A stretch of 64,000 nt of DNA, from the NCBI RefSeq assembly GCF_001413925.1, contig NZ_LBMJ01000001.1, positions 1,776,001-1,840,000 on the forward strand, given 5' to 3'. A program made the position numbers and the translations under genes. This document shows positions 1 to 64,000 of the stretch, in pieces. Source of the DNA: Nonlabens sp. YIK11 (GTDB lineage Bacteria > Bacteroidota > Bacteroidia > Flavobacteriales > Flavobacteriaceae). The notes beneath the pieces are model-generated. The model ran no database searches, was not told the origin of the DNA, and saw nothing but the letters and a program-made list of their open reading frames with translations. Every line of letters begins with the position of its first letter. The stretch's first letter is position 1.

Positions 1-379
1 TCACCATGGTCTGGTAGTTCAATAGCGCTTCCAGACGACCTTGAGCAATCTCTGCCTGGTAAGGCGTGTAAGCCGTATACCAGCCCGGATTTTCAAGAAT
101 ATTTCTTTGAATCACCGCTGGAGTTATACCAGCATTGTAACCTAGACCTATGTAGGATCTATATTGTTTGTTTTTATTCCCTAAAGTGTTGATATGGGAC
201 AAAAATTCATACTCACTCATCGCGTCATCCAGCTGCAATTCCTTCTGGAGCCTGATGCCTGCTGGTATGGTTTCATGGATTAACTGATCAATATCTTCTA
301 CACCTATTTTTTCCAGCATTTCTGGAAGGTCTGAGCGGCGTGGTCCAATGTGTCTGAGTGCAAAGCGGTCTGTATTCAT
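1..379 (-). CDS. gcvP: Glycine dehydrogenase (P protein of the glycine cleavage system), N-terminal part
   Basis: Only the first 126 codons lie in the window; the gene continues past the left edge. The translation begins [13 protein letters not shown], and the RHIGP motif followed by [33 protein letters not shown] is diagnostic of the P protein. This PLP enzyme decarboxylates glycine and passes the aminomethyl group to the lipoyl H protein. The ATG at 377-379 is the natural start because the RHIGP motif sits near residue 9, as in the family. The gene is divergent from the UbiA-like gene. PLP-lysine and catalytic regions are outside the window, so integrity cannot be judged. Confidence 0.95.
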
Positions 380-409
380 AGTACTTAGGTGGTCTATTTT
401 AAGAGAACA

Positions 410-417
410 CAAAAGTA
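410..417 (-). promoter_or_regulatory. Candidate -7 element of gcvP
   Basis: The minus strand reads TACTTTTG, an exact match to the Bacteroidota -7 consensus TAnnTTTG, 30 nt upstream of the gcvP start. I see no convincing -33 TTG at the right spacing. Confidence 0.35.
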
Positions 418-505
418 GTCGATTAAGCCATGGAAACTAACAGCTTGACGTGGTCTGAATCAATGATTTTTCAACGGTTTATGGCAAGTTGTTAACGATC
501 CCTAC

Positions 506-513
506 TACCTTTG
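506..513 (+). promoter_or_regulatory. Candidate -7 element of the UbiA-like gene
   Basis: TACCTTTG matches TAnnTTTG exactly and ends only 5 nt before the ATG at 519. If it is used, the transcript would be leaderless or nearly so. No clear -33 box was found. Confidence 0.35.
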
Positions 514-518
514 ATTAA

Positions 519-1346
519 ATGATAGCGGCAAAACATTTTTTGGACTTTTATATCAAGAGCAGCTTGCATGTAAGCTTGTGCTATATGGCCTTTTATGCGG
601 TAGTATCTGCGCATGCTGGGTTCACGCCTGGTTGGATGGAGCTCACCGCTATAGGTACAGCAACTTTAGTAGGTTACAATGTTGCCAAATACATCCATTT
701 GCTTAACGTGAAGTTTCCATACCACTATGCTATAAAATTATTGACTTTTTTATGCGCTTTGGTAGCGAGTATCACGGTAATTGAGTTAGGAATGCGCGCT
801 TTTGCTCTTTTTGCCTTTTGTACGATACTCACCAGTTTGTATGCATTACCTGAATTGCTGGGAAAAAGCTTCCGAGAAATACCGATTTTGAAATTGATTA
901 CCATCGGTGCTTCATGGTCTATTCTAGCGGTTCTTTTGCCTTATGTCATTAAAACCGATTCTATGGAAGAATTATTAATCGTGATCAAAAACGAGGGAAT
1001 TTATGGAAGACTCATCCAGTACTCACTTTTTGTGATAGCCCTGTGTATCCCTTTTGAGATAAGAGATCTTAAATACGACTCACCTAAACTGCGCACATTG
1101 CCACAGCTGGTAGGGTCTCAAAATTCTGAAATTATTGGACTGATGCTTATCGCCATATGTGCCCTGCTAGAATATTTGATGACACCAGGATTCAATATCC
1201 AAAGCATCATCACATATATCATTCTAGGCATAACGGCCATGGCAATTATAGGCTCTGATAAAGTTAAATCTGATTATTATGCCAGTTTTTTTGTAGAAGC
1301 AATACCGGCGTTGTGGTTGTTACTGGTTTTAATAAACAGTAACTAG
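519..1346 (+). CDS. UbiA-like integral membrane protein
   Basis: 275 residues, mostly hydrophobic, with about eight predicted membrane segments. The C-terminal half contains EIRDLKYDSPKLRTLPQLVG, which resembles the second aspartate-rich loop of UbiA prenyltransferases (DxxD-type motif followed by a T-L-P-x-x-x-G segment). The first aspartate motif (NDxxD) is not evident; the corresponding region reads GYNVAKYIH. It may therefore be a divergent or non-catalytic family member, and I would not name a substrate. It is convergent with the anti-sigma gene, overlapping it by 4 nt. The start is the first ATG after the in-frame stop. Confidence 0.65.
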   Translation: MIAAKHFLDFYIKSSLHVSLCYMAFYAVVSAHAGFTPGWMELTAIGTATLVGYNVAKYIHLLNVKFPYHYAIKLLTFLCALVASITVIELGMRAFALFAFCTILTSLYALPELLGKSFREIPILKLITIGASWSILAVLLPYVIKTDSMEELLIVIKNEGIYGRLIQYSLFVIALCIPFEIRDLKYDSPKLRTLPQLVGSQNSEIIGLMLIAICALLEYLMTPGFNIQSIITYIILGITAMAIIGSDKVKSDYYASFFVEAIPALWLLLVLINSN

Positions 1347-1591
1347 TTATTGACGTGCTCTTTTAAGCGCTCCTTGATCGATTGTTTTTGCTCATCAGAC
1401 AATTTGACCCATTTCAAGTTTTTCATTTTACTGGAAAACTTATCGTTGTTTTTGTGAAACTTACGACATCCAGGACAATGGCTTTTGTGCAAATTAAGAC
1501 GGAATCTTTCCTTAGGGTTAAGATCCTTATACTGGTCACGAGTACTAAGCACGTGCGCGTCTTCACATTTTATAAATATCCTGCTACTCAT
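1343..1591 (-). CDS. Small zinc-finger (zf-HC2-like) anti-sigma factor
   Basis: 82 residues, soluble, with no membrane segment. It carries KCEDAHVLSTRDQ followed by LNLHKSHCPGCRKF, i.e. the conserved Cys then H-x3-C-x2-C arrangement of zinc-binding anti-sigma domains. Its ATG follows directly on the stop codon of the ECF sigma gene upstream, so translation is probably coupled. Known members of this family bind and hold the cognate ECF sigma, often redox-sensitively; that the present one does so is inferred from the motif and the pairing. Confidence 0.8.
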   Translation of the reverse strand: MSSRIFIKCEDAHVLSTRDQYKDLNPKERFRLNLHKSHCPGCRKFHKNNDKFSSKMKNLKWVKLSDEQKQSIKERLKEHVNN

Positions 1592-2158
1592 TTAGTTATC
1601 ATCATTAAACCACTTGTCCTTAAGACAATCCATTAACTGTACTCTTGCGCGGTGCAATATTACCCATAAATTTGACGGCGTGATATCATGTTCCTTACAG
1701 ATCGTTTCTGTTTCCAGATTATCGATAGATTTCTGGACAAATATCGTGGCATAACGTTCTGGTAGTGAATCGATGCACGCATTAAGCGCCTCGCCCAGTT
1801 CGCGTTGTTCAATTTCATCTTCTACTGTAGGATTGCGCATATCACCTACACGTTCTTCCAGCCAGTCGCCTTCTTGATCGCTTGTGGCAAGATAGCTCAC
1901 TCGTACTTCGGCTTTTCCTTTCTTGCTGTTTTGCTTTCTATATTGATCAATAATCTTGCGCTTGAGAATGGAAACCAACCAGGTGCGTTCTGTACTGTTA
2001 CCTTGGAATCGGTGTGCGCTTTTTAAACCAGCCAGAAAAGTTTCAGACACCAGATCTTCGGCAAGAGCAGCATCGTTTACTCTGGTAATGGTATAATTGA
2101 ATAAGTAGTCCGCGTAGCGATCTACCCATTTATCTGGAACTAATTTTACTTCTGGCAT
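1592..2158 (-). CDS. RNA polymerase ECF-type sigma-70 factor
   Basis: 188 residues. Region 2 covers about residues 10-80, with AEDLVSETFLAGLKSAHRFQGNSTERTW split across the 2.1-2.4 segment and the LxxxLKRKIIDQYRK helix after it. Region 4 covers about 120-180, with SLPERYATIFVQKSIDN and the helix-turn-helix CKEHDITPSNLWVILHRARVQLMDCL. No sigma region 3 is present, as expected for ECF factors. It is cotranscribed with the zf-HC2 anti-sigma gene that starts at the next base. The regulon and inducing signal cannot be read from the sequence. Confidence 0.9.
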   Translation of the reverse strand: MPEVKLVPDKWVDRYADYLFNYTITRVNDAALAEDLVSETFLAGLKSAHRFQGNSTERTWLVSILKRKIIDQYRKQNSKKGKAEVRVSYLATSDQEGDWLEERVGDMRNPTVEDEIEQRELGEALNACIDSLPERYATIFVQKSIDNLETETICKEHDITPSNLWVILHRARVQLMDCLKDKWFNDDN

Positions 2159-2335
2159 CTTTATCTATTCAGAATTCAAAGTCATGAATTCAGATTTATT
2201 TCAATTCGTCAAACCTACCTTCTGGAGAGAAACGCTTGATATATTCCCAAAGTTAAGCCTCAAAAGCTCTCTAGGCACTATATGGACTCTTAACAAAATC
2301 AAAAACCAATCGTTAATCCGAACTTATTTCAATTA

Positions 2336-4393
2336 TCACGCTACCAATCCAGCTCTTTTAAGCAAAGCGTCTATTTTAGGTTCGCTTCCGCGAAAGCGGG
2401 TATACAACAACATTGGGTTCTCTGTTCCACCTTTTGATAAAACGTTCTCCTTAAAGCTAGAGGCAATTTCCCTATTGAAAATACCTCTTTCCTTGAACAG
2501 TTCAAAAGCATCTGCATCGAGAACTTCTGCCCATTTATAGGAGTAATATCCAGCGCTGTAACCACCTTGAAAAATGTGGGCAAAAGCGGTACTCATACAG
2601 CTACTTTCCACATCTGGATATAAATCTGTCTGGTCAAAAGTTTTCATTTCATGAAGTTTTACATCATCAATCTCACGTGGATCGATACCATGCCAACTCA
2701 TGTCCAGCATCCCAAAGGATAGCTGTCGCAGCGTTTGCAACCCTTGATGGAAACTAGCTGCATTCTTTATCTTTTCAATGTACTCTGCTGGAATTACTTC
2801 GTCCGTTTCATAATGACGGGCAAAAAGTTCTAGCGCTTCTTTCTCATAACACCAGTTCTCAAGAATCTGACTGGGCAGTTCCACAAAATCCCAAAATACT
2901 GATGTGCCCGATAGGCTGCGGTAAGTGGTATTTGCAAGCATGCCGTGCAGCGCATGTCCAAATTCATGAAAAAGTGTGGTCACCTCATTAAAGGTGAGTA
3001 ACGATGGTTTAGTAGCAGTAGGCTTAGTGAAATTACAAACGATGGAAATGTGTGGACGGCTGTTCACACCATTTTCAATGTATTGATCTTTGAATGAGGT
3101 CATCCAGGCGCCATTTCTTTTTCCCTTACGCGGGAAAAAATCGGCATAGAAGATAGAATTCAATGAGCCGTCTTCATTTTTGACCTCATAAGTCATCACG
3201 TCCTTGTGATAGGTGTCTATGTTATCAGTTTTGTGAAATGTCAATCCATACAGACGATTTGCCACTTCAAAGGCGCCGTCGATGACATTTTCCAATTTAA
3301 AATAGGGTTTGAGAAGTTCGTCATCAAGATTGAAGTGTGATTTCTTGAGTTTTTCAGAGAAATAGGCGGCATCCCATTTTTGCAACTCTTTAATGGGTTC
3401 CATTTGGTTATCACGCAGGTATTCAACCGCAAAATCAGTAAGTTCATCAAATTCCTTTCTTGCTGCGGGCTTGGCTTTTTTGAGTAATTCCTCAGAGAAT
3501 TTGCGCACCTTTTTAGGCGTCATCGCCATGCGTTCTTCCAATACAAAGTGCGCGTGAGTTTTGTAGCCTAGCAAATTAGCTCTTTCAAATCGCAAGTTGG
3601 CTATTTCCAGCACATTCTCTTGATTGCTATGCTTACCTTGATAAGCTCTAGCTCCAAAAGCTTTGGACATCGTTTCACGCAGTTCACGGTTATCTGCATA
3701 AGTCATGAAAGGAATGTAGCTGGGATAATCCAGCGTGAATACATAACCTTCCTTGTCACGGCTTTTTGCCTCTTCTGCAGCGGCTTCTAGCGCTGTTTCT
3801 GGTAGACCGGCAAGGTCGTCCTTGTTGGTGATGTGTAATTCAAATTCTTGGGTTGCTGCGAGTACGTTCTCTCCAAAACCTAGAGAAAGTTGCGCCAGTT
3901 TTGCATCGATTTCACGCAATCGCTCTTTTTTGTTTTCGGCAAGATTGGCACCATTACGGGAAAATCGTTTGTATTGTTTTTCCAGCAAAGTCAATTGTTC
4001 TGGGTCCAGTGCTAGTTCATCGCGTTGATCATAAACGGCTTTTACCCTGGCAAACAATTCTTTATTTAAAGTCACATCGTTACCAAATTTTGAAAGCTGC
4101 GGACTCACCTCACGGGCAATTCGCTGTATTTCGTCATTGGTCTCTGCGCTGTTGAGGTTGAAAAATATAGAACTGATGCGGCTCAGTTGATCGCCGCTTC
4201 GGTCCAGTGCCTCGATGGTATTTGCAAAGGTGGCCGGTTGACTGTTACTGGTGATGGTGTCAATTTCTGACTGTGCTAATGAGATCGCTTTCGCGAAAGC
4301 GGACTCAAAATGAGCCTCTTCAATCACGGCAAACGGTGCCGTTTGAAAAGGCGTTTCAAACGTCTGTAATAGGGGATTGTTTTCTTTACTCAT
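2336..4393 (-). CDS. dcp: M3 family zinc metallopeptidase (peptidyl-dipeptidase Dcp / oligopeptidase A type)
   Basis: 685 residues, the usual length for the M3A family. The zinc motif HEFGH lies near residue 475 in FHEFGHALHGML, with the third zinc ligand Glu expected in the following ENWCYE segment. Downstream FQGGYSAGYYSYKWAEVLDADAF matches the family's substrate-binding Gly/Tyr-rich loop. There is no signal peptide, so it probably acts in the cytoplasm on oligopeptides left by larger proteases. Two copies of the dispersed palindrome fall in the reading frame: one near residue 32 (read as AFAKA) and a one-mismatch copy near the C terminus (read as RFRGS). Neither touches the catalytic core. 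Dcp and PrlC cannot be separated by eye with certainty. Confidence 0.93.
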   Translation of the reverse strand: MSKENNPLLQTFETPFQTAPFAVIEEAHFESAFAKAISLAQSEIDTITSNSQPATFANTIEALDRSGDQLSRISSIFFNLNSAETNDEIQRIAREVSPQLSKFGNDVTLNKELFARVKAVYDQRDELALDPEQLTLLEKQYKRFSRNGANLAENKKERLREIDAKLAQLSLGFGENVLAATQEFELHITNKDDLAGLPETALEAAAEEAKSRDKEGYVFTLDYPSYIPFMTYADNRELRETMSKAFGARAYQGKHSNQENVLEIANLRFERANLLGYKTHAHFVLEERMAMTPKKVRKFSEELLKKAKPAARKEFDELTDFAVEYLRDNQMEPIKELQKWDAAYFSEKLKKSHFNLDDELLKPYFKLENVIDGAFEVANRLYGLTFHKTDNIDTYHKDVMTYEVKNEDGSLNSIFYADFFPRKGKRNGAWMTSFKDQYIENGVNSRPHISIVCNFTKPTATKPSLLTFNEVTTLFHEFGHALHGMLANTTYRSLSGTSVFWDFVELPSQILENWCYEKEALELFARHYETDEVIPAEYIEKIKNAASFHQGLQTLRQLSFGMLDMSWHGIDPREIDDVKLHEMKTFDQTDLYPDVESSCMSTAFAHIFQGGYSAGYYSYKWAEVLDADAFELFKERGIFNREIASSFKENVLSKGGTENPMLLYTRFRGSEPKIDALLKRAGLVA
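2383..2398. repeat. Dispersed 16-bp palindrome, variant copy (1 mismatch)
   Basis: CGCTTCCGCGAAAGCG, inside the 3' end of the M3 peptidase gene. Confidence 0.85.
4286..4301. repeat. Dispersed 16-bp palindrome, exact copy
   Basis: CGCTTTCGCGAAAGCG inside the 5' part of the M3 peptidase gene, read as AFAKA on the minus strand. Confidence 0.95.
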
Positions 4394-4467
4394 GGTCGTA
4401 AAAGTACGAGCCAGAGGTCTAAGGTTTTATAGGGATTTGTTAAATACTTTCACATTTTTTGGCAATT

Positions 4468-4707
4468 TTAAAGGATAAAATGACCATATGCGAAAAATAC
4501 TACACCTGACACCGCATGAATCCAACCTAAATAATTGATATCCTTTGTGGTAAACTGGCGATTGATAATGATGGACATGATGATATGAACGGCACCAACC
4601 GTCAAGAAATGCCACTTTACAAAGTGATGTAATTGTAATTCATAGATCAACCAGATCACCGTCAAACCTATCACGATAATCGAGCTGTATAGAAAAGGTT
4701 TACTCAT
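4468..4707 (-). CDS. Small integral membrane protein of unknown function
   Basis: 79 residues with three hydrophobic segments: about 5-22, 33-50 and 60-78. No motif that I recognise. Its ATG overlaps the stop codon of purE upstream (8-nt overlap), so it is very likely translated as the second gene of a purE operon. The link to purine synthesis is positional only. A homologous-family search would be needed to name it. Confidence 0.7.
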   Translation of the reverse strand: MSKPFLYSSIIVIGLTVIWLIYELQLHHFVKWHFLTVGAVHIIMSIIINRQFTTKDINYLGWIHAVSGVVFFAYGHFIL

Positions 4708-5194
4708 AAGAACGCATCTGCGCTGCAGCGTCAGTCACCTTTTTCTTCAAAGTTTCCTTATAGTCCACAATGCGATCGCGGATTTCTTCTTGCGTAGCGC
4801 CTAAGATTTGGGCCGCTAGAATACCTGCGTTTTTGGCACCGTTAAGCGCTACGGTCGCGACGGGAACGCCGCCAGGCATTTGCAAAATGGAAAGAACACT
4901 ATCCCAACCATCTATGGAGTTACTAGACTTAACAGGAACACCTATGACTGGTAATGGAGACAGGCTGGCCACCATTCCAGGCAAGTGTGCTGCACCGCCA
5001 GCACCTGCGATGATAACGGCAATGCCGCGATTGTGGGCATTTTTACCAAAATCAAACATTTTTTCTGGCGTGCGATGGGCACTGACCACATCGACAACCG
5101 TTTCTATCTGTAACTCTTTAAGGACGTCAATGGCGTCCTGCATCACTGGCAGGTCGCTCGTTGATCCCATGATAATGGCAACTTTCTGATTCAT
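4700..5194 (-). CDS. purE: N5-carboxyaminoimidazole ribonucleotide mutase, class I PurE
   Basis: 164 residues. The start MNQKVAIIMGSTSDLPVMQDA gives the characteristic GSxSD phosphate-binding loop at residues 10-14, followed by SAHRTPEKM and AGAGGAAHLPGMVAS, all PurE hallmarks. The enzyme moves the carboxylate of N5-CAIR to C4 in purine synthesis. I chose the ATG at 5192-5194 rather than the upstream in-frame start, because 24 extra residues without homology would otherwise precede the fold. purK is not adjacent in this window. A small membrane protein gene overlaps its 3' end. Confidence 0.96.
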   Translation of the reverse strand: MNQKVAIIMGSTSDLPVMQDAIDVLKELQIETVVDVVSAHRTPEKMFDFGKNAHNRGIAVIIAGAGGAAHLPGMVASLSPLPVIGVPVKSSNSIDGWDSVLSILQMPGGVPVATVALNGAKNAGILAAQILGATQEEIRDRIVDYKETLKKKVTDAAAQMRSYE

Positions 5195-5320
5195 ATGACA
5201 AAAATAGTATTTTACTAGGTTACCACAGCAGATTTGAGCTCGCCCCAAGTTAAGGCAGATTAACATTGTGCCAACAGTGTATGGAACAGTTGTGGATTAA
5301 CTTTATAAAAAATATTAATA

Positions 5321-5851
5321 ATGATCAAGAACGTAATTTTAGGAATGCTCGCCATTGCAGCAGTTTCCTGTAAATCAAATGCACAAGACAAGCCAGCGGA
5401 AGAAACCGCAATGGCGTCCAATGAACAACAGGATTATAAAGTATCCAAAACTGAGGCTCAATGGGAAGCTATATTAACTCCAGAAGAGTTTGAAGTCTTG
5501 CGTAAAGCAGGAACTGAGCGACCCTTTACTAGTCCACTAAATGATGAAACCAGTCCAGGAACCTTAATTTGTGCAGCTTGTTATGCGCCACTATATGATA
5601 ATGCGCATAAATTTAAATCAGGTACAGGATGGCCTAGTTATGACCGCGCGATAGACGGTGCTATTGTTCTAGACAGTGATATGAAAATAGGGTACAAAAG
5701 AGATGAAGCTAAATGTGCTACCTGTGGTAGTCACTTAGGTCATATTTTTAATGATGGACCTCAAGAAACCACTGGAAAGAGACATTGTATCAATGGTGTG
5801 GCTTTGGATTTTGTGCCAGAAGGACAACCACTACCAGAACTTAGAAAATAA
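5321..5851 (+). CDS. msrB: Peptide-methionine (R)-S-oxide reductase MsrB, lipoprotein form
   Basis: 176 residues. The N terminus MIKNVILGMLAIAAVSCKSN is a lipoprotein signal with a Cys at residue 17, so the enzyme is probably anchored in the cell envelope. The MsrB domain (about 45-170) has two CxxC zinc pairs (CAAC and CATC), the GTGWPSYD substrate motif, GSHLGHIFNDGP, and the catalytic Cys in RHCING. It reduces methionine-R-sulfoxide in proteins, here likely exported ones. It is followed after 9 nt by a second, cytosolic msrB, so the two form a compartment-split pair in one operon. The sequence does not show how the envelope enzyme is re-reduced. Confidence 0.95.
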   Translation: MIKNVILGMLAIAAVSCKSNAQDKPAEETAMASNEQQDYKVSKTEAQWEAILTPEEFEVLRKAGTERPFTSPLNDETSPGTLICAACYAPLYDNAHKFKSGTGWPSYDRAIDGAIVLDSDMKIGYKRDEAKCATCGSHLGHIFNDGPQETTGKRHCINGVALDFVPEGQPLPELRK

Positions 5852-5860
5852 TCAATAACG

Positions 5861-6235
5861 ATGACTGAAGAAGAATATAAAAGCAAATTGACGCCAGAGC
5901 AATATCATGTTTTACGTGAGAAAGGTACTGAGCGTCCTTTTACTGGAGAATACAATACTCATTACGAAAACGGTGTTTATAGTTGTGCTGCGTGTGGTAA
6001 CGAACTATATAAATCTGAAGCCAAATTTGACAGCGGTTGCGGCTGGCCATCATTTGATGATGAGATAGAAGGAGCTATTGAACGTAAACGCGATACCACT
6101 CACGGCATGATACGTACGGAAATCTTATGCGCCAACTGTGGTAGCCATTTGGGTCATGTTTTTAACGATGGACCGACAAATACTGGAATCAGACATTGTG
6201 TGAATAGCTTGAGTCTGGACTTTGAGAAGAAGTAA
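5861..6235 (+). CDS. msrB: Peptide-methionine (R)-S-oxide reductase MsrB, cytoplasmic form
   Basis: 124 residues and no signal peptide. It has zinc pairs CAAC and CANC, the SGCGWPSFD motif, GSHLGHVFNDGP and the catalytic Cys in RHCVNS. The domain is close in sequence to the lipoprotein MsrB just upstream, suggesting tandem duplication followed by loss or gain of a signal peptide. It repairs oxidised methionines in cytosolic proteins with thioredoxin. It is the last gene before a terminator-like hairpin at 6267-6297. Confidence 0.95.
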   Translation: MTEEEYKSKLTPEQYHVLREKGTERPFTGEYNTHYENGVYSCAACGNELYKSEAKFDSGCGWPSFDDEIEGAIERKRDTTHGMIRTEILCANCGSHLGHVFNDGPTNTGIRHCVNSLSLDFEKK

Positions 6236-6266
6236 TCAAACTAAAGCCTAAGCTGAAATCAAATTT

Positions 6267-6297
6267 AAAAGTCTCAATTCGTCGGGGCTTTTTTTGT
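6267..6297 (+). terminator. Probable intrinsic terminator after the msrB pair
   Basis: AAAAGTCT pairs (with two or three G-U pairs) with GGGCTTTT across a short loop and runs into a T tract. The stem is weak but well placed, about 30 nt after the stop codon. The gap 6236-6545 also holds one copy of the CTCGACTG-type repeat and a candidate promoter for the next gene. Confidence 0.55.
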
Positions 6298-6406
6298 TAC
6301 AATTAGGAATGTTATGAATTACGTGATTCCTTTTTCCAGCGGCAGCGTTGCACTGAGTTCTTTGAAGTGTTGAGAAAAGCAATTCGTTCTGAGCATGGAT
6401 TGTAAT

Positions 6407-6442
6407 TCAAACCATATCTCGACTGTCGCTCGATACTGGTTT
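6407..6442 (+). repeat. 36-bp direct repeat, left copy, flanking the 6546 gene
   Basis: Begins TCAAACCATATCTCGACTG. It differs from the right copy at 6978-7013 by one base (T/C in the middle). The centre TCTCGACTGTCGCTCG is of the kind that recurs between genes in Bacteroidota genomes (from memory, not checked). Confidence 0.9.
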
Positions 6443-6493
6443 TTAAGCACTGACGTCCCAAATTGTTTTTAGCTAGTCGATAAATTGAATCTT

Positions 6494-6501
6494 TATATTT
6501 G
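6494..6501 (+). promoter_or_regulatory. Candidate -7 element for the 6546 gene
   Basis: TATATTTG, an exact TAnnTTTG match 45 nt before the proposed TTG start. The -33 box is not obvious at normal spacing. Confidence 0.4.
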
Positions 6502-6545
6502 TCTTAACCATCGCACAACAACCATCAGAACTTAAATCAAACTGT

Positions 6546-6947
6546 TTGAAAAACACCATATTCAATAACGACAATTCTCAAAACGTATTGAATTGTTTGA
6601 TTAAAAATGGATATTATCGTGGTTCAGTAAACATTAGAAGTTTTTATTTAAAGGAGCCAAAATTCCCTTCGAATTTCATGATTGTCGGAACATCAAAAGA
6701 CGAAAAATCATTCGAATTGTCAGTCAAACTCGATTGGTTATTCCCTGTTGGATCATATACTTTGTTTCTAATCTGGCTTGCGATTTCTGTTCTCATGCTA
6801 ATAATTACTCATTGGCAAGGCGCTACTATTGTCTTAATATTTGGGTTTTTATCGTTAATAATTTTTAGACTTAAAGCTCGATCCATAATCAAAAAATTTA
6901 CGGACGCATTCTTGGCAATGGAAAAAAGACAAGAGACCAATTACTAG
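6546..6947 (+). CDS. Hypothetical membrane protein between direct repeats
   Basis: 133 residues, with two adjacent hydrophobic segments at about 64-82 and 87-106 and a basic C-terminal helix. I do not recognise the family. The only early start is TTG at 6546; the first ATG would remove a third of the protein. The gene is more AT-rich than its neighbours. It lies between two near-identical 36-bp direct repeats with an inverted partial copy just beyond, so it looks like an inserted cassette. Expression is plausible given a perfect TAnnTTTG upstream, but the start is uncertain. Confidence 0.55.
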   Translation: MKNTIFNNDNSQNVLNCLIKNGYYRGSVNIRSFYLKEPKFPSNFMIVGTSKDEKSFELSVKLDWLFPVGSYTLFLIWLAISVLMLIITHWQGATIVLIFGFLSLIIFRLKARSIIKKFTDAFLAMEKRQETNY

Positions 6948-6977
6948 CTTTGCTAAAGTTTTAGTAAGCAGGACTAC

Positions 6978-7013
6978 TCAAACCATATCTCGACTGCCGC
7001 TCGATACTGGTTT
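6978..7013 (+). repeat. 36-bp direct repeat, right copy
   Basis: Same 36 bp as 6407-6442 with one change. It lies 30 nt after the stop of the 6546 gene. Confidence 0.9.
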
Positions 7014-7046
7014 ATTAAATTTTTAATAATTCGATGATAGCCGGTT

Positions 7047-7062
7047 CGAGCGACAGTCGAGA
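7047..7062 (-). repeat. Inverted partial copy of the repeat core
   Basis: CGAGCGACAGTCGAGA is the exact reverse complement of the core at 6417-6432. With the copy at 6978 it could form a large stem-loop between the 6546 gene and the convergent helicase gene. Confidence 0.8.
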
Positions 7063-7112
7063 ACGAGCGGATATATAACTACCCATGTAATAAACCAAGG
7101 CTGAAAACTAAA

Positions 7113-8249
7113 TCAAGAATTCCACTCTGGTAAATCTTCCATCCAGACTTTCATCTTGGTCTTTTTCTGGATGACTCGCATGTGGTGTGCTTCGTCTGGA
7201 GTGACTAGCGAGATGACCGTTCCTGGGTTTTCTGCGCGGCCGGTTCTTCCAATGCGGTGGATATAATCCTTAGGGGATCTAGGCAATTCGTAATTGATGA
7301 CGTATGGTAAGAACTCTATATCAATACCACGAGAAAGCAAATCGGTAGTGACCAGGCAGCGCACCTCGCTATCAGCATCTTTGAATTCGTTGAGGTGTGA
7401 TTGTCTTGTTCCTTGAGCTTTTTTACCGTGAATTGCCTTAGAAGTAATACCGTTTGTGTTGAGTTTGTCGTTGACGTGTTCTACTTGATAGGTAGAGGAG
7501 CAGAATATCAACACTTGCTGCATCTCGTGCTTCTCAATTAGATGTCTTAATAAAACTCCTTTCTTTTCTTCGGTGACTCGATATCCCAATTGTTTGATGT
7601 TGGAAAGATCCTCTTCAGGAACTTGAACATCGATGACTACTGGATTCTGAAGCAGGTTCTCTTTTATTTCTGTGACCTGATTGCAAAGTGTCGCAGAGAA
7701 TAATAAGGTTTGCTTTTGTGTAGGAAGCCTATTAAAAATAAGATCCATTTCTGCTTGAAATCCAGCAGACAGCATTTTGTCTGCCTCATCCAACACAAGT
7801 ATTTTAGTCTTGGCAATCTTCACCGCATTCTTCTCGATCAATTCCAATAAACGTCCTGGAGTAGCCACCAGAATGTCTACCGTATTCATCTTCATCATTT
7901 GCGGGTTGATGCTCACACCACCATAAACCGCCATCGTGATCAATGGGTTTTTCAAAGCTTTTGAAAATAAAATGATCGTCTCACTTACCTGTACGGCAAG
8001 CTCGCGAGTAGGCACCATCACCAGCGCTTGAATCTCTCTGTTTTCTGATCGCTTATTCTGTAAGCGGTCGAGTAGTGGCAGCACGTAGGCTAGAGTCTTT
8101 CCAGAACCTGTTTTGGCAATTCCCATCACGTCCTTTCCTTCCAGAATAGGCGTGATGGCCTGTTCTTGAATAGGAGTTGGACTGGCAAATTGGTTTTTCT
8201 CCAGTTGGCTTAGTAACGCACTGGAAAGCTTGAGATCTTGGAAAGTCAT
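7113..8249 (-). CDS. DEAD-box ATP-dependent RNA helicase
   Basis: 378 residues from the ATG at 8247-8249, which starts MTFQDLKLSSALLSQL like the Q-motif region of other members. An ATG six codons upstream is less likely. Motifs seen in order: TGSGKT (I), PTRELA (Ia), TPGR (Ib), DEAD (II), SAT (III), RGID (V) and HRIGRTGR (VI). It unwinds short RNA duplexes, typically in ribosome assembly, RNA decay or cold adaptation. It is shorter than RhlE or CsdA because it lacks the basic C-terminal tail, so the exact subfamily is left open. It stands alone, with an exact TACCTTTG element just upstream. Confidence 0.95.
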   Translation of the reverse strand: MTFQDLKLSSALLSQLEKNQFASPTPIQEQAITPILEGKDVMGIAKTGSGKTLAYVLPLLDRLQNKRSENREIQALVMVPTRELAVQVSETIILFSKALKNPLITMAVYGGVSINPQMMKMNTVDILVATPGRLLELIEKNAVKIAKTKILVLDEADKMLSAGFQAEMDLIFNRLPTQKQTLLFSATLCNQVTEIKENLLQNPVVIDVQVPEEDLSNIKQLGYRVTEEKKGVLLRHLIEKHEMQQVLIFCSSTYQVEHVNDKLNTNGITSKAIHGKKAQGTRQSHLNEFKDADSEVRCLVTTDLLSRGIDIEFLPYVINYELPRSPKDYIHRIGRTGRAENPGTVISLVTPDEAHHMRVIQKKTKMKVWMEDLPEWNS

Positions 8250-8264
8250 AATAAGGTAAAGCTG

Positions 8265-8272
8265 CAAAGGTA
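8265..8272 (-). promoter_or_regulatory. Candidate -7 element of the DEAD-box helicase gene
   Basis: The minus strand reads TACCTTTG, 15 nt upstream of the helicase ATG. It is an exact match to TAnnTTTG; the -33 box is not clear. Confidence 0.4.
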
Positions 8273-8350
8273 CAGCCTTAAGATGCTAAACCTTTATTAA
8301 GATCGTAGCCTCAAGCCAGACGGCTTGAAGATCCGTTGTAATTTAGATTT

Positions 8351-9019
8351 ATGTCCACTACAAAACTTCCTGGCAGCTATTACCAGCACGACGATGTGGT
8401 ATTCCTTGCCAAAGACCTGATAGGCAAAACCATCGTCTCCATGGTGGACGATCAACGTACCAGCGGCATCATTACAGAAACCGAAGCCTATCGAGGTGTA
8501 GGAGACAAGGCTTGCCATGCGCATCTGGGTAGATTTACAGATCGCACTAAAATCATGTATGAAACCGGCGGCGTGGCATACGTGTATCTATGCTATGGCA
8601 TTCACAACCTTTTCAACATTATTACAAATACCGACGAGCAGGCAGACGCGATTCTCATTCGCGCTGTGGAACCCGTCGATGGTATTGATGTGATGCTGGC
8701 GCGTCGTGGCAAGTCAACTGTGGATAAGACTTTGACCTCAGGACCTGGAAATTTCAGTAAGGCCTTTGGACTGGATCGATCGCATTACGGAGCAGATCTG
8801 ACCGGTGATACGGTATGGATTGCTTCGACTCCGCTCAGCAACCTTGCTTCGAGTCCGCTCACTTCGACTCCGCTCAGTGACCTCGCTTCGAATCCGCTCA
8901 GTGACCGCAGTGAGCAGATTACTGTAAGCAAAAGAATAGGGATTGATTATGCCGAGGAGGACAAGGATTTGCCGTGGCGATTCTATCTCAACACTTCAAA
9001 ATTTGTGAGCAAACGCTAG
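8351..9019 (+). CDS. 3-methyladenine DNA glycosylase (AAG/MPG family) with an in-frame repeat insertion
   Basis: 222 residues. ETEAYRGVGDKACHAHLGRFTDRTKIMYETGGVAYVYLCYGIHN is the AAG/MPG signature, with the catalytic Glu in ETEAY and the intercalating Tyr region. ALDRS-type and SKRIGIDYAEEDKDLPWRFYL segments close the domain. The enzyme excises alkylated purines. At residues 157-188, just before the conserved SKRIGIDYA segment, there is an extra Ser/Thr/Pro/Leu-rich stretch made of four copies of a GCTTCGACTCCGCTCAG-like repeat (8822-8901), absent from the family as I know it. The reading frame stays open, so the protein is probably still made, with a loop insertion. Confidence 0.92.
   Translation: MSTTKLPGSYYQHDDVVFLAKDLIGKTIVSMVDDQRTSGIITETEAYRGVGDKACHAHLGRFTDRTKIMYETGGVAYVYLCYGIHNLFNIITNTDEQADAILIRAVEPVDGIDVMLARRGKSTVDKTLTSGPGNFSKAFGLDRSHYGADLTGDTVWIASTPLSNLASSPLTSTPLSDLASNPLSDRSEQITVSKRIGIDYAEEDKDLPWRFYLNTSKFVSKR
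8822..8901 (+). repeat. Four tandem/degenerate copies of GCTTCGACTCCGCTCAG inside a CDS
   Basis: Copies begin near 8822, 8846, 8861 and 8885 and vary at one or two bases, separated by CAACCTT- or TGACCTC-type spacers. The unit shares TCGACT-n-CGCTC with the intergenic repeat at 6407 and 6978, so the two may be one family. Confidence 0.85.
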
Positions 9020-9120
9020 TCGTTTTACTGGATGCTTCTGCCATCTTCGGCAAAAAAATGTCAGGTTGTCATTTGTATTGCTTTGGTACTCGATTTGACC
9101 ATTGAGGATGAATGCGTTCT

Positions 9121-9136
9121 CGCTTTCGCGAAAGCG
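9121..9136. repeat. Dispersed 16-bp palindrome, exact copy
   Basis: Intergenic, 35 nt upstream of the htpG start, so it would lie in or near the htpG 5' leader or promoter. Confidence 0.95.
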
Positions 9137-9171
9137 TACTTAAACACAAACTTTAAAACACAATACATTAT

Positions 9172-11061
9172 ATGTCACAACAAGGAAAGATTAATGTAGC
9201 GGTGGAGAATATTTTCCCGCTCATCAAAAAGTTCTTATACAGCGATCACGAGATTTTCCTGCGCGAGCTGGTTTCTAACGCCACGGATGCGACCCTTAAA
9301 CTGAAGCACCTGGCCATGATAGGTGAGGCTAACGTAGAGTTGGGCGACCAACAGATTGAGGTGAAAATCAACAAAGAAGATGGAACGCTACATATCATAG
9401 ACCAAGGTCTAGGTATGACTGAAGATGAGGTGCAGAAGTATATCAACGACATTGCATTTTCTGGTGCCGAGGAGTTTCTTGAAAAATATAAGGACAGCGC
9501 CAAGGATAGTGGGATCATAGGACACTTTGGTCTAGGATTCTATTCTGCTTTTATGGTGGCTGATAAAGTAGAAATCATCACGAAGTCCTATAAAGACGAG
9601 CCAGCGGTACACTGGAGCTGTGATGGATCTCCTAATTACACGATTGAACCGGCAGAGAAAGAACACTTTGGTACAGAGATCATCTTGCACATAAGCGATG
9701 ACGAGAAGGAGTTTCTTGAAGAGAGTAAGATACGCGAGCTGTTGACCAAGTACAACAAGTTCATGCCAGTGCCTATCAAGTTTGGTACAAAAACCGAAAC
9801 CCTTGAAAAGCCAGAAGGAGCCAAAAAGGATGATCCAGCACCTACCAAGGAAGTGGACAACATCATCAACAATCCAAATCCAGCCTGGACAAAACAACCT
9901 ACGGAACTAGAAAATAAAGACTACAAAGACTTCTACCGCGAGTTGTACCCTATGCAGTTTGAAGAGCCGTTATTCCACATTCACTTGAATGTTGACTATC
10001 CATTCAACCTGACGGGAATTCTATATTTCCCTAAAATGACCGCAGATCTTAACGTGCAAAAGGATCGCATCCAGTTATATCAAAACCAGGTTTTTGTCAC
10101 AGATAACGTGGAAGGCATCGTCCCAGAATTCCTGACCATGTTGCGCGGTGTGATCGATAGCCCAGACATTCCACTGAATGTTTCTCGATCTTACTTACAA
10201 GCAGACGGCGCTGTGAAAAAGATTTCCAGCTACATTACCCGCAAAGTAGCAGACAAGTTGAAGTCTTTATTTAATGAAGACCGTGCTGCATTTGAGGAGA
10301 AATGGAACGACATCAAGATCGTTATTGAATACGGTATGTTGAGCGAGGACAAATTCTTTGAAAAGTCTGATGCTTTTGCTTTGTACCCAATAGTTGATGG
10401 TTCCTTCTACACTTGGGATGAGTTGATGGAGAAAATCAAGCCAGCCCAGACGGATAAGGATGGTAAGACGGTTGTTCTATATGCTTCTAATAAAGAGGCA
10501 CAGCATAGTTATCTTGCTTCCGCGAAAGCGAAAGGATATGAAGTCTTATTGCTAGATTCACCTATTGTATCACACTTGATGCAAAAGCTGGAGCAATCTA
10601 AAGAGAACGTCACTTTTGCCCGAGTTGATGCAGATAGTGTTGATAATCTGATCAAGAAAGAAGAAGAGCAAATTTCTAAGCTTTCTGACGAGGAGAAAGA
10701 AAACTTGAAGAAGAGCATTACAGAAACCATTGCAGACACCAGCTATAACGTGCAGGTAGAAGCTATGAGTAGTGATAGTGCGCCATTCATGATTACGCAA
10801 CCAGAATTCATGCGCCGTATGAAAGAGATGCAGGCTACTGGTGGTGGCGGTATGATGGGCTTTGGTAACATGCCAGACATGTATAACCTTGTCGTAAATG
10901 CAAATCACGAATTGATTCAAGAGATCATGGCAACAAAAACTGCCAAGAAAAAAGAGCGATTGATCAAACAATCTGTTGATCTTGCAAAGCTTTCCCAAGG
11001 ATTATTGAAAGGTGAAGCCTTGACAGAATTTGTGAACAGAAGCTATGAGTTGATTAAATAA
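9172..11061 (+). CDS. htpG: Molecular chaperone HtpG (bacterial Hsp90)
   Basis: 629 residues, the family length. The GHKL ATP-binding domain is N-terminal: EIFLRELVSNATDATLKL holds the catalytic Glu and Asn, and DQGLGMT and GHFGLGFYSAFMVAD are the nucleotide lid and glycine motifs. The middle domain contains the NVSRSYLQ segment with the conserved catalytic-loop Arg. The C-terminal dimerisation domain ends NRSYELIK. It acts in the cytosol on client proteins during heat and other stress. A two-mismatch copy of the palindrome is read in frame as ASAKA near residue 450, in a non-conserved stretch. It is monocistronic, with a clear terminator. Confidence 0.98.
   Translation: MSQQGKINVAVENIFPLIKKFLYSDHEIFLRELVSNATDATLKLKHLAMIGEANVELGDQQIEVKINKEDGTLHIIDQGLGMTEDEVQKYINDIAFSGAEEFLEKYKDSAKDSGIIGHFGLGFYSAFMVADKVEIITKSYKDEPAVHWSCDGSPNYTIEPAEKEHFGTEIILHISDDEKEFLEESKIRELLTKYNKFMPVPIKFGTKTETLEKPEGAKKDDPAPTKEVDNIINNPNPAWTKQPTELENKDYKDFYRELYPMQFEEPLFHIHLNVDYPFNLTGILYFPKMTADLNVQKDRIQLYQNQVFVTDNVEGIVPEFLTMLRGVIDSPDIPLNVSRSYLQADGAVKKISSYITRKVADKLKSLFNEDRAAFEEKWNDIKIVIEYGMLSEDKFFEKSDAFALYPIVDGSFYTWDELMEKIKPAQTDKDGKTVVLYASNKEAQHSYLASAKAKGYEVLLLDSPIVSHLMQKLEQSKENVTFARVDADSVDNLIKKEEEQISKLSDEEKENLKKSITETIADTSYNVQVEAMSSDSAPFMITQPEFMRRMKEMQATGGGGMMGFGNMPDMYNLVVNANHELIQEIMATKTAKKKERLIKQSVDLAKLSQGLLKGEALTEFVNRSYELIK
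10515..10530. repeat. Dispersed palindrome, variant copy (2 mismatches)
   Basis: TGCTTCCGCGAAAGCG in the middle of htpG. Confidence 0.7.
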
Positions 11062-11083
11062 TTGCACTCATTTTATTTTAATG

Positions 11084-11110
11084 AAAAGCCCTCATTTTGA
11101 GGGCTTTTTT
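11084..11110 (+). terminator. Intrinsic terminator of htpG
   Basis: AAAAGCCCTC-ATTT-TGAGGGCTTTTTT: a strong GC stem followed by a T run, 22 nt after the htpG stop. The rest of the gap up to the curlin gene (11111-11514) holds the palindromic element at 11225 and the conserved leader, and no gene that I can support. Confidence 0.9.
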
Positions 11111-11224
11111 GATACGCTGAATTTTAAAGAATTATTCTAATCATTAGAATATTCATGTCTCTAATGTGGTCATTTTTGAAAAACCTGATAAAAATCTTGT
11201 ATGTCCACTCCTACAGAGCTGCAT

Positions 11225-11246
11225 ATTAACAAATTGTTAACATTTG
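11225..11246. promoter_or_regulatory. Palindromic element upstream of the first curlin gene
   Basis: Contains TTAACAAATTGTTAA, a perfect 15-bp palindrome, followed by CATTTG. A matching element occurs at 13171-13192. Both begin 289-290 nt before their curlin ATG, which suggests an operator for a shared regulator. Confidence 0.5.
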
Positions 11247-11452
11247 TCAGAAGTGCTTGATTCCGTTGGTTTTCAAGAGAATATATTCTCGTTTCCCTGA
11301 TGAACCGATAATGGGATTCTGTACTATTGAGAAAATCATGCCTATCTTTAGAAAGCATTAAGAGTTTTATTCCCTTTCAAACTTGATGTAACAGATAGCC
11401 CTTTCTGTTTGTAAGACTCCCTAATAACCATAGAAAATTAGAAAGCTGACTG

Positions 11453-11514
11453 GATGCGTAAGATCTGTTGGTATTTGCTCATAATTACGTATTTATTAAT
11501 TCTAAATATATATT
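11453..11514 (+). promoter_or_regulatory. Conserved 5' leader of curlin gene 1
   Basis: The block GCGTAAG-TCTGTTG, TTGCTCATA, then GTATTTATTAATTCTAAAT up to the ATG is repeated almost base for base in front of curlin gene 2 (13398-13459). Conservation of untranslated bases implies a shared 5' UTR function or recent duplication. Confidence 0.65.
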
Positions 11515-12741
11515 ATGAAAAGAGTAATTCTCAGTGCATCAGCACTAATGATTGGAGCAATTGGATTTGCCCAAACCAACAACAGTGAAATTGTTTCCGC
11601 AGGGAATGGTAACACAGCAACTGTTTCACAAACTGAAACCAGAAATGATTCCGACATTGTTCAAACCGGTGACAGGAATAGTGCCGATGTAATTCAACTA
11701 GGTTTTATAAACACCTCGGTGGTGAATCAAACTGGAGATGTCAATGAAGCTTCTGTCGATCAACAAGGAGCTTTTCAAGGTGCAGTCATCGACCAGGTTG
11801 GAAATCACAATCTAGCTAGCATATTTCAAAGAGGAGAAGTTAACAATGCAGCAATATCTTCTGAAGGTGATTTAAATTCTGCAGGGATCGAACAGTTTGG
11901 ACTTCGTAATACGGCGGACATGTTCCAAGATGGCGATGACAATGAGGCTGTATCCTTTGTTAGGGGTGACGATAATGATGTAGATATAGATCAATTAGGA
12001 AATGATAATTATGCAAATGCCGACGCGAGAGAAGGCGCAACAAGCTTTTTCTCTAGCGCAAATACTTTTACAACCTCTCAAATTGGAGATGATAATTCTT
12101 CAGAATCTTTTGTTTTAGGAGGTGATCTAAATACAGCAGACATTTATCAAAATGGTGATTTTAACGAAGCTCTTTCTACGCAATCTGGTTTATCGAACAC
12201 ATCTATTACTAATCAGGTGGGAGAAACAAATATTTCGAGTATCAATCAGGTAGGAACGTCTAACTACGCGTATACAGATCAAGGATTTACTGCTGGTGGT
12301 GATGGTGTTCAGAATAATAAAAGTTATGTGAATCAAAATGGGAAGGATAATCGATCATTCGTTTATCAGTTAGATCAATTGTCAGGATCTAATAACTACT
12401 CTGCCGTTGATCAATCAGGAGACGCGAACCTAGTTATTTTACAACAAGAATTTAGTGGTAACAATTCTGATGTTGATCAAATGGGAGATGTTAATACATC
12501 TGACATTGACCAGGTAGGAACAGAGAACAAATCCATGGTCTTTCAAAATGGTGATTTTAATATCACCATAGTTGATCAAGGAGACTTCTCTGGAAATAAC
12601 AACTCTCAATTTAATGAGTCCTATGTTACTCAATTAGGAGACGGAAACACGAGCATCGTTTCGCAACTAGGGAACAACCATATTAGTACAATTAGTCAAA
12701 ATGGATCAGGTAATACAGCAACAGCTACTCAAAACAATTAG
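11515..12741 (+). CDS. csgA: Curlin (CsgA-type) amyloid fibre subunit 1
   Basis: 408 residues. A Sec signal peptide ending at IGFAQ (about residue 20) is followed by QTNNSEI, an N22-like secretion tag. The rest is roughly twenty imperfect repeats of the form N-x-(A/S)-x(3)-Q-x-G-(D/N)-x-N, each able to form one rung of a curli beta-helix with stacked Gln and Asn. It has no cysteines and is acidic. E. coli CsgA has only five repeats, so this subunit would build a much longer beta-solenoid. It is secreted through CsgG, encoded downstream. Its signal peptide and leader are nearly identical to those of the next curlin gene. Confidence 0.93.
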   Translation: MKRVILSASALMIGAIGFAQTNNSEIVSAGNGNTATVSQTETRNDSDIVQTGDRNSADVIQLGFINTSVVNQTGDVNEASVDQQGAFQGAVIDQVGNHNLASIFQRGEVNNAAISSEGDLNSAGIEQFGLRNTADMFQDGDDNEAVSFVRGDDNDVDIDQLGNDNYANADAREGATSFFSSANTFTTSQIGDDNSSESFVLGGDLNTADIYQNGDFNEALSTQSGLSNTSITNQVGETNISSINQVGTSNYAYTDQGFTAGGDGVQNNKSYVNQNGKDNRSFVYQLDQLSGSNNYSAVDQSGDANLVILQQEFSGNNSDVDQMGDVNTSDIDQVGTENKSMVFQNGDFNITIVDQGDFSGNNNSQFNESYVTQLGDGNTSIVSQLGNNHISTISQNGSGNTATATQNN

Positions 12742-12764
12742 TACATCCATTTTCTTCAAATTTC

Positions 12765-12792
12765 AAACCTCCCAAGAATGGGAGATTTTTTA
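12765..12792 (+). terminator. Intrinsic terminator after curlin gene 1
   Basis: CTCCC-AAGAAT-GGGAG followed by a T-rich run, 25-50 nt after the stop. This makes curlin gene 1 a separate transcript. The remaining gap to 13459 contains the second palindromic element, a possible TATATTTG promoter and the leader; I see no supported gene in it. Confidence 0.8.
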
Positions 12793-13170
12793 TTTCGTGT
12801 TCTCTATGAATGTCGATTTATCTCAATTTCTTTGATAAGATTGAGTCTGTTAATTGAATTCTACAAAGCAAATTCGTTGACTAAGTACATAGTAGTCCTT
12901 TGCACATTGAATACTTTGTAGTCTTGATTTTTTTAGAGGTTCACCATTTGTGTTGTATTCACTCTTTGAAGCAAATAAATGAGCTTGAGTAATTTGTTAT
13001 GACAAATCCTTGAATTTTGACTTCTTATTTTATTAAAATGGTATCTATAAACTTCTTTTATTGATTCATCTTTGAAATATCTCCAAAAAGCGTAGTTCAG
13101 CGCTTATCATTTGTTTATTCTAGCGACTAGTACTCAAGCAATTCAACTGATTTTTTTGCATTAACATTTA

Positions 13171-13192
13171 ATTAACAACCGTTAACATTTCG
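13171..13192. promoter_or_regulatory. Palindromic element upstream of the second curlin gene
   Basis: ATTAACAACCGTTAACATTTCG, related to the element at 11225 and at the same distance from the start codon. The inner dyad is TTAAC-AACC-GTTAA. Confidence 0.5.
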
Positions 13193-13280
13193 CTTTGCGC
13201 CTGCCGTTCCAGACGAATTTGTAGTACGATTTTTACATATGAAGTTCGTCGAATTATTGCTTCTTACTTTGATTCCTACA

Positions 13281-13288
13281 TATATTTG
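13281..13288 (+). promoter_or_regulatory. Candidate -7 element of curlin gene 2
   Basis: TATATTTG, an exact consensus match, with a TTG 21 nt upstream (13257-13259). It would give a leader of about 165 nt. The corresponding place in front of curlin gene 1 reads TACTATTG (11322-11329), one base off. Confidence 0.4.
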
Positions 13289-13397
13289 GGCATCAAAGAA
13301 ACAATCCCTCTTCGGTTTCTGAGACGGTAATATCCCTGATTACCATTTTATTTATCCCTAAAATAAAATCAAAATTTTTCCCCTAACTAGGAACGGA

Positions 13398-13459
13398 AGC
13401 GTAAGTTCTGTTGTTAGTTGCTCATAGTTGTGTATTTATTAATTCTAAATATTTTAATT
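13398..13459 (+). promoter_or_regulatory. Conserved 5' leader of curlin gene 2
   Basis: Counterpart of 11453-11514. It shares the run GTATTTATTAATTCTAAAT immediately before the ATG. Confidence 0.65.
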
Positions 13460-14656
13460 ATGAAAAAAGTAGTTTTAAGTGCAGCAGCACTAATGATTGG
13501 AGCAATTGGATTTGCCCAAACAAACAACAGTGACATTAACCAGTCAGGTACCGCTAACACTGCAGATGTAGTTCAAACAGGAAACATTAATGATTCTGAT
13601 GTTCTCCAAAAAGGTGGTGGTAATAACGAGGCAACAGTTACTCAAACAGGTGTCAACAACGAGTCAAAGGTAGAACAAGCTGGATCACAGCCATTTAGAG
13701 TGAAAAGAAACGAAGCTATCATTGTACAGACAGGTGATAACAACGTGTCTTTTGCCAGATCTCAAGATGGTGAGGATAATGACATCTTTACAACTTCCAT
13801 TGGTAATGACAACTGGGCTTATGTAAAGCAGATTGGTAGTCGCAATGCCAGTACTATTGATCAAGATGGTGATGATAATAGAGCTAAATCAACAGTCACA
13901 TTTAGCGATGATAATACGTCAACCATATCTCAAGATGGTAATGGTAATAAATCTTACACTGCACAAACTTTCGGTCCTGCAAGAGGAGATGGTGGCGGAA
14001 ACACATCTACTGTAACTGTTATTGGTGATGACAATGATGCAGATACGTTCCAAGCTGGTCTTACCAACACCTCTACGATTGATCAAACAAGTTCATTAGC
14101 TTCTGGTGCTAACGATAATGATGCTGATGTTTCACAAAGAGGCGATCTAAACACTTCGACGATTATACAACGTGGTGATGATAATGAATCAAACACGTTA
14201 CAAGAAGGGAACAGCAACTGGGCTAGATCAAGACAACTTAGTTCTGATAACGAAAGCTTTATCACCCAAATTGGTGGTGATTCCAACCATGGTGATGTAA
14301 GACAATTTGGCGGTGACGGTAATACTTCTGATTTGGATCAAGATGGAAGCAGCAACCGTTCAAATGTTGAACAGTTCGGAGCTGGTAATACATCTACTAT
14401 TTCAAGTGTTGGTGATGGTAACATTAATTTTGTTGATCAAGGGAACCAATCACCAGATAACACAATGAGCATGAACTCTGTAAGTACTATTATGCAATTA
14501 GGAGATGCAAATATGAGTACGGTTAGACAGTATGGTGACACTCAAATGAGCACGGTTACTCAAAATGGATTGGGACATATTAGTACTGTTCTTCAAACAG
14601 GTTCTTTTAACGTTGCAAACGTTACTCAAAGTGACTCTGTAGTTCAACAAAACTAG
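13460..14656 (+). CDS. csgA: Curlin (CsgA-type) amyloid fibre subunit 2
   Basis: 398 residues from the ATG at 13460. An upstream GTG-type start would add residues ahead of an otherwise perfect signal peptide, and the ATG position matches the paralogue. The signal ends ALMIGAIGFAQ and is followed by TNNSDI. The body is again about twenty N-x-x-x-x-x-Q-x-G-(D/N) repeats, rich in Asp, Asn, Gln, Ser and Thr, without Cys. It belongs to the major-subunit class and is probably coassembled with subunit 1. It is followed by a strong hairpin before the CsgB-like gene and then by the csgE-F-G genes on the same strand. Confidence 0.93.
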   Translation: MKKVVLSAAALMIGAIGFAQTNNSDINQSGTANTADVVQTGNINDSDVLQKGGGNNEATVTQTGVNNESKVEQAGSQPFRVKRNEAIIVQTGDNNVSFARSQDGEDNDIFTTSIGNDNWAYVKQIGSRNASTIDQDGDDNRAKSTVTFSDDNTSTISQDGNGNKSYTAQTFGPARGDGGGNTSTVTVIGDDNDADTFQAGLTNTSTIDQTSSLASGANDNDADVSQRGDLNTSTIIQRGDDNESNTLQEGNSNWARSRQLSSDNESFITQIGGDSNHGDVRQFGGDGNTSDLDQDGSSNRSNVEQFGAGNTSTISSVGDGNINFVDQGNQSPDNTMSMNSVSTIMQLGDANMSTVRQYGDTQMSTVTQNGLGHISTVLQTGSFNVANVTQSDSVVQQN

Positions 14657-14690
14657 TAAACGGTCTATACCATTTATTAAATTAAATAGA

Positions 14691-14722
14691 GTAGGATCGA
14701 GAAGTTGGCTTCTCGATCCTAC
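14691..14722 (+). repeat. Perfect 14-bp hairpin between curlin 2 and the csgB-like gene
   Basis: GTAGGATCGAGAAG, loop TTGG, then its exact complement. It is followed by TTATTAAAAA rather than a T tract, so it is not a classical terminator. It may be an mRNA-stabilising or processing stem that keeps curlin transcripts more abundant than the secretion genes, or a leaky terminator. Confidence 0.85.
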
Positions 14723-14803
14723 TTATTAAAAAAAAATATCTGCTTTTTCAAATCAAAATGATTTTTGGAAGAAGCATTAATCAAAGAGTATAAAATATCT
14801 ATC

Positions 14804-15316
14804 ATGAAACAATCAAATATTATTCTATTATGTTTGATAAACGCATCGATTGTTTTATCTCAGACCTACAACAGCGACTCTAGCATTATTACACAAAAAT
14901 CTTTGGATACGGAGAATAAGCAGTTGAATGTTCTTCAAAACCAAAGTTTAAATAGATTTAGCAATAACCAATTAAATCAAGGAAATTCTGTTTTTATAAA
15001 GCAAGTGGGCTTTAAAAACGAAGGAACTGTTGATATCATTTCTGATGACAGTTCAGTCAATCTTCTTCAAATAGGTTACAAAAATGTGGCTGAAATCAAT
15101 TTGAGAGCCGCAACCATTAGAGAAAATGTTGTCCAAATTGGAACAAATAATGTCTTCCAAGATTACAGCATTCATGGTGCACAGTTGCACAAGGCAGATG
15201 TACTTCAAGGCGGTAGCTACAATACTATTATCAGTACAGGACAAAATAGCCTTTCAGAAAAAATTCAAATTATACAGAAAGGAATAGGTAGAGAAGCTTA
15301 TATCATTCATAATTAA
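14804..15316 (+). CDS. Small curlin-like subunit (CsgB-type nucleator candidate)
   Basis: 170 residues from the ATG at 14804; the signal peptide MKQSNIILLCLINASIVLSQ supports this start over the upstream in-frame one. The mature part has about five degenerate curlin-type repeats with Q-x-G and N at spacing 5-6 (LLQIGYKNVAEINL, VVQIGTNNVFQ, VLQGGSYNTI). It is shorter, less regular and more hydrophobic than the two large curlins, and ends in a basic tail. Position and degeneracy fit the minor nucleating subunit CsgB. Its stop overlaps the csgE start by one base. Confidence 0.75.
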   Translation: MKQSNIILLCLINASIVLSQTYNSDSSIITQKSLDTENKQLNVLQNQSLNRFSNNQLNQGNSVFIKQVGFKNEGTVDIISDDSSVNLLQIGYKNVAEINLRAATIRENVVQIGTNNVFQDYSIHGAQLHKADVLQGGSYNTIISTGQNSLSEKIQIIQKGIGREAYIIHN

Positions 15317-16041
15317 TGAACTATTTAAGCTACATATTCATTATGATTACTGGCGTTATTCAAGCGCAACAATCACTCTATAATCAAGAAGTCGAGGCAG
15401 AAATCTTGATGGAAGATCAAGGAGGATTTTTAAATGTTACAGGTGTTGCTTCCAACCTGACAGACTCGGAGCAAGGAATACGCTATGAACTTGCGGTTAT
15501 CAAAAAAGACACCGCAACTAATAATAGCTCAAAAAATAAACAAACAGGTCGTGGTGTGCTCAAGGCAAAATCACAAGCCATACTTTCTACTACTGGGGTG
15601 AATCTTAATATTCCAGATATACTGACCATCATGTTGTTGATTTATGATGATGACGATAAGCTCATAGGAAAGGATCTTAAGCGCATTGAACCCAATACCT
15701 TTCAGTTAGAAAAAAAGGAAGTAAACACTTATGATGGCGTGGAAATAAGAGGTCTGGTCACAAGAAATTTGCGTACCGCACCAGCACGTAAGTTTTACGA
15801 TTATTTTTTCAAACAGTACAAGAGATACCAAATTAACGGTGATAAAGTAGTTACCATTAATGAGAAATTCGGGCAAGGTCGTAGTACCCGAATTGAGATA
15901 TTGGTGGGTACAGAGGTAATCTATCAATTCTTTCTAAATCCAACTGATGATTTTATCAAACAAATGGGAGATTACACCATTAGACTCGTTTATCAACAAT
16001 TTCAAAAACTTAAAGCTATAGAAGCAGCTATCAATAACTAA
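15316..16041 (+). CDS. csgE: Curli secretion adaptor CsgE with an N-terminal CsgH/CsgC-like domain
   Basis: 241 residues, about twice E. coli CsgE. Signal peptide about 1-18. Residues about 25-125 form a beta-rich domain with YELAVIKKD, NSSKNKQTGRG and LSTTGVNLN, a pattern that resembles the curli chaperone CsgH and, structurally, CsgC. Residues about 135-235 match CsgE: GLVTRNLRTAPARKFYDYFF, then ITINEKFGQGRSTRIEILV-type strands and FFLNPTDDF. CsgE caps the CsgG channel and selects curlin; CsgC/CsgH block premature amyloid formation in the periplasm. No separate csgC is present here, so the fusion would supply it. The CsgE half is confident; the CsgH half is inferred by pattern. Confidence 0.82.
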   Translation: MNYLSYIFIMITGVIQAQQSLYNQEVEAEILMEDQGGFLNVTGVASNLTDSEQGIRYELAVIKKDTATNNSSKNKQTGRGVLKAKSQAILSTTGVNLNIPDILTIMLLIYDDDDKLIGKDLKRIEPNTFQLEKKEVNTYDGVEIRGLVTRNLRTAPARKFYDYFFKQYKRYQINGDKVVTINEKFGQGRSTRIEILVGTEVIYQFFLNPTDDFIKQMGDYTIRLVYQQFQKLKAIEAAINN

Positions 16042-16052
16042 ATATTCAAATA

Positions 16053-16478
16053 ATGCTCAAGAAACTATCAACACCGCTCATGTTGTTAATTGCTCTCTGT
16101 TTCACGACAGATCTTAATGCTCAACAGCTTACTTACAAACCTATAAATCCTGCATTTGGAGGTGATACCTTCAATTATCAATGGTTATTGTCAAGCGCAG
16201 AATCCCAAAACAAATTCAAGGATCCTGATGCGGTTGATAGAAGGGAAGACTTGTCTGATCTAGATTCTTTTGCAGATGGACTCAATAGGCAGTTATTAAG
16301 TCAACTGTCCAGAGCATTAATCACCTCACAAATAGGTATTAATGAAGATTTACGTCCTGGAACCTTTTCTTTTGGAAATCTTGAGGTGGAAATACTCGAT
16401 GGGTTAGATGGTTTAATCGTTAACATTCTAGATACAAGCACTGGAGACACGACCCAAGTGATCATACCAAATAACTAA
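16053..16478 (+). CDS. csgF: Curli assembly protein CsgF
   Basis: 141 residues. Signal peptide ends at LNAQ (about residue 24). The mature start QQLTYKPINPAFGGDTFNYQ matches the family signature in which an N-P-x-F-G-G segment near the mature N terminus inserts into the CsgG pore as a second constriction. SSAESQNKF follows, as in other CsgF proteins. It couples secretion to surface nucleation by CsgB. The gene lies 11 nt after csgE and directly abuts csgG (stop then start with no gap), so all three are cotranscribed. Confidence 0.92.
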   Translation: MLKKLSTPLMLLIALCFTTDLNAQQLTYKPINPAFGGDTFNYQWLLSSAESQNKFKDPDAVDRREDLSDLDSFADGLNRQLLSQLSRALITSQIGINEDLRPGTFSFGNLEVEILDGLDGLIVNILDTSTGDTTQVIIPNN

Positions 16479-17990
16479 ATGATGATCACATCCCAAAATA
16501 TATTCCGGTTCGCTGGACTGTTGACCTTGCTTGTCATTATTACTTCGTGTGGTTCCTATTTTAGTCAACCACTGGACACACAAAATGCAAGAATAGGAGA
16601 AACCACAGACGCGACCTACAAGCTAAGAAACTTACCGCAACCTATGGCTCCGGCCGTAGTAGGCGTATATAAGTTTGAAGATCAAACTGGTCAATTCAAA
16701 CAGACAGAAAATGGTTCAACCTTTAGTAATGCGGTTACCCAAGGTGGTACCACCATCCTTGTCAAAGCACTGCAGGATTCTAAATGGTTTACACCTATTG
16801 AAAGAGAAAACCTTGACAACCTTATCAACGAACGTCAAATCATAAACTCTACCAGGAAGGATTATGCGCAACAGACCAACACGCAACAACAGCCTTTGCC
16901 ATCACTATTGTATGCTGGTGTACTTATAGAAGGCGGCATCGTTTCTTATGATACTAATGTCTTGACTGGTGGCGCTGGTGCTCGATATTTTGGAGCCGGT
17001 GGTTCTACTAAATACCGTCAGGATAGAGTGACGATATACCTTAGGGCCGTTTCTACAAAAAATGGAGAGATTTTAAAAACAGTCTATGTTTCAAAATCGA
17101 TCTATTCCCAGGCGATCGACGCGAGTCTCTTTAGGTATGTCAATTTTAAAAGACTCCTTGAAGCCGAGACTGGATTCACGAGAAATGAACCAGGACAACT
17201 CGCTGTAAAAGAAGCTATTGAAAAAGCGGTTGAAGCCCTTATAGTAGAAGGAATGGAGGCCGGTTTGTGGTATCCTAAAGGTGGTGATGCAGTAGCTACC
17301 AAAATGCTTCAGGACTATAATAATGAGAAAGAGGTCGCAGAACGTACCGATGTTTACCAGCGTGAATTTTTGGATCGACGCAGTAAGTGGCGATTTGATG
17401 TAGGTGCAGGTGGAACTTTTGCAAACAACGATCTACCTAACGCAGATTATGAATATTCCATCACAGGTGGTTTAAAATACAGTTTCACACCTTTTTTGGG
17501 AATCTATGGAACAGCTAACAAGTACCGTATCAACAACTTTGGAGTGTTGAATAGAGAATTTGCCAGTACAGATTTCAACCTTGAGTTTACCGCATTGCCC
17601 TATGAAAAATTTAGCCCGACTATTTATGCGGGACCTGGGCTCAATTACGCCAGCAATTTTAACGTGATCGATTTCAAGCTACAAGCTGGAGTAAGTCTTG
17701 AATATCTCATTTCTCCCAGCATGGGATTGAAAGTATATGGTGAGTACAATGCCACTTTTTCAGATGAATTGGATTATGCAATTTCTGGAAAAAGGGATGA
17801 CCATTTTTACAAATTTGGCGCTGGCATCAACATTTACATAGGAAATAATCAAGCCAAGGAGAATTCACCTCGATATCTTAAACGTCGCGAGACCAAAGAA
17901 CTCAAAAGACAACAAAGACTTGAACAAGAAACACCAGTATCTGTCGTGGATACGCTTTCGCGAAAGCGAACTAATCCCATAAATCAATAG
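16479..17990 (+). CDS. csgG: Curli secretion channel CsgG with C-terminal beta-barrel extension
   Basis: 503 residues against about 277 in E. coli. The lipoprotein signal ends LLVIITSCGSY, with Cys about residue 24. The CsgG domain (about 45-275) has GGIVSYDTNVLTGGAGARYFGAGG, TIYLRAVSTKNGEIL and FKRLLEAETGFTRNEPGQLA, all clear counterparts of E. coli CsgG. From about 305 to 468 there is a second domain of alternating amphipathic strands (FDVGAGGTFANND through YKFGAGINIYIG) typical of small outer-membrane beta-barrels of the OmpA/OMP_b-brl kind. The tail is charged and carries the dispersed palindrome, read as LSRKR. CsgG forms a nonamer, so each ring could bear nine extra barrels. Confidence 0.92.
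   Translation: MMITSQNIFRFAGLLTLLVIITSCGSYFSQPLDTQNARIGETTDATYKLRNLPQPMAPAVVGVYKFEDQTGQFKQTENGSTFSNAVTQGGTTILVKALQDSKWFTPIERENLDNLINERQIINSTRKDYAQQTNTQQQPLPSLLYAGVLIEGGIVSYDTNVLTGGAGARYFGAGGSTKYRQDRVTIYLRAVSTKNGEILKTVYVSKSIYSQAIDASLFRYVNFKRLLEAETGFTRNEPGQLAVKEAIEKAVEALIVEGMEAGLWYPKGGDAVATKMLQDYNNEKEVAERTDVYQREFLDRRSKWRFDVGAGGTFANNDLPNADYEYSITGGLKYSFTPFLGIYGTANKYRINNFGVLNREFASTDFNLEFTALPYEKFSPTIYAGPGLNYASNFNVIDFKLQAGVSLEYLISPSMGLKVYGEYNATFSDELDYAISGKRDDHFYKFGAGINIYIGNNQAKENSPRYLKRRETKELKRQQRLEQETPVSVVDTLSRKRTNPINQ
17953..17968. repeat. Dispersed 16-bp palindrome, exact copy
   Basis: Last 15 codons of csgG, read as LSRKR on the plus strand, in a poorly conserved charged tail. Confidence 0.95.
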
Positions 17991-17995
17991 GAATC

Positions 17996-19468
17996 ATGAG
18001 GAATATAGCATTTTATATACCGTTTGCAATCTTCTTGATCTTTTCAGGATGTACCGAAGAAACCATTGAGATCAATGGGAAAGGCAGCATTTCTGGAACT
18101 GTTGTTCAAGACATCACATTTGAAAGCCTTGCTAATGTCAAGATTTCTACCAACCCTAGTTCCAACACCGTTTTTACTGATGCCGACGGAAGGTTTACTC
18201 TAGAGGTAGAAAGCGGCACCTATGCCGTCAAGGCAGAAAAGGATGGATTTCTAGTAGAATTTGAATCTGCAGACGTTGAAATAGGAGAGGAGACCCTAGT
18301 GGTGTTTGAGCTGCAGGTATCTACAGCCAATAATAAACCACCATCATCGCCTACACTTACAACTCCTGTGGACGATGCCATGGATGTGCCAGTGGAAACC
18401 ACGCTGGACTGGGAAGCTACTGATGTTGATGAAGATGATTTGACCTACACGGTAGAATTACGCAATGCAAACTCTAACACGGTAGAGGTATTTACAGATA
18501 TAGAAACCAGTGAATTAGAAGTATCTCTTCAATATCAAACGACTTACTTCTGGCAAGTCATTGTGGAAGATGGTATCAATCCGCCAGTTTTAAGCACCTT
18601 GAATAGTTTCACTACAGTAGATTTTCCTATAAACACATATCATTTTGTTCGTAAAAATGGTGCGAACAACGTTATTTATGGAGCAGATGATGAAGAAAAT
18701 GAAGTCGCACTGACTAACAGCAATACCAATAGCTGGCGCCCACGAGTGAATAGAACGGTTTCAAAAGTTGCATTTTTAAGAAATGTTGGTGCCAATGCGC
18801 AGCTGTTTACGATGGACCTAGACGGCAGCAATGTGCGTCAAATTAGTAATGATGTTCCCGTAGTAGGATTTAATCTGGATGAGGTGGATATTTCTTGGTC
18901 CAATAATGGGAGCTTTATTTACTATCCATCTTTAGACAAGCTTTACAGAATAGCTACTGATGGCAGTGGACTTACACTTGTTTATCAAACTACTAATGGT
19001 AACCTAATTACAGAAGTAGATTTCAACAGTGGTGTTATTGCGTTAAAGACAAATGACTTTGACGGCTACAATGTTGAAATCTTTACCATTAATGAAAATG
19101 GTCAAGAATTAAGTACCGTTTTAAGCGGTATGCCTGGTGCTGCTGGAGGCATTCAATTAAGTATAGACAACAGGCAATTGCTCTATAGTCGTGATGTGTC
19201 GGGTTTTGTAAGTAGTAGTTATCGACAGCTGGATTCTAGGGTTTTCCTTTATGGGTTTGCCACTGCAGCCAGCACTCAATACACCGTCAACAAACCCGCT
19301 GGAACAAACGATATGGATCCTCGATTTTCACCTACAGACGCTCAGGTAATTGTGACCAATCGGCCCAATAATCAAAATACATCTGGTTCACTTCAAACAA
19401 TTAATCCTGCAATCGTTAACCCTCGCGAAAATTTAATAGATAATGCCTTTATGCCAGACTGGGAATAG
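17996..19468 (+). CDS. Curli-locus lipoprotein: carboxypeptidase-regulatory-like, FN3-like and beta-propeller domains
   Basis: 490 residues. Lipoprotein signal with Cys about residue 19 (LIFSGCTEE). Residues about 28-100 are a CarboxypepD_reg-like Ig fold (GSISGTVVQ, TDADGRFTLEVESGTYAVKAEKDGF). Residues about 110-205 look like a fibronectin-III domain (WEATDVDEDDLTYTVELR, TTYFWQVIVEDG). The rest has TolB/PD40-like propeller blades (LFTMDLDGSNVRQIS, LYRIATDGSGLTLVY, PRFSPTDAQVIVTNRP). The start is 5 nt after csgG, so it is very likely the last gene of the curli operon. It could be a surface-exposed fibre-binding or peptidoglycan-binding accessory. No enzymatic motif was seen. Confidence 0.8.
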   Translation: MRNIAFYIPFAIFLIFSGCTEETIEINGKGSISGTVVQDITFESLANVKISTNPSSNTVFTDADGRFTLEVESGTYAVKAEKDGFLVEFESADVEIGEETLVVFELQVSTANNKPPSSPTLTTPVDDAMDVPVETTLDWEATDVDEDDLTYTVELRNANSNTVEVFTDIETSELEVSLQYQTTYFWQVIVEDGINPPVLSTLNSFTTVDFPINTYHFVRKNGANNVIYGADDEENEVALTNSNTNSWRPRVNRTVSKVAFLRNVGANAQLFTMDLDGSNVRQISNDVPVVGFNLDEVDISWSNNGSFIYYPSLDKLYRIATDGSGLTLVYQTTNGNLITEVDFNSGVIALKTNDFDGYNVEIFTINENGQELSTVLSGMPGAAGGIQLSIDNRQLLYSRDVSGFVSSSYRQLDSRVFLYGFATAASTQYTVNKPAGTNDMDPRFSPTDAQVIVTNRPNNQNTSGSLQTINPAIVNPRENLIDNAFMPDWE

Positions 19469-19483
19469 CATCCTTTTATCTAT

Positions 19484-19504
19484 GAAGAGATGCGTAATCT
19501 CTTC
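19484..19504 (+). repeat. Hairpin after the curli operon
   Basis: GAAGAGAT-GCGTA-ATCTCTTC, 8-bp perfect stem, 16 nt after the stop, without a T run. The gap 19469-19856 has no supported gene; a second, T-tailed hairpin follows at 19624-19668. Confidence 0.6.
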
Positions 19505-19623
19505 TTAAGAAATATGAATCTCTGAGCAAGATTCAAGAAATTTCAGATAACCGAATATGATACTTACGCGCATCAATATTTATGTTGCTATTCCCTTACT
19601 GGTACAAATATGAGTACAAAAAG

Positions 19624-19668
19624 AAAGCCAAGTTCAAGATTTAGGGAATCTTTTACTTGGCTTTTTAT
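19624..19668 (+). terminator. Candidate terminator downstream of the curli operon
   Basis: AAAGCCAAGT and ACTTGGCTTT are exact complements around a 21-nt loop and run into TTTATTT. The long loop makes it less typical, but its place about 155 nt after the last gene is reasonable. Confidence 0.6.
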
Positions 19669-19856
19669 TTATTCTAAATATGTGTTCAATATAAGAACTA
19701 TAATGTTTAATCAACGAATTATTCTTTCAAATAACGTTTAATTGGGTCGATAAACAGTTTATCGATCGATAATTGGGTAAAAGTAGAGTGATTTTAACTT
19801 GGTATTTTGAGCTATTGGCAGATTTCCTACGTCTATAGATAAAATTATCGTGAGCT

Positions 19857-21392
19857 TTAAAACTCTAAATCCACACTTTCAAACGCACCGGCATCTGGAG
19901 CATTGCCGCGCAAAGCACCACTAATGTCTATCGTGGTAGCAGTACTGGAGTTTGCGATCGCATTTGCGCCGCTCTCATCGTCTATTCGTAGTAGATTACG
20001 ATCAACATCTTCAAAAAGAGGCTCTTGATTTAGAATGACTTGAGAGAAAATGGCTGGATTATTAAAATCGTATAGCGCATTTTGGGCAAAGTCATCAAAT
20101 AAATCATTGAAACGCAATAGGCTGTTCTCAAAGGAATAATTGAAATCCACACCATCAATGGCACCTAAGATGAATTCAATATTACGATCGCCATAAACGA
20201 TACCGTTTGTAAAACTGAATTGTGTCAAAGGCTCAGTAAGTTCTGTATTCGGGATGGTATTGGAAACAAAGAGTGCTGGGTCTTGTCTAAAACCTTTATT
20301 CCAGTAGTTTGAGATCGTGCAATTATTGAACGCATAGGTACCACCTAATCTAGCTACAAGAGCTGATTGCCCAGCATTGTGAATGATTAGATTTTCGGCT
20401 CCTATGTTTGCGGTTGTTGCCAATAAACCAACATTAGAAGAGTTGAAAATCTTTGAATTATCAATTTTTAAAGTTGCTCCGTCAGATTCTGGGCTCTGGT
20501 TGTCCATGATAATACCGATACTTGCATTTTTGATGGTGGCATAAGATATCTCGTGATTTTTGCTACCATCCGTCAACCAGATTCCAAACCACTGCCCAGT
20601 GACATTTTCAAAAGAAGGCTCCAACCGATCACCTTCAAAAATGACCTCATTTTCCATGGCCTCTGTGGTGGACAGGGCACCGTTGATTTTTACACTGGAT
20701 TCATTTGCGGCAATAATGCCACTTTGATTATGAAAAAATAAACGTGCACCAGCTTCTATGGTCATGGTCTTATCTGGTGGCACAGCGGCAAACCCATAGA
20801 TTACATAAGGTTTTTCATTGGTGAAGTTGAGTTGATCGTCTTCCAGGAAAAACCCTGAAATTCTAATCTCATTATTCTCATCATCTGTTCCTAACAATAG
20901 AGTTTCCTCTATTCCAGTCGCATCACGCTCTGGAAATAAAAATATGGCATCCTTGACCAATGTAATGAGTTGAACATCCTGCTGCTTTGCACCACTATCA
21001 AATTCAATGACGTCCTCATAAAGGAATTCATTACCATTAGAAAAGTCATTTATATCCACCGTGGTTTCTACAAAAACATAAAGAGAATCGTTTGCCAATA
21101 ATTCTACGTTTTCAAATATCTGTCCAGGGACACCATCTACTGCCAGTCGATATCTGGAATCATTTCCTCTTGATAACGCTACTCTTGGAATCACGATATC
21201 ATCATCGCTACGATTGTACACTTTAAAAGTCCTGGTGCTACTGCCTATGTTGCTAAAAATAGTATCCAGAAAAATAGTGTCTTGAGAGAACCCTAGATTA
21301 CCAGAGCTTTGGGCAAATTCAAAATCATTACGGCAAGACGATAGTCCTATAATGAGGATTAAGATCAATCCGGTAAGTAGCTGTTTTTTCAT
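19857..21392 (-). CDS. Lipoprotein with predicted parallel beta-helix
   Basis: 511 residues. Lipoprotein signal MKKQLLTGLILILIIGLSSC with Cys at residue 20. The first 150 residues look like an Ig-like or ASPM-type fold (IFLDTIFSNIGSSTRTFKVYNRSD). Residues about 190-420 contain repeated short hydrophobic strands and Asn/Gly turns (IISYATIKNASIGIIMDNQ-type) as in right-handed beta-helices, with no pectinase catalytic residues that I can identify. The thioesterase gene upstream overlaps its start (ATGA overlap), so they are cotranscribed. Function unknown; likely surface-exposed. Confidence 0.75.
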   Translation of the reverse strand: MKKQLLTGLILILIIGLSSCRNDFEFAQSSGNLGFSQDTIFLDTIFSNIGSSTRTFKVYNRSDDDIVIPRVALSRGNDSRYRLAVDGVPGQIFENVELLANDSLYVFVETTVDINDFSNGNEFLYEDVIEFDSGAKQQDVQLITLVKDAIFLFPERDATGIEETLLLGTDDENNEIRISGFFLEDDQLNFTNEKPYVIYGFAAVPPDKTMTIEAGARLFFHNQSGIIAANESSVKINGALSTTEAMENEVIFEGDRLEPSFENVTGQWFGIWLTDGSKNHEISYATIKNASIGIIMDNQSPESDGATLKIDNSKIFNSSNVGLLATTANIGAENLIIHNAGQSALVARLGGTYAFNNCTISNYWNKGFRQDPALFVSNTIPNTELTEPLTQFSFTNGIVYGDRNIEFILGAIDGVDFNYSFENSLLRFNDLFDDFAQNALYDFNNPAIFSQVILNQEPLFEDVDRNLLRIDDESGANAIANSSTATTIDISGALRGNAPDAGAFESVDLEF

Positions 21393-21796
21393 TCCTTTAT
21401 TTCAAAAAGGTCTCGCAATTCTTGGGAGATGCGCACCGGTTTTCCTTCTTTGTCGATAGCGCACCAGTCAGATACCGTTTTGGCCAGTAATGTATTGGTC
21501 GCTGCATGGTAGATCTCTATAAAACGCTCGTACCTAACGTTTGTTGCTCGTCCTACTTGAGTCTTGATCTTGATAAGATCATTTAATACGGCAGATCTTT
21601 TATATTCGATACAATGTTTGATCATGACCCAATCATATTTGTCAAGAATTTCTTGAGGTGCCACCGTCATCCAGTGTTTCATGGCAATATCATTAGCCCA
21701 TTGGACATAAACGACATTATTGACATGGTCTAGGTCATCAATCTCGTCATGAGAAACCGTGCGTTGATCTTCAAAAATGGGAAGGCTGTGGTCCAA
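21389..21796 (-). CDS. Acyl-CoA thioesterase, 4-hydroxybenzoyl-CoA thioesterase (YbgC) family
   Basis: 135 residues with a single hot-dog fold. DEIDDLDHVNNVVYVQWAN contains the conserved Asp and HVNN motif of the 4HBT/YbgC family. The helix WANDIAMKHW and the strand KRSAVLNDLIKIKTQVG follow as expected. It hydrolyses acyl-CoA or acyl-ACP; the substrate cannot be assigned. It lies 1 nt downstream of the glutaminyl cyclase gene and overlaps the beta-helix lipoprotein gene, so three genes form one operon without an evident shared pathway. Confidence 0.9.
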   Translation of the reverse strand: MDHSLPIFEDQRTVSHDEIDDLDHVNNVVYVQWANDIAMKHWMTVAPQEILDKYDWVMIKHCIEYKRSAVLNDLIKIKTQVGRATNVRYERFIEIYHAATNTLLAKTVSDWCAIDKEGKPVRISQELRDLFEIKE

Positions 21797-21797
21797 T

Positions 21798-22850
21798 CTA
21801 TTGTGTGATTTCTATTTCAAACATTTTAGGCCAGCGTTTTCCAGTCACAAATAAACGGTTGGTAGACTTGTCATAAGCGATACCATTAAGGACATTATCT
21901 TCTTTGTCCCAATTAGGGATTTGATCTTTTAAGGTAGTCATGTTTAAAACACCTTCCAGCGCACCCGTCTTAGGGTCTAGAATAAAGACAGCGTTCTCCT
22001 GATAGATGTTTGCATATATTTTACCGTCAACATATTCCAGTTCATTGATTTTTTCAAACGTCTTTTTATTGGAAACTATCTGGATATACTCCAATTCTTC
22101 ATAGGTATCAGGATCCAGTTTCCAGATCTTGTCGCTACCATCGCTCTTATAAAGAAACTCACCGTCGTTGCACAAGCCCCAACCTTCCTTACTTTGATTA
22201 TATTTAAATGTATCAGTTTCATTAAGATTAATGTCATAAACGTACCCAAAACGACTTCTCCAGGTCAATTGATACACCTTGTCATCTAGAATGGTAAGGC
22301 CTTCTGCAAATATGTCCTTGCCCAATTCATTTTTCTCCAGTACCTCGCCAGTTTCCACTTGTGTGATGCGCACGTCAGATTCACCATATTGCCCAGTACT
22401 TTCGTATAATTTCCCATTGTGGAACTCAAGTCCTTGCGTGTAAGCCGACTCATCATGAGGGTAAGTGTTTATAATATTGTAATTATAAATCTTTGGTGCT
22501 GCAGGATTCATTCGGTTTATGCTCGTAGCAGCGGTGGCCACCATATTATTGCGGTAGACCACAGCCTTGTAGGTAAGTGTACCTAAAGGTTGGTTAATTA
22601 GCTTTCGCGAAAGCGTATTACCCTCAACATCCTCTAATTTACGGGCATTTTGGTACCACACGATGCTGTCTGCACCCATGGAAGCGTCGTCCACCAAAGA
22701 AATTTGCACGGTATCATCATCACTCCAGTTATTTTTTTCATTGGTTATTTCCAGAGAATAATTGGACTTGAATCGGTCTAACTCGGTTTTACAACTTGAT
22801 AATGAGAGTGCTACAAAGGCAACTAAAACGCAATATTTCCAGTTCATCAT
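21798..22850 (-). CDS. Glutaminyl-peptide cyclotransferase (glutamine cyclotransferase family), lipoprotein
   Basis: 350 residues from the ATG at 22848-22850. The signal MMNWKYCVLVAFVALSLSSC is a lipobox signal, so I rejected an upstream start that adds 19 residues. The C-terminal 240 residues form the five-bladed propeller of plant-type QC: YPHDESAYTQGLEFHNGKLYES, GLTILDDKVYQLTWR, EGWGLCNDGEFLYKSDGS and NELEYVDGKIYANI are all family hallmarks, including the catalytic Glu. It forms pyroglutamate at N-terminal Gln of exported proteins; many Bacteroidota secreted proteins begin with Q after signal cleavage. A near-exact copy of the palindrome is read as LSRKL near residue 80, outside the QC domain. 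Confidence 0.93.
   Translation of the reverse strand: MMNWKYCVLVAFVALSLSSCKTELDRFKSNYSLEITNEKNNWSDDDTVQISLVDDASMGADSIVWYQNARKLEDVEGNTLSRKLINQPLGTLTYKAVVYRNNMVATAATSINRMNPAAPKIYNYNIINTYPHDESAYTQGLEFHNGKLYESTGQYGESDVRITQVETGEVLEKNELGKDIFAEGLTILDDKVYQLTWRSRFGYVYDINLNETDTFKYNQSKEGWGLCNDGEFLYKSDGSDKIWKLDPDTYEELEYIQIVSNKKTFEKINELEYVDGKIYANIYQENAVFILDPKTGALEGVLNMTTLKDQIPNWDKEDNVLNGIAYDKSTNRLFVTGKRWPKMFEIEITQ
22600..22615. repeat. Dispersed palindrome, variant copy (1 mismatch)
   Basis: AGCTTTCGCGAAAGCG inside the glutaminyl cyclase gene, in its Ig-like N-terminal region. Confidence 0.85.
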
Positions 22851-22900
22851 GGACTTGTTATGTTGCCGAAATATAGTGAGAAAAATGATGCTTAAAAACC

Positions 22901-22931
22901 TTTGCACAGCTCAAAGGAGACCTTATATTTG
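22901..22931 (+). promoter_or_regulatory. Promoter of the SRP RNA gene
   Basis: TTTG at 22901-22904 and TATATTTG at 22924-22931, spaced 19 nt, an exact match to the Bacteroidota housekeeping promoter (TTTG/TAnnTTTG). Transcription would start a few bases further on, at the 5' end of the RNA. Confidence 0.75.
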
Positions 22932-22934
22932 CAC

Positions 22935-23036
22935 CGGGCAAGTCCTACACAACCAGCTCCTGCTGAACTCCTCCAGGGCGGGAACGCAGCAAAGGTAAGC
23001 GGTCGTAGCGGTGTGATGTAGGTAGCTTGCCTTTTT
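22935..23036 (+). ncRNA. ffs: Signal recognition particle RNA (small, 4.5S type)
   Basis: The apical loop region reads GAACTCCTCCAGGGCGGGAA followed by CGCAGCAAAGGTAAGC, the Ffh-binding domain with the conserved asymmetric AGCA/CAGG internal loops. The ends pair (GGCAAG at 22937 with CTTGCC at 23026), and a T run at 23032-23038 ends the transcript. With Ffh this RNA targets membrane proteins. Its length of about 100 nt fits the bacterial small SRP RNA. It overlaps no gene and has its own promoter. Confidence 0.95.
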
Positions 23037-23080
23037 TTGTGCTTTATACCGAAATATAAACATCTGAATATTAAGTGTTT

Positions 23081-23884
23081 ATGAAAAAAGTAGTTTTGAT
23101 TACCGGCGGCTCGTCTGGAATAGGAAAGGCCATTGCCATTTATTTACAACAAGCCGGATACACTGTCTACGGCACCAGTCGCAATCCTGACCGATATCCA
23201 GAATCTCCAGTCCCGTTAGTTGCCATGGACGTGCAGGATGAAGCATCTATCTCTACAGCCGTTTCTACCATCATCGAGAAAGAAAAAACCGTTGATATTC
23301 TAATCAACAATGCTGGCGTTGGAATCACTGGACCTATGGAAGAGACACCTATAGAAGAGGTTAAGAATGCCATGGAAACCAACTTTTACGGTCCCTTACG
23401 AGTGCTACAGGCCGTCTTGCCCATCATGCGCCAGCAACGAAGTGGTCGCGTCATTAATATTACCAGTATCGCAGGTTATATGGGATTACCATATCGCGGT
23501 ATTTACAGCGCCAGTAAAGGAGCTCTTGAAATTACTACAGAGGCTTACCGTATGGAATGTGCGCATCTTAATATACACTTTAGCAACGTTGCTCCAGGTG
23601 ATTTTGCCACTAATATTGCTGCAGGTAGGTTTCATTCACCAGTTAAGGAAGGAAGTGACTACGCTGCTGGCTATTCCCATACTTTAAAATTGATCGACGA
23701 CCATGTAGACGATGGTAGCGACCCTATTGAGGTGGCCAAAAAAATCAAGGAGATCATCGAAATGAAAAACCCAGGCATTCATTATAAAGTAGGTAGCTTT
23801 TTACAAAAGTTTTCTATCGTGCTTAAAAAGATACTTCCAGAAAAACGATATGAACGCATGCTTAAAAAGCATTACGGATTGTAG
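23081..23884 (+). CDS. Short-chain dehydrogenase/reductase (SDR)
   Basis: 267 residues. The ATG at 23081 gives MKKVVLITGGSSGIGKAIA, the Rossmann TGxxxGIG motif at residues 8-14; an in-frame GTG two codons upstream is less likely. NNAG follows at about 80-85, then catalytic Ser in ITSIAGYMG and YxxxK in YSASKGAL. The Arg in GTSRNPDR after strand 2 suggests NADP(H) preference. The substrate is unknown. It is followed 15 nt later by the LuxR-type regulator and may be cotranscribed with it. Confidence 0.9.
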   Translation: MKKVVLITGGSSGIGKAIAIYLQQAGYTVYGTSRNPDRYPESPVPLVAMDVQDEASISTAVSTIIEKEKTVDILINNAGVGITGPMEETPIEEVKNAMETNFYGPLRVLQAVLPIMRQQRSGRVINITSIAGYMGLPYRGIYSASKGALEITTEAYRMECAHLNIHFSNVAPGDFATNIAAGRFHSPVKEGSDYAAGYSHTLKLIDDHVDDGSDPIEVAKKIKEIIEMKNPGIHYKVGSFLQKFSIVLKKILPEKRYERMLKKHYGL

Positions 23885-23899
23885 GAATTTTACCTTAAT

Positions 23900-25261
23900 T
23901 TGTTGGGTTCAAAATTTTCAAGGTTGTTCCGTTTCTTCTATCTGTGTTTTTTAATACTCTTTACTTGGACCGTCAAGGCTCAAGAGGTAGGTATATATTA
24001 CGATCAGACCGGCGATCTTACACTACCTCAAATGGAGGTTCAAGATTTCAAGCCTATATCTAGCGGTTATTCCAATGGTTTGCAACGAGGAATCTACTGG
24101 TTGAAAATCTCACCTGCAAGGGAAACCATTTTCCAGATTGAAAACAATCACATTAAAAAGATAGAAGCCTTTTCCAATTCTAACCCGATAAAGCTGGATA
24201 GGTTTACTGGTTTTACAAGCTTTTATTTAAATCAGGAAGCGCCTACCTATGTTAAAATGCTTATTGATAAAGAGGCTTATTTCCCTTATACTATTAAGAC
24301 TAGAGAGGACTTTAGACGGGCAACGGTCATCAACCACATAGGAATGGGTCTTTTTTATGGTTTTGCGACCGTTTGCTTTCTTTTGAATATGGGCTTGTTC
24401 TATAATTCAAAGGATTTTTCATTTCTATTTTATTCCATTTTCTTGTTTTTGATTCTATCAGTCATTGCGCATCGGGATGGTCTGGTAGAAATTTTGGGTT
24501 TGTCAGATGACATGAAAGAAATAACGGAACCACTTTCCATTTCCATAGGTGGTTTAATGTGCGCTGTTTTTGCTAACGAGAGTGTTAAGATCAAGAATTA
24601 TTTCCCATTCTTGGTTTACAGTTATTGGGTACTAGCCGTTTTAAGCATGGTTTTGTTGGCTCTGTATTTCTCAACCCAGGACTATCTTTTTATGGTTGGG
24701 ATCTATTTTGTGTGCCTGTACATTTTTTTAAGCTCATGGATCTCATCTCTTTTACTTATTCGGGTTCAAAGTTTTGCCATCGTGTTTTGTGTGGCCTATT
24801 TCTTCATGATGATCCTTGCCATCTTATTCTATTTAGGTCCGGCGTTTGACCTGCAGTTTTTTGAGATGAAGAAAAGCTACCTTAAAGTGGGCGCCTTGGT
24901 AGAAATGGTCATCATCACGCTCGCCATTCTTTATAGACTTAGGGTGATGGAACGCAGCCAAAACCAGATGCGTGAAGAAATGAAATTTTATCTCTCACAA
25001 ATTTCTTTTTTGAATGAAGAGCTTGAAAAAAACCAATTGGGTCAGGACAACATCTTTACAAAATTTGACCTCACATCGCGAGAGAGCGAAGTCCTGGATC
25101 TAATTGCCGCTGGAAAAACCAATAAGGAAATCGCAGATGAACTCTACATATCCATCAACACGGTAAAATTTCACGTCAAGAAGGTTTATGAAAAGCTGGA
25201 AGTTTCCAATCGTAAAGAAGCTTATCAAATCGTAAAGTCCTCAAATGGAGAAATCTTATAG
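23900..25261 (+). CDS. Membrane-bound LuxR-type regulator with 7TM (DISM-like) sensor
   Basis: 453 residues. N-terminal signal and a beta-rich extracellular part (about 25-140), then seven hydrophobic segments between about 145 and 345, a coiled linker (about 350-385), and a LuxR/FixJ-type helix-turn-helix at 390-445 (LTSRESEVLDLIAAGKTNKEIADELYIS followed by NTVKFHVKKVYEKL). The layout is that of 7TMR-DISM receptors with a DNA-binding output instead of a kinase or GGDEF domain. The start must be TTG (23900 or 23903), since the first ATG would delete the signal peptide. How a membrane-tethered HTH reaches its operator (proteolysis or direct) is not visible. Confidence 0.85.
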   Translation: MLGSKFSRLFRFFYLCFLILFTWTVKAQEVGIYYDQTGDLTLPQMEVQDFKPISSGYSNGLQRGIYWLKISPARETIFQIENNHIKKIEAFSNSNPIKLDRFTGFTSFYLNQEAPTYVKMLIDKEAYFPYTIKTREDFRRATVINHIGMGLFYGFATVCFLLNMGLFYNSKDFSFLFYSIFLFLILSVIAHRDGLVEILGLSDDMKEITEPLSISIGGLMCAVFANESVKIKNYFPFLVYSYWVLAVLSMVLLALYFSTQDYLFMVGIYFVCLYIFLSSWISSLLLIRVQSFAIVFCVAYFFMMILAILFYLGPAFDLQFFEMKKSYLKVGALVEMVIITLAILYRLRVMERSQNQMREEMKFYLSQISFLNEELEKNQLGQDNIFTKFDLTSRESEVLDLIAAGKTNKEIADELYISINTVKFHVKKVYEKLEVSNRKEAYQIVKSSNGEIL

Positions 25262-25415
25262 CGATGAGAGTTTTTTTTGACTATTGAAAATGAGGTAATT
25301 GTTCAGTGATAGCGGCACACTACCCATTTACTACCCTATCATTTTTTCCATAATTTCCCTTAGCAGCATAAGTTTACATTATAAAGTAATAGTCAAGGAA
25401 AAAGGATTTATTTCG

Positions 25416-25471
25416 AAGTGGAACCGATGATCAACAAACGTAGGGTACGTTGAGAATCGTTCCACTTTTTT
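25416..25471 (+). terminator. Structured terminator after the LuxR-type gene
   Basis: AAGTGGAACCGAT pairs with ATCGTTCCACTT (one bulge), with an inner AACGT/ACGTT stem, followed by six T. It lies 155 nt after the stop, so a short independent RNA ending here is also possible. Confidence 0.6.
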
Positions 25472-25480
25472 GCTTGAGTT

Positions 25481-25496
25481 CGCTTTCGCGAAAGCG
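25481..25496. repeat. Dispersed 16-bp palindrome, exact copy
   Basis: In the gap between the convergent LuxR-type and hydroxylase genes, right after the terminator. Confidence 0.95.
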
Positions 25497-25510
25497 ATAT
25501 ATCGACAGGC

Positions 25511-26383
25511 TTATTTACTCTTAAAAGGTCGGGTCATTTGCCCACCTAAATCCTCAGGAAAATCTTCGTCTCCCGCAAATCCCAATTCTAGATTGGGGTC
25601 GTGATAGGGAACATGCGCCGTTCCAAAAAGATAGTCCCAGACGCTGAGCGACAAACCATAATTCATCCCGTATTTATGGTTTTCAGGAAGTTCTCTAGCG
25701 TGGTGCCACAAGTGCATTTTGGGATTGTTCAAAATATATTTGAATGGCCCATAATCCCAGTTGAGGTTTGCGTGATTTAAATGACCAATGAATACGCCCA
25801 ACATGTGGACCACAAAAAACTGTTGGATCCCAAAACCTATCATTGCGAGTGGCACGTATTGTAAGGTCTTATAAATGATGGTTTCCATAAAATGGAATCT
25901 AAATTGTGCTGCAAAACCCATTTCCTTGACGCTGTGGTGCACCTTATGAAATTCCCACAACCACTGAACTCTATGTAATAATCTGTGAATGTTCCACTGG
26001 ATAAAATCTGCGACTATAAACATAAGAAGCAGTTGTGACCAGGCTGGCCAGCTGCGTACTTCAAATGCGACCACATTCTCTAACCCAACATAATGCAGCA
26101 AGTCGTTGAACAATTGAACACCTACGTTTGATAGTGCATTATAACCTATTAACGAGAACAGGAAAAAATTGAAGAAGAGGTAGAATAGATCCAACCAAAA
26201 ATCCTTGCGGAAAATCTTCTGGTCTTTTCTCCACGGCAACCAGATTTCCAGCCCAAACACTAAAAGCGACAAACCTACCAACCAATAGAAATAGTTATCC
26301 CAAGCAGGCTGTGTTATCTCGCTCCACAGGTAATTACCATAATCAGTAAATGAGTTGAGTAGTATATCTAGATAGATTTCCAT
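25511..26383 (-). CDS. Sterol desaturase / fatty acid hydroxylase family membrane di-iron protein
   Basis: 290 residues with about five hydrophobic segments. The three histidine clusters of the family are present: HRLLHR and EFHKVHHS (about 133-152), HLNHAN (about 197) and MHLWHHAREL (about 222), forming the di-iron site. It carries out O2-dependent hydroxylation or desaturation of a lipid, with substrate unknown; flavobacteria use related enzymes on carotenoids and fatty acids. It stands alone, and the gene is convergent with the regulator to its left. Confidence 0.92.
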   Translation of the reverse strand: MEIYLDILLNSFTDYGNYLWSEITQPAWDNYFYWLVGLSLLVFGLEIWLPWRKDQKIFRKDFWLDLFYLFFNFFLFSLIGYNALSNVGVQLFNDLLHYVGLENVVAFEVRSWPAWSQLLLMFIVADFIQWNIHRLLHRVQWLWEFHKVHHSVKEMGFAAQFRFHFMETIIYKTLQYVPLAMIGFGIQQFFVVHMLGVFIGHLNHANLNWDYGPFKYILNNPKMHLWHHARELPENHKYGMNYGLSLSVWDYLFGTAHVPYHDPNLELGFAGDEDFPEDLGGQMTRPFKSK

Positions 26384-26451
26384 GAACAGTTGAGTCGGTT
26401 TTTAACGGTATTTCTTACCCATTGGGACTTAGTATAGAAGCTATACTTTCC

Positions 26452-26459
26452 TATTTTTG
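26452..26459 (+). promoter_or_regulatory. Candidate -7 element of the GH13 gene
   Basis: TATTTTTG matches TAnnTTTG exactly, 20 nt before the ATG. The -33 box is not clear. Confidence 0.4.
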
Positions 26460-26479
26460 AGAAGATCTAAAAGTACAAA

Positions 26480-28150
26480 ATGAAGAACTTCTTATTATCC
26501 ATATGCATTGTCGCTTTATGTGCAAGTTGTAACTCTAATAAAAACCCAGATACTGTTCCAACAGTGCAAGCTGAGACTTACTTTGATTGGGATGCAGCAA
26601 ATGTATATTTTCTCTTGACAGATCGATTTAACAATGGGGACACTGCAAACGATACTATAGTCAAAAGAGATGAAGAAACTGCGGTTTTAAGAGGCTTTGA
26701 AGGCGGAGATTTTGCAGGAATACAGCAAAAAATAGAAGAAGATTACTTTACAGATCTAGGTGTGAATGCCATCTGGCTCACGCCCATTTTTGAACAAGTA
26801 AAAGGTGGCGTTGATGAAGGCACCGGCTTTACATATGCGTATCATGGATATTGGGCTAAAGACTGGACGGCAGTAGAGCCATCCTATGGTACCATGGAAG
26901 AATTTAAGGAACTTGTGAAAGCTGCTCATGGTAAGAACATCAGAATCTTACTCGACGTGGTAATAAATCACACAGGACCTGTAACAGCGCAAGATCCACA
27001 GTGGCCTGACGATTGGGTACGCACTGGACCTACCTGTACCTATCAGGATCAAGAAACTGCGGTAAGCTGTACGCTAACCAATAATTTACCAGACATAAGA
27101 ACAGATAGCACTACCGAAGTTGAGCTACCACAACTACTAGCCGAAAAATGGAAGCAGGAAGGCCGTTATGAACAAGAGAAGGAAGAGTTGGACACATTCT
27201 TCAAAAACTCTGGACTGGCAAGAACACCTGTCAACTACATCATCAAATGGGTGACTGACTATGCTCGCGAGACCGGTGTGGATGGCTTTAGAATTGATAC
27301 CGTTAAACATGTCGAAGAAGAAGTATGGACCACTTTCATAGAGCAATCCAGGATCGCATATGAAGAATGGAAAGACAATAATCCTGATGAGATGATTCAT
27401 GATGATGAGTTCTTTATTCTTGGCGAACTCTACGGTTACTATGCTGCAGGTGGTCGGGATTATTATTTTAACGGCAATCCAGTCAATTACTTTGATTCTG
27501 GATACGATGCGATGATCAATTTTGGCTTTAAAGAAGATGCCAAAAAAGATTATAAATCACTGTTCACCCAATATCAGTCTATCATTGACAGTCTTAATGC
27601 TTCTACTACCACTAGTGATGTGGCATTTATGAACTACATCAGTTCCCATGATGATGGCCAGCCATTGGATCCCATGAGAGAAAATTCACTGGAAACTGGC
27701 ACTAAACTTTTGCTAACCACGGGAATGTCACAAGTCTATTATGGTGATGAAACCGCAAGAGTTCTTATGGCAGAAAACGCACAAGGTGACGCTAATTTGC
27801 GTACCAACATGAATTGGGATGGTATTGATCAAAATACTTTAAGGCATTGGCAAAAACTGGGAACCTTTCGTAGTAAGCATCCAGCGGTTGGTGCTGGTAA
27901 GTCATATGATTTAGCTCATGATGGGCCTGGATATGTGACCGCCAGGCTTTATGAAAAAAATGACTACAAAGACGACGTCATCATAGGTGTTGGATTGCCT
28001 GATGGTAACACAACGATAGATGTTTCCAAAGTTTTCAAAGATCAAAAACAGCTCAATAATGCTTATACGGATCAAACCCTTGAAATCAAAAACGGTAGAG
28101 TAGAAGTAATGGCCCAAAATGGTGTCGTGCTCATCGAATCTCTCAAATAG
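26480..28150 (+). CDS. GH13 alpha-amylase family glycoside hydrolase, lipoprotein
   Basis: 556 residues. Lipoprotein signal MKNFLLSICIVALCASC. The TIM barrel carries the four GH13 regions: LDVVINHTG (I), DGFRIDTVKH with nucleophile Asp about 273 (II), ILGELYG with acid/base Glu about 316 (III), and YISSHDDG with the transition-state Asp about 391 (IV). A C-terminal beta domain follows. It should cleave alpha-1,4-glucans such as starch or glycogen at the cell surface or in the periplasm. There is no SusC/D pair next to it, so it is not in a classical starch locus. Downstream of the stop lies an exact palindrome copy. Confidence 0.94.
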   Translation: MKNFLLSICIVALCASCNSNKNPDTVPTVQAETYFDWDAANVYFLLTDRFNNGDTANDTIVKRDEETAVLRGFEGGDFAGIQQKIEEDYFTDLGVNAIWLTPIFEQVKGGVDEGTGFTYAYHGYWAKDWTAVEPSYGTMEEFKELVKAAHGKNIRILLDVVINHTGPVTAQDPQWPDDWVRTGPTCTYQDQETAVSCTLTNNLPDIRTDSTTEVELPQLLAEKWKQEGRYEQEKEELDTFFKNSGLARTPVNYIIKWVTDYARETGVDGFRIDTVKHVEEEVWTTFIEQSRIAYEEWKDNNPDEMIHDDEFFILGELYGYYAAGGRDYYFNGNPVNYFDSGYDAMINFGFKEDAKKDYKSLFTQYQSIIDSLNASTTTSDVAFMNYISSHDDGQPLDPMRENSLETGTKLLLTTGMSQVYYGDETARVLMAENAQGDANLRTNMNWDGIDQNTLRHWQKLGTFRSKHPAVGAGKSYDLAHDGPGYVTARLYEKNDYKDDVIIGVGLPDGNTTIDVSKVFKDQKQLNNAYTDQTLEIKNGRVEVMAQNGVVLIESLK

Positions 28151-28171
28151 ATCTCTGTTGTCTTAAGAGTT

Positions 28172-28187
28172 CGCTTTCGCGAAAGCG
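28172..28187. repeat. Dispersed 16-bp palindrome, exact copy
   Basis: Intergenic, 21 nt after the GH13 stop. Confidence 0.95.
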
Positions 28188-28288
28188 AGCTTATCATTCT
28201 ATCTTTATCTCATAGCAAAATCCCCTTTTTGGGGTATTTACTCGCGCTTTTATTTTAGTCATATTTGGTCTGAACCAAAACGATCATT

Positions 28289-31200
28289 ATGTCTAAAACT
28301 TTACTTTACACCGCAATTCTATCTTTTGTAGGCTTTTTTTCGAGCGCACAATCAACTGGTTTTTTTACTGGAGCTTATCGTTTGAGCAGCAGCTCTAGCG
28401 CGTTGACAGGTCAACCTGTCTTTGATGAAGGTTTTGTTGAAGTGATTGAATTGTCCAACTCGAGATTTCGCTACATACAATTACAGCCATACCCAGGATT
28501 TGCACAGTCAGGTATCGTACTGACCCTCGATTTGATCGATAACGAAATAAGAATACCATTGACAGATACTGGTGTTCAATGCGGCGGTAACCCAAGCGTC
28601 TTGTTGGGGCCTGCGCAAAATGGAACGAATCCTTATAATGAAAGTGATGGCGATGAGAGTTTTGAAATCGTGATACTTGAAGATGCGAACAGTAGCTGTA
28701 TTGCTCAACCGCAACCCGTAACGCTAACGTTTACCGCAGTTCCTGATGATGTGACAGTTGTTGTTGATGACGCATTTGAACAACACCTTATAGATATAGG
28801 TCTAGATGATGTTCTTGATGATTATGTACTTACCACTAATATAGAAACCGTTACCAGTCTTGAGATGGTGGAAAAAGGAATTACCGATTTAACTGGTATC
28901 AAAGCATTTACAGCTCTTGAATTGCTTGACGTTAATTCAAATGCTATAAGTCAATTGGATTTACAGGAAAATGCAGCTTTAACCACTTTAATTGCCGCAA
29001 ATAATAACATAGGCGATAATTTTACCTTGCCCAACTCACTTCAATTACTGGAATTACAGAATAATGGAACTACACAGTCAGATTATTCTCAGTATGTAAA
29101 CTTGACTACGCTTATCATATCTGACAATGCGATTAGTGCTAATCCTGTTTTTCCTTCAAATTTGGAAGTTCTTGATGTGAGCCGTAATGGCTTTACTGCT
29201 TTAGATGTTTCAAGCACCACATCACTAACTGACTTGAAGGCAGATGGAAACTTAAATTTGTTGGAAATCGATTTGCGTAATAATAACAACGCTAGCCTTT
29301 CCAACTTTAGTGCTGTGGATAATGTGTCTTTAGCTTGTGTCTCTGTTAGCGACGTGGATTATATGACGACGACTTTTCCTAGCGCGCTTGATGAAGGTGT
29401 GAATTATACTTTCAGTTGTACCAATACAAACCTGACTTTTGTTCCCGATGATAATTTTGAACAAGCTCTTATAGATCTTGGCCTTGATGATACACTTGAC
29501 AACTACATATCAACCGAAACCGCACAAGGTGTTACCATTCTAAACCTAAACCAAAAAGGAATTTCAAACCTAAGAGGTCTAGAAAGCTTTACTTCATTAG
29601 ACTCTTTATATATAAGCAATAATCCTCTGGACAGGCTTGACGTTAGTGATAAGCCTAATTTGAAGTTATTGTTTGCATCAGGTAGCTCTTTGTCATCCAT
29701 TGATTTAACCAATAATACTGGACTTTTAAAATTAAACCTCGACTTTAATACAATATCTCAGATAGACTTAAGTGCAAATAGTAATCTGGAACTTTTCAGG
29801 ATTCAGGCAAATCGAATTACTTCGCTTGATTTGAGTGGTGCCGTGGCGTTAAAACAGATTCTTGCTGGAGGAAACTCCTCGCTTGCTTCTTTAGATGTTT
29901 CACAAAACCCTAATCTTGAATACTTCGATGTTTTATTTTGCCCCAATGTAACTAGTGTCGATTTTACCAATAATCCAGAACTCAATTATTTTAGGGCTGG
30001 TTATGGACAAAATGGAGATCCTTCTACCGGTATTCAGTCATTAGATTTTTCCAACAATCCTAAAATGAAACAGATAATCTTTACTGGTAGTGGTATCACA
30101 TCATTTGACCCCACTAATCTATTGGAACTTGAAACCCTATGGATGGATAACGCTAGATTAAGTGCCATAGATGTGACCCAGAATCAGTTACTTACCTATT
30201 TAAATGTGAGCAGAAACTCCATAAGCGAGCTGGATATTAGTCAAAACACAGAATTGCTCGAATTTTATGCTGCTAGCAACTTAATGACCCAAGTAGATGT
30301 CTCCAACAACGATAAGCTTACAAATCTAGATGTGAGCAGAAATGCTATTTCAGAACTTCTGGTAGATAACCTAACGCAATTATTTTTTATAGGTGCAGCG
30401 AGTAATAATCTGACCACTATGGATTTAAGTAATAATCCTAAGCTAGAGATCGTGTATTTAGATCGCAATCAATTGGTAAGCCTTAATATAGCTAACGGAG
30501 CAAACGAGTTACTACGTTTAAACGATCCAAACGATCCTAACCCTGATCTCTTCCGGTTTACTGCTATTGAAAATCCAGATCTCACCTGTGTTACAGTGAG
30601 CGATCTTGCCTATATGAACAATAATTTCCCAAATAACGTAGGAGCTGCAAGTTATTCTCTCGATTGTGATGATATAGGCTCTACACCATTATCTGATGAT
30701 GGGCTTGAGCAGTTGCTGGTAGAATTGGGACTAGACGATTCTGTGGATGGTGAGATTGATAGTTCAACAGCAAATAATCTAAAGAGCCTTGTCCTGTCCA
30801 ATGGAAATTTGGGAACATTCAATGATCTTGGGAAATTTCCGGCGCTGGAAAACTTAGAAGCTTCAGGAAATATGATCACCACGATCGATTTGAGTGGTAA
30901 CCCTAATTTAATAGAAGTTGATTTGAGTGATAATAACCTAACCACAATTGACTTAACCAACAACCAGGAATTACAAACCCTCAACTTACAGAATAATGCT
31001 CTCACAGGATTGACATTGAAGTCAGCCACTGGTGAGTTGAAAACATCTTTTAGCGCCACTGCTCTAGAAGCACTTAAAGAACTGTATGTGGACAACAATC
31101 CGATTAGCGAATTAGACATAACTGCAAATACTAATCTAGAGGTTGTTTCTGCTCCTAATACAATGCTCACAGCTCTAGATGTTTCAAGCAACGGTAAGCT

Positions 31201-31876
31201 CAAAGATCTTCTGGTTTCAAATAATCAGATCACAGAACTCAATCTGGAGAATAACGCGCTATTGGAAACCATAAAAGTTAGCTCTAACAACTTGACTGAT
31301 CTCACCACTTCAAACCTTTCAAACCTCGACGTTTTAGAGGCAGATTCGAATCAAATAGTGAGTCTGGACCTTAGTGCAAATTCCAATTTGAGGAAAATCA
31401 TTGTAAATGACAATGCACTTACTTCTTTGAATCTGGATAATGGTGCAAATGAACTACTCTTGCCCAATAATCCACAAGAACCAGCTAACGAAGACCTGTG
31501 GTATTTCAATGCCAAAAACAACAGCGGTCTAAGTTGTGCCAAAGTGAGCAACGTGGATTATATGAGAAACAATTTTGGGTCCAATATTGACGCGACAACC
31601 AGTTTCAATGCAACATGTGGTACGGCAAGCATAGACTCGACAGATCTGATCATCAGCTTTTATCCTAATCCAGTAAACAACCAGCTTTACATCAACTCAA
31701 GCGTGGGAATTATTCAGAAGGTCAGAATTTACGACATAGCTGCGAGAGTATTGAAAACCGTACCTAGTAATGATTCTAGTGTGACTCTAAATCTTGGAGA
31801 TCTTGCCACCGGTAATTACTTCATGGAAATCCATACAGATCAAGGAGTATCTAAGAAGCAATTTGTAAAAAAATAA
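28289..31876 (+). CDS. Large T9SS-secreted leucine-rich-repeat protein
   Basis: 1195 residues. Signal peptide about 1-20 (FVGFFSSAQ). An N-terminal beta domain (about 21-150) is followed by three LRR modules. Each starts with a DD-x-FEQ-x-LIDLGLDD-type segment (about residues 157, 383 and 800), and the modules close with C-x-(K/T)-VS-x-x-(D/A)-YM (C at about 350, 770 and 1085). The repeats are of the L-x-x-L-D-(V/L)-S-x-N kind. The final about 75 residues (SFYPNPVNNQLYI ... GNYFMEIHTDQG) are a type A T9SS sorting domain. It is therefore exported and attached to or released from the cell surface. LRRs imply protein or glycan binding; no catalytic domain is seen. Confidence 0.92.
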   Translation: MSKTLLYTAILSFVGFFSSAQSTGFFTGAYRLSSSSSALTGQPVFDEGFVEVIELSNSRFRYIQLQPYPGFAQSGIVLTLDLIDNEIRIPLTDTGVQCGGNPSVLLGPAQNGTNPYNESDGDESFEIVILEDANSSCIAQPQPVTLTFTAVPDDVTVVVDDAFEQHLIDIGLDDVLDDYVLTTNIETVTSLEMVEKGITDLTGIKAFTALELLDVNSNAISQLDLQENAALTTLIAANNNIGDNFTLPNSLQLLELQNNGTTQSDYSQYVNLTTLIISDNAISANPVFPSNLEVLDVSRNGFTALDVSSTTSLTDLKADGNLNLLEIDLRNNNNASLSNFSAVDNVSLACVSVSDVDYMTTTFPSALDEGVNYTFSCTNTNLTFVPDDNFEQALIDLGLDDTLDNYISTETAQGVTILNLNQKGISNLRGLESFTSLDSLYISNNPLDRLDVSDKPNLKLLFASGSSLSSIDLTNNTGLLKLNLDFNTISQIDLSANSNLELFRIQANRITSLDLSGAVALKQILAGGNSSLASLDVSQNPNLEYFDVLFCPNVTSVDFTNNPELNYFRAGYGQNGDPSTGIQSLDFSNNPKMKQIIFTGSGITSFDPTNLLELETLWMDNARLSAIDVTQNQLLTYLNVSRNSISELDISQNTELLEFYAASNLMTQVDVSNNDKLTNLDVSRNAISELLVDNLTQLFFIGAASNNLTTMDLSNNPKLEIVYLDRNQLVSLNIANGANELLRLNDPNDPNPDLFRFTAIENPDLTCVTVSDLAYMNNNFPNNVGAASYSLDCDDIGSTPLSDDGLEQLLVELGLDDSVDGEIDSSTANNLKSLVLSNGNLGTFNDLGKFPALENLEASGNMITTIDLSGNPNLIEVDLSDNNLTTIDLTNNQELQTLNLQNNALTGLTLKSATGELKTSFSATALEALKELYVDNNPISELDITANTNLEVVSAPNTMLTALDVSSNGKLKDLLVSNNQITELNLENNALLETIKVSSNNLTDLTTSNLSNLDVLEADSNQIVSLDLSANSNLRKIIVNDNALTSLNLDNGANELLLPNNPQEPANEDLWYFNAKNNSGLSCAKVSNVDYMRNNFGSNIDATTSFNATCGTASIDSTDLIISFYPNPVNNQLYINSSVGIIQKVRIYDIAARVLKTVPSNDSSVTLNLGDLATGNYFMEIHTDQGVSKKQFVKK

Positions 31877-31944
31877 GACCAGCAGTTTCAGATAATTGAT
31901 AGTTCGACAAGTCTTTTTACAGTGAATGGGTATGTTAAAGAGTT

Positions 31945-31960
31945 CGCTTTCGCGAAAGCG
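31945..31960. repeat. Dispersed 16-bp palindrome, exact copy
   Basis: Intergenic, 69 nt after the LRR gene and 113 nt before the PPOX-type gene. Confidence 0.95.
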
Positions 31961-32073
31961 AGCTCTTCATAAATATCGTCGCTCGTTAACATATTTTGGC
32001 AGTATCCAGATAAAATTGATATTTAGTTGGCTATCGTGCGTTGTAAACCTCAATATCTTTAAAATAAAAAGAT

Positions 32074-32577
32074 ATGAGCACAAAAAATTTATCCAACGAC
32101 GAGGCACAACAGAAATATAAAAAAATGGTAGAAAGCATCGATTTTGCCATGATGCTAACACATTTAGACCAGACACCACTGCACGCGATACCTATGAGTA
32201 CCAAGCGAGTGGATGACAATGGAACCACATATTTCCTGAGCAATGCAGACAGTGAACACAATGCCAATATTGAAAGCGATTCCAGATGTCAATTGCTGTA
32301 TTCTGAAAAGCACTCCATGGAATTTTTAAGTGTCTATGGAAAGGCCGTGATAACACGTGACAAGGCTTTGATTCATGATTTATATTCTTCAAGTGATGAC
32401 AATTGGTTTGATGGTAACGATGATCCTAATATTACGGTGATTACGTTCCACCCAGAAGAAGGTCACTATTGGGATTCAAAATCCAATGCTTTGGTGAGCT
32501 TATTCAAAATGGGCTATGGCGCCATCACTGGTGAAAAAATGGATGTAGGTGAATCTGGTAGTCTTGATAATATCTAG
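32074..32577 (+). CDS. Pyridoxamine 5'-phosphate oxidase-like (general stress protein 26 type) protein
   Basis: 167 residues with a split-barrel flavin-binding fold. AMMLTHLDQTPLHAIPMSTKRVDDNGTTYFLSN resembles the start of stress-protein-26 family members, and TVITFHPEEGHYWDSKSN is the typical C-terminal half (Y-W-D motif). It probably binds FMN or F420-like cofactors, with function unknown. It is followed closely by a DUF3140 gene, which is itself often linked with stress genes. No signal peptide. Confidence 0.85.
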   Translation: MSTKNLSNDEAQQKYKKMVESIDFAMMLTHLDQTPLHAIPMSTKRVDDNGTTYFLSNADSEHNANIESDSRCQLLYSEKHSMEFLSVYGKAVITRDKALIHDLYSSSDDNWFDGNDDPNITVITFHPEEGHYWDSKSNALVSLFKMGYGAITGEKMDVGESGSLDNI

Positions 32578-32638
32578 TAGATCAAGTGATCTAGAAGATT
32601 AAGTTTTTTCAATTACTAAACAGGAGTGACAAGTACAG

Positions 32639-32977
32639 ATGGCAGATTACGATAAAGAAGAAGTTTGGGATGAATTTCAAACCAAACAAAATATGACGAG
32701 TAAAGAGTTGGAAGACTGGTTGGAAACTGACGAGTCTAAAAACGCTGGAAAGGAAATGGACAATGGTGAGACCATAGGTCATTCTAGTGGTCGTAGTATT
32801 TTGAAAATCAAGAGTAAAAACAAATCTGACCTGACTAGGGCGAACTGGGATAAGATCAATGAAACTGTAGGTTACTATCATCAGAACTTGCATGAATCCC
32901 AAAAGCCAAGCAGTGATGTGGAAACCAGCCCATGGTACTATGCCCTTAAAAATTGGGGACATGACGCTTTAAAATAA
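32639..32977 (+). CDS. DUF3140 family protein
   Basis: 112 residues, soluble and highly charged. MTSKELEDWLETDESKNAGK, then GHSSGRSILKI and SPWYYALKNWGHDALK at the C terminus fit the DUF3140 family as I know it. Function not established. A GGAG-like sequence precedes the ATG. It is probably cotranscribed with the PPOX-type gene 61 nt upstream, and a strong terminator follows. Confidence 0.85.
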   Translation: MADYDKEEVWDEFQTKQNMTSKELEDWLETDESKNAGKEMDNGETIGHSSGRSILKIKSKNKSDLTRANWDKINETVGYYHQNLHESQKPSSDVETSPWYYALKNWGHDALK

Positions 32978-32994
32978 TTGAAACAAAGAATTAG

Positions 32995-33027
32995 AAAAGC
33001 CCGATCGAATTGATCGGGCTTTTTTTA
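32995..33027 (+). terminator. Intrinsic terminator after the DUF3140 gene
   Basis: AAAGCCCGATC-GAATT-GATCGGGCTTTTTTT: a near-perfect stem followed by T7. Confidence 0.93.
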
Positions 33028-33069
33028 TCCAATGCTTTTCTAAGGCTATGATGCCTTATCAAGCTGTCA

Positions 33070-33834
33070 TTAGATTCCTAAGGCTTGACCGCCGCCTACT
33101 TGAATGGTTTCTGCAGTGAGGAATGCTGCATCTTTACTGGCTAGAAATGATACGACTCCAGCCACATCTTCAGGTTGACCAAGCCTACCTAGCATGATGT
33201 TATTGGCCCAGGATGCAAAGACTTCAGGTTTAGTTGATTTTATCTGCGCGTGGAAAGGCGTATCTATGGTTCCTGGAGATACCGCATTGACGCGTATTCC
33301 ATATTCTGCAAGATCTTTTGCAAGAGCTCTTGTAATCGTGTGAACTCCAGCCTTAGGAGTTCCATAAATACCAGCGCCAGGTCCACCGGCATTCCATCCA
33401 GTATTAGAGGTGTAGTTGATAATGGTAGGATCTTCGCCTTTTTAAGAAACGGAATCGCAGCTCTAGAGGCAAAAAAACAGAGTCCAGATTCAAAGCCATC
33501 ACAGACCGATAGAATTCCGTTGTCATTTCTTCAAATCTTGAACGGCCACCTAGACCACCAGCATTGTTGACCAGCACATCTATCTTACCGTATTTCTCAC
33601 CTATTTTTTAATGTGGTCCGTTACAAGTTCATCTTTAGTAACGTCAAAGCCTACATACTCTGCTGTAATTCATTCAGCTTTTAATTCAGACACGCGATCT
33701 GCTCGAGCTTGATCATCGATACCGTTCAATACTACAGTATAACCATAATTACCTAACCTTTTTGCTATGGCAAATCCTATACCGCCAGTAGCTCCGGTTA
33801 TGACGGCTATTTTTCTGTTTGATTCTTTAAAGTT
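33070..33834 (-). pseudogene. Decayed SDR gene next to uronate genes
   Basis: Read through all frames, the minus strand encodes an SDR: NFKESNRKIAVITGATGGIGFAIA, then NNAGGLGGR, an S of NYTSN, Y-G-T-P-K for the YxxxK site, and the C-terminal TAETIQVGGGQA. It is broken by a TGA at 33670-33672 (in KAE-stop-ITAEY, Gly expected) and by three single-base contractions in homopolymers (A/T tracts at 33604-33609, 33471-33477 and 33439-33443). The in-frame ATG is also missing (TAG AAC where ATG AAC is expected). Neighbouring GntR and KdgF genes suggest it was a uronate (DEH-type) reductase. The clustering of five lesions in 0.76 kb, against flawless long ORFs elsewhere, argues for true decay over sequencing error. 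Confidence 0.82.
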
Positions 33835-33841
33835 CTAATTT

Positions 33842-34558
33842 TTAGTTTTGGTTATTTTCGTTCTGGTTGCAGTATTTATAAAGCTCTAAAAAGTGTGTTT
33901 TCATCATTGCATTTGCCGCAACCGCATCTTGTTCTTTGATGGTCTTATAAATCGCTTCATGCTGGCTTATATCTTTGATCGCCTGGTCTTTGCCGCAAAA
34001 GTGGTGTTTCTCAAAGTTTGTAATGATTCCTGGAGTTATGAATAACATCAAGGTTCTCAAGGTCGTGTTCCCACTAGCTCTCGCAATGGCCAGATGGAAA
34101 AGCAGGTCTTCCTGTACGGCGCTCTCACCATTGAGTACCTTTTCTTGATAGGCTTCCATCGCTGCTTTGATGTTCTTCAATTCTTCCTGCGATCTATTTT
34201 TAGCTGCAAGACAGACCGTTTTAAGCTCCAACAGAATTCTGGTTTCCACCAGCGATTTGAAATCAGGTGTTTCCAGGTCCATGATATCATCTATCATTCC
34301 ATTCATCGCGGTCACGCCTATGTTTGCTACAAAGGTTCCGCTTTGAGGGACGCTATAGACAAGTCCATAGAATTCCAATTTTTGAATGGCTTCCCTAACA
34401 ATATTTCTGGGTACCCGAAACTTGTCTGCAAGTACTCTTTCAGACGGCAATTTATCTCCAGGCTCCAGATTTTTATTGTTGATCAATTGCTTGATATCTG
34501 CAATGATCAATTTCTGGATGCTGGCCTTCTCATTGATTATGAATTTGTCTACTCTCAC
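33842..34558 (-). CDS. GntR/FadR-family transcription regulator
   Basis: 238 residues from a GTG at 34556-34558, 13 nt after the KdgF stop. An ATG at 34604-34606 would overlap that gene by 35 nt and add 16 residues, so I prefer the GTG. The winged helix (about 15-75) reads NKNLEPGDKLPSERVLADKFRVPRNIVREAIQKLEFYGLV, followed by an all-helical FCD effector domain (about 95-230) with DLLFHLAIARASGN and LFLELYKYC-type His/Asp metal ligands. It would repress the local uronate genes until a keto-sugar binds. Its targets here are the KdgF gene and the broken SDR, so it may now be largely idle. Confidence 0.88.
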   Translation of the reverse strand: MRVDKFIINEKASIQKLIIADIKQLINNKNLEPGDKLPSERVLADKFRVPRNIVREAIQKLEFYGLVYSVPQSGTFVANIGVTAMNGMIDDIMDLETPDFKSLVETRILLELKTVCLAAKNRSQEELKNIKAAMEAYQEKVLNGESAVQEDLLFHLAIARASGNTTLRTLMLFITPGIITNFEKHHFCGKDQAIKDISQHEAIYKTIKEQDAVAANAMMKTHFLELYKYCNQNENNQN

Positions 34559-34571
34559 AATATTGGTTTTA

Positions 34572-34922
34572 TTACATAAAATCTTCTCGTATTGGCGAGA
34601 ATACATCGATCAACATACCAGCCTCAAGGCATAAAGCGCCGTGCATGACGTTAGTTGGAATGTAAAAACTGTCGCCAGTTTTCAATTTTTTAGTCTCGCC
34701 ATCTATGGTCATTTCAAAAGCGCCACTCTCGACATAGGTCACTTGAGAATGATGATGCTGGTGCATCGCACCTACACCGCCTTTTTCAAAGTGCACTTTT
34801 ACAAGCATGATCTTGTCGTCATAACCCATTATTTTGCGTTTCACGCCTTCACCTACGGTTTCCCATTCTTGATCTGCGTCAAAAAGAAACTCTTTACTTG
34901 TTCCGAATGATTTCATCTTCAT
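34572..34922 (-). CDS. kdgF: KdgF-like cupin (uronate ring opening)
   Basis: 116 residues from the ATG at 34920-34922; two other in-frame ATGs are within 18 nt. One cupin domain with HQHHHSQVTYVESGAFEMTIDG and PTNVMHGA, giving the metal-binding His residues. KdgF converts 4,5-unsaturated uronates released by alginate or pectin lyases into linear keto sugars. It is the first gene of a KdgF-GntR-SDR run on the minus strand; no lyase, transporter or KdgA/KdgK is in the window. Confidence 0.85.
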   Translation of the reverse strand: MKMKSFGTSKEFLFDADQEWETVGEGVKRKIMGYDDKIMLVKVHFEKGGVGAMHQHHHSQVTYVESGAFEMTIDGETKKLKTGDSFYIPTNVMHGALCLEAGMLIDVFSPIREDFM

Positions 34923-35037
34923 ATGAATTGATTTGACCATACCAATAGGGTCCGGTCCATTTATAATTTTTGTTATTAACTGTCATATCGTGATCGGTGT
35001 CCTTTTCATGATCTCTCAATGTCACGATGAGCATTTG

Positions 35038-35358
35038 CTAGATACCTTTTTTTTTAGTGGTTATTATCAAACCGACATAATCCTCATTGCTGGACACGAC
35101 CTCTAGGTTGCTTAATCTGCCATAAGCACCACTGCTCAATTTTGATACGGGATCATAACTGCCGTGAGCTTCAATCGCCATGGCAAAAACGGCTTCTTTG
35201 GTAGTTGATTTACGCTGTATAACACCAGGCTTGACGGTAGACGGCCTTTTCTCAAATTCTTCCATATTATGCACCACTGGTGAATCTGTAACAGATTCGC
35301 AGGATGGAAAACAAAGAATTAGAAATAGAATAAGGCTAGGAGAAAGGTAGGATCTCAT
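35038..35358 (-). CDS. Small lipoprotein of unknown function
   Basis: 106 residues. The signal MRSYLSPSLILFLILCFPSC has a lipobox Cys at residue 20. The mature part is about 85 residues with no recognised domain and ends KKKGI. It stands alone between the uronate remnant and selO. The signal peptide makes a real gene more likely than chance. Confidence 0.6.
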   Translation of the reverse strand: MRSYLSPSLILFLILCFPSCESVTDSPVVHNMEEFEKRPSTVKPGVIQRKSTTKEAVFAMAIEAHGSYDPVSKLSSGAYGRLSNLEVVSSNEDYVGLIITTKKKGI

Positions 35359-35479
35359 AAATTTGTGTCATGACAAACTGGTTAACCAATCTGCAAAACC
35401 AAATGTATGCATTAAAAATCATATTATAAAATGACCTTCAATAGATGTAAATTTTAATAAAAAGAACAGTTACAGTCTG

Positions 35480-37042
35480 CTAACTACTGCAACTCAATTG
35501 CGATGATCCTGGTTTTTTTCTTGCCCAATCGGGTCGTTTCACATACCAGTGATCCATTGATGGCTGGTCGTCATAAGGGTTTTTGAGCATCTCATTAACT
35601 TTATTCAACATTTTATAATTCCCAGCTTCGGCTTGATCGATGACCATTTGCGCGATGTAGTTGCGCAGCACATACTTAGGATTCGTTTGCTGCATTTGTT
35701 TTGTTCTCGCTTTCGCGAAAGCGGACTCTTTTTCAAGGCGTTTTACATATAAATTCAACCAGTCCATCCAACGGTTTTGGATAGGTGCAGGCATATCCTC
35801 AATGTCGTAATAGCTTTTGGAAATGGTTTGCCAGGCGCCGTCAGCGTTTGTAGTATGATCTACTGTGATGAGTTCTCTATAGAAAAGGGTCATGTCAGTC
35901 TCGTGTGCCACGAGCAGTTCCAATAATTCCTCAAAAAGGCTCTCATCCTGTGGCTCATAGGTTTGCAAACCAAGCTTTGCCTGCATCATTTGCCTACGTT
36001 GAATAGGATAAGACACTTTATAGGAATCCAGCACACGCTCCAGCGCTTTTGCATCCTCAATAAGCGGAAATAAGGCATTAGCCAACTGCCATAGATTCCA
36101 GAGACCGATTTCTGGCTGTGCGCCATATCGATAGCGTTTATGCTGATTATCTGTAGTGTTGGGCGTCCAGTTGGGATCATAATCATCCAGCCAGCCGTAT
36201 GGCCCATAATCAATTGTCAATCCCAGAATGGATAGATTGTCCGTATTCATGACGCCATGCACAAAACCAACGCGTTGCCAGTGCATGATGGTGGTCAATG
36301 TGGATGTAGCAACTTCCTGAAAAAATGTGATGTATTTATCGGGATCTTTAGCATCAATATGAGGGAAGTGATGACGGATCGTATAATCCACCAGCTGCTG
36401 CAGTTCCTTGATCTCACCATTTGCAGCAAAAATCTGAAAATTTCCAAAACGTATAAATGATGGAGCCACACGACAGACTACTGCACCTTTCTCATAGGCG
36501 GCATTGCCATCATAAAACATGTCTCTATATACCTGCTCGCCGGTAACGGCAAGAGAAAGGGATCTCGTGGTAGGAATACCCAGATAATGCATGGCCTCGC
36601 TACACAAATGCTCACGTATGCTGGATCTAAGGACGGCATAACCATCACCACGCCTGGAATAAGGTGTAGGTCCAGCGCCTTTGAGCTGCAGTTGCCAGAT
36701 CTTTTGGTCATTTTCTATCTCGCCTATGTTGATGGCTCTACCGTCACCCAATTGTCCAGCCCAATTCCCAAATTGATGACCACCATAATTCATGGCAAAG
36801 GACTTGTCATGGTAGTCGCCTTTACCAACCACCAAATTCTTAAATTCTTCGGTTTCCAGATCGCTTTTATTGTAACCTAATTCCTGAGACAATTCTTTGC
36901 TCACATGAATCAATTCAGGATTTTTGAATTGCTGGCAATCGACAAGGCTATAGTGCGATTGAGAAACTTTTCTAGGTTCTAAAACCCTAGACGGGTCTGC
37001 TGTGAGTTCGTTTGAAAAGGATGATGGCTGTAATGACTTCAT
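35480..37042 (-). CDS. selO: Protein adenylyltransferase SelO (YdiU family)
   Basis: 520 residues. KGAGPTPYSRRGDGYAVLRSSIREHLCSEAM is the SelO pseudokinase-fold nucleotide region, with GGHQFGNWAGQLGDGRAINIGE just before it and the NTDN-Asp segment (GVMNTDNLSI, YGWLDDYDPNWTPN) as the metal site. The C terminus ends SCSS, as in E. coli YdiU, where a C-terminal Cys forms a regulatory disulfide. SelO transfers AMP to Ser, Thr or Tyr of client proteins and is linked to oxidative stress. A perfect palindrome copy is read as AFAKA about 75 residues from the C terminus. Confidence 0.95.
   Translation of the reverse strand: MKSLQPSSFSNELTADPSRVLEPRKVSQSHYSLVDCQQFKNPELIHVSKELSQELGYNKSDLETEEFKNLVVGKGDYHDKSFAMNYGGHQFGNWAGQLGDGRAINIGEIENDQKIWQLQLKGAGPTPYSRRGDGYAVLRSSIREHLCSEAMHYLGIPTTRSLSLAVTGEQVYRDMFYDGNAAYEKGAVVCRVAPSFIRFGNFQIFAANGEIKELQQLVDYTIRHHFPHIDAKDPDKYITFFQEVATSTLTTIMHWQRVGFVHGVMNTDNLSILGLTIDYGPYGWLDDYDPNWTPNTTDNQHKRYRYGAQPEIGLWNLWQLANALFPLIEDAKALERVLDSYKVSYPIQRRQMMQAKLGLQTYEPQDESLFEELLELLVAHETDMTLFYRELITVDHTTNADGAWQTISKSYYDIEDMPAPIQNRWMDWLNLYVKRLEKESAFAKARTKQMQQTNPKYVLRNYIAQMVIDQAEAGNYKMLNKVNEMLKNPYDDQPSMDHWYVKRPDWARKKPGSSQLSCSS
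35708..35723. repeat. Dispersed 16-bp palindrome, exact copy
   Basis: Inside selO, in the ESAFAKART segment. Confidence 0.95.
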
Positions 37043-37214
37043 AAAAGAACTTCTTTTTCCATTAAAGGTTTAAAGTCTAAAATTTAGCACACTTAAACCT
37101 TCACATTTGTTAATTAATTATATATTTGTGCGCCCTAAAATTTGAAATTGCATTGTTGAAATCTGTGCCGTAAGACCATGGTTTCAAGTGATATTATTTC
37201 GCACAAATTGCCCT

Positions 37215-37643
37215 ATGAAAACACCACAGTCAGGTCTAAAGATAGCAAACGAACGCCACACTGATTCTGCTAGCATTTACTTCATTGACAATATCGCTAT
37301 TGTAGAAATCATGCAGCATACGATTCTTGGAAAAACGGTGATGTCGCCCATTTTGGATGCCATTGAAGATCAATACAAAGATCTAAGCAACATTCATTAT
37401 GTCTCCAATCGTACGGAAGCTTACTCCTTGAAACCCGTTGAGCTCAAAGAATTGAAACCGCGCATTGATCTATTTAAAAGTTACTCTGTAATTCTTTATG
37501 GACAGAGCGGTAAAACCAATCTTGATTTTGAACGCATGTTTCTCAATAAGCCTATTATCAAGTATCAAAACCTGGAAGAAGCCATTCTGGCTGCAAGAAT
37601 AAAGGACGGCATCAAGCCTGAACTATTTCGTGACCAAGAGTAG
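37215..37643 (+). CDS. Hypothetical cytosolic protein
   Basis: 142 residues from the ATG at 37215 (MKTPQSGLKIANER); a GTG 27 nt upstream is less likely. Alternating strands and helices (IYFIDNIAIVEIMQHTILG, YSVILYGQSGKTNLDFERMF) resemble a STAS-like or SpoIIAA-like fold, but I cannot assign a family. A TATATTTG at 37121-37128 lies 87 nt upstream. The gene precedes yihY by 93 nt on the same strand and may be cotranscribed. Confidence 0.65.
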   Translation: MKTPQSGLKIANERHTDSASIYFIDNIAIVEIMQHTILGKTVMSPILDAIEDQYKDLSNIHYVSNRTEAYSLKPVELKELKPRIDLFKSYSVILYGQSGKTNLDFERMFLNKPIIKYQNLEEAILAARIKDGIKPELFRDQE

Positions 37644-37736
37644 CACGTGAGTTAGACACCTAACAAACGACCTTCTATCGTTAATATTGATTCAATTGTG
37701 GTGGTCAATCTTTAGGTTTTCATTTTCTTAGCCCAC

Positions 37737-38693
37737 ATGAATACCGAGACCGTTTCAGAAGAAAAATTCTCCTTTAAGCATTTGCCTAAATTACTTTGGG
37801 AAAGTGCCAAACAATGGAATCAAGATGATGTGTGGCAACTTTCTGCCAGTATCGCTTATTATGCCATTCTTTCCTTGCCGGGATTGCTTATCATATTAAT
37901 CAGTCTGGTAGGTTTGATCTGGGATCAAGATATTGCTACCGGTAGATTGACCAGTAACCTTTCTGCACTTATAGGTTGGGACGCGGCAGAATATATCAAC
38001 GAGATGCTCAAGGCAACGGAAAAGGATAATGGACTGGTCGCCTCACTTGTTGGTCTAGCGACCTTACTTTTTGGTGCCACAGGTCTTTTTTATCAATTAC
38101 AAATCTCACTCAACAAGATCTGGAGACTTAAAATCAATCCTAAAACGCCATGGTGGAAGATCCTGACGGACCGTGCGAAAAGTTTTGGTTTCATACTCGT
38201 CGTGGGATTCCTCATTTTGATAAGTTTTATACTCTCTGCGATGATAGGTGTGCTGCAGGATGTGATCCAGGACAACTTTGCAGATTACCTCGTGTATGTC
38301 GCCTACATACTCAACTTTTTTATTGCGCTGGGTATCATTTCTGTGCTTTTTGGGTTGATGTTTAGATACCTGCCAGATGCCAATGTCAAGTGGAAGATGA
38401 TCTGGCCTGGAGCCATTATCACAGGTTTGCTTTTTGAGCTGGGTAAATTCATGTTGGAGCTTTATTTTACCAATTCCTCACCAGCAAGTGCATATGGAGC
38501 CGCAGGTATTATCGTCCTGCTATTGCTTTGGGTCTCCTATAGTGCGCTTATACTTTTCTTTGGCGCAGAGTTTGTCAAAATCTATGCGCAGCGCTACGAT
38601 CAAGGCATTTTCCCCAACAGCAAAGCCCTAAAATATCGCGAGGAAGTGGTCGAGATCGAGGTCCATCATCCCAAAAACTCTAAAACGACTTAG
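37737..38693 (+). CDS. YihY/BrkB family integral membrane protein
   Basis: 318 residues. AKQWNQDDVWQLSASIAYYAILSLPGLLIILISLVG is the family's N-terminal signature, with six hydrophobic segments to about 290 and a charged C-terminal tail. GATGLFYQLQISLNKIWR and the last segments SPASAYGAAGIIVLLLLWVSYSALILFFGAEF are also typical. Often mislabelled as ribonuclease BN; no established transport activity in this family that I know of. Convergent with nhaD. Confidence 0.92.
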   Translation: MNTETVSEEKFSFKHLPKLLWESAKQWNQDDVWQLSASIAYYAILSLPGLLIILISLVGLIWDQDIATGRLTSNLSALIGWDAAEYINEMLKATEKDNGLVASLVGLATLLFGATGLFYQLQISLNKIWRLKINPKTPWWKILTDRAKSFGFILVVGFLILISFILSAMIGVLQDVIQDNFADYLVYVAYILNFFIALGIISVLFGLMFRYLPDANVKWKMIWPGAIITGLLFELGKFMLELYFTNSSPASAYGAAGIIVLLLLWVSYSALILFFGAEFVKIYAQRYDQGIFPNSKALKYREEVVEIEVHHPKNSKTT

Positions 38694-38724
38694 ATCGATG
38701 TAAATCTTGAAATTGTTAGGAGTT

Positions 38725-38740
38725 CGCTTTCGCGAAAGCG
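38725..38740. repeat. Dispersed 16-bp palindrome, exact copy
   Basis: In the 68-nt gap between the convergent yihY and nhaD genes. With the GTT/AAC flanks it could serve as a shared hairpin terminator. Confidence 0.95.
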
Positions 38741-38761
38741 AAAACCTACTCCAGCTTCTCT

Positions 38762-40057
38762 CTAATTCAAAAGCATAAAAGCAAGAATACCAGCGATATA
38801 ACCAACTAACGCTAGTAAACTAATGTTCTTGAGATACCACATAAAATCGATCTTAAGAATTCCCATAATCGCCACGCCAGCCGCAGATCCTATAATCAAA
38901 ATACTGCCACCGGTACCGGCACAATAGGCAAGAAGTTCCCAAAAGGTGTTGTCCACAGGATAGGTCTCCAGAGAATACATTCCCATGGCTGCGGCTACTA
39001 ATGGGACGTTATCCACAATAGAGGACAGCACGCCTATAGCTGCGTTCACCGCATAGATATTGTTGAAATTCTCATCCAGAACCGTTGCCAGATCTACCAG
39101 ATGCCCAGCAGACTGTAAACTGCCTACCGCGATCAAAATCCCTAGGAAAAACAGGATGCTAGGCGTATCGATCCTGCGCAAGACACCAGCAATGGTTAGA
39201 GAATGTTTGTGTTTTGCTGCTTTGGATTTATGAATAAGCTCCGTTAGAATCCACACAATCCCTAAACCGAATAATATTCCCAAAAACGGTGGTAGTCCCG
39301 TTAGACTTTTAAAAACCGGAACAAATAAGAGAACGCCTATTCCAACGAAGAAAACCACTTTCTTTTCATAATTGGTCACTGGCACGACCTCATGAGAGGT
39401 TTTGTGAGCAGATTCAATGTTCCCCTTAAATCTAAAGGACATGATCAATAATGGAACCAGCAAACAAACCATACTAGGTATAAAGATTTGGGTTATGATG
39501 TTAGAAGCTGTTACTTGACCACCTATCCATAACATGATCGTGGTGACATCACCAATAGGTGACCAGGCGCCACCAGCATTAGCGGCGATGATGAGTATTC
39601 CAGCAAACATCCAAAGATCTTTTTTGTCTTTGATCATTTTGCGCAGCAAGGCGGCCATGACAATGGCTGTTGTCAAATTGTCCAACGCTGCCGAAAGGAA
39701 AAAAGTTAGTATTCCCAATATCCACAATAGCTTCACCCTGTGCGTGGTTGTGATTCTATCTGTAATAATAGAGAAACCTTCATGAGCATCGATGATCTCT
39801 ACAATAGTCATCGCACCCATCAGGAAGAAAAGTATTTCACCTATTTCTCCCAGGTGCTCTTTAAGTTGCTCATCAATCCAGCTGGTAGATTCTGAAGCTT
39901 CTATTTGAGGGATCAGGGAATCTGCCCCATAAACGAAAAGCACCCAACAAAGGGTGCCTGTAAGCAGTGCAATGGCGGCTTTATCAATTTTAAGGGAATG
40001 CTCCATGGCAATTCCCAAATAGCCTAAAACAAAAACGATAATAATTGCGATGTACAT
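38762..40057 (-). CDS. nhaD: Na+/H+ antiporter NhaD
   Basis: 431 residues and about eleven hydrophobic segments of the ion-transporter superfamily. GEILFFLMGAMTIVEIIDAHEGF, DNLTTAIVMAALLRKM, ANAGGAWSPIGDVTTIMLWIGG and SSIVDNVPLVAAAMGM are NhaD-specific, with the Asp-Asn-T/V-P residues of the two re-entrant loops. It exports Na+ in exchange for H+, fitting a marine habitat. Monocistronic, on the same strand as gltBD but separated by 102 nt. Confidence 0.94.
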   Translation of the reverse strand: MYIAIIIVFVLGYLGIAMEHSLKIDKAAIALLTGTLCWVLFVYGADSLIPQIEASESTSWIDEQLKEHLGEIGEILFFLMGAMTIVEIIDAHEGFSIITDRITTTHRVKLLWILGILTFFLSAALDNLTTAIVMAALLRKMIKDKKDLWMFAGILIIAANAGGAWSPIGDVTTIMLWIGGQVTASNIITQIFIPSMVCLLVPLLIMSFRFKGNIESAHKTSHEVVPVTNYEKKVVFFVGIGVLLFVPVFKSLTGLPPFLGILFGLGIVWILTELIHKSKAAKHKHSLTIAGVLRRIDTPSILFFLGILIAVGSLQSAGHLVDLATVLDENFNNIYAVNAAIGVLSSIVDNVPLVAAAMGMYSLETYPVDNTFWELLAYCAGTGGSILIIGSAAGVAIMGILKIDFMWYLKNISLLALVGYIAGILAFMLLN

Positions 40058-40159
40058 CGAAACCTGTTGAATTAAGAATCAAATATGCATCAAATTTAAA
40101 TACGTGTGATCGCCATTATAAAAATTCTAAGAAATCAAAACTCACGTTTTTGCTCTAGT

Positions 40160-41626
40160 CTAAACGCGTGGTAAATCGTTGTCATCTTTAAGCGGTAAGC
40201 TAGAACTTCCCATCAAATACTTATCTACGTGATGTGCTGCCTGACGGCCTTCAGAAATGGCCCATACGATCAATGATTGACCTCTACGCATATCTCCAGC
40301 GGTAAATATTCCAGGAACGTTAGTCGCATAATCTTTGACGGTAGCCTTGATGTTGGTTCTAAAATCCATCTCGAGACCAAATTGATCTGCCAGAGTTTTT
40401 TCTGAGCCAGTGAAACCTAAAGCCAATAAAGCAAGATCACAATCCCATAGTTTTTCGGTTCCAGGCAATTCTTTCAATTCAGGTCGTTCACCATCTTTGA
40501 AAATCCATTCGACCTCAACGGTTTTTAATCCCGTAAGCTCTCCATCTTTGTTACCTATAAATTCTTTGGTAGAAACACTAAAAACACGTTCTACACCTTC
40601 TTTATGAGAAGAAGAGGTGCGCAGGCGCATGGGCCAATAGGGCCAAGGTTGGTTTGCAGGGCGACCTTCAGTAGGCTTGTCTAGAATTTCAAAGTTGGTC
40701 ACGCTTTTAGCACCATGGCGGTTACTGGTACCTATACAATCAGATCCGGTATCACCACCACCTATAACGATGACATTTTTACCTGTCGCTTGAATGATGC
40801 CTTCAAAGTCGCACAAATTGTCCACATATTGGTTATTAGCTTTTAAGAAGTCCATAGCCTGAACCACACCTTTAAGATGGCTACCAGGAATGGGAATATT
40901 TCTTCTTACTGTGGCTCCACCACAAAGAACGATGGAGTCGTAATCTGCTTTTAAAGTTTCTACACTAACGTTGTCACCAACATGCGCATTGACTTTAAAC
41001 TTGATGCCTTCATCCTTCATCACCGCAATACGTCTGTCGATCACGTGCTTCTCCATTTTAAAATCTGGAATACCGTACCTCAATAGACCACCCACTTTAG
41101 CATCACGCTCATAAACGGTGACATCGTGTCCAGCACGATTCAATTGCTGTGCGGCAGCAAGTCCTGCAGGACCAGAACCTATGACAGCCACTTTTTTGTC
41201 AGTTCTATTTTTTGGTGGATGGGCTTCAATCCAACCTTCCTTAAAGGCTGTTTCAACAATATTTTTCTCAATATTTTCAATACTTACAGGGTCTTCATTG
41301 ATACCTAATACGCAAGCTTCCTCACAAGGTGCAGGGCAAAGTCGTCCCGTAAATTCTGGAAAATTGTTTGTGGAATGTAATATGCGCGATGCCTCTTTCC
41401 ATTTACCCTTATATACGGCATCGTTAAAATCTGGAATGAGGTTTCCTAAGGGGCAACCACTATGGCAAAATGGTATCCCACAATCCATACAGCGAGCTCC
41501 TTGGCTCTTTAATTTTTCTTCTTCAAGTGGTATTTTAAATTCCTTGTAATTTTTGACACGCTCATCCGGCTGCACCGCTGGCTCATCAATACGTTCGTAC
41601 TCTAAAAATCCTGTGATCTTTCCCAT
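40160..41626 (-). CDS. gltD: Glutamate synthase (NADPH) small subunit
   Basis: 488 residues. The N-terminal Fe-S region has CMDCGIPFCHSGCPLGN and CPAPCEEAC. FAD site AVIGSGPAGLAAAQQLNRAGHDVTVYER and NADPH site VIVIGGGDTGSDCIGTSNRHGA follow, and the C-terminal FAD segment is GIFTAGDMRRGQSLIVWAISEGRQAA. It passes electrons from NADPH to the large subunit GltB. It lies 9 nt downstream of gltB, in an operon. Confidence 0.97.
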   Translation of the reverse strand: MGKITGFLEYERIDEPAVQPDERVKNYKEFKIPLEEEKLKSQGARCMDCGIPFCHSGCPLGNLIPDFNDAVYKGKWKEASRILHSTNNFPEFTGRLCPAPCEEACVLGINEDPVSIENIEKNIVETAFKEGWIEAHPPKNRTDKKVAVIGSGPAGLAAAQQLNRAGHDVTVYERDAKVGGLLRYGIPDFKMEKHVIDRRIAVMKDEGIKFKVNAHVGDNVSVETLKADYDSIVLCGGATVRRNIPIPGSHLKGVVQAMDFLKANNQYVDNLCDFEGIIQATGKNVIVIGGGDTGSDCIGTSNRHGAKSVTNFEILDKPTEGRPANQPWPYWPMRLRTSSSHKEGVERVFSVSTKEFIGNKDGELTGLKTVEVEWIFKDGERPELKELPGTEKLWDCDLALLALGFTGSEKTLADQFGLEMDFRTNIKATVKDYATNVPGIFTAGDMRRGQSLIVWAISEGRQAAHHVDKYLMGSSSLPLKDDNDLPRV

Positions 41627-41635
41627 GTTCTCCTT

Positions 41636-44600
41636 CTACGTAGTTATTAAATTTTCTTCTTCCAATCTCAGCAAGGCTTGTCGATATTCTTCTGGCAATA
41701 CTTTAAGGAAATGTGGTAGTTCCTGCTTCCAGTTTTCAAGTAATCGTTGAGCTAGCGGACTGAATGTAGCATTGTAATGCTGTTCTATCAAGTCCCTTAA
41801 CTTATTGATGTCTTCAGCATCAGTTACTGGATCGATATTTAATCCTTCGGCATTCACTTGACGCTCAAAGGTTTTTTCTTTATCATATATGAAAGCAATA
41901 CCGCCACTCATTCCTGCTCCAAAGTTTCGACCAACAGGTCCCAGAACAACGGCAACACCACCAGTCATGTATTCACAACCATGATCACCAATTCCTTCCA
42001 CAACCGCTGTAGCACCCGAATTACGTACACAGAATCGCTCGCCGGCCTTACCATTGATGTAGGCTTCACCAGCTGTCGCGCCATATAAGGCCACATTTCC
42101 AATAATGACATTTTCTTCTGGCTTGATGGTAGCTTCCTCATGTACCTTCACAATCAGTTTTGCACCTGACAATCCTTTACCTATATAATCATTTGTGTTT
42201 CCAGTAACTGATAAGGTAAGGCCATGCGTCGCAAATGCTCCAAAACTTTGTCCTGCAGATCCTGAAAAATTGATTTTCAAGGTGTTTTCTGGTAATCCTT
42301 GAGAGCCGTAGATCTTAGAGATCTCGTTGCTAAGGATTGCTCCAACCGCACGGTCTTCATTCGTTATCTTAAAATCTAAAATGGTTTTCTCTTTTCTAAA
42401 CAATGCTGGGTGCGCTTTACTTATGATTTCTAAATCCAACGCATCCTCCATCTGGTGATCCTGCTTTTCTGTATTGTAAAGTTTAGTTCCAGCTGGAACA
42501 TCAATTTTGTGCAGAATAGGTGAGAGGTCTATACCACGGGTTTTATAAAAATCTATAGCTTTGTTTCGATCTAGCTTTCCTACCTGACCCACCATTTCAT
42601 CTACTGTTCTAAATCCTAGTTGAGCCATAATCTCACGCAATTCCTGTGCAATGAAATACATGTAGTTCACCACGTGCTCTGGTTTTCCTTTGAATTTTTT
42701 GCGTAATTCTGGATTCTGTGTGGCGATACCAACAGGACAAGTGTTCAAGTGACAAACGCGCATCATGATACAGCCCGAAGCTACCAGCGGTGCGGTAGCA
42801 AACCCAAACTCTTCGGCGCCCAGCAAACATGCGACGGCAACGTCACGTCCAGTTTTCATTTGACCATCACATTCTACAACGATGCGGTTGCGTAAATCAT
42901 TCATGGCTAGAGTCTGTTGAGCTTCAGCTAGTCCGAGTTCCCAAGGCAAACCACAGTGTTTGAGTGACGTAAGCGGCGATGCACCAGTACCACCATCAAA
43001 ACCAGAGATCAAAACCACATCGGCCTTAGCTTTTGCCACACCAGCTGCAACAGTTCCGACACCAACCTCGCTTACCAACTTCACATTAATACGAGCTTCA
43101 CGGTTAGCCGATTTCAAATCGTAAATCAATTGGGATAAGTCCTCAATCGAGTAAATATCGTGGTGTGGTGGTGGAGATATCAAACCAACGTAAGGTGTTG
43201 AATTCCTAGTTTTGGCAATTTGTGGATTTACTTTAGGTCCAGGCAACTGGCCACCTTCTCCAGGTTTTGCACCTTGCGCCATTTTGATTTGAATCTCTGA
43301 GGCATTGGTTAAGTAGTTAGAGGTTACTCCAAATCTACCAGAAGCCACTTGCTTGATCGCACTGTTTTTCCAGTCACCAGTGGCATCTTTATAGAAGCGT
43401 GATTCATCTTCACCGCCTTCACCGCTGTTGCTTTTACCACCTATACGGTTCATGGCTACGGCTAGATTTTCATGAGCCTCTGCACTAATAGATCCGTAGG
43501 ACATCGCGCCTGTTTTGAATCGCTTCACAATATTGGTCCAAGGCTCTACTTCTTCTAATGGTATGGGATCAAAATTTGTAAATTCAAAAAGACCACGTAT
43601 CGTCATCAATCGTCTGGATTGATCGTTGATAATTTCAGAATATTCCTTGTAGGTAGTTGCCTTGTTCGTACGAACGGCTTCCTGCAGTTTAGCCACGGAC
43701 AAAGGATTGAACATGTGGTGCTCGCCATTACGTCTCCAGCGATACTCACCGCCCATTTCTAGGTCTAGACTTCCATCGATTTCTTGACGCTCATAAGCTT
43801 GTTTATAGCGTTTGTTGATCTCCTTTTCCAGCTGGTGCAATCCTACACCTTGAATTCTCGTGGTGGTTTTAGGGAAATAGGCATTCACAACCTCAGTGTT
43901 AATACCTATACATTCAAACAATTGCGCACCACGATAAGAATTGAGAGTGGATATCCCAATCTTGTTCATCACCTTCAAGATTCCTTTACCAACGGCTTTA
44001 TTGTAATTTTCTATTGCTTCAAGAGGTGTGATGGAAGTATCGTTCAATTCCTCAAGCTGCTCTTCAATAATTTCATTGACCATATAAGGATTGACAGCGC
44101 TCGCACCATAACCAAACAATAATGCAAAATGGTGTACTTCTCGAGGTTCTGCAGATTCGATGATGATGCTAATCTTTGACCTAAGCCCCAATCGTTGTAA
44201 TCCACTGTTGATATGGGAACAAGCAAGTAGGGCAGGAATAGGTGCAAGTTCTTTGCTTGTATTACGGTCTGATAAAATGATAATGTTGTATCCTTTTTTC
44301 GCTTTCGCGGAAGCGGTCTGCAACATCTCTTCAAGGGCATCTTCCAATCCATTGTGGCCACGTTTGATGTCGTACAACATTGGGATCTCGGTGATCTTGA
44401 TATCTGGATTTTGGTAACTTTTTATTTTGTCCAGATCCTGCTTAGAAATTACGGGATTCTGAATCTTTAATTTTTTACAGTGTGCTTCACTAATTTCAAA
44501 GATGTTAGCGTCCTTCCCTAAGGTCAAACTTATGTCTGTAATGAGTTGCTCTCTTATACCATCCAACGGCGGATTTGTCACCTGTGCGAACAGCTGCTTG

Positions 44601-46138
44601 AAATAATTATAGATGAGTTGTGATCGCTGTGAAAGCACGGCAATAGGAGTATCGCTACCCATGGAACCAATGGGCTCCTTGCTGTTTTTGGCCATAGGCA
44701 ATATGATGGTGTCCACATCTTCCTGTGTGTAACCAAAAACCACTTTGCGTTTTTCCAAGGTCTCCTCATTAAGAAAAACCGGGCAATCGTTATAAGGTAT
44801 ATCCTTTAAGTGAACGAGGTTTTCATTAAGCCATTTGCGGTACGGATGTTTAGCCGCTACGGCATTTTTGATTTCATCATCGTTGACGATGCGACCTTCT
44901 TTCATGTTTACCAAGAACATTTTCCCAGGCTCCAATCTACCGTGAAATTGTAGGTTGCTAGGCTCGATTTCTACCACGCCAGTTTCTGAGGACATGATCA
45001 CATAACCATCCTTAGTCACGCTATATCTAGATGGGCGTAAACCATTTCTATCCAGTACGGCACCTATGTAAGTCCCGTCAGTAAATGGAATGGAGGCTGG
45101 ACCATCCCAAGGCTCCATCAAACACGAATTGAATTCATAGAACGCTCGTTTCTCATCTGGCATATATGGGTTTTTCTCCCAAGCTTCTGGAACCAGCATC
45201 ATCATTACTTCAGGAAGTGATCTACCGGTCATGAGCAATAATTCTACCACCATGTCCATGGATGCGCTATCTGATTTACCAGGCAACACTATAGGCAGGA
45301 TTTCTTTTATATCATCGCCAAAGGCTTTGCTCTCCATCAACTCCTGTCTGGAAAACATTCTGGAGACATTACCTCTTAATGTATTAATTTCACCATTGTG
45401 ACACATATACCTAAAAGGCTGTGCCAGATCCCAAGTTGGGAACGTATTGGTAGAAAAACGCTGGTGTACTAAGGCTAATCTGGTTACAAACGATGGATCG
45501 TTCAGGTCCTTGTAATAGCCTTTGATGTCACCTGGCATCAACAAACCTTTGTAGATTATAATCTTAGTAGAAAGACTAGGCAGATAAAACTTACCGCTTT
45601 CTGAAATTTTAGAGGAATAGATCTCGTGTTCTGCTTTTTTACGAGCGATAAAGAGCTTTCTGGTAAATTCAAAGTCAGATTGTTTATCGTCTGATTTTCC
45701 TATGAAAATCTGTTTGATAAAAGGTTCTGTAGTCGTTGCGATCTTACCCAAATGATTGGCGTCCACAGGAACGTCACGCCATCCTAAGATATTGAGACCC
45801 ATTATATTCAAATGGTTTTCTAGCGTGTTTAAACAGTATTGACGCTGGTTGGACTTTTTGGGCAAAAAGACATTGCTCACGGCATAATTACCAGCCTTAG
45901 GCAACTTGAAATCCACATTTTTTAGAAAAAACTCGTGGGGTATATCTATCAAAATACCTGCACCATCACCGGTACGACCATCTGCACTCACGGCACCGCG
46001 ATGTTCTAGTTTTTCTAGAATCTGTAATGCCTTGTGAATGATGTCATTAGACTTTTCTCCTTTAAGACTACAAATAAACCCAGCACCACAATTGTCGTGC
46101 TCGTATTCTGGATAATATAAACCTTGTTGCTTCAACAT
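41636..46138 (-). CDS. gltB: Glutamate synthase (NADPH) large subunit
   Basis: 1500 residues, full length. Order: class II glutaminase domain with Cys after a propeptide ([10 protein letters not shown], Cys17), a central domain, the FMN-binding synthase domain with [25 protein letters not shown] and the 3Fe-4S motif [17 protein letters not shown], and the C-terminal beta-helix ([36 protein letters not shown]). It transfers the amide of glutamine to 2-oxoglutarate, yielding two glutamates, and works with glutamine synthetase and Amt in ammonium assimilation. A one-mismatch palindrome copy is read as TASAKAKKG near residue 610. Confidence 0.98.
   Translation of the reverse strand: [1500 protein letters not shown]
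44300..44315. repeat. Dispersed palindrome, variant copy (1 mismatch)
   Basis: CGCTTTCGCGGAAGCG inside gltB, at a surface-type Ala/Lys stretch. Confidence 0.85.
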
Positions 46139-46376
46139 AAACCTTGCTTTTGAGTATCTAAAACTCTTAAATATATCCTAATATAAAGTAACCGTAACAA
46201 TTTAAAAAATGGAAGGAACACTTTTGTCAGATCGGGAAAATGCTACTTGTCAGATTATTAAATCAAGATTTATACACCATCATCCTTGTCATATTCCTAT
46301 TTGAAAAGACAGCTTCTTCAAGCTAGATCTGTTAATGCTAAAATGGTGGTTGCAGGTAGGATGGATGGATTTGTTT
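46139..46376. other. Divergent intergenic region of gltB
   Basis: The 344-nt gap between gltB and the TrkA-C gene. It should hold both promoters, but I find no exact TAnnTTTG near either start. A short ATG frame at 46209 (31 codons) has no supporting features. The palindrome copy is at its right end (46377). Confidence 0.4.
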
Positions 46377-46392
46377 CGCTTTCGCGAAAGCG
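46377..46392. repeat. Dispersed 16-bp palindrome, exact copy
   Basis: Divergent gap between gltB and the TrkA-C gene, 90 nt before the latter. Confidence 0.95.
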
Positions 46393-46482
46393 AACTCCAT
46401 ATCACACTTTATTACTAGCTAACTAAACTATAACATCGTGATCTGAGAAATATGGATAGATTTGCATCAAGATTCTTTTCCA

Positions 46483-47256
46483 ATGATTGCTGCGATTTCC
46501 TTATTTCTTATTGTTACCCTATCTGCTCTCATTACCAAGATTGCGTCCATTGCTCTGGTCCATACAGGGCTATCTGCAGAAAGTGCCAAGTTCCAGGCCA
46601 GGTCTGCCTATACCGGTGCTGGATTAAGTACCAAGGAAACAGAACTGATTATGAATCATCCTGTAAGACGTAAGATTGTTTATAATCTGATGCTTATAGG
46701 TAATGCAGGTATTGTCACGGTAATGTCCTCTTTGATTCTAACCTTTGTGCTACCTGAAACTACGGCCTCTAGGTTATATGGTTTACTTATTATCGTGGTA
46801 GGATTGACGGGTTTATGGTTTGCCATACGCAGCAAATGGGTAGATCGAGGATTGTCCAAAATGATAAGTTCCATGCTGCGACGTTATACTGACCTACAAG
46901 TGCAGGATTTTGAAGCGGTGCTACATCTTAAGAATGATTATAAGATTAGCGAGGCAAATGTGGATAGTGATGGGTGGATGTGTAACCGCACTCTCCAAGA
47001 GTTGAATTTGCGTGAGGAAGGAATCACTATCCTGGGTGTTTACCGTAAAGGTGACAATTATTACGGGTCACCTTCAGGTCCTTTTAAATTGCAGGCTGGT
47101 GATGTAGTTACCATATATGGTAAGGCAGATGGCATCAAGAGTCTCTACCAACGTAAAAAGGATTTTTATGCGCATCTAGAGCACGAACGCGCGGTGGCCA
47201 GAGAGGAAGAACGCCGCCAGGCGGAAATCGCTATGGCAGAAACGGAAGAGGAATAA
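46483..47256 (+). CDS. Membrane protein with C-terminal TrkA-C (RCK_C) domain
   Basis: 257 residues from the ATG at 46483; a TTG seven codons earlier is possible. Hydrophobic segments at about 1-24, 66-90 and 95-110. A linker follows, then a TrkA-C domain at about 155-225 (NRTLQELNLREEGITILGVYRKGDNYYGSPSGPFKLQAGDVVTIYGKAD), the regulatory ligand-binding fold of K+ channels and antiporters. A Lys/Glu/Arg-rich helix ends the protein. The membrane part matches no transporter I recognise; it may sense a nucleotide or ion. Not in an obvious operon. Confidence 0.8.
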   Translation: MIAAISLFLIVTLSALITKIASIALVHTGLSAESAKFQARSAYTGAGLSTKETELIMNHPVRRKIVYNLMLIGNAGIVTVMSSLILTFVLPETTASRLYGLLIIVVGLTGLWFAIRSKWVDRGLSKMISSMLRRYTDLQVQDFEAVLHLKNDYKISEANVDSDGWMCNRTLQELNLREEGITILGVYRKGDNYYGSPSGPFKLQAGDVVTIYGKADGIKSLYQRKKDFYAHLEHERAVAREEERRQAEIAMAETEEE

Positions 47257-47312
47257 ATTACTTTTTCCATTTTAGCCCAATCAGCTAGAATCATCAACTT
47301 TTTTATCTGATT

Positions 47313-47354
47313 GACTTTAGAGAATAGCGGTCAACTGCTCATTTCTCTAAAGTC
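47313..47354 (+). repeat. Perfect 12-bp inverted repeat
   Basis: GACTTTAGAGAA, 18-nt loop, TTCTCTAAAGTC, 57 nt after the TrkA-C gene. No T tract follows. It may terminate, stabilise or act as a protein-binding site. Confidence 0.8.
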
Positions 47355-47614
47355 GATAGTTCTATTGTATAAGGATATGGTTTTTCCATTTTGCTTCCTC
47401 CCAAGAACTTTTTCATGATAATTTGAAACTGAAACTAGGAAAGCTTTTTTTTCATAACAAAATGTTTATTCGTAGCTCACCTGACGTTTTCTCCTACTTT
47501 TTAACATGTTATCAAGATGATTTGCATGTTTTTTTCTGGGTTTTAGCAAAAATTCTTACTAAAATTCAAACGTGAAATTATTGTTAATATAAAAACACAA
47601 CCTTTTAAATGAGT

Positions 47615-47633
47615 ACCCTATAATTTTGAGGGT
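47615..47633. promoter_or_regulatory. Inverted repeat, distal site of the porin-PII-amt operon
   Basis: ACCCTATAATTTTGAGGGT, 19 nt. It pairs with the second site at 47668-47686, 53 nt apart (five helical turns), giving tandem operator-like sites. Confidence 0.55.
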
Positions 47634-47667
47634 CTTAATTGCGATAACGATAAAAATGATGTATTTG

Positions 47668-47686
47668 ACCCCTAAAATATTGGGGT
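47668..47686. promoter_or_regulatory. Inverted repeat, proximal site of the porin-PII-amt operon
   Basis: ACCCCTAAAATATTGGGGT, 19 nt. It overlaps the candidate -33 TTG at 47680-47682, so a bound factor could repress or activate the operon directly. Confidence 0.6.
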
Positions 47687-47710
47687 TAATTGGTTTAAAA
47701 TATAGTTTTA
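47680..47710 (+). promoter_or_regulatory. Candidate promoter of the porin-PII-amt operon
   Basis: TTG (47680-47682), 20-nt spacer, TAGTTTTA (47703-47710), one base off the TAnnTTTG consensus. Transcription would begin around 47717, with a leader of about 20 nt. Confidence 0.45.
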
Positions 47711-47738
47711 TCCCCATAACAACCAAATCATTTTTATT

Positions 47739-48719
47739 ATGAAAAAATTACTACTCTTCGTATTTGTGTTATCAACTTTCAGTGTTTTTGCACAAGATGA
47801 AACTGAAGAAACCAAGAAATTCACTTTTGAAGGTAGCGTTGATGCCTATTACCGTACACAACTTAATGCTAGTGATGACACACCGCAAGGCGTAGCATCT
47901 TTTGCAGGACAAACGGGTTTTGCGGTAGGTATGGCAAATATTATTGCTGGCTATGAAAGTTCTAATGGTAAAGTAGGAGCGGTGGCAGATTTAGTTTTTG
48001 GACCTAGAGCAGATGAAGCTACTACCTTACCTAATGTAAATCAGCTATACGCATACTGGAATGTTTCAGAATCTACAACTCTAACATTGGGTAGATTCAA
48101 TACTTTTTTGGGATACGAGGTTATCTCACCAGTAGGAAATTTTAACTACAGTACTTCTTACCTGTTTGCGAGTGGACCATTTTCCCATGTAGGTGTAAAG
48201 GCAGACTTTGCGCTTTCTGAAGATTTTAGCGCGATGATCGCGGTTATGAATCCGACAGATGTCAATGATAACTTGACTGGAGATTATGCACTAGGCGGTC
48301 AATTAGGTTACAAAGGTCAATATCTAAATCTTTACTATGACTCTGGAGTTGTTTTAGGATTTGAAATAGACTACACCGGTGGTTTTGATGTTTCAGACAG
48401 CTTTTTTCTAGGAATCAATGCTGCTTATCAAACTAATGATGACGCTGGTTTCTACGGTGCTGCACTCTACCCACAAGTTTCTTTATCAGATAGCTTTGAT
48501 TTAGGATTGAGAGGTGAGTACTTCTCTTTACATGGCGGTACAGATGATCCTAGCGTGATCGATCTAACACTTACCGGTAGCTATTCCATTGAAAACTTGA
48601 CTATAAAACCAGAACTACGTCTTGATACGTGGTCTAATGATGAGCCGTTCATTGATTCTGACGGGATGTTTTCAGACAACCTTTCTTCCTTCCTAATCGC
48701 GGCCATCTATAAATTTTAA
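47739..48719 (+). CDS. Outer membrane beta-barrel porin of the ammonium operon
   Basis: 326 residues. Signal peptide MKKLLLFVFVLSTFSVFAQ. The rest is alternating amphipathic strands with aromatic girdle residues (YYRTQLNAS, LYAYWNVSESTTLTLGRFN, YLNLYYDSGVVLGFEID), ending LIAAIYKF with a terminal aromatic residue as in Gram-negative outer membrane barrels. The GRFN segment and length fit the family of putative beta-barrel porins called BBP2 or similar. It is followed by PII and amt at 15 and 42 nt, so it may admit ammonium or organic nitrogen through the outer membrane. Its role is inferred from this context. Confidence 0.82.
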   Translation: MKKLLLFVFVLSTFSVFAQDETEETKKFTFEGSVDAYYRTQLNASDDTPQGVASFAGQTGFAVGMANIIAGYESSNGKVGAVADLVFGPRADEATTLPNVNQLYAYWNVSESTTLTLGRFNTFLGYEVISPVGNFNYSTSYLFASGPFSHVGVKADFALSEDFSAMIAVMNPTDVNDNLTGDYALGGQLGYKGQYLNLYYDSGVVLGFEIDYTGGFDVSDSFFLGINAAYQTNDDAGFYGAALYPQVSLSDSFDLGLRGEYFSLHGGTDDPSVIDLTLTGSYSIENLTIKPELRLDTWSNDEPFIDSDGMFSDNLSSFLIAAIYKF

Positions 48720-48734
48720 ATCAAACTGAATAAC

Positions 48735-49073
48735 ATGAAAAAAATCGAAGCAATTATCAGAAAGTCAAAATTTTCTGCCGTTAAGAAAGCCCTACATGAA
48801 GTTGATGTGAATTTCTTCTCCTATTGGGATGTTACCGGATTGGGAAATGAAAAGAAAGGGTCTGTCTATCGTGGTGTCTCTTACAGCACTAGTGATATAC
48901 AGCGCAGATATCTTTCCATTGTCGTGACTGATGAATTTGAAGAGAAAACCATCAATGCGATTATAGCATCTGCAAAAACTGGCGATGTAGGTGATGGGAA
49001 AATCTTTGTTTCCCATGTAGAGGAGAGCTATAGGATTCGTACTGGTGAAAAAGGCGCTGCTACACTCAAATAG
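48735..49073 (+). CDS. glnK: P-II family nitrogen regulator
   Basis: 112 residues. MKKIEAIIRKSKFSAVKKAL, the T loop with VYRGVSYSTSDIQRRYLSIVV (keeping the Tyr equivalent to the uridylylation site), then KTGDVGDGKIFV and RIRTGEKGAATL, the ATP/2-oxoglutarate binding segments. As the only gene between a porin and amt it is most likely the GlnK type that blocks the Amt pore when nitrogen is plentiful. It senses 2-oxoglutarate and ATP/ADP. No separate glnD or glnE is visible here. Confidence 0.94.
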   Translation: MKKIEAIIRKSKFSAVKKALHEVDVNFFSYWDVTGLGNEKKGSVYRGVSYSTSDIQRRYLSIVVTDEFEEKTINAIIASAKTGDVGDGKIFVSHVEESYRIRTGEKGAATLK

Positions 49074-49115
49074 ACAACAAACAGATTATAACTAAACACA
49101 TTAAAGATTATAAAT

Positions 49116-50381
49116 ATGAATCAAATTCAACAAGAAAGTTTAGATGCGGCAATAGCAAGTGTCAATGGTGACTTGAGCGCCATGTGGATCATGCTGTGCG
49201 CCATCCTTGTATTTTTTATGCAGGCTGGATTTACGCTCGTAGAAGTAGGATTTACCAGAGCCAAAAATGCAGGAAACATCATTATGAAAAACGTCATGGA
49301 CCTAGCGATAGGATCCATAATGTTTCTATGTGTAGGATACGCATTTATGTACGGTGATGAGGTAGTAGCTGGAGGCTTTATGAGATTAAGTTCTGCAGAG
49401 CAGGGTTACTTCTTCTTCCACGCTACAGACTGGTACAACCTGTTTTTCCAGACCGTGTTTTGTGCTACGGCAGCAACCATCGTTTCTGGAGCAGTTGCTG
49501 GTAGAACAAAGTTCTCCACTTATCTCATATTCTCTGCGCTTTTGACCACTTTCATTTATCCTATATCAGGAAGCTGGTATTGGCCATTTGATGATGATGC
49601 CTGGTTAAATACTTTAGGTTTCATTGATTTTGCAGGTTCATCAGTCGTGCATGCTGTTGGTGGTGGTGCGGCTTTGGTAGCGGCCAAATTGGTTGGCCCT
49701 AGAATCGGGAAATATGTAGATGGCAAGGTAAACGTCATTCCAGGACATAATATGCTTTATGGAGCATTGGGTGTATTTATCCTTTGGTTGGGATGGTTTG
49801 GATTTAATGGTGGTTCGCAACTCGCTTGGGGTGGCGACGATACCATTGCTGCAGGTAGTGTAATTATCAATACCAATGTTGCAGCTGCCATAGGTGCCAT
49901 AAGTGCCATGTTTTTTACTTGGGTGCGTTACGGCCGTCCAGACATTTCAATGACACTTAATGGTGGTCTTGCAGGATTGGTAGGAATTACCGCTGGCTGT
50001 GGTGCTGTAGATGCCTTCGGTGCGTTATGTATAGGTCTTATATGTGGCATCATGGTAGTTGTTTCCATAGAATTCCTGGACAAGAAGCTAAGAATAGACG
50101 ATCCAGTAGGAGCGATATCAGTTCATGGAACCTGTGGTTTCCTGGGAACCGTACTTGTTGGAGTATTTGCACTGGAAGGTGGTCTTATATCTGGCGGTGG
50201 TTTCAAACTTTTGGGCATCCAGGCGTTAGGTTCACTTTCCTATATAGGATGGGCCATGTTGACTACATTTATCATTTTGTTCATCCTTAAAAAGACCATT
50301 GGTTTGCGTGTTACTGCAAAACAAGAAGAAGATGGTCTTGATATGCATGAACATGGTATAACCGTTTATGGAGAAGAATAA
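49116..50381 (+). CDS. amt: Ammonium transporter Amt
   Basis: 421 residues, eleven membrane segments. FTLVEVGFTRAKNAGNI near the N terminus, DFAGSSVVHAVGG with the first pore His, and GAISVHGTCGFLGTVLVG with the second pore His give the twin-His channel. HDW-type FHATDWYNLFFQ is the outer vestibule. It takes up ammonium, controlled by the PII protein encoded 42 nt upstream. A strong terminator follows, so the operon is porin-glnK-amt. Confidence 0.97.
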   Translation: MNQIQQESLDAAIASVNGDLSAMWIMLCAILVFFMQAGFTLVEVGFTRAKNAGNIIMKNVMDLAIGSIMFLCVGYAFMYGDEVVAGGFMRLSSAEQGYFFFHATDWYNLFFQTVFCATAATIVSGAVAGRTKFSTYLIFSALLTTFIYPISGSWYWPFDDDAWLNTLGFIDFAGSSVVHAVGGGAALVAAKLVGPRIGKYVDGKVNVIPGHNMLYGALGVFILWLGWFGFNGGSQLAWGGDDTIAAGSVIINTNVAAAIGAISAMFFTWVRYGRPDISMTLNGGLAGLVGITAGCGAVDAFGALCIGLICGIMVVVSIEFLDKKLRIDDPVGAISVHGTCGFLGTVLVGVFALEGGLISGGGFKLLGIQALGSLSYIGWAMLTTFIILFILKKTIGLRVTAKQEEDGLDMHEHGITVYGEE

Positions 50382-50415
50382 ACAAGAATAGCTTTTAACC
50401 AGCCACGACTTGTAA

Positions 50416-50445
50416 ACCGCCTATGTAACCATAGGCGGTATTTTT
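50416..50445 (+). terminator. Intrinsic terminator of the porin-glnK-amt operon
   Basis: ACCGCCTAT-GTAACC-ATAGGCGGT followed by ATTTTTAT, a perfect 9-bp stem 34 nt after the amt stop. Confidence 0.92.
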
Positions 50446-50463
50446 ATAGGGTGTTTTTAAGTT

Positions 50464-50479
50464 CGCTTTCGCGAAAGCG
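50464..50479. repeat. Dispersed 16-bp palindrome, exact copy
   Basis: Intergenic, 18 nt after the amt terminator and 67 nt before the DUF2891 GTG start. Confidence 0.95.
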
Positions 50480-50546
50480 AAACAACTCTCAACCACCGTA
50501 TTTAAAAATCAATCTTTACATTTACGGGAATCCTTCAAACAAACTC

Positions 50547-51665
50547 GTGAAACAACTCCTACTTGCATTTGTATTAATTCTTGCTGGATGCCAGCAAAAA
50601 GAGAATGAGGTTCCTACTCAGGAAGCGGATAGCTCTACTAACCTCGATAGCATTCCAACACCGCAACTCACATTAGAACAGGCTAATAATCTAGCATTAC
50701 TGCCACTACATTGTGTTGATCAGGAATATCCCAATAAAATGGGACATGTCACGGCTGCGCCAGAAGATCAAAAAAGACCAACGGTACAGCACCCGGTATT
50801 TTACGGCTGTTTTGACTGGCATAGCGCGGTGCATGGACACTGGAGTGCTGTGGCGCTACTCAAACAGTTTCCAGAGTTGGATAATGCAAGCGAGCTCCTT
50901 CAAAAGCTCACTTCCAACATCACTGCGGCAAATGTAGCGGTAGAAATAGATTACCTCAATACCGAAAACAACCAAACCTTTGAACGCACCTATGGATGGG
51001 CGTGGCTGCTTAAACTGCAACAGGAGCTAGACACCTGGAACACCTCTGAGGGAAAACAAATGGCGGCAGCGCTACAACCATTGACAGTTCTTGTTGCCCA
51101 GCGATATGTAGAATATCTACCTAAACTCAACTATGCTATCAGAGTAGGTGAGCACTCCAATACGGCATTTGGGATGGCCTTTGCTTGGGATTATGCGGTT
51201 CATGCAAAAAATGAAGCTCTCAAGCAAGCTATTGAATCTAAAGCCATGGAGTTCTACAGCAATGATCAAAACTGTCCCATAAATTGGGAACCTAGTGGTT
51301 ATGATTTTTTATCTCCATGTCTGGAAGAAGTGGACATTATGCGCCGTGTTCTTCCAGCCTCAGATTTTCATGAGTGGCTGGCGCAGTTTCTTCCGGGAAT
51401 CGAAAACGGAAAACTAGATCTTGAACTAGGTGAGGTAAGCGATAGAACAGATGGTAAGTTGGTTCACATAGATGGGCTTAACTTAAGCAGGGCTTGGGTG
51501 CTTTATGGTCTTGCAAATCAATATCACCAATACGACAATCTTATTGAGATCGCAGATGAGCATATCACCTACACGTTGCCTAATCTTGTTGCAGACGATT
51601 ACGAAGGCGGTCACTGGTTGGGAAGTTTTGCCATCTATGCCTTGCAAAAAGCAGGTAAAAATTGA
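50547..51665 (+). CDS. DUF2891 family lipoprotein
   Basis: 372 residues from the GTG at 50547. The lipobox signal VKQLLLAFVLILAGC supports this start; an upstream frame runs through the palindrome and has no signal. HPVFYGCFDWHSAVHGHWSAVALLK is the DUF2891 hallmark, with repeated His, Trp and Asp residues that could bind metal or substrate; FGMAFAWDYA and SPCLEEVDIMRRVL follow. The fold is probably an (alpha/alpha) barrel. It overlaps the Nramp gene by 4 nt (TTGA) and heads the pxp operon. Its role in pyroglutamate metabolism is inferred from this context only. Confidence 0.85.
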   Translation: MKQLLLAFVLILAGCQQKENEVPTQEADSSTNLDSIPTPQLTLEQANNLALLPLHCVDQEYPNKMGHVTAAPEDQKRPTVQHPVFYGCFDWHSAVHGHWSAVALLKQFPELDNASELLQKLTSNITAANVAVEIDYLNTENNQTFERTYGWAWLLKLQQELDTWNTSEGKQMAAALQPLTVLVAQRYVEYLPKLNYAIRVGEHSNTAFGMAFAWDYAVHAKNEALKQAIESKAMEFYSNDQNCPINWEPSGYDFLSPCLEEVDIMRRVLPASDFHEWLAQFLPGIENGKLDLELGEVSDRTDGKLVHIDGLNLSRAWVLYGLANQYHQYDNLIEIADEHITYTLPNLVADDYEGGHWLGSFAIYALQKAGKN

Positions 51666-52855
51666 AACGGATCTTCAAAAATATAGGACCTGCAACATTA
51701 GTTGCTGCAGCGTTTATAGGTCCAGGAACCATCACGATTTGTACTATTACTGGTGCATCCTTTGGTTATACGCTTCTTTGGGCAATGGTGTTGTCCATGC
51801 TGGCGACCATTATATTACAAGAGATGGCAGCCAGATTGGGACTTATTACGGGCAAAGGATTATCAGATATCGTACGCCATCAGATCTCGAGTAAACACAT
51901 CAAAATTGGTATGATCGTATTAATGATCAGTGCGATATTTGTGGGTAATGCGGCCTATGAGGCTGGAAATATTTCTGGTGGTGTGATAGGCCTAGAAGTG
52001 CTTTCGGGTACGGCTTGGTATCAACCGCTATTAGTGGGATGCTGTGCTTTTGCGTTATTGATGGTTGGAAACTATAAAGTGCTGGAACGTGTATTAATTG
52101 CTTTGGTTGTGCTCATGGGAATATCATTTATCGCCGTGGCGATCGCCATCAAGCCAGATTATTCAGCAGTGTTGGAAGGGCTTTTTAAGCCATCGTTTCA
52201 AGAGGATCAACTGTTACTCATTTTGGGTTTGATAGGCACGACCGTCGTTCCCTATAATTTGTTCTTACACGCCTCGCTGGTAAAGGAAAAATGGAACAAC
52301 CATACCGATTTGAAGTACGTTCGCTGGGACACGATTATATCGGTCATTCTTGGTGGCTTGGTGTCTATGGCGATCATCATTGGCGCATCAGGTTTGCAAG
52401 GTCAGGAGATCAATTCACCGGCAGATTTAGCCAGATCACTTGAACCTGTCTATGGTACATTTTCAACAACCATTTTTGCCATTGGGATCATCGCCGCCGG
52501 TATTACTAGTGCCATCACGGCACCGCTCGCCGCAGCCTATGTGGTCCAAGGTTGTTTGGGATGGAATAGAGATTTGAGAAACTGGCGTTTTAGAATGGTC
52601 TGGATGCTAGTGTTGGGAACAGGAGTTCTCTTTGCATCCATAGGGTTTAAGCCCATACAAGTAATCACTTTTGCCCAAGTCGCCAATGGACTGCTGCTTC
52701 CTATAATGGCAGTCATTTTGCTGTGGCTGGTCAACACCAATATTTTGGGTACCTACAAGAACAACATTTTTTTAAATATTTTGGCGCTCGCGGTAGTGCT
52801 GGTCACTTTGTTTCTAGGTGGTAAAACCATTGCAAGCGTAGCTGGAATCTTATGA
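51662..52855 (+). CDS. Nramp-family divalent metal transporter (YcsG-like)
   Basis: 397 residues with about eleven membrane segments. GPATLVAAAFIGPGTITICTITGASFGYTLLWA replaces the canonical DPGN segment with GPGT, as in the Nramp-related YcsG proteins that sit beside ycsF in Bacillus subtilis. The start is a TTG overlapping the DUF2891 stop. It overlaps pxpA by 4 nt (ATGA). Whether it moves a metal or an organic compound is unclear, because the DPGN metal-binding residues are not kept. Confidence 0.88.
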   Translation: MKRIFKNIGPATLVAAAFIGPGTITICTITGASFGYTLLWAMVLSMLATIILQEMAARLGLITGKGLSDIVRHQISSKHIKIGMIVLMISAIFVGNAAYEAGNISGGVIGLEVLSGTAWYQPLLVGCCAFALLMVGNYKVLERVLIALVVLMGISFIAVAIAIKPDYSAVLEGLFKPSFQEDQLLLILGLIGTTVVPYNLFLHASLVKEKWNNHTDLKYVRWDTIISVILGGLVSMAIIIGASGLQGQEINSPADLARSLEPVYGTFSTTIFAIGIIAAGITSAITAPLAAAYVVQGCLGWNRDLRNWRFRMVWMLVLGTGVLFASIGFKPIQVITFAQVANGLLLPIMAVILLWLVNTNILGTYKNNIFLNILALAVVLVTLFLGGKTIASVAGIL

Positions 52856-53598
52856 AGATCATTGACCTCAATTGTGATCTGGGCGAAGGCATGAGCAATG
52901 ACGAGCTCATCATGCCGCACATTTCCTCCTGCAACATCGCTTGCGGCGGTCATGCTGGTGATGCCGATAGTATAAAATCAAGTTTGCAACTCGCGCAAAA
53001 ATTTAATGTCAGAGCTGGTGCACATCCATCTTTTGAGGATCGGGAAAATTTTGGTCGTTTAAAATTGGACTGGTCCAGAGCTCGCTTTCGCGAAAGCGTA
53101 ACTCGTCAACTTCAGCTTTTCACAACCACGGCGGCTGATTTACAAATGAAATGGCATCATATCAAGATGCATGGAGCGCTGTATCACGCCACAGCTCATG
53201 AGGAATCCTTTGCTCAATGGACGGTTGAATGGCTTCAAGAGTTTTATCCCCAAAAGCCTATTTATAGCTTGCCCAAATCGTTGTTGCATGACAAATGCAA
53301 AGAAGCTGGCCAACCTTTTATTGCCGAGGCATTTGTGGATCGTGCTTATTTGAAAAACGGTAGTTTGGTACCTAGATCACAGCAGGAAGCCGTTCACGAG
53401 ACCACAGAGCAAGCGTTGCATCAATTGATCTCTATGGCCCACCATAATCAAGTCACCACATTAGATGGTGCCCATCTGGAACTAATCGCAGATACGTATT
53501 GCATTCATGGTGATAATGTCAAACTTGTCATGCAATTGCCGGTCCTAGTTAAACAGCTGCATCAAAATCAAATTCAAGTTGCCAAATACAAAGCTTAA
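52852..53598 (+). CDS. pxpA: 5-oxoprolinase subunit PxpA (LamB/YcsF family)
   Basis: 248 residues. IDLNCDLGEGMSNDELIMPHISSCNIACGGHAGD is the YcsF/LamB signature with metal-binding His and Asp residues; RAGAHPSFEDRENFGR and KMHGALYHA follow. PxpA acts with PxpB and PxpC in ATP-dependent opening of 5-oxoproline (pyroglutamate) to glutamate. It overlaps both neighbours. An exact palindrome copy is read in frame as ARFRES at about residue 78-83. Confidence 0.93.
   Translation: MKIIDLNCDLGEGMSNDELIMPHISSCNIACGGHAGDADSIKSSLQLAQKFNVRAGAHPSFEDRENFGRLKLDWSRARFRESVTRQLQLFTTTAADLQMKWHHIKMHGALYHATAHEESFAQWTVEWLQEFYPQKPIYSLPKSLLHDKCKEAGQPFIAEAFVDRAYLKNGSLVPRSQQEAVHETTEQALHQLISMAHHNQVTTLDGAHLELIADTYCIHGDNVKLVMQLPVLVKQLHQNQIQVAKYKA
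53083..53098. repeat. Dispersed 16-bp palindrome, exact copy
   Basis: Inside pxpA, read as RFRES on the plus strand. Confidence 0.95.
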
Positions 53599-54289
53599 AT
53601 ATTATCAAGTAAGCGAAAACGCTATAGAGATAAGCTGGCCTACTAGCGATGGTTCGGTGTGGCTTGAACGCCATATGATGGCCTTAGAGTTAGAACGGTT
53701 CTATGGTGACCAAGTTGTTGTCAATGAAGGATATTTTAGCATCTTGGTGGTTTTCAAAAAACCAATTAGGCAATATCAACAACGACTTGAAGAACTTAAG
53801 TCAATGTCGAGCAATCTTGAAAACCTTCAGGGTTTTCAAGGCACTAAATGGCAAATTCCCGTTTTATATGATAGAGATAGCGAGGATCTTTTGTCCATAA
53901 GCAAACACACCTTGCTCACTTTTGAAAGCATTGTAAAAATGCATGAGCAAGCTATTTATACGGTAGAATTCATCGGTTTTTTGCCTGGATTTCCATACCT
54001 ATCTGGTTTGCCTGAAAAGTTGCAAATCCCGCGCAGGAAAACGCCCAATCCCAGCATCGCACCTGGCAGTGTTGCCATTGCAGCAGGACAATGCGGTGTC
54101 TACCCACAAACGTCACCTGGTGGTTGGTATGTATTGGGGAAAAGTCCGTTGGAGTTTTTTGATGTGCATAGAGAACAGCCCAATTTACTGAGTATAGGTG
54201 ATCAGGTTAAATTTTATGGAATCAACCAGCAGGAATATGATAGGATCAAGAACGGTCGGTTGAATGTAAAGGAGTTTCATAGTGAATAA
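53579..54289 (+). CDS. pxpB: 5-oxoprolinase subunit PxpB (KipI-like)
   Basis: 236 residues. The TTG at 53579 is the only plausible start; the first ATG would cut 40% of the N-terminal domain. GFLPGFPYLSGLP, PRRKTPNPSIAPGSVAIAAGQCGVYPQTSPGGWYVLGKSP is the KipI/PxpB core with the conserved Gln and Ser residues of the nucleotide-binding region. It partners with PxpC. It overlaps pxpA by 20 nt and pxpC by 8 nt. Confidence 0.92.
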   Translation: MPNTKLKYYQVSENAIEISWPTSDGSVWLERHMMALELERFYGDQVVVNEGYFSILVVFKKPIRQYQQRLEELKSMSSNLENLQGFQGTKWQIPVLYDRDSEDLLSISKHTLLTFESIVKMHEQAIYTVEFIGFLPGFPYLSGLPEKLQIPRRKTPNPSIAPGSVAIAAGQCGVYPQTSPGGWYVLGKSPLEFFDVHREQPNLLSIGDQVKFYGINQQEYDRIKNGRLNVKEFHSE

Positions 54290-55139
54290 GGCAACCATTG
54301 TACATTCAGGATTTTACTGCAGCATACAGGATTTGGGTAGGTTAGACTATAGAAATGTTGGCGTGCCACAATCTGGTGCAATGGACATGCAACTCGCCAA
54401 AAAGACAAATACCATTTTAGGCAACAGCGAAGAAGCTGCGGTTCTTGAAATGATCCTCATGGGCGCGACGATCTCTTTTGAAACCAAGACCTATGTCTCA
54501 ATATCTCAAAATGTTGACGGCGCCACGCTTAATGGTAAGACGATTTCTATAGATAGAGCTATTGCCGTGGAACGTGGCGATGTGCTCAAAATAGGTCACG
54601 TCACTCACGATAATTTTGCCTATTTAGGTATTTCTGGCGGTTGGAAAACCAAGCCGATCTTGGGCAGTAGGTCGATGTATGCTGGTATCACGGCCAGTGG
54701 TAAGCTCTCAAAGGGTGATATCGTGCCTTATGAAAATTGCTTTGAGGTTTTTGAGGATACTCGCTTTCGCGAAAGCGAACTAAATCAAAATACTATAATC
54801 GATGTTTTTGAAGGTCCAGAATTTCACTTATTGTCAAAAAATAACCAAAATCAGTTGCTTAGTCAAACTCTTGAGGTGTACAAATCCTGGAGTCGCATGG
54901 CTTTCAAGGTTCGAACCGGTACGCCCACTGAATTACCAGAACTTAGAACGGTGCCCGTAATGCCCGGAACAGTGCAGTTGACGCCAGATGGCGATCTTTT
55001 ATTCCTGATGCGAGATGCACAAACAACTGGTGGCTATCCACGTGTATTACAATTATCTAGTGATGCGATTGATAAATTTTCACAATTGCGTACTGGAGTT
55101 TCTTTTAACCTGAATTTAAGGCCTATTAACCATTCATAG
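54282..55139 (+). CDS. pxpC: 5-oxoprolinase subunit PxpC (KipA-like)
   Basis: 285 residues from a GTG at 54282. SGFYCSIQDLGRLDYRNVGVPQSGAMDM is the KipA/PxpC signature, followed by NTILGNSEEAAVLEMILMG and, near the C terminus, LMRDAQTTGGYPRVLQ. The final gene of the DUF2891-Nramp-pxpABC operon. Subunit of the ATP-dependent 5-oxoprolinase with PxpA and PxpB. An exact palindrome copy is read as TRFRES at about 160-165. Confidence 0.93.
   Translation: MNKATIVHSGFYCSIQDLGRLDYRNVGVPQSGAMDMQLAKKTNTILGNSEEAAVLEMILMGATISFETKTYVSISQNVDGATLNGKTISIDRAIAVERGDVLKIGHVTHDNFAYLGISGGWKTKPILGSRSMYAGITASGKLSKGDIVPYENCFEVFEDTRFRESELNQNTIIDVFEGPEFHLLSKNNQNQLLSQTLEVYKSWSRMAFKVRTGTPTELPELRTVPVMPGTVQLTPDGDLLFLMRDAQTTGGYPRVLQLSSDAIDKFSQLRTGVSFNLNLRPINHS
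54762..54777. repeat. Dispersed 16-bp palindrome, exact copy
   Basis: Inside pxpC, read as RFRES on the plus strand; the second copy within this operon in the same reading phase. Confidence 0.95.
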
Positions 55140-55245
55140 AACCTTTTAGTTCATAGATATCGTTACATTCGTACTTTTATCGATGGAATTGCGTTTTGTT
55201 AACAGCAATCGGTTTTGATAGATTATAGAATTATTCATATCCCTA

Positions 55246-57462
55246 ATGAGGTTAGTTCTTGTTTTCCTAGTGTTTTTGTGTAGCAGCAAGAATTTATTGG
55301 CTCAATCAGAGCCATTGGTTCCTAGATTGCCTGCACCACCCTATAACCTTACTGCAAAGGAACTGGACTCTGTTCTTCAACTCACCTTCAATCTATATTT
55401 TGAGAGCGACTATGTGGCAATTCTAGATAAAGCACCTGCACTTATTGAATATGCTGAAGAAATTGATGAGCAACGAATCAAGACTAGGTTGCGTGCAGTT
55501 TTGGGTAATTCATTTATTCAGTTAGGTGATCGAGAGAATGCAGATGCGCTTTATCAAGAAGCACTAAAAGAAGCGGTGCAACGCAAGGATACCTTCCAAC
55601 TTATCAATACCTACATCAACCTTGGGAACACTTACTTTGATACGGATTATGACTTAACCATAGACTATTATACCAAAGCCTTAGAATTGCAAAAAGGTGC
55701 AGCTACAAAGGATTTGCACTATGTCATCATTCATCATAATCTCGCTGAGATATATGTAAAAAAGAAATTACCGGGCAAGGCACAGCAGCATATGGATGAT
55801 GTGGTTACAGCTCTGGAAAATCCTGAAATACCAGGTTCTAAAGGCCAATTTGTCCCAACATCCCAAAGCATTCAAGGAAGTATCTACCTTCTACAAGGGC
55901 TTTATTATCGGGCCATAGAGAGTTCGCTAGAAGCCTTAAACAATGATAGGGATGATATTGATGAAAACTACAGGCTCAATTCTTACAAGAACTTGATAGA
56001 AGCCTATGAGAAAACCAAACAATACGAAGCGCTCATAGAGGTGCGCAAGGTGTATGATTCGTTGATTACCCAGCGTTACGAAGACGGGAAAATAAAACAG
56101 CAACAGTTAGCCAACTCAAAATACAAGGCAGACCGATACCAGCAGGAATTGCTCAAGTCAGAATTTACCGCAAAATTGATGAAGCAAAAAGCTGATCAAG
56201 ACGAGGCTATCTTGTGGGTATTTGCAATAGTGGGAATTTTGCTTTTGGTTTTGATTGCTACGCTTCTGTATTCGCGATCAAAACGAAACAAACTGCTAGC
56301 AGATTTACAAATCAAGAATGCACAGTATCTGGAAGCCAAAGAAGTTTCAGAAAAACTAGCCACCAAGAATACCAAGTTTCTTTCAACCATTAGTCATGAG
56401 TTGCGCACGCCGCTTTATGGAATTATAGGCTTATCCTCTGTTTTCCTGAAAGATAAAAAGTTGAAAGAGTACGATGAAGAATTCAACTCTCTAAAATTCT
56501 CTGCAGATTATTTACTGTCTTTGGTAAATGACATTCTCAATATCAACAAGTACGAATCAGAAAAAGGACGCCAGTTGCAGGAAGAGCACTTCAATCTATC
56601 CTTGCTTATGAACAGTATCGTGCAGTCCTTCCATTTTTTAAATGAGAAGAATAATAACGAGTTGGTGCTCAAAGTGGACCCTAAGATTCCAGAGGTGCTT
56701 TATGGTGATAAGACCAAACTCTCACAAGTGATCATGAACTTGTTGAGTAATGCCAGTAAATTCACCCAAGACGGTTCCATCATGATAAGGGTAGATCAAT
56801 TGTCAAAGGATAATGATCAACTAGAATTATTGTTTGCGGTAGAAGATACCGGTCGCGGCATTGAAGAAGAAAACCAGAAAGAGATTTTTGAAGAGTTTAC
56901 ACAAGTACCATCAACGATTACAGAAGGTGGAACAGGTCTTGGACTGCCTATCGTCAATAAGTTGCTCACGATACTCAACAGTAAATTGCAAATGGAAAGC
57001 ACTTATGGAATAGGGACGACCTTTTCTTTTGTTTTACCTATCAAGATAGGATCTGAGCAGAAACTGGAGTCCACCATTAAGGAAAAAGACATCAAGAAAC
57101 TCGACCACAAAAAACTTTTGATTGTTGATGACAATAAGATCAACCAGCTGGTGACCCAAAAGGTTTTGGAGCAATATCATATGCAGCACGAGACGGCTAA
57201 CAATGGTCAGGAAGCGGTAGATATGGTCAAAGAAAACACCTATGACTATATCCTTATGGACATTAACATGCCAGTCATGAATGGTATTAACGCGACCATT
57301 GAGATACGTAAAATGGGCATCACGACACCGGTCATTGCCTTAACCGCAGCAGACGACTTGAATCTGGAGCGAGACGTTTTTAGCCATGGTATCGATTCGA
57401 TTCTTGTAAAGCCTTATCATACAGAGCAATTACTGGCGCTTTTGATTGAGCATTTGGATTAA
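55246..57462 (+). CDS. Hybrid histidine kinase with TPR sensor and receiver domain
   Basis: 738 residues. Signal peptide 1-20. Periplasmic TPR-like helices at about 30-310 (NTYINLGNTYFDTDYDLTIDYYTKAL, HHNLAEIYVKKKLPGKAQQH). One membrane segment about 320-342. A coiled linker then HisKA with phospho-acceptor His384 (STISHELRTPLYG), HATPase (NLLSNASKFTQDG, VEDTGRGIEEE, GTGLGLPIVNKL), and a receiver at about 623-738 with Asp672 (YILMDINMPVMNG). No DNA-binding domain, so it would pass phosphate to a separate response regulator, which is not nearby. Signal unknown; TPR sensors often read protein or peptide cues. Confidence 0.92.
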   Translation: MRLVLVFLVFLCSSKNLLAQSEPLVPRLPAPPYNLTAKELDSVLQLTFNLYFESDYVAILDKAPALIEYAEEIDEQRIKTRLRAVLGNSFIQLGDRENADALYQEALKEAVQRKDTFQLINTYINLGNTYFDTDYDLTIDYYTKALELQKGAATKDLHYVIIHHNLAEIYVKKKLPGKAQQHMDDVVTALENPEIPGSKGQFVPTSQSIQGSIYLLQGLYYRAIESSLEALNNDRDDIDENYRLNSYKNLIEAYEKTKQYEALIEVRKVYDSLITQRYEDGKIKQQQLANSKYKADRYQQELLKSEFTAKLMKQKADQDEAILWVFAIVGILLLVLIATLLYSRSKRNKLLADLQIKNAQYLEAKEVSEKLATKNTKFLSTISHELRTPLYGIIGLSSVFLKDKKLKEYDEEFNSLKFSADYLLSLVNDILNINKYESEKGRQLQEEHFNLSLLMNSIVQSFHFLNEKNNNELVLKVDPKIPEVLYGDKTKLSQVIMNLLSNASKFTQDGSIMIRVDQLSKDNDQLELLFAVEDTGRGIEEENQKEIFEEFTQVPSTITEGGTGLGLPIVNKLLTILNSKLQMESTYGIGTTFSFVLPIKIGSEQKLESTIKEKDIKKLDHKKLLIVDDNKINQLVTQKVLEQYHMQHETANNGQEAVDMVKENTYDYILMDINMPVMNGINATIEIRKMGITTPVIALTAADDLNLERDVFSHGIDSILVKPYHTEQLLALLIEHLD

Positions 57463-57603
57463 AATCACTGGAAATACAGGCTATCTAATCTTACTTTACC
57501 CTTCAAAAAATTAACTAAAACCACCTCGATATTTAACTAAAATACCGATTGAAAATGGTGGGCATATCTGCAAATTTACCTTGTAATTTAAAGTCATATC
57601 ATC

Positions 57604-57705
57604 ATGGCAAACAAAGCAAAACCAGCACCGAAAAGCGCAAGCAAATCGGCTGCCAAGCCAGCTCCTGCAAAAGGAAAGGCTATGAAGCAAGCTCCTAAAA
57701 AGTAG
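57604..57705 (+). CDS. Small Lys/Ala/Pro-rich basic protein
   Basis: 33 residues, starting MANKAKPAPKSASK. It contains 11 Lys, 9 Ala and 6 Pro, no acidic residue, and an MKQAPKK end. It is too short for routine calling and usually missed. The ATG is preceded by an AT-rich region, and a hairpin with T8 follows the stop 46 nt later (57752-57784), so the unit looks like a complete gene. Composition is like the tail of histone H1-type or DNA/RNA-binding proteins. No family assigned; chance coding of such a biased, uninterrupted frame with its own terminator is unlikely but not excluded. Confidence 0.6.
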   Translation: MANKAKPAPKSASKSAAKPAPAKGKAMKQAPKK

Positions 57706-57751
57706 CCTTCAAAATAGTTGCGACACGATCGCGACCAGTGTCTAACAATCC

Positions 57752-57784
57752 ATGCCGCACTAGAAATAGCGCGGTATTTTTTTT
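57752..57784 (+). terminator. Intrinsic terminator of the 33-residue gene
   Basis: ATGCCGC pairs with GCGGTAT (one G-T pair) around ACTAGAAATAGC, followed by T-rich tract TTTTTTTT. Confidence 0.8.
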
Positions 57785-57804
57785 GGTGGGGTTTTAAGGT
57801 TGTT

Positions 57805-57820
57805 CGCTTTCGCGAAAGCG
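57805..57820. repeat. Dispersed 16-bp palindrome, exact copy
   Basis: Intergenic, 20 nt after that terminator and 106 nt before the tricorn protease start. Confidence 0.95.
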
Positions 57821-57926
57821 AATTAATCAACCATCTACTGCATTAATTTTCTTACGGCTCAAAATCTAATCGGCTTATAGGCAATATTCATATTTGAATT
57901 ATCTTGCTGTGCTCAAAGAATATCAC

Positions 57927-60900
57927 ATGAAAAGCATAGTATTTCTAGCCTCTTTTTTTCTCTCCATTGTTGCTACAGCCCAAAATGATGCGGGCTGGTT
58001 GCGTCACAGTGCGATATCTCCAGATGGGTCGCAAATTGTATTTACCTATAAAGGCGATCTATATAAAGTGGCTTCTACTGGTAGGAACGCTCAACAACTT
58101 ACCTTTCATCAAGCCCATGATTATATGGCGGTATGGAGCGCAGATGGTAAACGTATCGCCTTTGCATCTAATCGGTATGGCAATTTTGATGTGTATGTGA
58201 TGGATGCTAATGGCGGTGGTGCGACGCGTTTGACTTTCCATTCCAGTGATGAGGAACCCTATACTTTTAGTGCCGATGGATCGCAGATTTACTTTGGCGG
58301 TTTGCGTCAGGACACAGCCCAACACAGACAGTTTCCAACCGGTTCACAGCCAGAAGTTTATTCTGTGCCAGTTGCTGGAGGTCGTGTGGATCAATTATTT
58401 ACCATACCAGCCGAAGAATTGGCCGTGAACAGCGATGGATCTACCATCCTTTATCAAGATAAAAAAGGTGGAGAGAATGACTGGCGCAAGCACCATACTT
58501 CCAGTATCGCTAGGGATTTATGGGCTTATGACGTCGCATCAAAAAGCCACAAAATGTTGACCACTTTCAATGGTGAGGATAGACAACCCGTTTATGGTGC
58601 CAACGATCAGACGGTTTATTACTTAAGTGAGCAAAGCGGCAGTTTCAACGTTTTCAAAATGAATTTGAACGAGCCAACGAAGTCCATCCAGTTGACCAAT
58701 TTTGAAACGCATCCCGTACGATTTTTGAGCTATGGAAATGGTGTTCTCAGCTTCGGTTACGATGGTAAGCTGTACACTATGAAAGAAGGTGAGCAGCCTA
58801 AAAAATTGGTTGTTAATATCACTACTCAAGCTATTGATAACAGTGATAAATTCATATCAGTTAATGGTGGTGTTCAAGAAATGGCCGTCTCACCGAATGG
58901 GAAGGAAATCGCCTTTATCGCAAGAGGTGAGGTTTTTGTAACCTCAGTCGAAGAATCTTTTACCAAGAGATTGACCAACACGCCAGAAGCAGAGCAATTC
59001 GTGACTTGGGGACCAGAAGGCAAGTCTGTTGTTTACAGCAGTGAGCGCGATGGTAAATGGAGCATTTTCAAAACGGAAATAGAGCGCAAGGAAGAACCTT
59101 TCTTTTTTGCAGCCACCTTATTGAAAGAAACTCCAGTCATTGAAAATGATAAGGATAACTATCTAGCAAGATATTCTCCAGATGGTAAGAAACTCGCTTT
59201 TATAGAAGACCGTAAAACTCTTAAGGTGAAGGACATCAAGACTGGTGAAGAGGTGGTTCTTTTAACTCCAGAAGAACTGTTTCACATGAGAGATGGTGAC
59301 AAGTACTTTAGATGGAGTCCTGACAGTAAATGGTTGCTCGTAGATTGGAGTCTTTCCCTAAGTAATAGTGATGTGTTGCTTATGGCGGCAGATGGATCCA
59401 AAAGAGTGAACCTTAATGAAAGTGGCTATTATGATAGCAATCCAGTTTGGGTCAACGATGGCAAACAAATGTTGTGGTTTTCCAACAGAGACGGTTTGAA
59501 ATCTTACGCCACGAGTGGTTCTACTCAAAGTGATGTTTACAGCATGTTTTTTACTCAAGACGCATGGGACGAATTCAATCTAAGTAAGGAAGAATACGAC
59601 TTGATGAAGGAAATCAAAAAGATGTCTGAGAAGAAGTCAGATGAGGATAATGACGATAAAAAGAAAGATAAAAAAGATAAGGACAAAAAAGAAAAAGAGC
59701 CTGTCAAAGACTTGACTTTTGATTGGGATGAGATGAAGGATCGAGTGAAGAAGTTCACCATTCATTCTTCAAGCTTGAACGATGCCGTTCTTTCCAAAGA
59801 CAATAGCAAGCTGTATTATCTCACAAGGTTTGAGGATAAACTGGACTTATGGGAGACCGACTTGCGCACGCAGGAAACTAAAATGAAGATGAAATTAGGT
59901 GCATCTTCTGGTAATCTGGAATGGGATGCAGATAGAGAAAACCTATTTCTATTGAGTAGTGGAAAAATTTCTAAAATTGATCCAGAAAAGGAAAAGAAAG
60001 AAGGCGTTGATATTTCTGGAGAGATGGAATATGATGCAGTTGCAGAGCGTCAGGCCATGTTTGATCACGTGTGGTTGCGCACTGATAAGATTTTTTACCA
60101 TTCCAATTTTCACGGGATCGATTGGAATCTCATGAAAACAGAATATGAAAAGCACCTTCCATACATAGGTAATAGCACAGAGTTTGCTGAGATGTTATCT
60201 GAAATGCTTGGGGAATTAAACGTGTCTCATGCTGGCGCCAGAGGTTCTAGTTACTCCATCGATAATGAAGATGAAACGGCATCGTTAGGTATTTTTATGG
60301 ATTATGACCATCAAGATGATGGCATCTTGATTACCGAGGTGTTGACAGGTGGACCGTTGGATAAAGCAAAGTTTGATATCCAACCTGGAATGATCATCCA
60401 AAAAATCGATGGTCAGGACATTCAATCCAACACAGATATTGCTAAATATTTGAACCGAAAGACTGGTAAATTCACACTTTTGGAAATCAAGGATCCCAAC
60501 AAGAAGGATCATCTGGTCATCACGGTAAAACCCATTTCTCTAGGTGAGGAACGCAGCCTACTGTACAAGCGATGGGTAAAAACCAATGAAAAAGAAGTAG
60601 AAAAGAAAAGCAACGGCAAACTGGGATACGTTCACATTCCTGGAATGAGCGACGGTCCGTATCGTGATGTGTACGATAAGATGATGGGTAAATATCACGA
60701 TCGCGATGGTGTCATCGTCGATACTAGATTTAACGGTGGTGGTGACCTGGTGGCAGACCTTGCTGCATTCTTCACGGGTCAGCCCTTTATAACCTATGCG
60801 ACAGAGCAAAAAGTAGTTGGTGGCGAGCCTACATCGCGATGGACCAAGCCTACTTTAGCAATGATCAATGAGGCTCAGTACAGCGATGGACATTGTTTTG

Positions 60901-61166
60901 CCGCAGGTTATAGCGATTTGAAGATAGGAACCACGGTAGGTATGCCTACACCAGGGACTTGTAGTTTTGCAGGTTGGGAACGTTTGCCAGATGGTTCTCG
61001 TTGGGGCGTTGTTCCAGTGAGTGCAAAAGACATCAATGGCGACTGGATGGAAAACAATCAAACCAATCCTATGATACAGGTCAAAAACATGCCCTCTACC
61101 ATCATAAATGGGACAGATCAGCAATTGGATCGTGCCATTCAAGAACTTCTTAAGGAAGTAGAATAG
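57927..61166 (+). CDS. Tricorn-type S41 protease with beta-propellers and PDZ domain
   Basis: 1079 residues from the ATG at 57927 (MKSIVFLASFFLSIVATAQ is a clean signal peptide; an in-frame TTG 33 nt upstream is not needed). Two propellers span about 20-560 with repeated DGSQI-V-F-like and SPDGKKLAF blades. A charged KDKKDKDKKEKE stretch lies at about 566-592. A PDZ domain is at about 785-865 (GILITEVLTGGPLDKAKFDIQPGM). The S41 domain (about 895-1075) has VDTRFNGGGDLV and the nucleophile Ser about 986 in YSDGHCFAAG. It degrades peptides in the periplasm or after export. Family well known in Bacteroidota. Confidence 0.95.
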   Translation: MKSIVFLASFFLSIVATAQNDAGWLRHSAISPDGSQIVFTYKGDLYKVASTGRNAQQLTFHQAHDYMAVWSADGKRIAFASNRYGNFDVYVMDANGGGATRLTFHSSDEEPYTFSADGSQIYFGGLRQDTAQHRQFPTGSQPEVYSVPVAGGRVDQLFTIPAEELAVNSDGSTILYQDKKGGENDWRKHHTSSIARDLWAYDVASKSHKMLTTFNGEDRQPVYGANDQTVYYLSEQSGSFNVFKMNLNEPTKSIQLTNFETHPVRFLSYGNGVLSFGYDGKLYTMKEGEQPKKLVVNITTQAIDNSDKFISVNGGVQEMAVSPNGKEIAFIARGEVFVTSVEESFTKRLTNTPEAEQFVTWGPEGKSVVYSSERDGKWSIFKTEIERKEEPFFFAATLLKETPVIENDKDNYLARYSPDGKKLAFIEDRKTLKVKDIKTGEEVVLLTPEELFHMRDGDKYFRWSPDSKWLLVDWSLSLSNSDVLLMAADGSKRVNLNESGYYDSNPVWVNDGKQMLWFSNRDGLKSYATSGSTQSDVYSMFFTQDAWDEFNLSKEEYDLMKEIKKMSEKKSDEDNDDKKKDKKDKDKKEKEPVKDLTFDWDEMKDRVKKFTIHSSSLNDAVLSKDNSKLYYLTRFEDKLDLWETDLRTQETKMKMKLGASSGNLEWDADRENLFLLSSGKISKIDPEKEKKEGVDISGEMEYDAVAERQAMFDHVWLRTDKIFYHSNFHGIDWNLMKTEYEKHLPYIGNSTEFAEMLSEMLGELNVSHAGARGSSYSIDNEDETASLGIFMDYDHQDDGILITEVLTGGPLDKAKFDIQPGMIIQKIDGQDIQSNTDIAKYLNRKTGKFTLLEIKDPNKKDHLVITVKPISLGEERSLLYKRWVKTNEKEVEKKSNGKLGYVHIPGMSDGPYRDVYDKMMGKYHDRDGVIVDTRFNGGGDLVADLAAFFTGQPFITYATEQKVVGGEPTSRWTKPTLAMINEAQYSDGHCFAAGYSDLKIGTTVGMPTPGTCSFAGWERLPDGSRWGVVPVSAKDINGDWMENNQTNPMIQVKNMPSTIINGTDQQLDRAIQELLKEVE

Positions 61167-61179
61167 AGTAGGATGAGTT

Positions 61180-61195
61180 CGCTTTCGCGAAAGCG
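61180..61195. repeat. Dispersed 16-bp palindrome, exact copy
   Basis: Intergenic, 13 nt after the tricorn protease stop; could act as its 3' hairpin. Confidence 0.95.
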
Positions 61196-61407
61196 AGATT
61201 CATTAAGTCTTAAATTATTAAATTAACATCGGTTAATTAATTTCAGTTTCAAATCAGATTTTGAATACCTAATTGATCTTAGGCTTTACATTTTATCGAC
61301 GAAATACATAAAAAGTACGTATTTCAACCTTTAATCGATGTTTTTCATTCGTTTGCCCTATTTTTGAGACGTTATAGCGTTCATCCTAAATAGGCAACTC
61401 GACTTTC

Positions 61408-64000
61408 TTGAAACATTCGGTATTCTTAGCGACCACTTTGATTGTATTCTTTGGCTTGATTCTCAAGCCTGAGTACGGCCTGTGGAATAATGCTACGAAA
61501 TATATTGAGGTTGCCAAACCTACAACCACAGCAAACATTACGTGTCCTTCAGACATTGTGGTATCTGCTGATGCTGGAGAATGTGGAGCTATCGTAAATT
61601 TTCCAGATGCTACTGTCACGGGAGTTTCTAGCGCTGATCAAATTATTATGAGATTTCAAGGTGATCCTTTAGCTCTGCCTGTTTACGAAGAAGAAGGAAT
61701 GCGACTGCAAGGATTTGACCGCGATCATATCGACGCTCCATGGCCTATTCCATGTGATAATAGACAAGGCGCATTGATTCACCCATCTACAGGGAATACA
61801 TGGACGTACAATGGTGGCGAGCCATTCACACCTAATCGTGTGTATGTATGTTCTACAAACATGGTTTTTAAGACCGGTGATTGTGGTACAGAATTCGTCC
61901 CAACTCAAACGGGTGATGTAGACTTTCCTGATACTCCAGAATGGCAAAACATTACCTCAATGACGTGGGAAGAAACTGGAGGCACCATTGATGCGAGTAT
62001 TGATAATTTTAGGTTCACACCTACATCGGTCAAACAAACCGCAGGTCTGGAATCGGGTTGTTTCTTTCCTGTGGGCACTACGCCAGTCACCTTTACGGCT
62101 ATAGACGACAATGGTGTGGAAACCAGCTGTAGTTTTAACGTTACGGTCCTGGACCAGGAAGCTCCACAATTTACAGTACGTAATATTTCGTTGTCGTTAG
62201 AAAACACATCTTCAGTAAAAATTGCTCCTGATGACATTTTAGTTGATCCAGCATTTGACAACTGCGGTATCAAGGATATTTCCTTGAGTAAAGACACCTT
62301 CTTTTGTACTGATACCGGCGATAACCCAGTCGAAATCACTGTCACTGATATTAACGGTAATGTTACTAGAGATGCAGCAATTGTAACGATAACGGGCAAC
62401 GGTAGTTCTGGAGCTATCGATGATATTCCAGATGGAGACTATTGCGACAGCTTTACATTTCCAGCGATTACAGGAGTTGCTTTGTCTGGCAATGAAGCTT
62501 TCTATTCACAAGTGGATGGCAACGGAATTAAATACAGCGCTGGTGACATCATCAATTTTGATGCAGCAGTAACCTATCCGGTGACGTATTATATCTATGA
62601 CGATGCGCCCAGTACCAATGGCTGTAAAAATCAGGTATCGTTTGACGTAAATATATTGCCTACACCAATGTTAGATCCTGTGGCAGATGTGCTTGTTTGT
62701 GAGACCTACGTTTTTCCAGAAATCAAAGGTGAAAAACTATCTGGAAATGAAGCCTACTATACTGAATCTGGTGGTAATGGTACTAAGTATAATTCGGGAG
62801 AAACTATTCATATCGACAAGGCTTTAACCTATCCACTTACTTTTTACGTGTACGATGTGAATTCGGCGAACTGTTTTAGTGAACGCAACTTTGATTTGGA
62901 TCTCACCGTTTGTGATGTTAAGGTTGAAGTAGAAGCTTCCACAACAGTTATTTGTGATAATGATATGGATGTTGTCACCATAACTGCCAAACCATTTGCA
63001 CCTGTAAGCGATAGTAATTATGTCTATGAATGGAGACAAGATGGAAATCTCAATGTAATTGCCACAACGCCGCAGATTGAAGTGTTGCCATTCACAAGCA
63101 CCACCTATCAAGTTACCGCTACAGATCCATCTAGTAGGGCAGCAGTTACCAGCGATAAGGCTTCCATTACCATTGTTGTGAATGAAGCGCCTATCGCGCC
63201 ATCTATTATTGATGTAGCACAGTGCGATGATCCAGAGAATGGAATAGGCATAGAATTTATAAACCTGAATGATTATGATGGTCAGGTGACCATGGGAATT
63301 GAAGATCTCGATATTACCTATCATTTAAATCAAAATGATGCTGATAATTCGCTGAATTCAATCTCCAATACACTGGAAATTACTACGGGCGAAAACGTGA
63401 TCTATGCACGATTAACCAATCCCAACACTGGTTGCTACAGCACAACGATCTTGACATTTGAACTCTTTAAGGCACCAGAACTGATCATCGACCCTACCTC
63501 TGTTTCTCTATGTGAGACAACTAATGGCGAGTTTTTATCTACGGTAATAAGAACCAATCTTTCCATTGAAGATTATGATTTTATCTGGACCGTAGAAACA
63601 GAATCAGGAACAGAGCTGCTTACAGATGCAACGGCGCAGTTGCAGGTCAATGAAGCTGGTGTCTATACCGTTGAAGCCATCAACAAAATGACAGGTTGCA
63701 CGGCCAAAGCTACCGCCACGGTAGACACCGTACTGAATCCTATTCAAGCTACAGCGAATGCAGAGTTGACTGCGGTGTTAAACAATCACGTCATCAATGT
63801 TGAGGTAGAAGCCACCATGGATCAAGAAACTACATATCAGGTCATGCTGGGCGATGGTTCATGGTATGATATGAATGAATTTAATGGCAGCTACACCTAT
63901 ACCTTTCGTGGTGTGGAAACCGGCAATGGTATTCAAACCATCCAGTTGCGAGATTCCAATGGATGTTGGACACAGACCCTAGAGGTGATTACATTGGGAA
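61408..64000 (+). CDS. Giant HYR/Ig-like adhesin (5' part, continues past the window)
   Basis: At least 864 residues with no stop, running off the right edge. Start TTG at 61408 (LKHSVFLATTLIVFFGLIL, a signal-type segment); the frame has a stop at 61387-61389, so the start lies within 61390-61408. A HYR domain opens the mature protein (NITCPSDIVVSADAGECGAIVNFPDATV), and a second HYR-like C-S-F-N-V-T-V-x-D segment occurs near residue 250. Then Ig-like and PKD-like repeats follow with paired Cys, including two copies of the L-S-G-N-E-A-(F/Y)-Y motif (about 360 and 445). Such proteins in Flavobacteriia usually end in a gliding-motility-type or T9SS sorting domain; that end is not visible. Confidence 0.85.
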   Translation, partial: MKHSVFLATTLIVFFGLILKPEYGLWNNATKYIEVAKPTTTANITCPSDIVVSADAGECGAIVNFPDATVTGVSSADQIIMRFQGDPLALPVYEEEGMRLQGFDRDHIDAPWPIPCDNRQGALIHPSTGNTWTYNGGEPFTPNRVYVCSTNMVFKTGDCGTEFVPTQTGDVDFPDTPEWQNITSMTWEETGGTIDASIDNFRFTPTSVKQTAGLESGCFFPVGTTPVTFTAIDDNGVETSCSFNVTVLDQEAPQFTVRNISLSLENTSSVKIAPDDILVDPAFDNCGIKDISLSKDTFFCTDTGDNPVEITVTDINGNVTRDAAIVTITGNGSSGAIDDIPDGDYCDSFTFPAITGVALSGNEAFYSQVDGNGIKYSAGDIINFDAAVTYPVTYYIYDDAPSTNGCKNQVSFDVNILPTPMLDPVADVLVCETYVFPEIKGEKLSGNEAYYTESGGNGTKYNSGETIHIDKALTYPLTFYVYDVNSANCFSERNFDLDLTVCDVKVEVEASTTVICDNDMDVVTITAKPFAPVSDSNYVYEWRQDGNLNVIATTPQIEVLPFTSTTYQVTATDPSSRAAVTSDKASITIVVNEAPIAPSIIDVAQCDDPENGIGIEFINLNDYDGQVTMGIEDLDITYHLNQNDADNSLNSISNTLEITTGENVIYARLTNPNTGCYSTTILTFELFKAPELIIDPTSVSLCETTNGEFLSTVIRTNLSIEDYDFIWTVETESGTELLTDATAQLQVNEAGVYTVEAINKMTGCTAKATATVDTVLNPIQATANAELTAVLNNHVINVEVEATMDQETTYQVMLGDGSWYDMNEFNGSYTYTFRGVETGNGIQTIQLRDSNGCWTQTLEVITLG

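What the first reader, a model, noticed from the sequence alone, without database searches (positions are those of the whole stretch)
2383..61195. A 16-bp palindrome, CGCTTTCGCGAAAGCG, recurs 18 times across genes and gaps
Exact copies: 4286, 9121, 17953, 25481, 28172, 31945, 35708, 38725, 46377, 50464, 53083, 54762, 57805, 61180. Variants: 2383, 10515, 22600, 44300. About one per 3.6 kb, where chance predicts essentially none. Nine are intergenic and nine lie inside genes, including htpG and gltB. Flanks often extend the dyad (GTT...AAC, GAGTT...AACTC). None of the reading frames (AFAKA, RFRES, LSRKR) has a stop, so insertion in a CDS is tolerated. This resembles HIP1, REP or DNA-uptake repeats in behaviour but is a distinct sequence. 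Possible roles: nucleoid or chromosome organisation, a DNA-uptake tag, a hairpin terminator or stabiliser, or a mobile miniature repeat.
Basis: partly seen in the sequence, partly recalled or inferred. Interest (0 to 1): 0.85.

Follow-up and report, generated by a model that had tools for sequence, protein, structure and literature searches.

The report
Evenly spaced genome-wide 16-base palindrome
A marine bacterium and its relatives carry the same 16-letter palindrome hundreds of times, spaced a few thousand letters apart and kept almost unchanged over evolution, most likely as a 'self' tag that some still unknown DNA-handling protein reads.

Summary
All 18 sites are where stated (14 exact, 4 variants; shuffles give 0.1). 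The own genome (Nonlabens, Flavobacteriaceae) has 680 exact copies, reversed control 0; the 22 other genus genomes have 180-737. Two more genera and a MAG labelled Dokdonia have 408-857 copies of the 14-bp core; other sampled flavobacteria 0-19. In Nonlabens the 16-mer is the core of a ~78-bp two-fold-symmetric element: each strand's 5' flank is C-poor to about base -31, and the flanks do not base-pair. Sites arise by substitution in place, and the core is nearly frozen (1/384 changes against ~5% around it). Sites avoid each other (gaps under 1 kb: 1 seen, 21 expected). Some phages and metal-resistance islands carry it; two cultured Nonlabens phages and a 29-kb extra contig do not. Terminator, mobile-repeat and methyltransferase-driven readings fail or weaken. 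Best reading: a protein-read self tag that works like a DNA-uptake sequence, but palindromic and without a type IV pilus ATPase. A chromosome-organising site is the main rival. The text searches run found no description in print.

The parts
2383..2398 (.). variant copy (1 mismatch) inside M3 peptidase gene 2336-4393(-)
   Evidence: PF01432; orthologues
4286..4301 (.). exact copy inside the same M3 peptidase gene; at the same place in the 21 genus loci of at least 5 kb it is exact in 13, has one mismatch in 2 and is missing in 6
9121..9136 (.). exact copy, intergenic, 35 bp before the htpG ORF
10515..10530 (.). variant copy (2 mismatches) inside htpG 9172-11061(+)
17953..17968 (.). exact copy near the 3' end of csgG-like gene 16479-17990(+)
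22600..22615 (.). variant copy (1 mismatch) inside glutamine cyclotransferase gene 21798-22907(-)
25481..25496 (.). exact copy between convergent genes
28172..28187 (.). exact copy, intergenic, 21 bp after a stop codon
31945..31960 (.). exact copy, intergenic
35708..35723 (.). exact copy inside selO gene 35480-37042(-)
38725..38740 (.). exact copy between convergent genes; same spacer position in G004 and G020
44300..44315 (.). variant copy (1 mismatch) inside gltB 41636-46138(-)
46377..46392 (.). exact copy, intergenic between divergent genes
50464..50479 (.). exact copy at the called start of DUF2891 gene 50451-51665(+)
53083..53098 (.). exact copy inside LamB/YcsF gene 52852-53598(+)
54762..54777 (.). 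exact copy inside carboxyltransferase-domain gene 54282-55139(+)
57805..57820 (.). exact copy, intergenic
61180..61195 (.). exact copy, intergenic, 13 bp after a stop codon
61149..61226 (.). example of the full element: 16-bp core plus 31 bp on each side (C-poor 5' flank on each strand); the extent is inferred from the profile over all sites, not from this copy alone
   Evidence: flank profile

Best explanation
In Nonlabens the 16-mer is the core of a ~78-bp, two-fold-symmetric DNA element read by a sequence-specific DNA-handling protein. In mode of action it most likely works like a DNA-uptake sequence: a self tag that favours uptake and/or recombination of DNA from kin, so that alleles carrying it spread by biased homologous exchange until there is about one tag per exchanged fragment (a few kb). 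Shown here: genome-wide iteration, clade restriction, origin by point substitution, extreme core conservation, symmetric degenerate flanks, mutual exclusion below about 1 kb, flank differences between lineages, presence in some phages and islands, absence from two cultured phages and one extra contig, presence of ComEC. Inferred: the reader protein, the link to uptake or recombination, and drive as the maintaining force. It is not filed as a member of the DUS/USS family.
For: 680 copies, control 0; 22/22 other genus members. Even spacing: first 99 gaps of the own chromosome, CV 0.48 against 0.99 for random placement, gaps under 1 kb 1 against 21; 60 gaps of G004, CV 0.67 against 0.98. In-place substitution: 60 of 90 coding comparisons exact, 22 with 1-2 mismatches, 8 with 4 or more, 0 gaps inside the site (pairs are not independent). 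Spacers: 36 of 47 exact, 8 with one mismatch. Core divergence 1/384 against 0.05-0.06. Flanks: C 6-8% within 15 bases and 11-13% from -16 to -30 against about 20% further out; 85% of single flanks above the 95th percentile of background, with a matrix built from the same sites. Same kind of flank bias in coding and intergenic copies, no left-right covariation. Lineage-specific flank letters: base outside the 16-mer mostly T in Nonlabens, A in g225 and the Dokdonia-labelled MAG (Fisher p 2e-8, 1e-14; half-sites, not independent). Islands and phage contigs carry it; two cultured Nonlabens phages and contig C2 have none. ComEC in 30/30 genomes. Published uptake sequences share point-mutation origin, degenerate flanks and even spacing (PMC1939737, passages; PMC7811141, passages) and dialects (PMC3630211, passages). 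A related bacterium, Riemerella columbina, is reported competent with preference for own DNA (PMC7965970, section 16).
Against: No type IV pilus/type II ATPase (PF00437 over cut-off) in the 8 motif-rich genomes tested, although 3 of 26 genomes in that call have it. ComEC is equally present in motif-poor genera, so it does not discriminate. No dip in between-species divergence around sites beyond the element itself. In g209 the C-poor flank is weak beyond about 8 bases (13 sites), and the 48 viral copies average 17% C in their 31-nt flanks, so the full element is not seen everywhere. Known uptake sequences have non-palindromic cores (consensus) and often lie close together. No competence report for Nonlabens or Dokdonia turned up (listing). 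No reader protein identified.
Confidence: 0.4

Rival explanations
1. Chromosome-organising array: a palindrome-binding nucleoid, segregation or occlusion protein (in the style of Noc, SlmA, MatP or ParB sites, recalled) binds every few kb to fold or segregate the chromosome.
For: Dyad-symmetric 16-bp core with symmetric flanks fits a dimeric binder. Regular spacing with exclusion under 1 kb. Conserved positions. Absent from an extra contig and two cultured phages. A mild regional difference: 49 copies in the 11 sampled stretches at 0-1.62 Mb, 24 in the 9 at 1.92-3.2 Mb, one of these a GC-rich repeat array (origin and terminus not located).
Against: Copies also in phage contigs and mobile islands. 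No binder found. Far more sites than the named systems (recalled).
Confidence: 0.27
2. Palindromic Chi-like site: stops or retunes a recombination nuclease from either side; the 3'-ended strand left behind is C-poor, G/T-rich and unstructured, good for RecA loading, with a hairpin at its end.
For: 5' flank of each strand is G/T-rich; its single-strand folding energy is -0.57 against -1.25 kcal/mol for random genomic 31-mers, an effect of composition since shuffling gives -0.60 (one flank of 120 of the 212 sites). The core folds as a hairpin. Density of one per 4.8 kb is like Chi in E. coli (recalled).
Against: 14-16 bp is much longer than known Chi sites of 5-8 nt (recalled). Two Nonlabens phages lack it, although they have annotated recombination genes of their own (ERF, YqaJ).
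Confidence: 0.12
3. HIP1-like palindrome created and kept by methylation-directed repair with a cognate DNA methyltransferase (Elhai model).
For: Iterated palindrome, point-mutation origin, clade-specific, mismatches biased to the outermost bases (12 of 18 single mismatches), as described for HIP1 (PMC4390886, abstract and part 1 of section 3.4).
Against: The own genome, with 680 copies, has no PF00145 and no PF01555 methyltransferase; each family is missing in 9 of 21 motif-rich genomes and both in 3 (G000, G007, G009). Other MTase families were not tested, and that paper itself notes HIP1-rich genomes without the MTase.
Confidence: 0.07
4. Transcription terminator or mRNA hairpin.
For: Hairpin-capable; 52 of 62 tandem or convergent intergenic copies lie within 101 bp of a stop codon.
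Against: Density in divergent spacers 0.65/kb, tandem 0.76, convergent 0.46; 71 of 147 copies are inside genes; flanks do not covary; the downstream flank is A/C-rich and not a T-run.
Confidence: 0.03
5. Mobile miniature repeat (REP/RAYT or MITE type).
For: High copy number.
Against: No gaps inside sites in 90 well-aligned orthologue comparisons; positions conserved between species. Two DNA-level alignments show a gap at the site (1 of 24, 1 of 11), not a 16-bp insertion pattern.
Confidence: 0.01

Closest known systems
DNA uptake sequences (DUS, Neisseriaceae; USS, Pasteurellaceae)
   Same: Hundreds to thousands of copies, point-mutation origin, strict core plus degenerate flanks, even spacing, flank dialects (passages)
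   Different: Palindromic core of 14-16 bp, symmetric ~78-bp element, exclusion zone under ~0.5-1 kb, hosts without a type IV pilus ATPase in the genomes tested, no uptake bias shown
HIP1 (GCGATCGC) of cyanobacteria and alternate HIPs
   Same: Highly iterated perfect palindrome, clade-specific, outer bases vary most
   Different: Twice as long, about one per 4.8 kb instead of about one per 1 kb, long C-poor flanks, no PF00145 or PF01555 methyltransferase in the own genome
Chi recombination sites (recalled)
   Same: Similar density to E. coli Chi and G/T-rich neighbourhood
   Different: Palindromic, long, double-strand symmetric
Noc, SlmA, MatP and ParB binding sites (recalled)
   Same: 12-16 bp palindromic sites read by chromosome proteins
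   Different: Many more copies, near-regular spacing, also in phage contigs and islands

Membership tests
DNA uptake sequence (DUS/USS) | Genome-wide over-representation of a short motif | tested here: met
   680 copies, control 0
DNA uptake sequence (DUS/USS) | Arises by point mutation and is held at orthologous sites | tested here: met
DNA uptake sequence (DUS/USS) | Experimentally preferred uptake of tagged DNA | not testable with these tools
   no assay possible; no report for these genera seen in the listing
DNA uptake sequence (DUS/USS) | Type IV pilus uptake machine in the host | tested here: not met
   no PF00437 hit over cut-off in 6 Nonlabens, G234, G250; only the ATPase family was searched
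DNA uptake sequence (DUS/USS) | Inner-membrane channel ComEC | tested here: met
   30 of 30 genomes, also motif-poor ones
HIP / alternate HIP | Highly iterated palindrome in genes and gaps | tested here: met
HIP / alternate HIP | Cognate DNA methyltransferase present when the palindrome is abundant | tested here: not met
   none of PF00145 or PF01555 in the own genome; other MTase families not tested
Chi site | Attenuates the host recombination nuclease | not testable with these tools
   needs enzyme or phage assay
Chi site | Short (5-8 nt), orientation-dependent (recalled) | tested here: not met
   16-bp perfect palindrome
REP/RAYT or MITE mobile repeat | Spreads by insertion | tested here: not met
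   0 gaps in 90 comparisons with flank identity of at least 0.5; 15 of 105 comparisons dropped, 6 of those gapped
Intrinsic terminator | Hairpin after genes followed by a T-run, scarce in divergent spacers | tested here: not met
Nucleoid-protein site | Bound by a dedicated chromosome protein | not testable with these tools
   no binder known

The most novel reading that the evidence does not exclude
Some flavobacteria (Nonlabens and at least two other genera) run a DNA self-recognition system built on a palindromic, symmetric tag and without a type IV pilus, with lineage dialects. It would be a third, independently evolved uptake/recombination tag beside those of Neisseriaceae and Pasteurellaceae, and the first that I know of in Bacteroidota.
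Probability: 0.33. Interest if true: 0.9.

Novelty: new variant of a known kind. Interest (0 to 1): 0.8.

Why it matters
A 16-bp sequence held at many orthologous places, nearly frozen while its surroundings diverge, means a strong and, as far as the searches show, undescribed DNA-level force in a marine group that includes rhodopsin model organisms. If it is an uptake tag, it shows that self-tagging of DNA evolved again in another phylum and without pili. If it organises the chromosome, it is an unusually dense and regular site array. Either way the force, the reader protein and the long-open question of why such iterated sequences exist become testable in cultured strains, and the tag can mark past gene flow (as in the metal-resistance islands).

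Tried and rejected
Rejected: chance; window-only repeat; insertion element; terminator; longer hairpin with paired arms (no covariation); mutational hot spot in the flanks (flank 6-31 diverges at the background rate); methyltransferase-driven HIP as tested. The ComEC tree groups g225 and g209 with a 9-copy genus; Nonlabens stands on its own long branch and the backbone is unresolved, so one or two origins cannot be told apart. DNA identity of the gltB loci does not put g225 nearer to the Dokdonia-labelled MAG than to Nonlabens (69.5% and 70.4%), so g225 is not named here; that MAG is 5.5 Mb and may be mixed.
Full report
WHAT IS THERE. All 18 sites stand at the stated coordinates: 14 exact, three with one mismatch, one with two; shuffled sequence gives 0.10. 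The genome holding the window (3.26 Mb, two contigs) has 680 exact copies and none of the reversed control pattern. In a 464-kb sample (20 stretches of 20 kb plus the window) there are 87 exact copies, 18 with one mismatch, 13 with two (four of them the same sequence) and 4 with three; one Markov simulation gives none below four mismatches. Twelve of the 18 single mismatches hit the outermost bases, so the tight core is the 14-mer GCTTTCGCGAAAGC.

WHO HAS IT. The 22 other genomes of the same genus have 180-737 exact copies; of the 36 same-family or same-order genomes outside the genus in that call, one has 4 and the rest none. The genus is Nonlabens: one member (G019) encodes a chloride-pump rhodopsin identical over 272 residues to PDB 5fjg (that this comes from N. 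marinus is recalled), and two fetched chromosomes have lengths that I recall for N. marinus S1-08 and N. dokdonensis DSW-6. In 299 family genomes the 14-mer is abundant in the three genus members drawn (578-752) and in two other genera, g209 (408) and g225 (857); all others have 0-19. A MAG labelled 'uncultured Dokdonia' has 740; the other 23 genomes of that call have 0-2. In 394 genomes drawn from the phylum, which included no other motif-rich one, only the own genome is abundant; genomes outside the family have 0-1, like the control pattern.

ANATOMY. In Nonlabens the core sits in a longer symmetric element. On each strand the bases 5' of the core are poor in C (6-8% within 15 bases, 11-13% from -16 to -30, about 20% beyond -50) and rich in T and, close in, G; the bias fades at about -31 (146 sites). 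Preferences include T-1, T-2, K-3, A-4, G-5, T at -9 and -12, G at -14 and -15, and T at several places from -24 to -31 (212 sites). The flanks carry about 5.3 bits per side; 85% of single flanks exceed the 95th percentile of random genomic flanks (matrix made from the same sites), and left and right flank scores correlate weakly (Spearman 0.30). Copies inside genes show the same kind of bias, somewhat weaker, and left and right flanks do not covary as base pairs, so this is a DNA-level feature and not the arms of a longer hairpin. As single strands the flanks are less structured than random genomic 31-mers (-0.57 against -1.25 kcal/mol, 120 of 212 sites), as their composition implies, and the core folds as a hairpin. 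The flank is similar in g225 (21 sites) and the Dokdonia-labelled MAG (37 sites), with A instead of T as the commonest base just outside the 16-mer; in g209 (13 sites) it is weak beyond about 8 bases.

PLACEMENT. In 844 kb from eight Nonlabens genomes, 71 of 147 copies lie in genes, 73 in spacers, 3 at stretch edges; L224, a GC-rich repeat array, was left out, as were copies within 50 bp of a stretch end. Density is 0.098/kb in genes and 0.76, 0.46 and 0.65/kb in tandem, convergent and divergent spacers; 52 of 62 tandem or convergent copies lie within 101 bp of a stop codon. In genes 41 of 71 use the frame that reads A-F-A-K-A (some regions are orthologous, so these are not independent). Sites avoid each other: the first 99 gaps on the own chromosome have mean 4.1 kb and CV 0.48 against 0.99 for random placement (0 of 5000 random sets as low), with one gap under 1 kb where 21 are expected; 60 gaps of G004 give CV 0.67 against 0.98. 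Within stretches, 1 of 108 gaps is under 1 kb where a gene/spacer-weighted null gives 24. Along the chromosome the 11 stretches at 0-1.62 Mb hold 49 exact copies and the 9 at 1.92-3.2 Mb hold 24, a mild difference not followed up.

EVOLUTION. In orthologous genes of eight Nonlabens genomes the 16 aligned bases are exact in 60 of 90 comparisons, differ by 1-2 in 22, by 4 in 2 and by 10-12 in 6, with no gap inside the site. 15 of 105 comparisons were dropped for flank identity below 0.5; six of those had gaps. In conserved spacers 36 of 47 are exact, 8 differ by one base and 3 by six or more. Against G004 (94.3% identity) the core has 1 change in 384 bases, the nearest five flank bases 0.029, flanks 6-31 0.05-0.06, like the background; against G020 (75.4%) 4 in 176 against about 0.26. 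One of 24 and one of 11 sites showed an alignment gap at the site. So sites are made by substitution in place and then held, while flanks drift within a composition. Divergence shows no dip around sites beyond the element.

MOBILE DNA. In seven motif-poor genomes whose copies cluster I fetched ten stretches. Nine of them belong to related islands (66-97% alike where aligned) with 2-4 copies per 20 kb; the sampled proteins are RND efflux, outer-membrane efflux and metal P-type ATPases. This points to islands that passed through a motif-rich host (inference). Many other genomes have single scattered copies. Thirty viral contigs carry it, seven of them of 51-67% GC with one copy each, probably by chance; flanks of the 48 viral copies average 17% C. 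Of ten proteins from four contigs, hits include portal, capsid, tape-measure and baseplate proteins and one integrase, so only one is shown to be of temperate type. The 29-kb contig C2 of the own genome has none (about six expected at the genome's density; whether it is a plasmid was not examined). The Nonlabens phages P12024S (whole) and P12024L (35.0 of 35.65 kb) have none; no integrase is annotated in them, and that they are lytic is recalled.

MACHINERY. ComEC is in 30 of 30 genomes tested, motif-rich or not. A type IV pilus/type II ATPase over the family cut-off is absent from the 8 motif-rich genomes tested and present in 3 of 26 in all. C5 methyltransferases (PF00145) and N6/N4 methyltransferases (PF01555) are each missing from 9 of 21 motif-rich genomes, and both from three, the own genome among them. 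This speaks against the methylation-driven model proposed for HIP1 (PMC4390886, read: abstract, outline and part 1 of section 3.4), though other methyltransferase families were not tested.

READING. A strict, dyad-symmetric core with loose symmetric flanks, present in genes and gaps alike and independent of transcription, is what a DNA-binding protein reads. Saturating, evenly spaced benefit, point-mutation origin and flank dialects are what uptake sequences show (PMC1939737, PMC7811141, PMC3630211, passages only). I therefore hold a self tag for DNA uptake or recombination to be most likely, at about 0.4. The missing pilus ATPase is a failed defining feature of the known DUS/USS systems, so I do not file it there. 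Riemerella columbina is reported to prefer its own DNA, and the commonest words of up to 10 bp that its authors list are A-rich (PMC7965970, sections 14 and 16). A chromosome-organising array is the main rival.

PRINT. The 16-mer occurs in 0 papers of the held library; TTTCGCGAAA in 10 and TCGCGAAAGCG in 2, all unrelated by title (listings only); topic searches (listings only) showed no description. The library holds open-access text, and supplements were not searched, so absence there is not proof.

Noticed in passing
L224 (own genome C1:3180001-3200000): A 20-kb stretch of 58% GC in a genome of about 40% GC, made of long near-identical repeats about 1161 bp apart; it holds no exact copy and five copies with 1-2 mismatches of the palindrome.
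   Followed up: partly
L225-L233 (other flavobacterial genera): Related metal-efflux islands shared across genera carry the palindrome, marking a likely motif-rich donor or past host.
   Followed up: partly
window 41636-46138: Full-length gltB in this genome; three other Nonlabens (G002, G014, G019) gave only partial ~30% matches, so gltB is patchy in the genus.
   Followed up: no
own genome C1:1452329, 1456800, 3018983: Three microbial rhodopsins in the window's genome.
   Followed up: no
window 11515-19468: Curli-type gene cluster (curlin repeats, CsgG).
   Followed up: no
G120, G330 (g95), G095 (g70), G188 (g163): Intermediate counts (9-19) of the 14-mer; whether these are islands, relics or an early stage was not examined.
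   Followed up: no
G354 (MAG labelled Dokdonia): Its flank preferences differ from g225 at positions -4 and -5 of the 14-mer although both favour A just outside the 16-mer, hinting at further dialects.
   Followed up: partly
own genome C1, sampled stretches: More copies per 20 kb in the first half of the contig (49 in 11 stretches) than in the second (24 in 9); origin and terminus not located.
   Followed up: no
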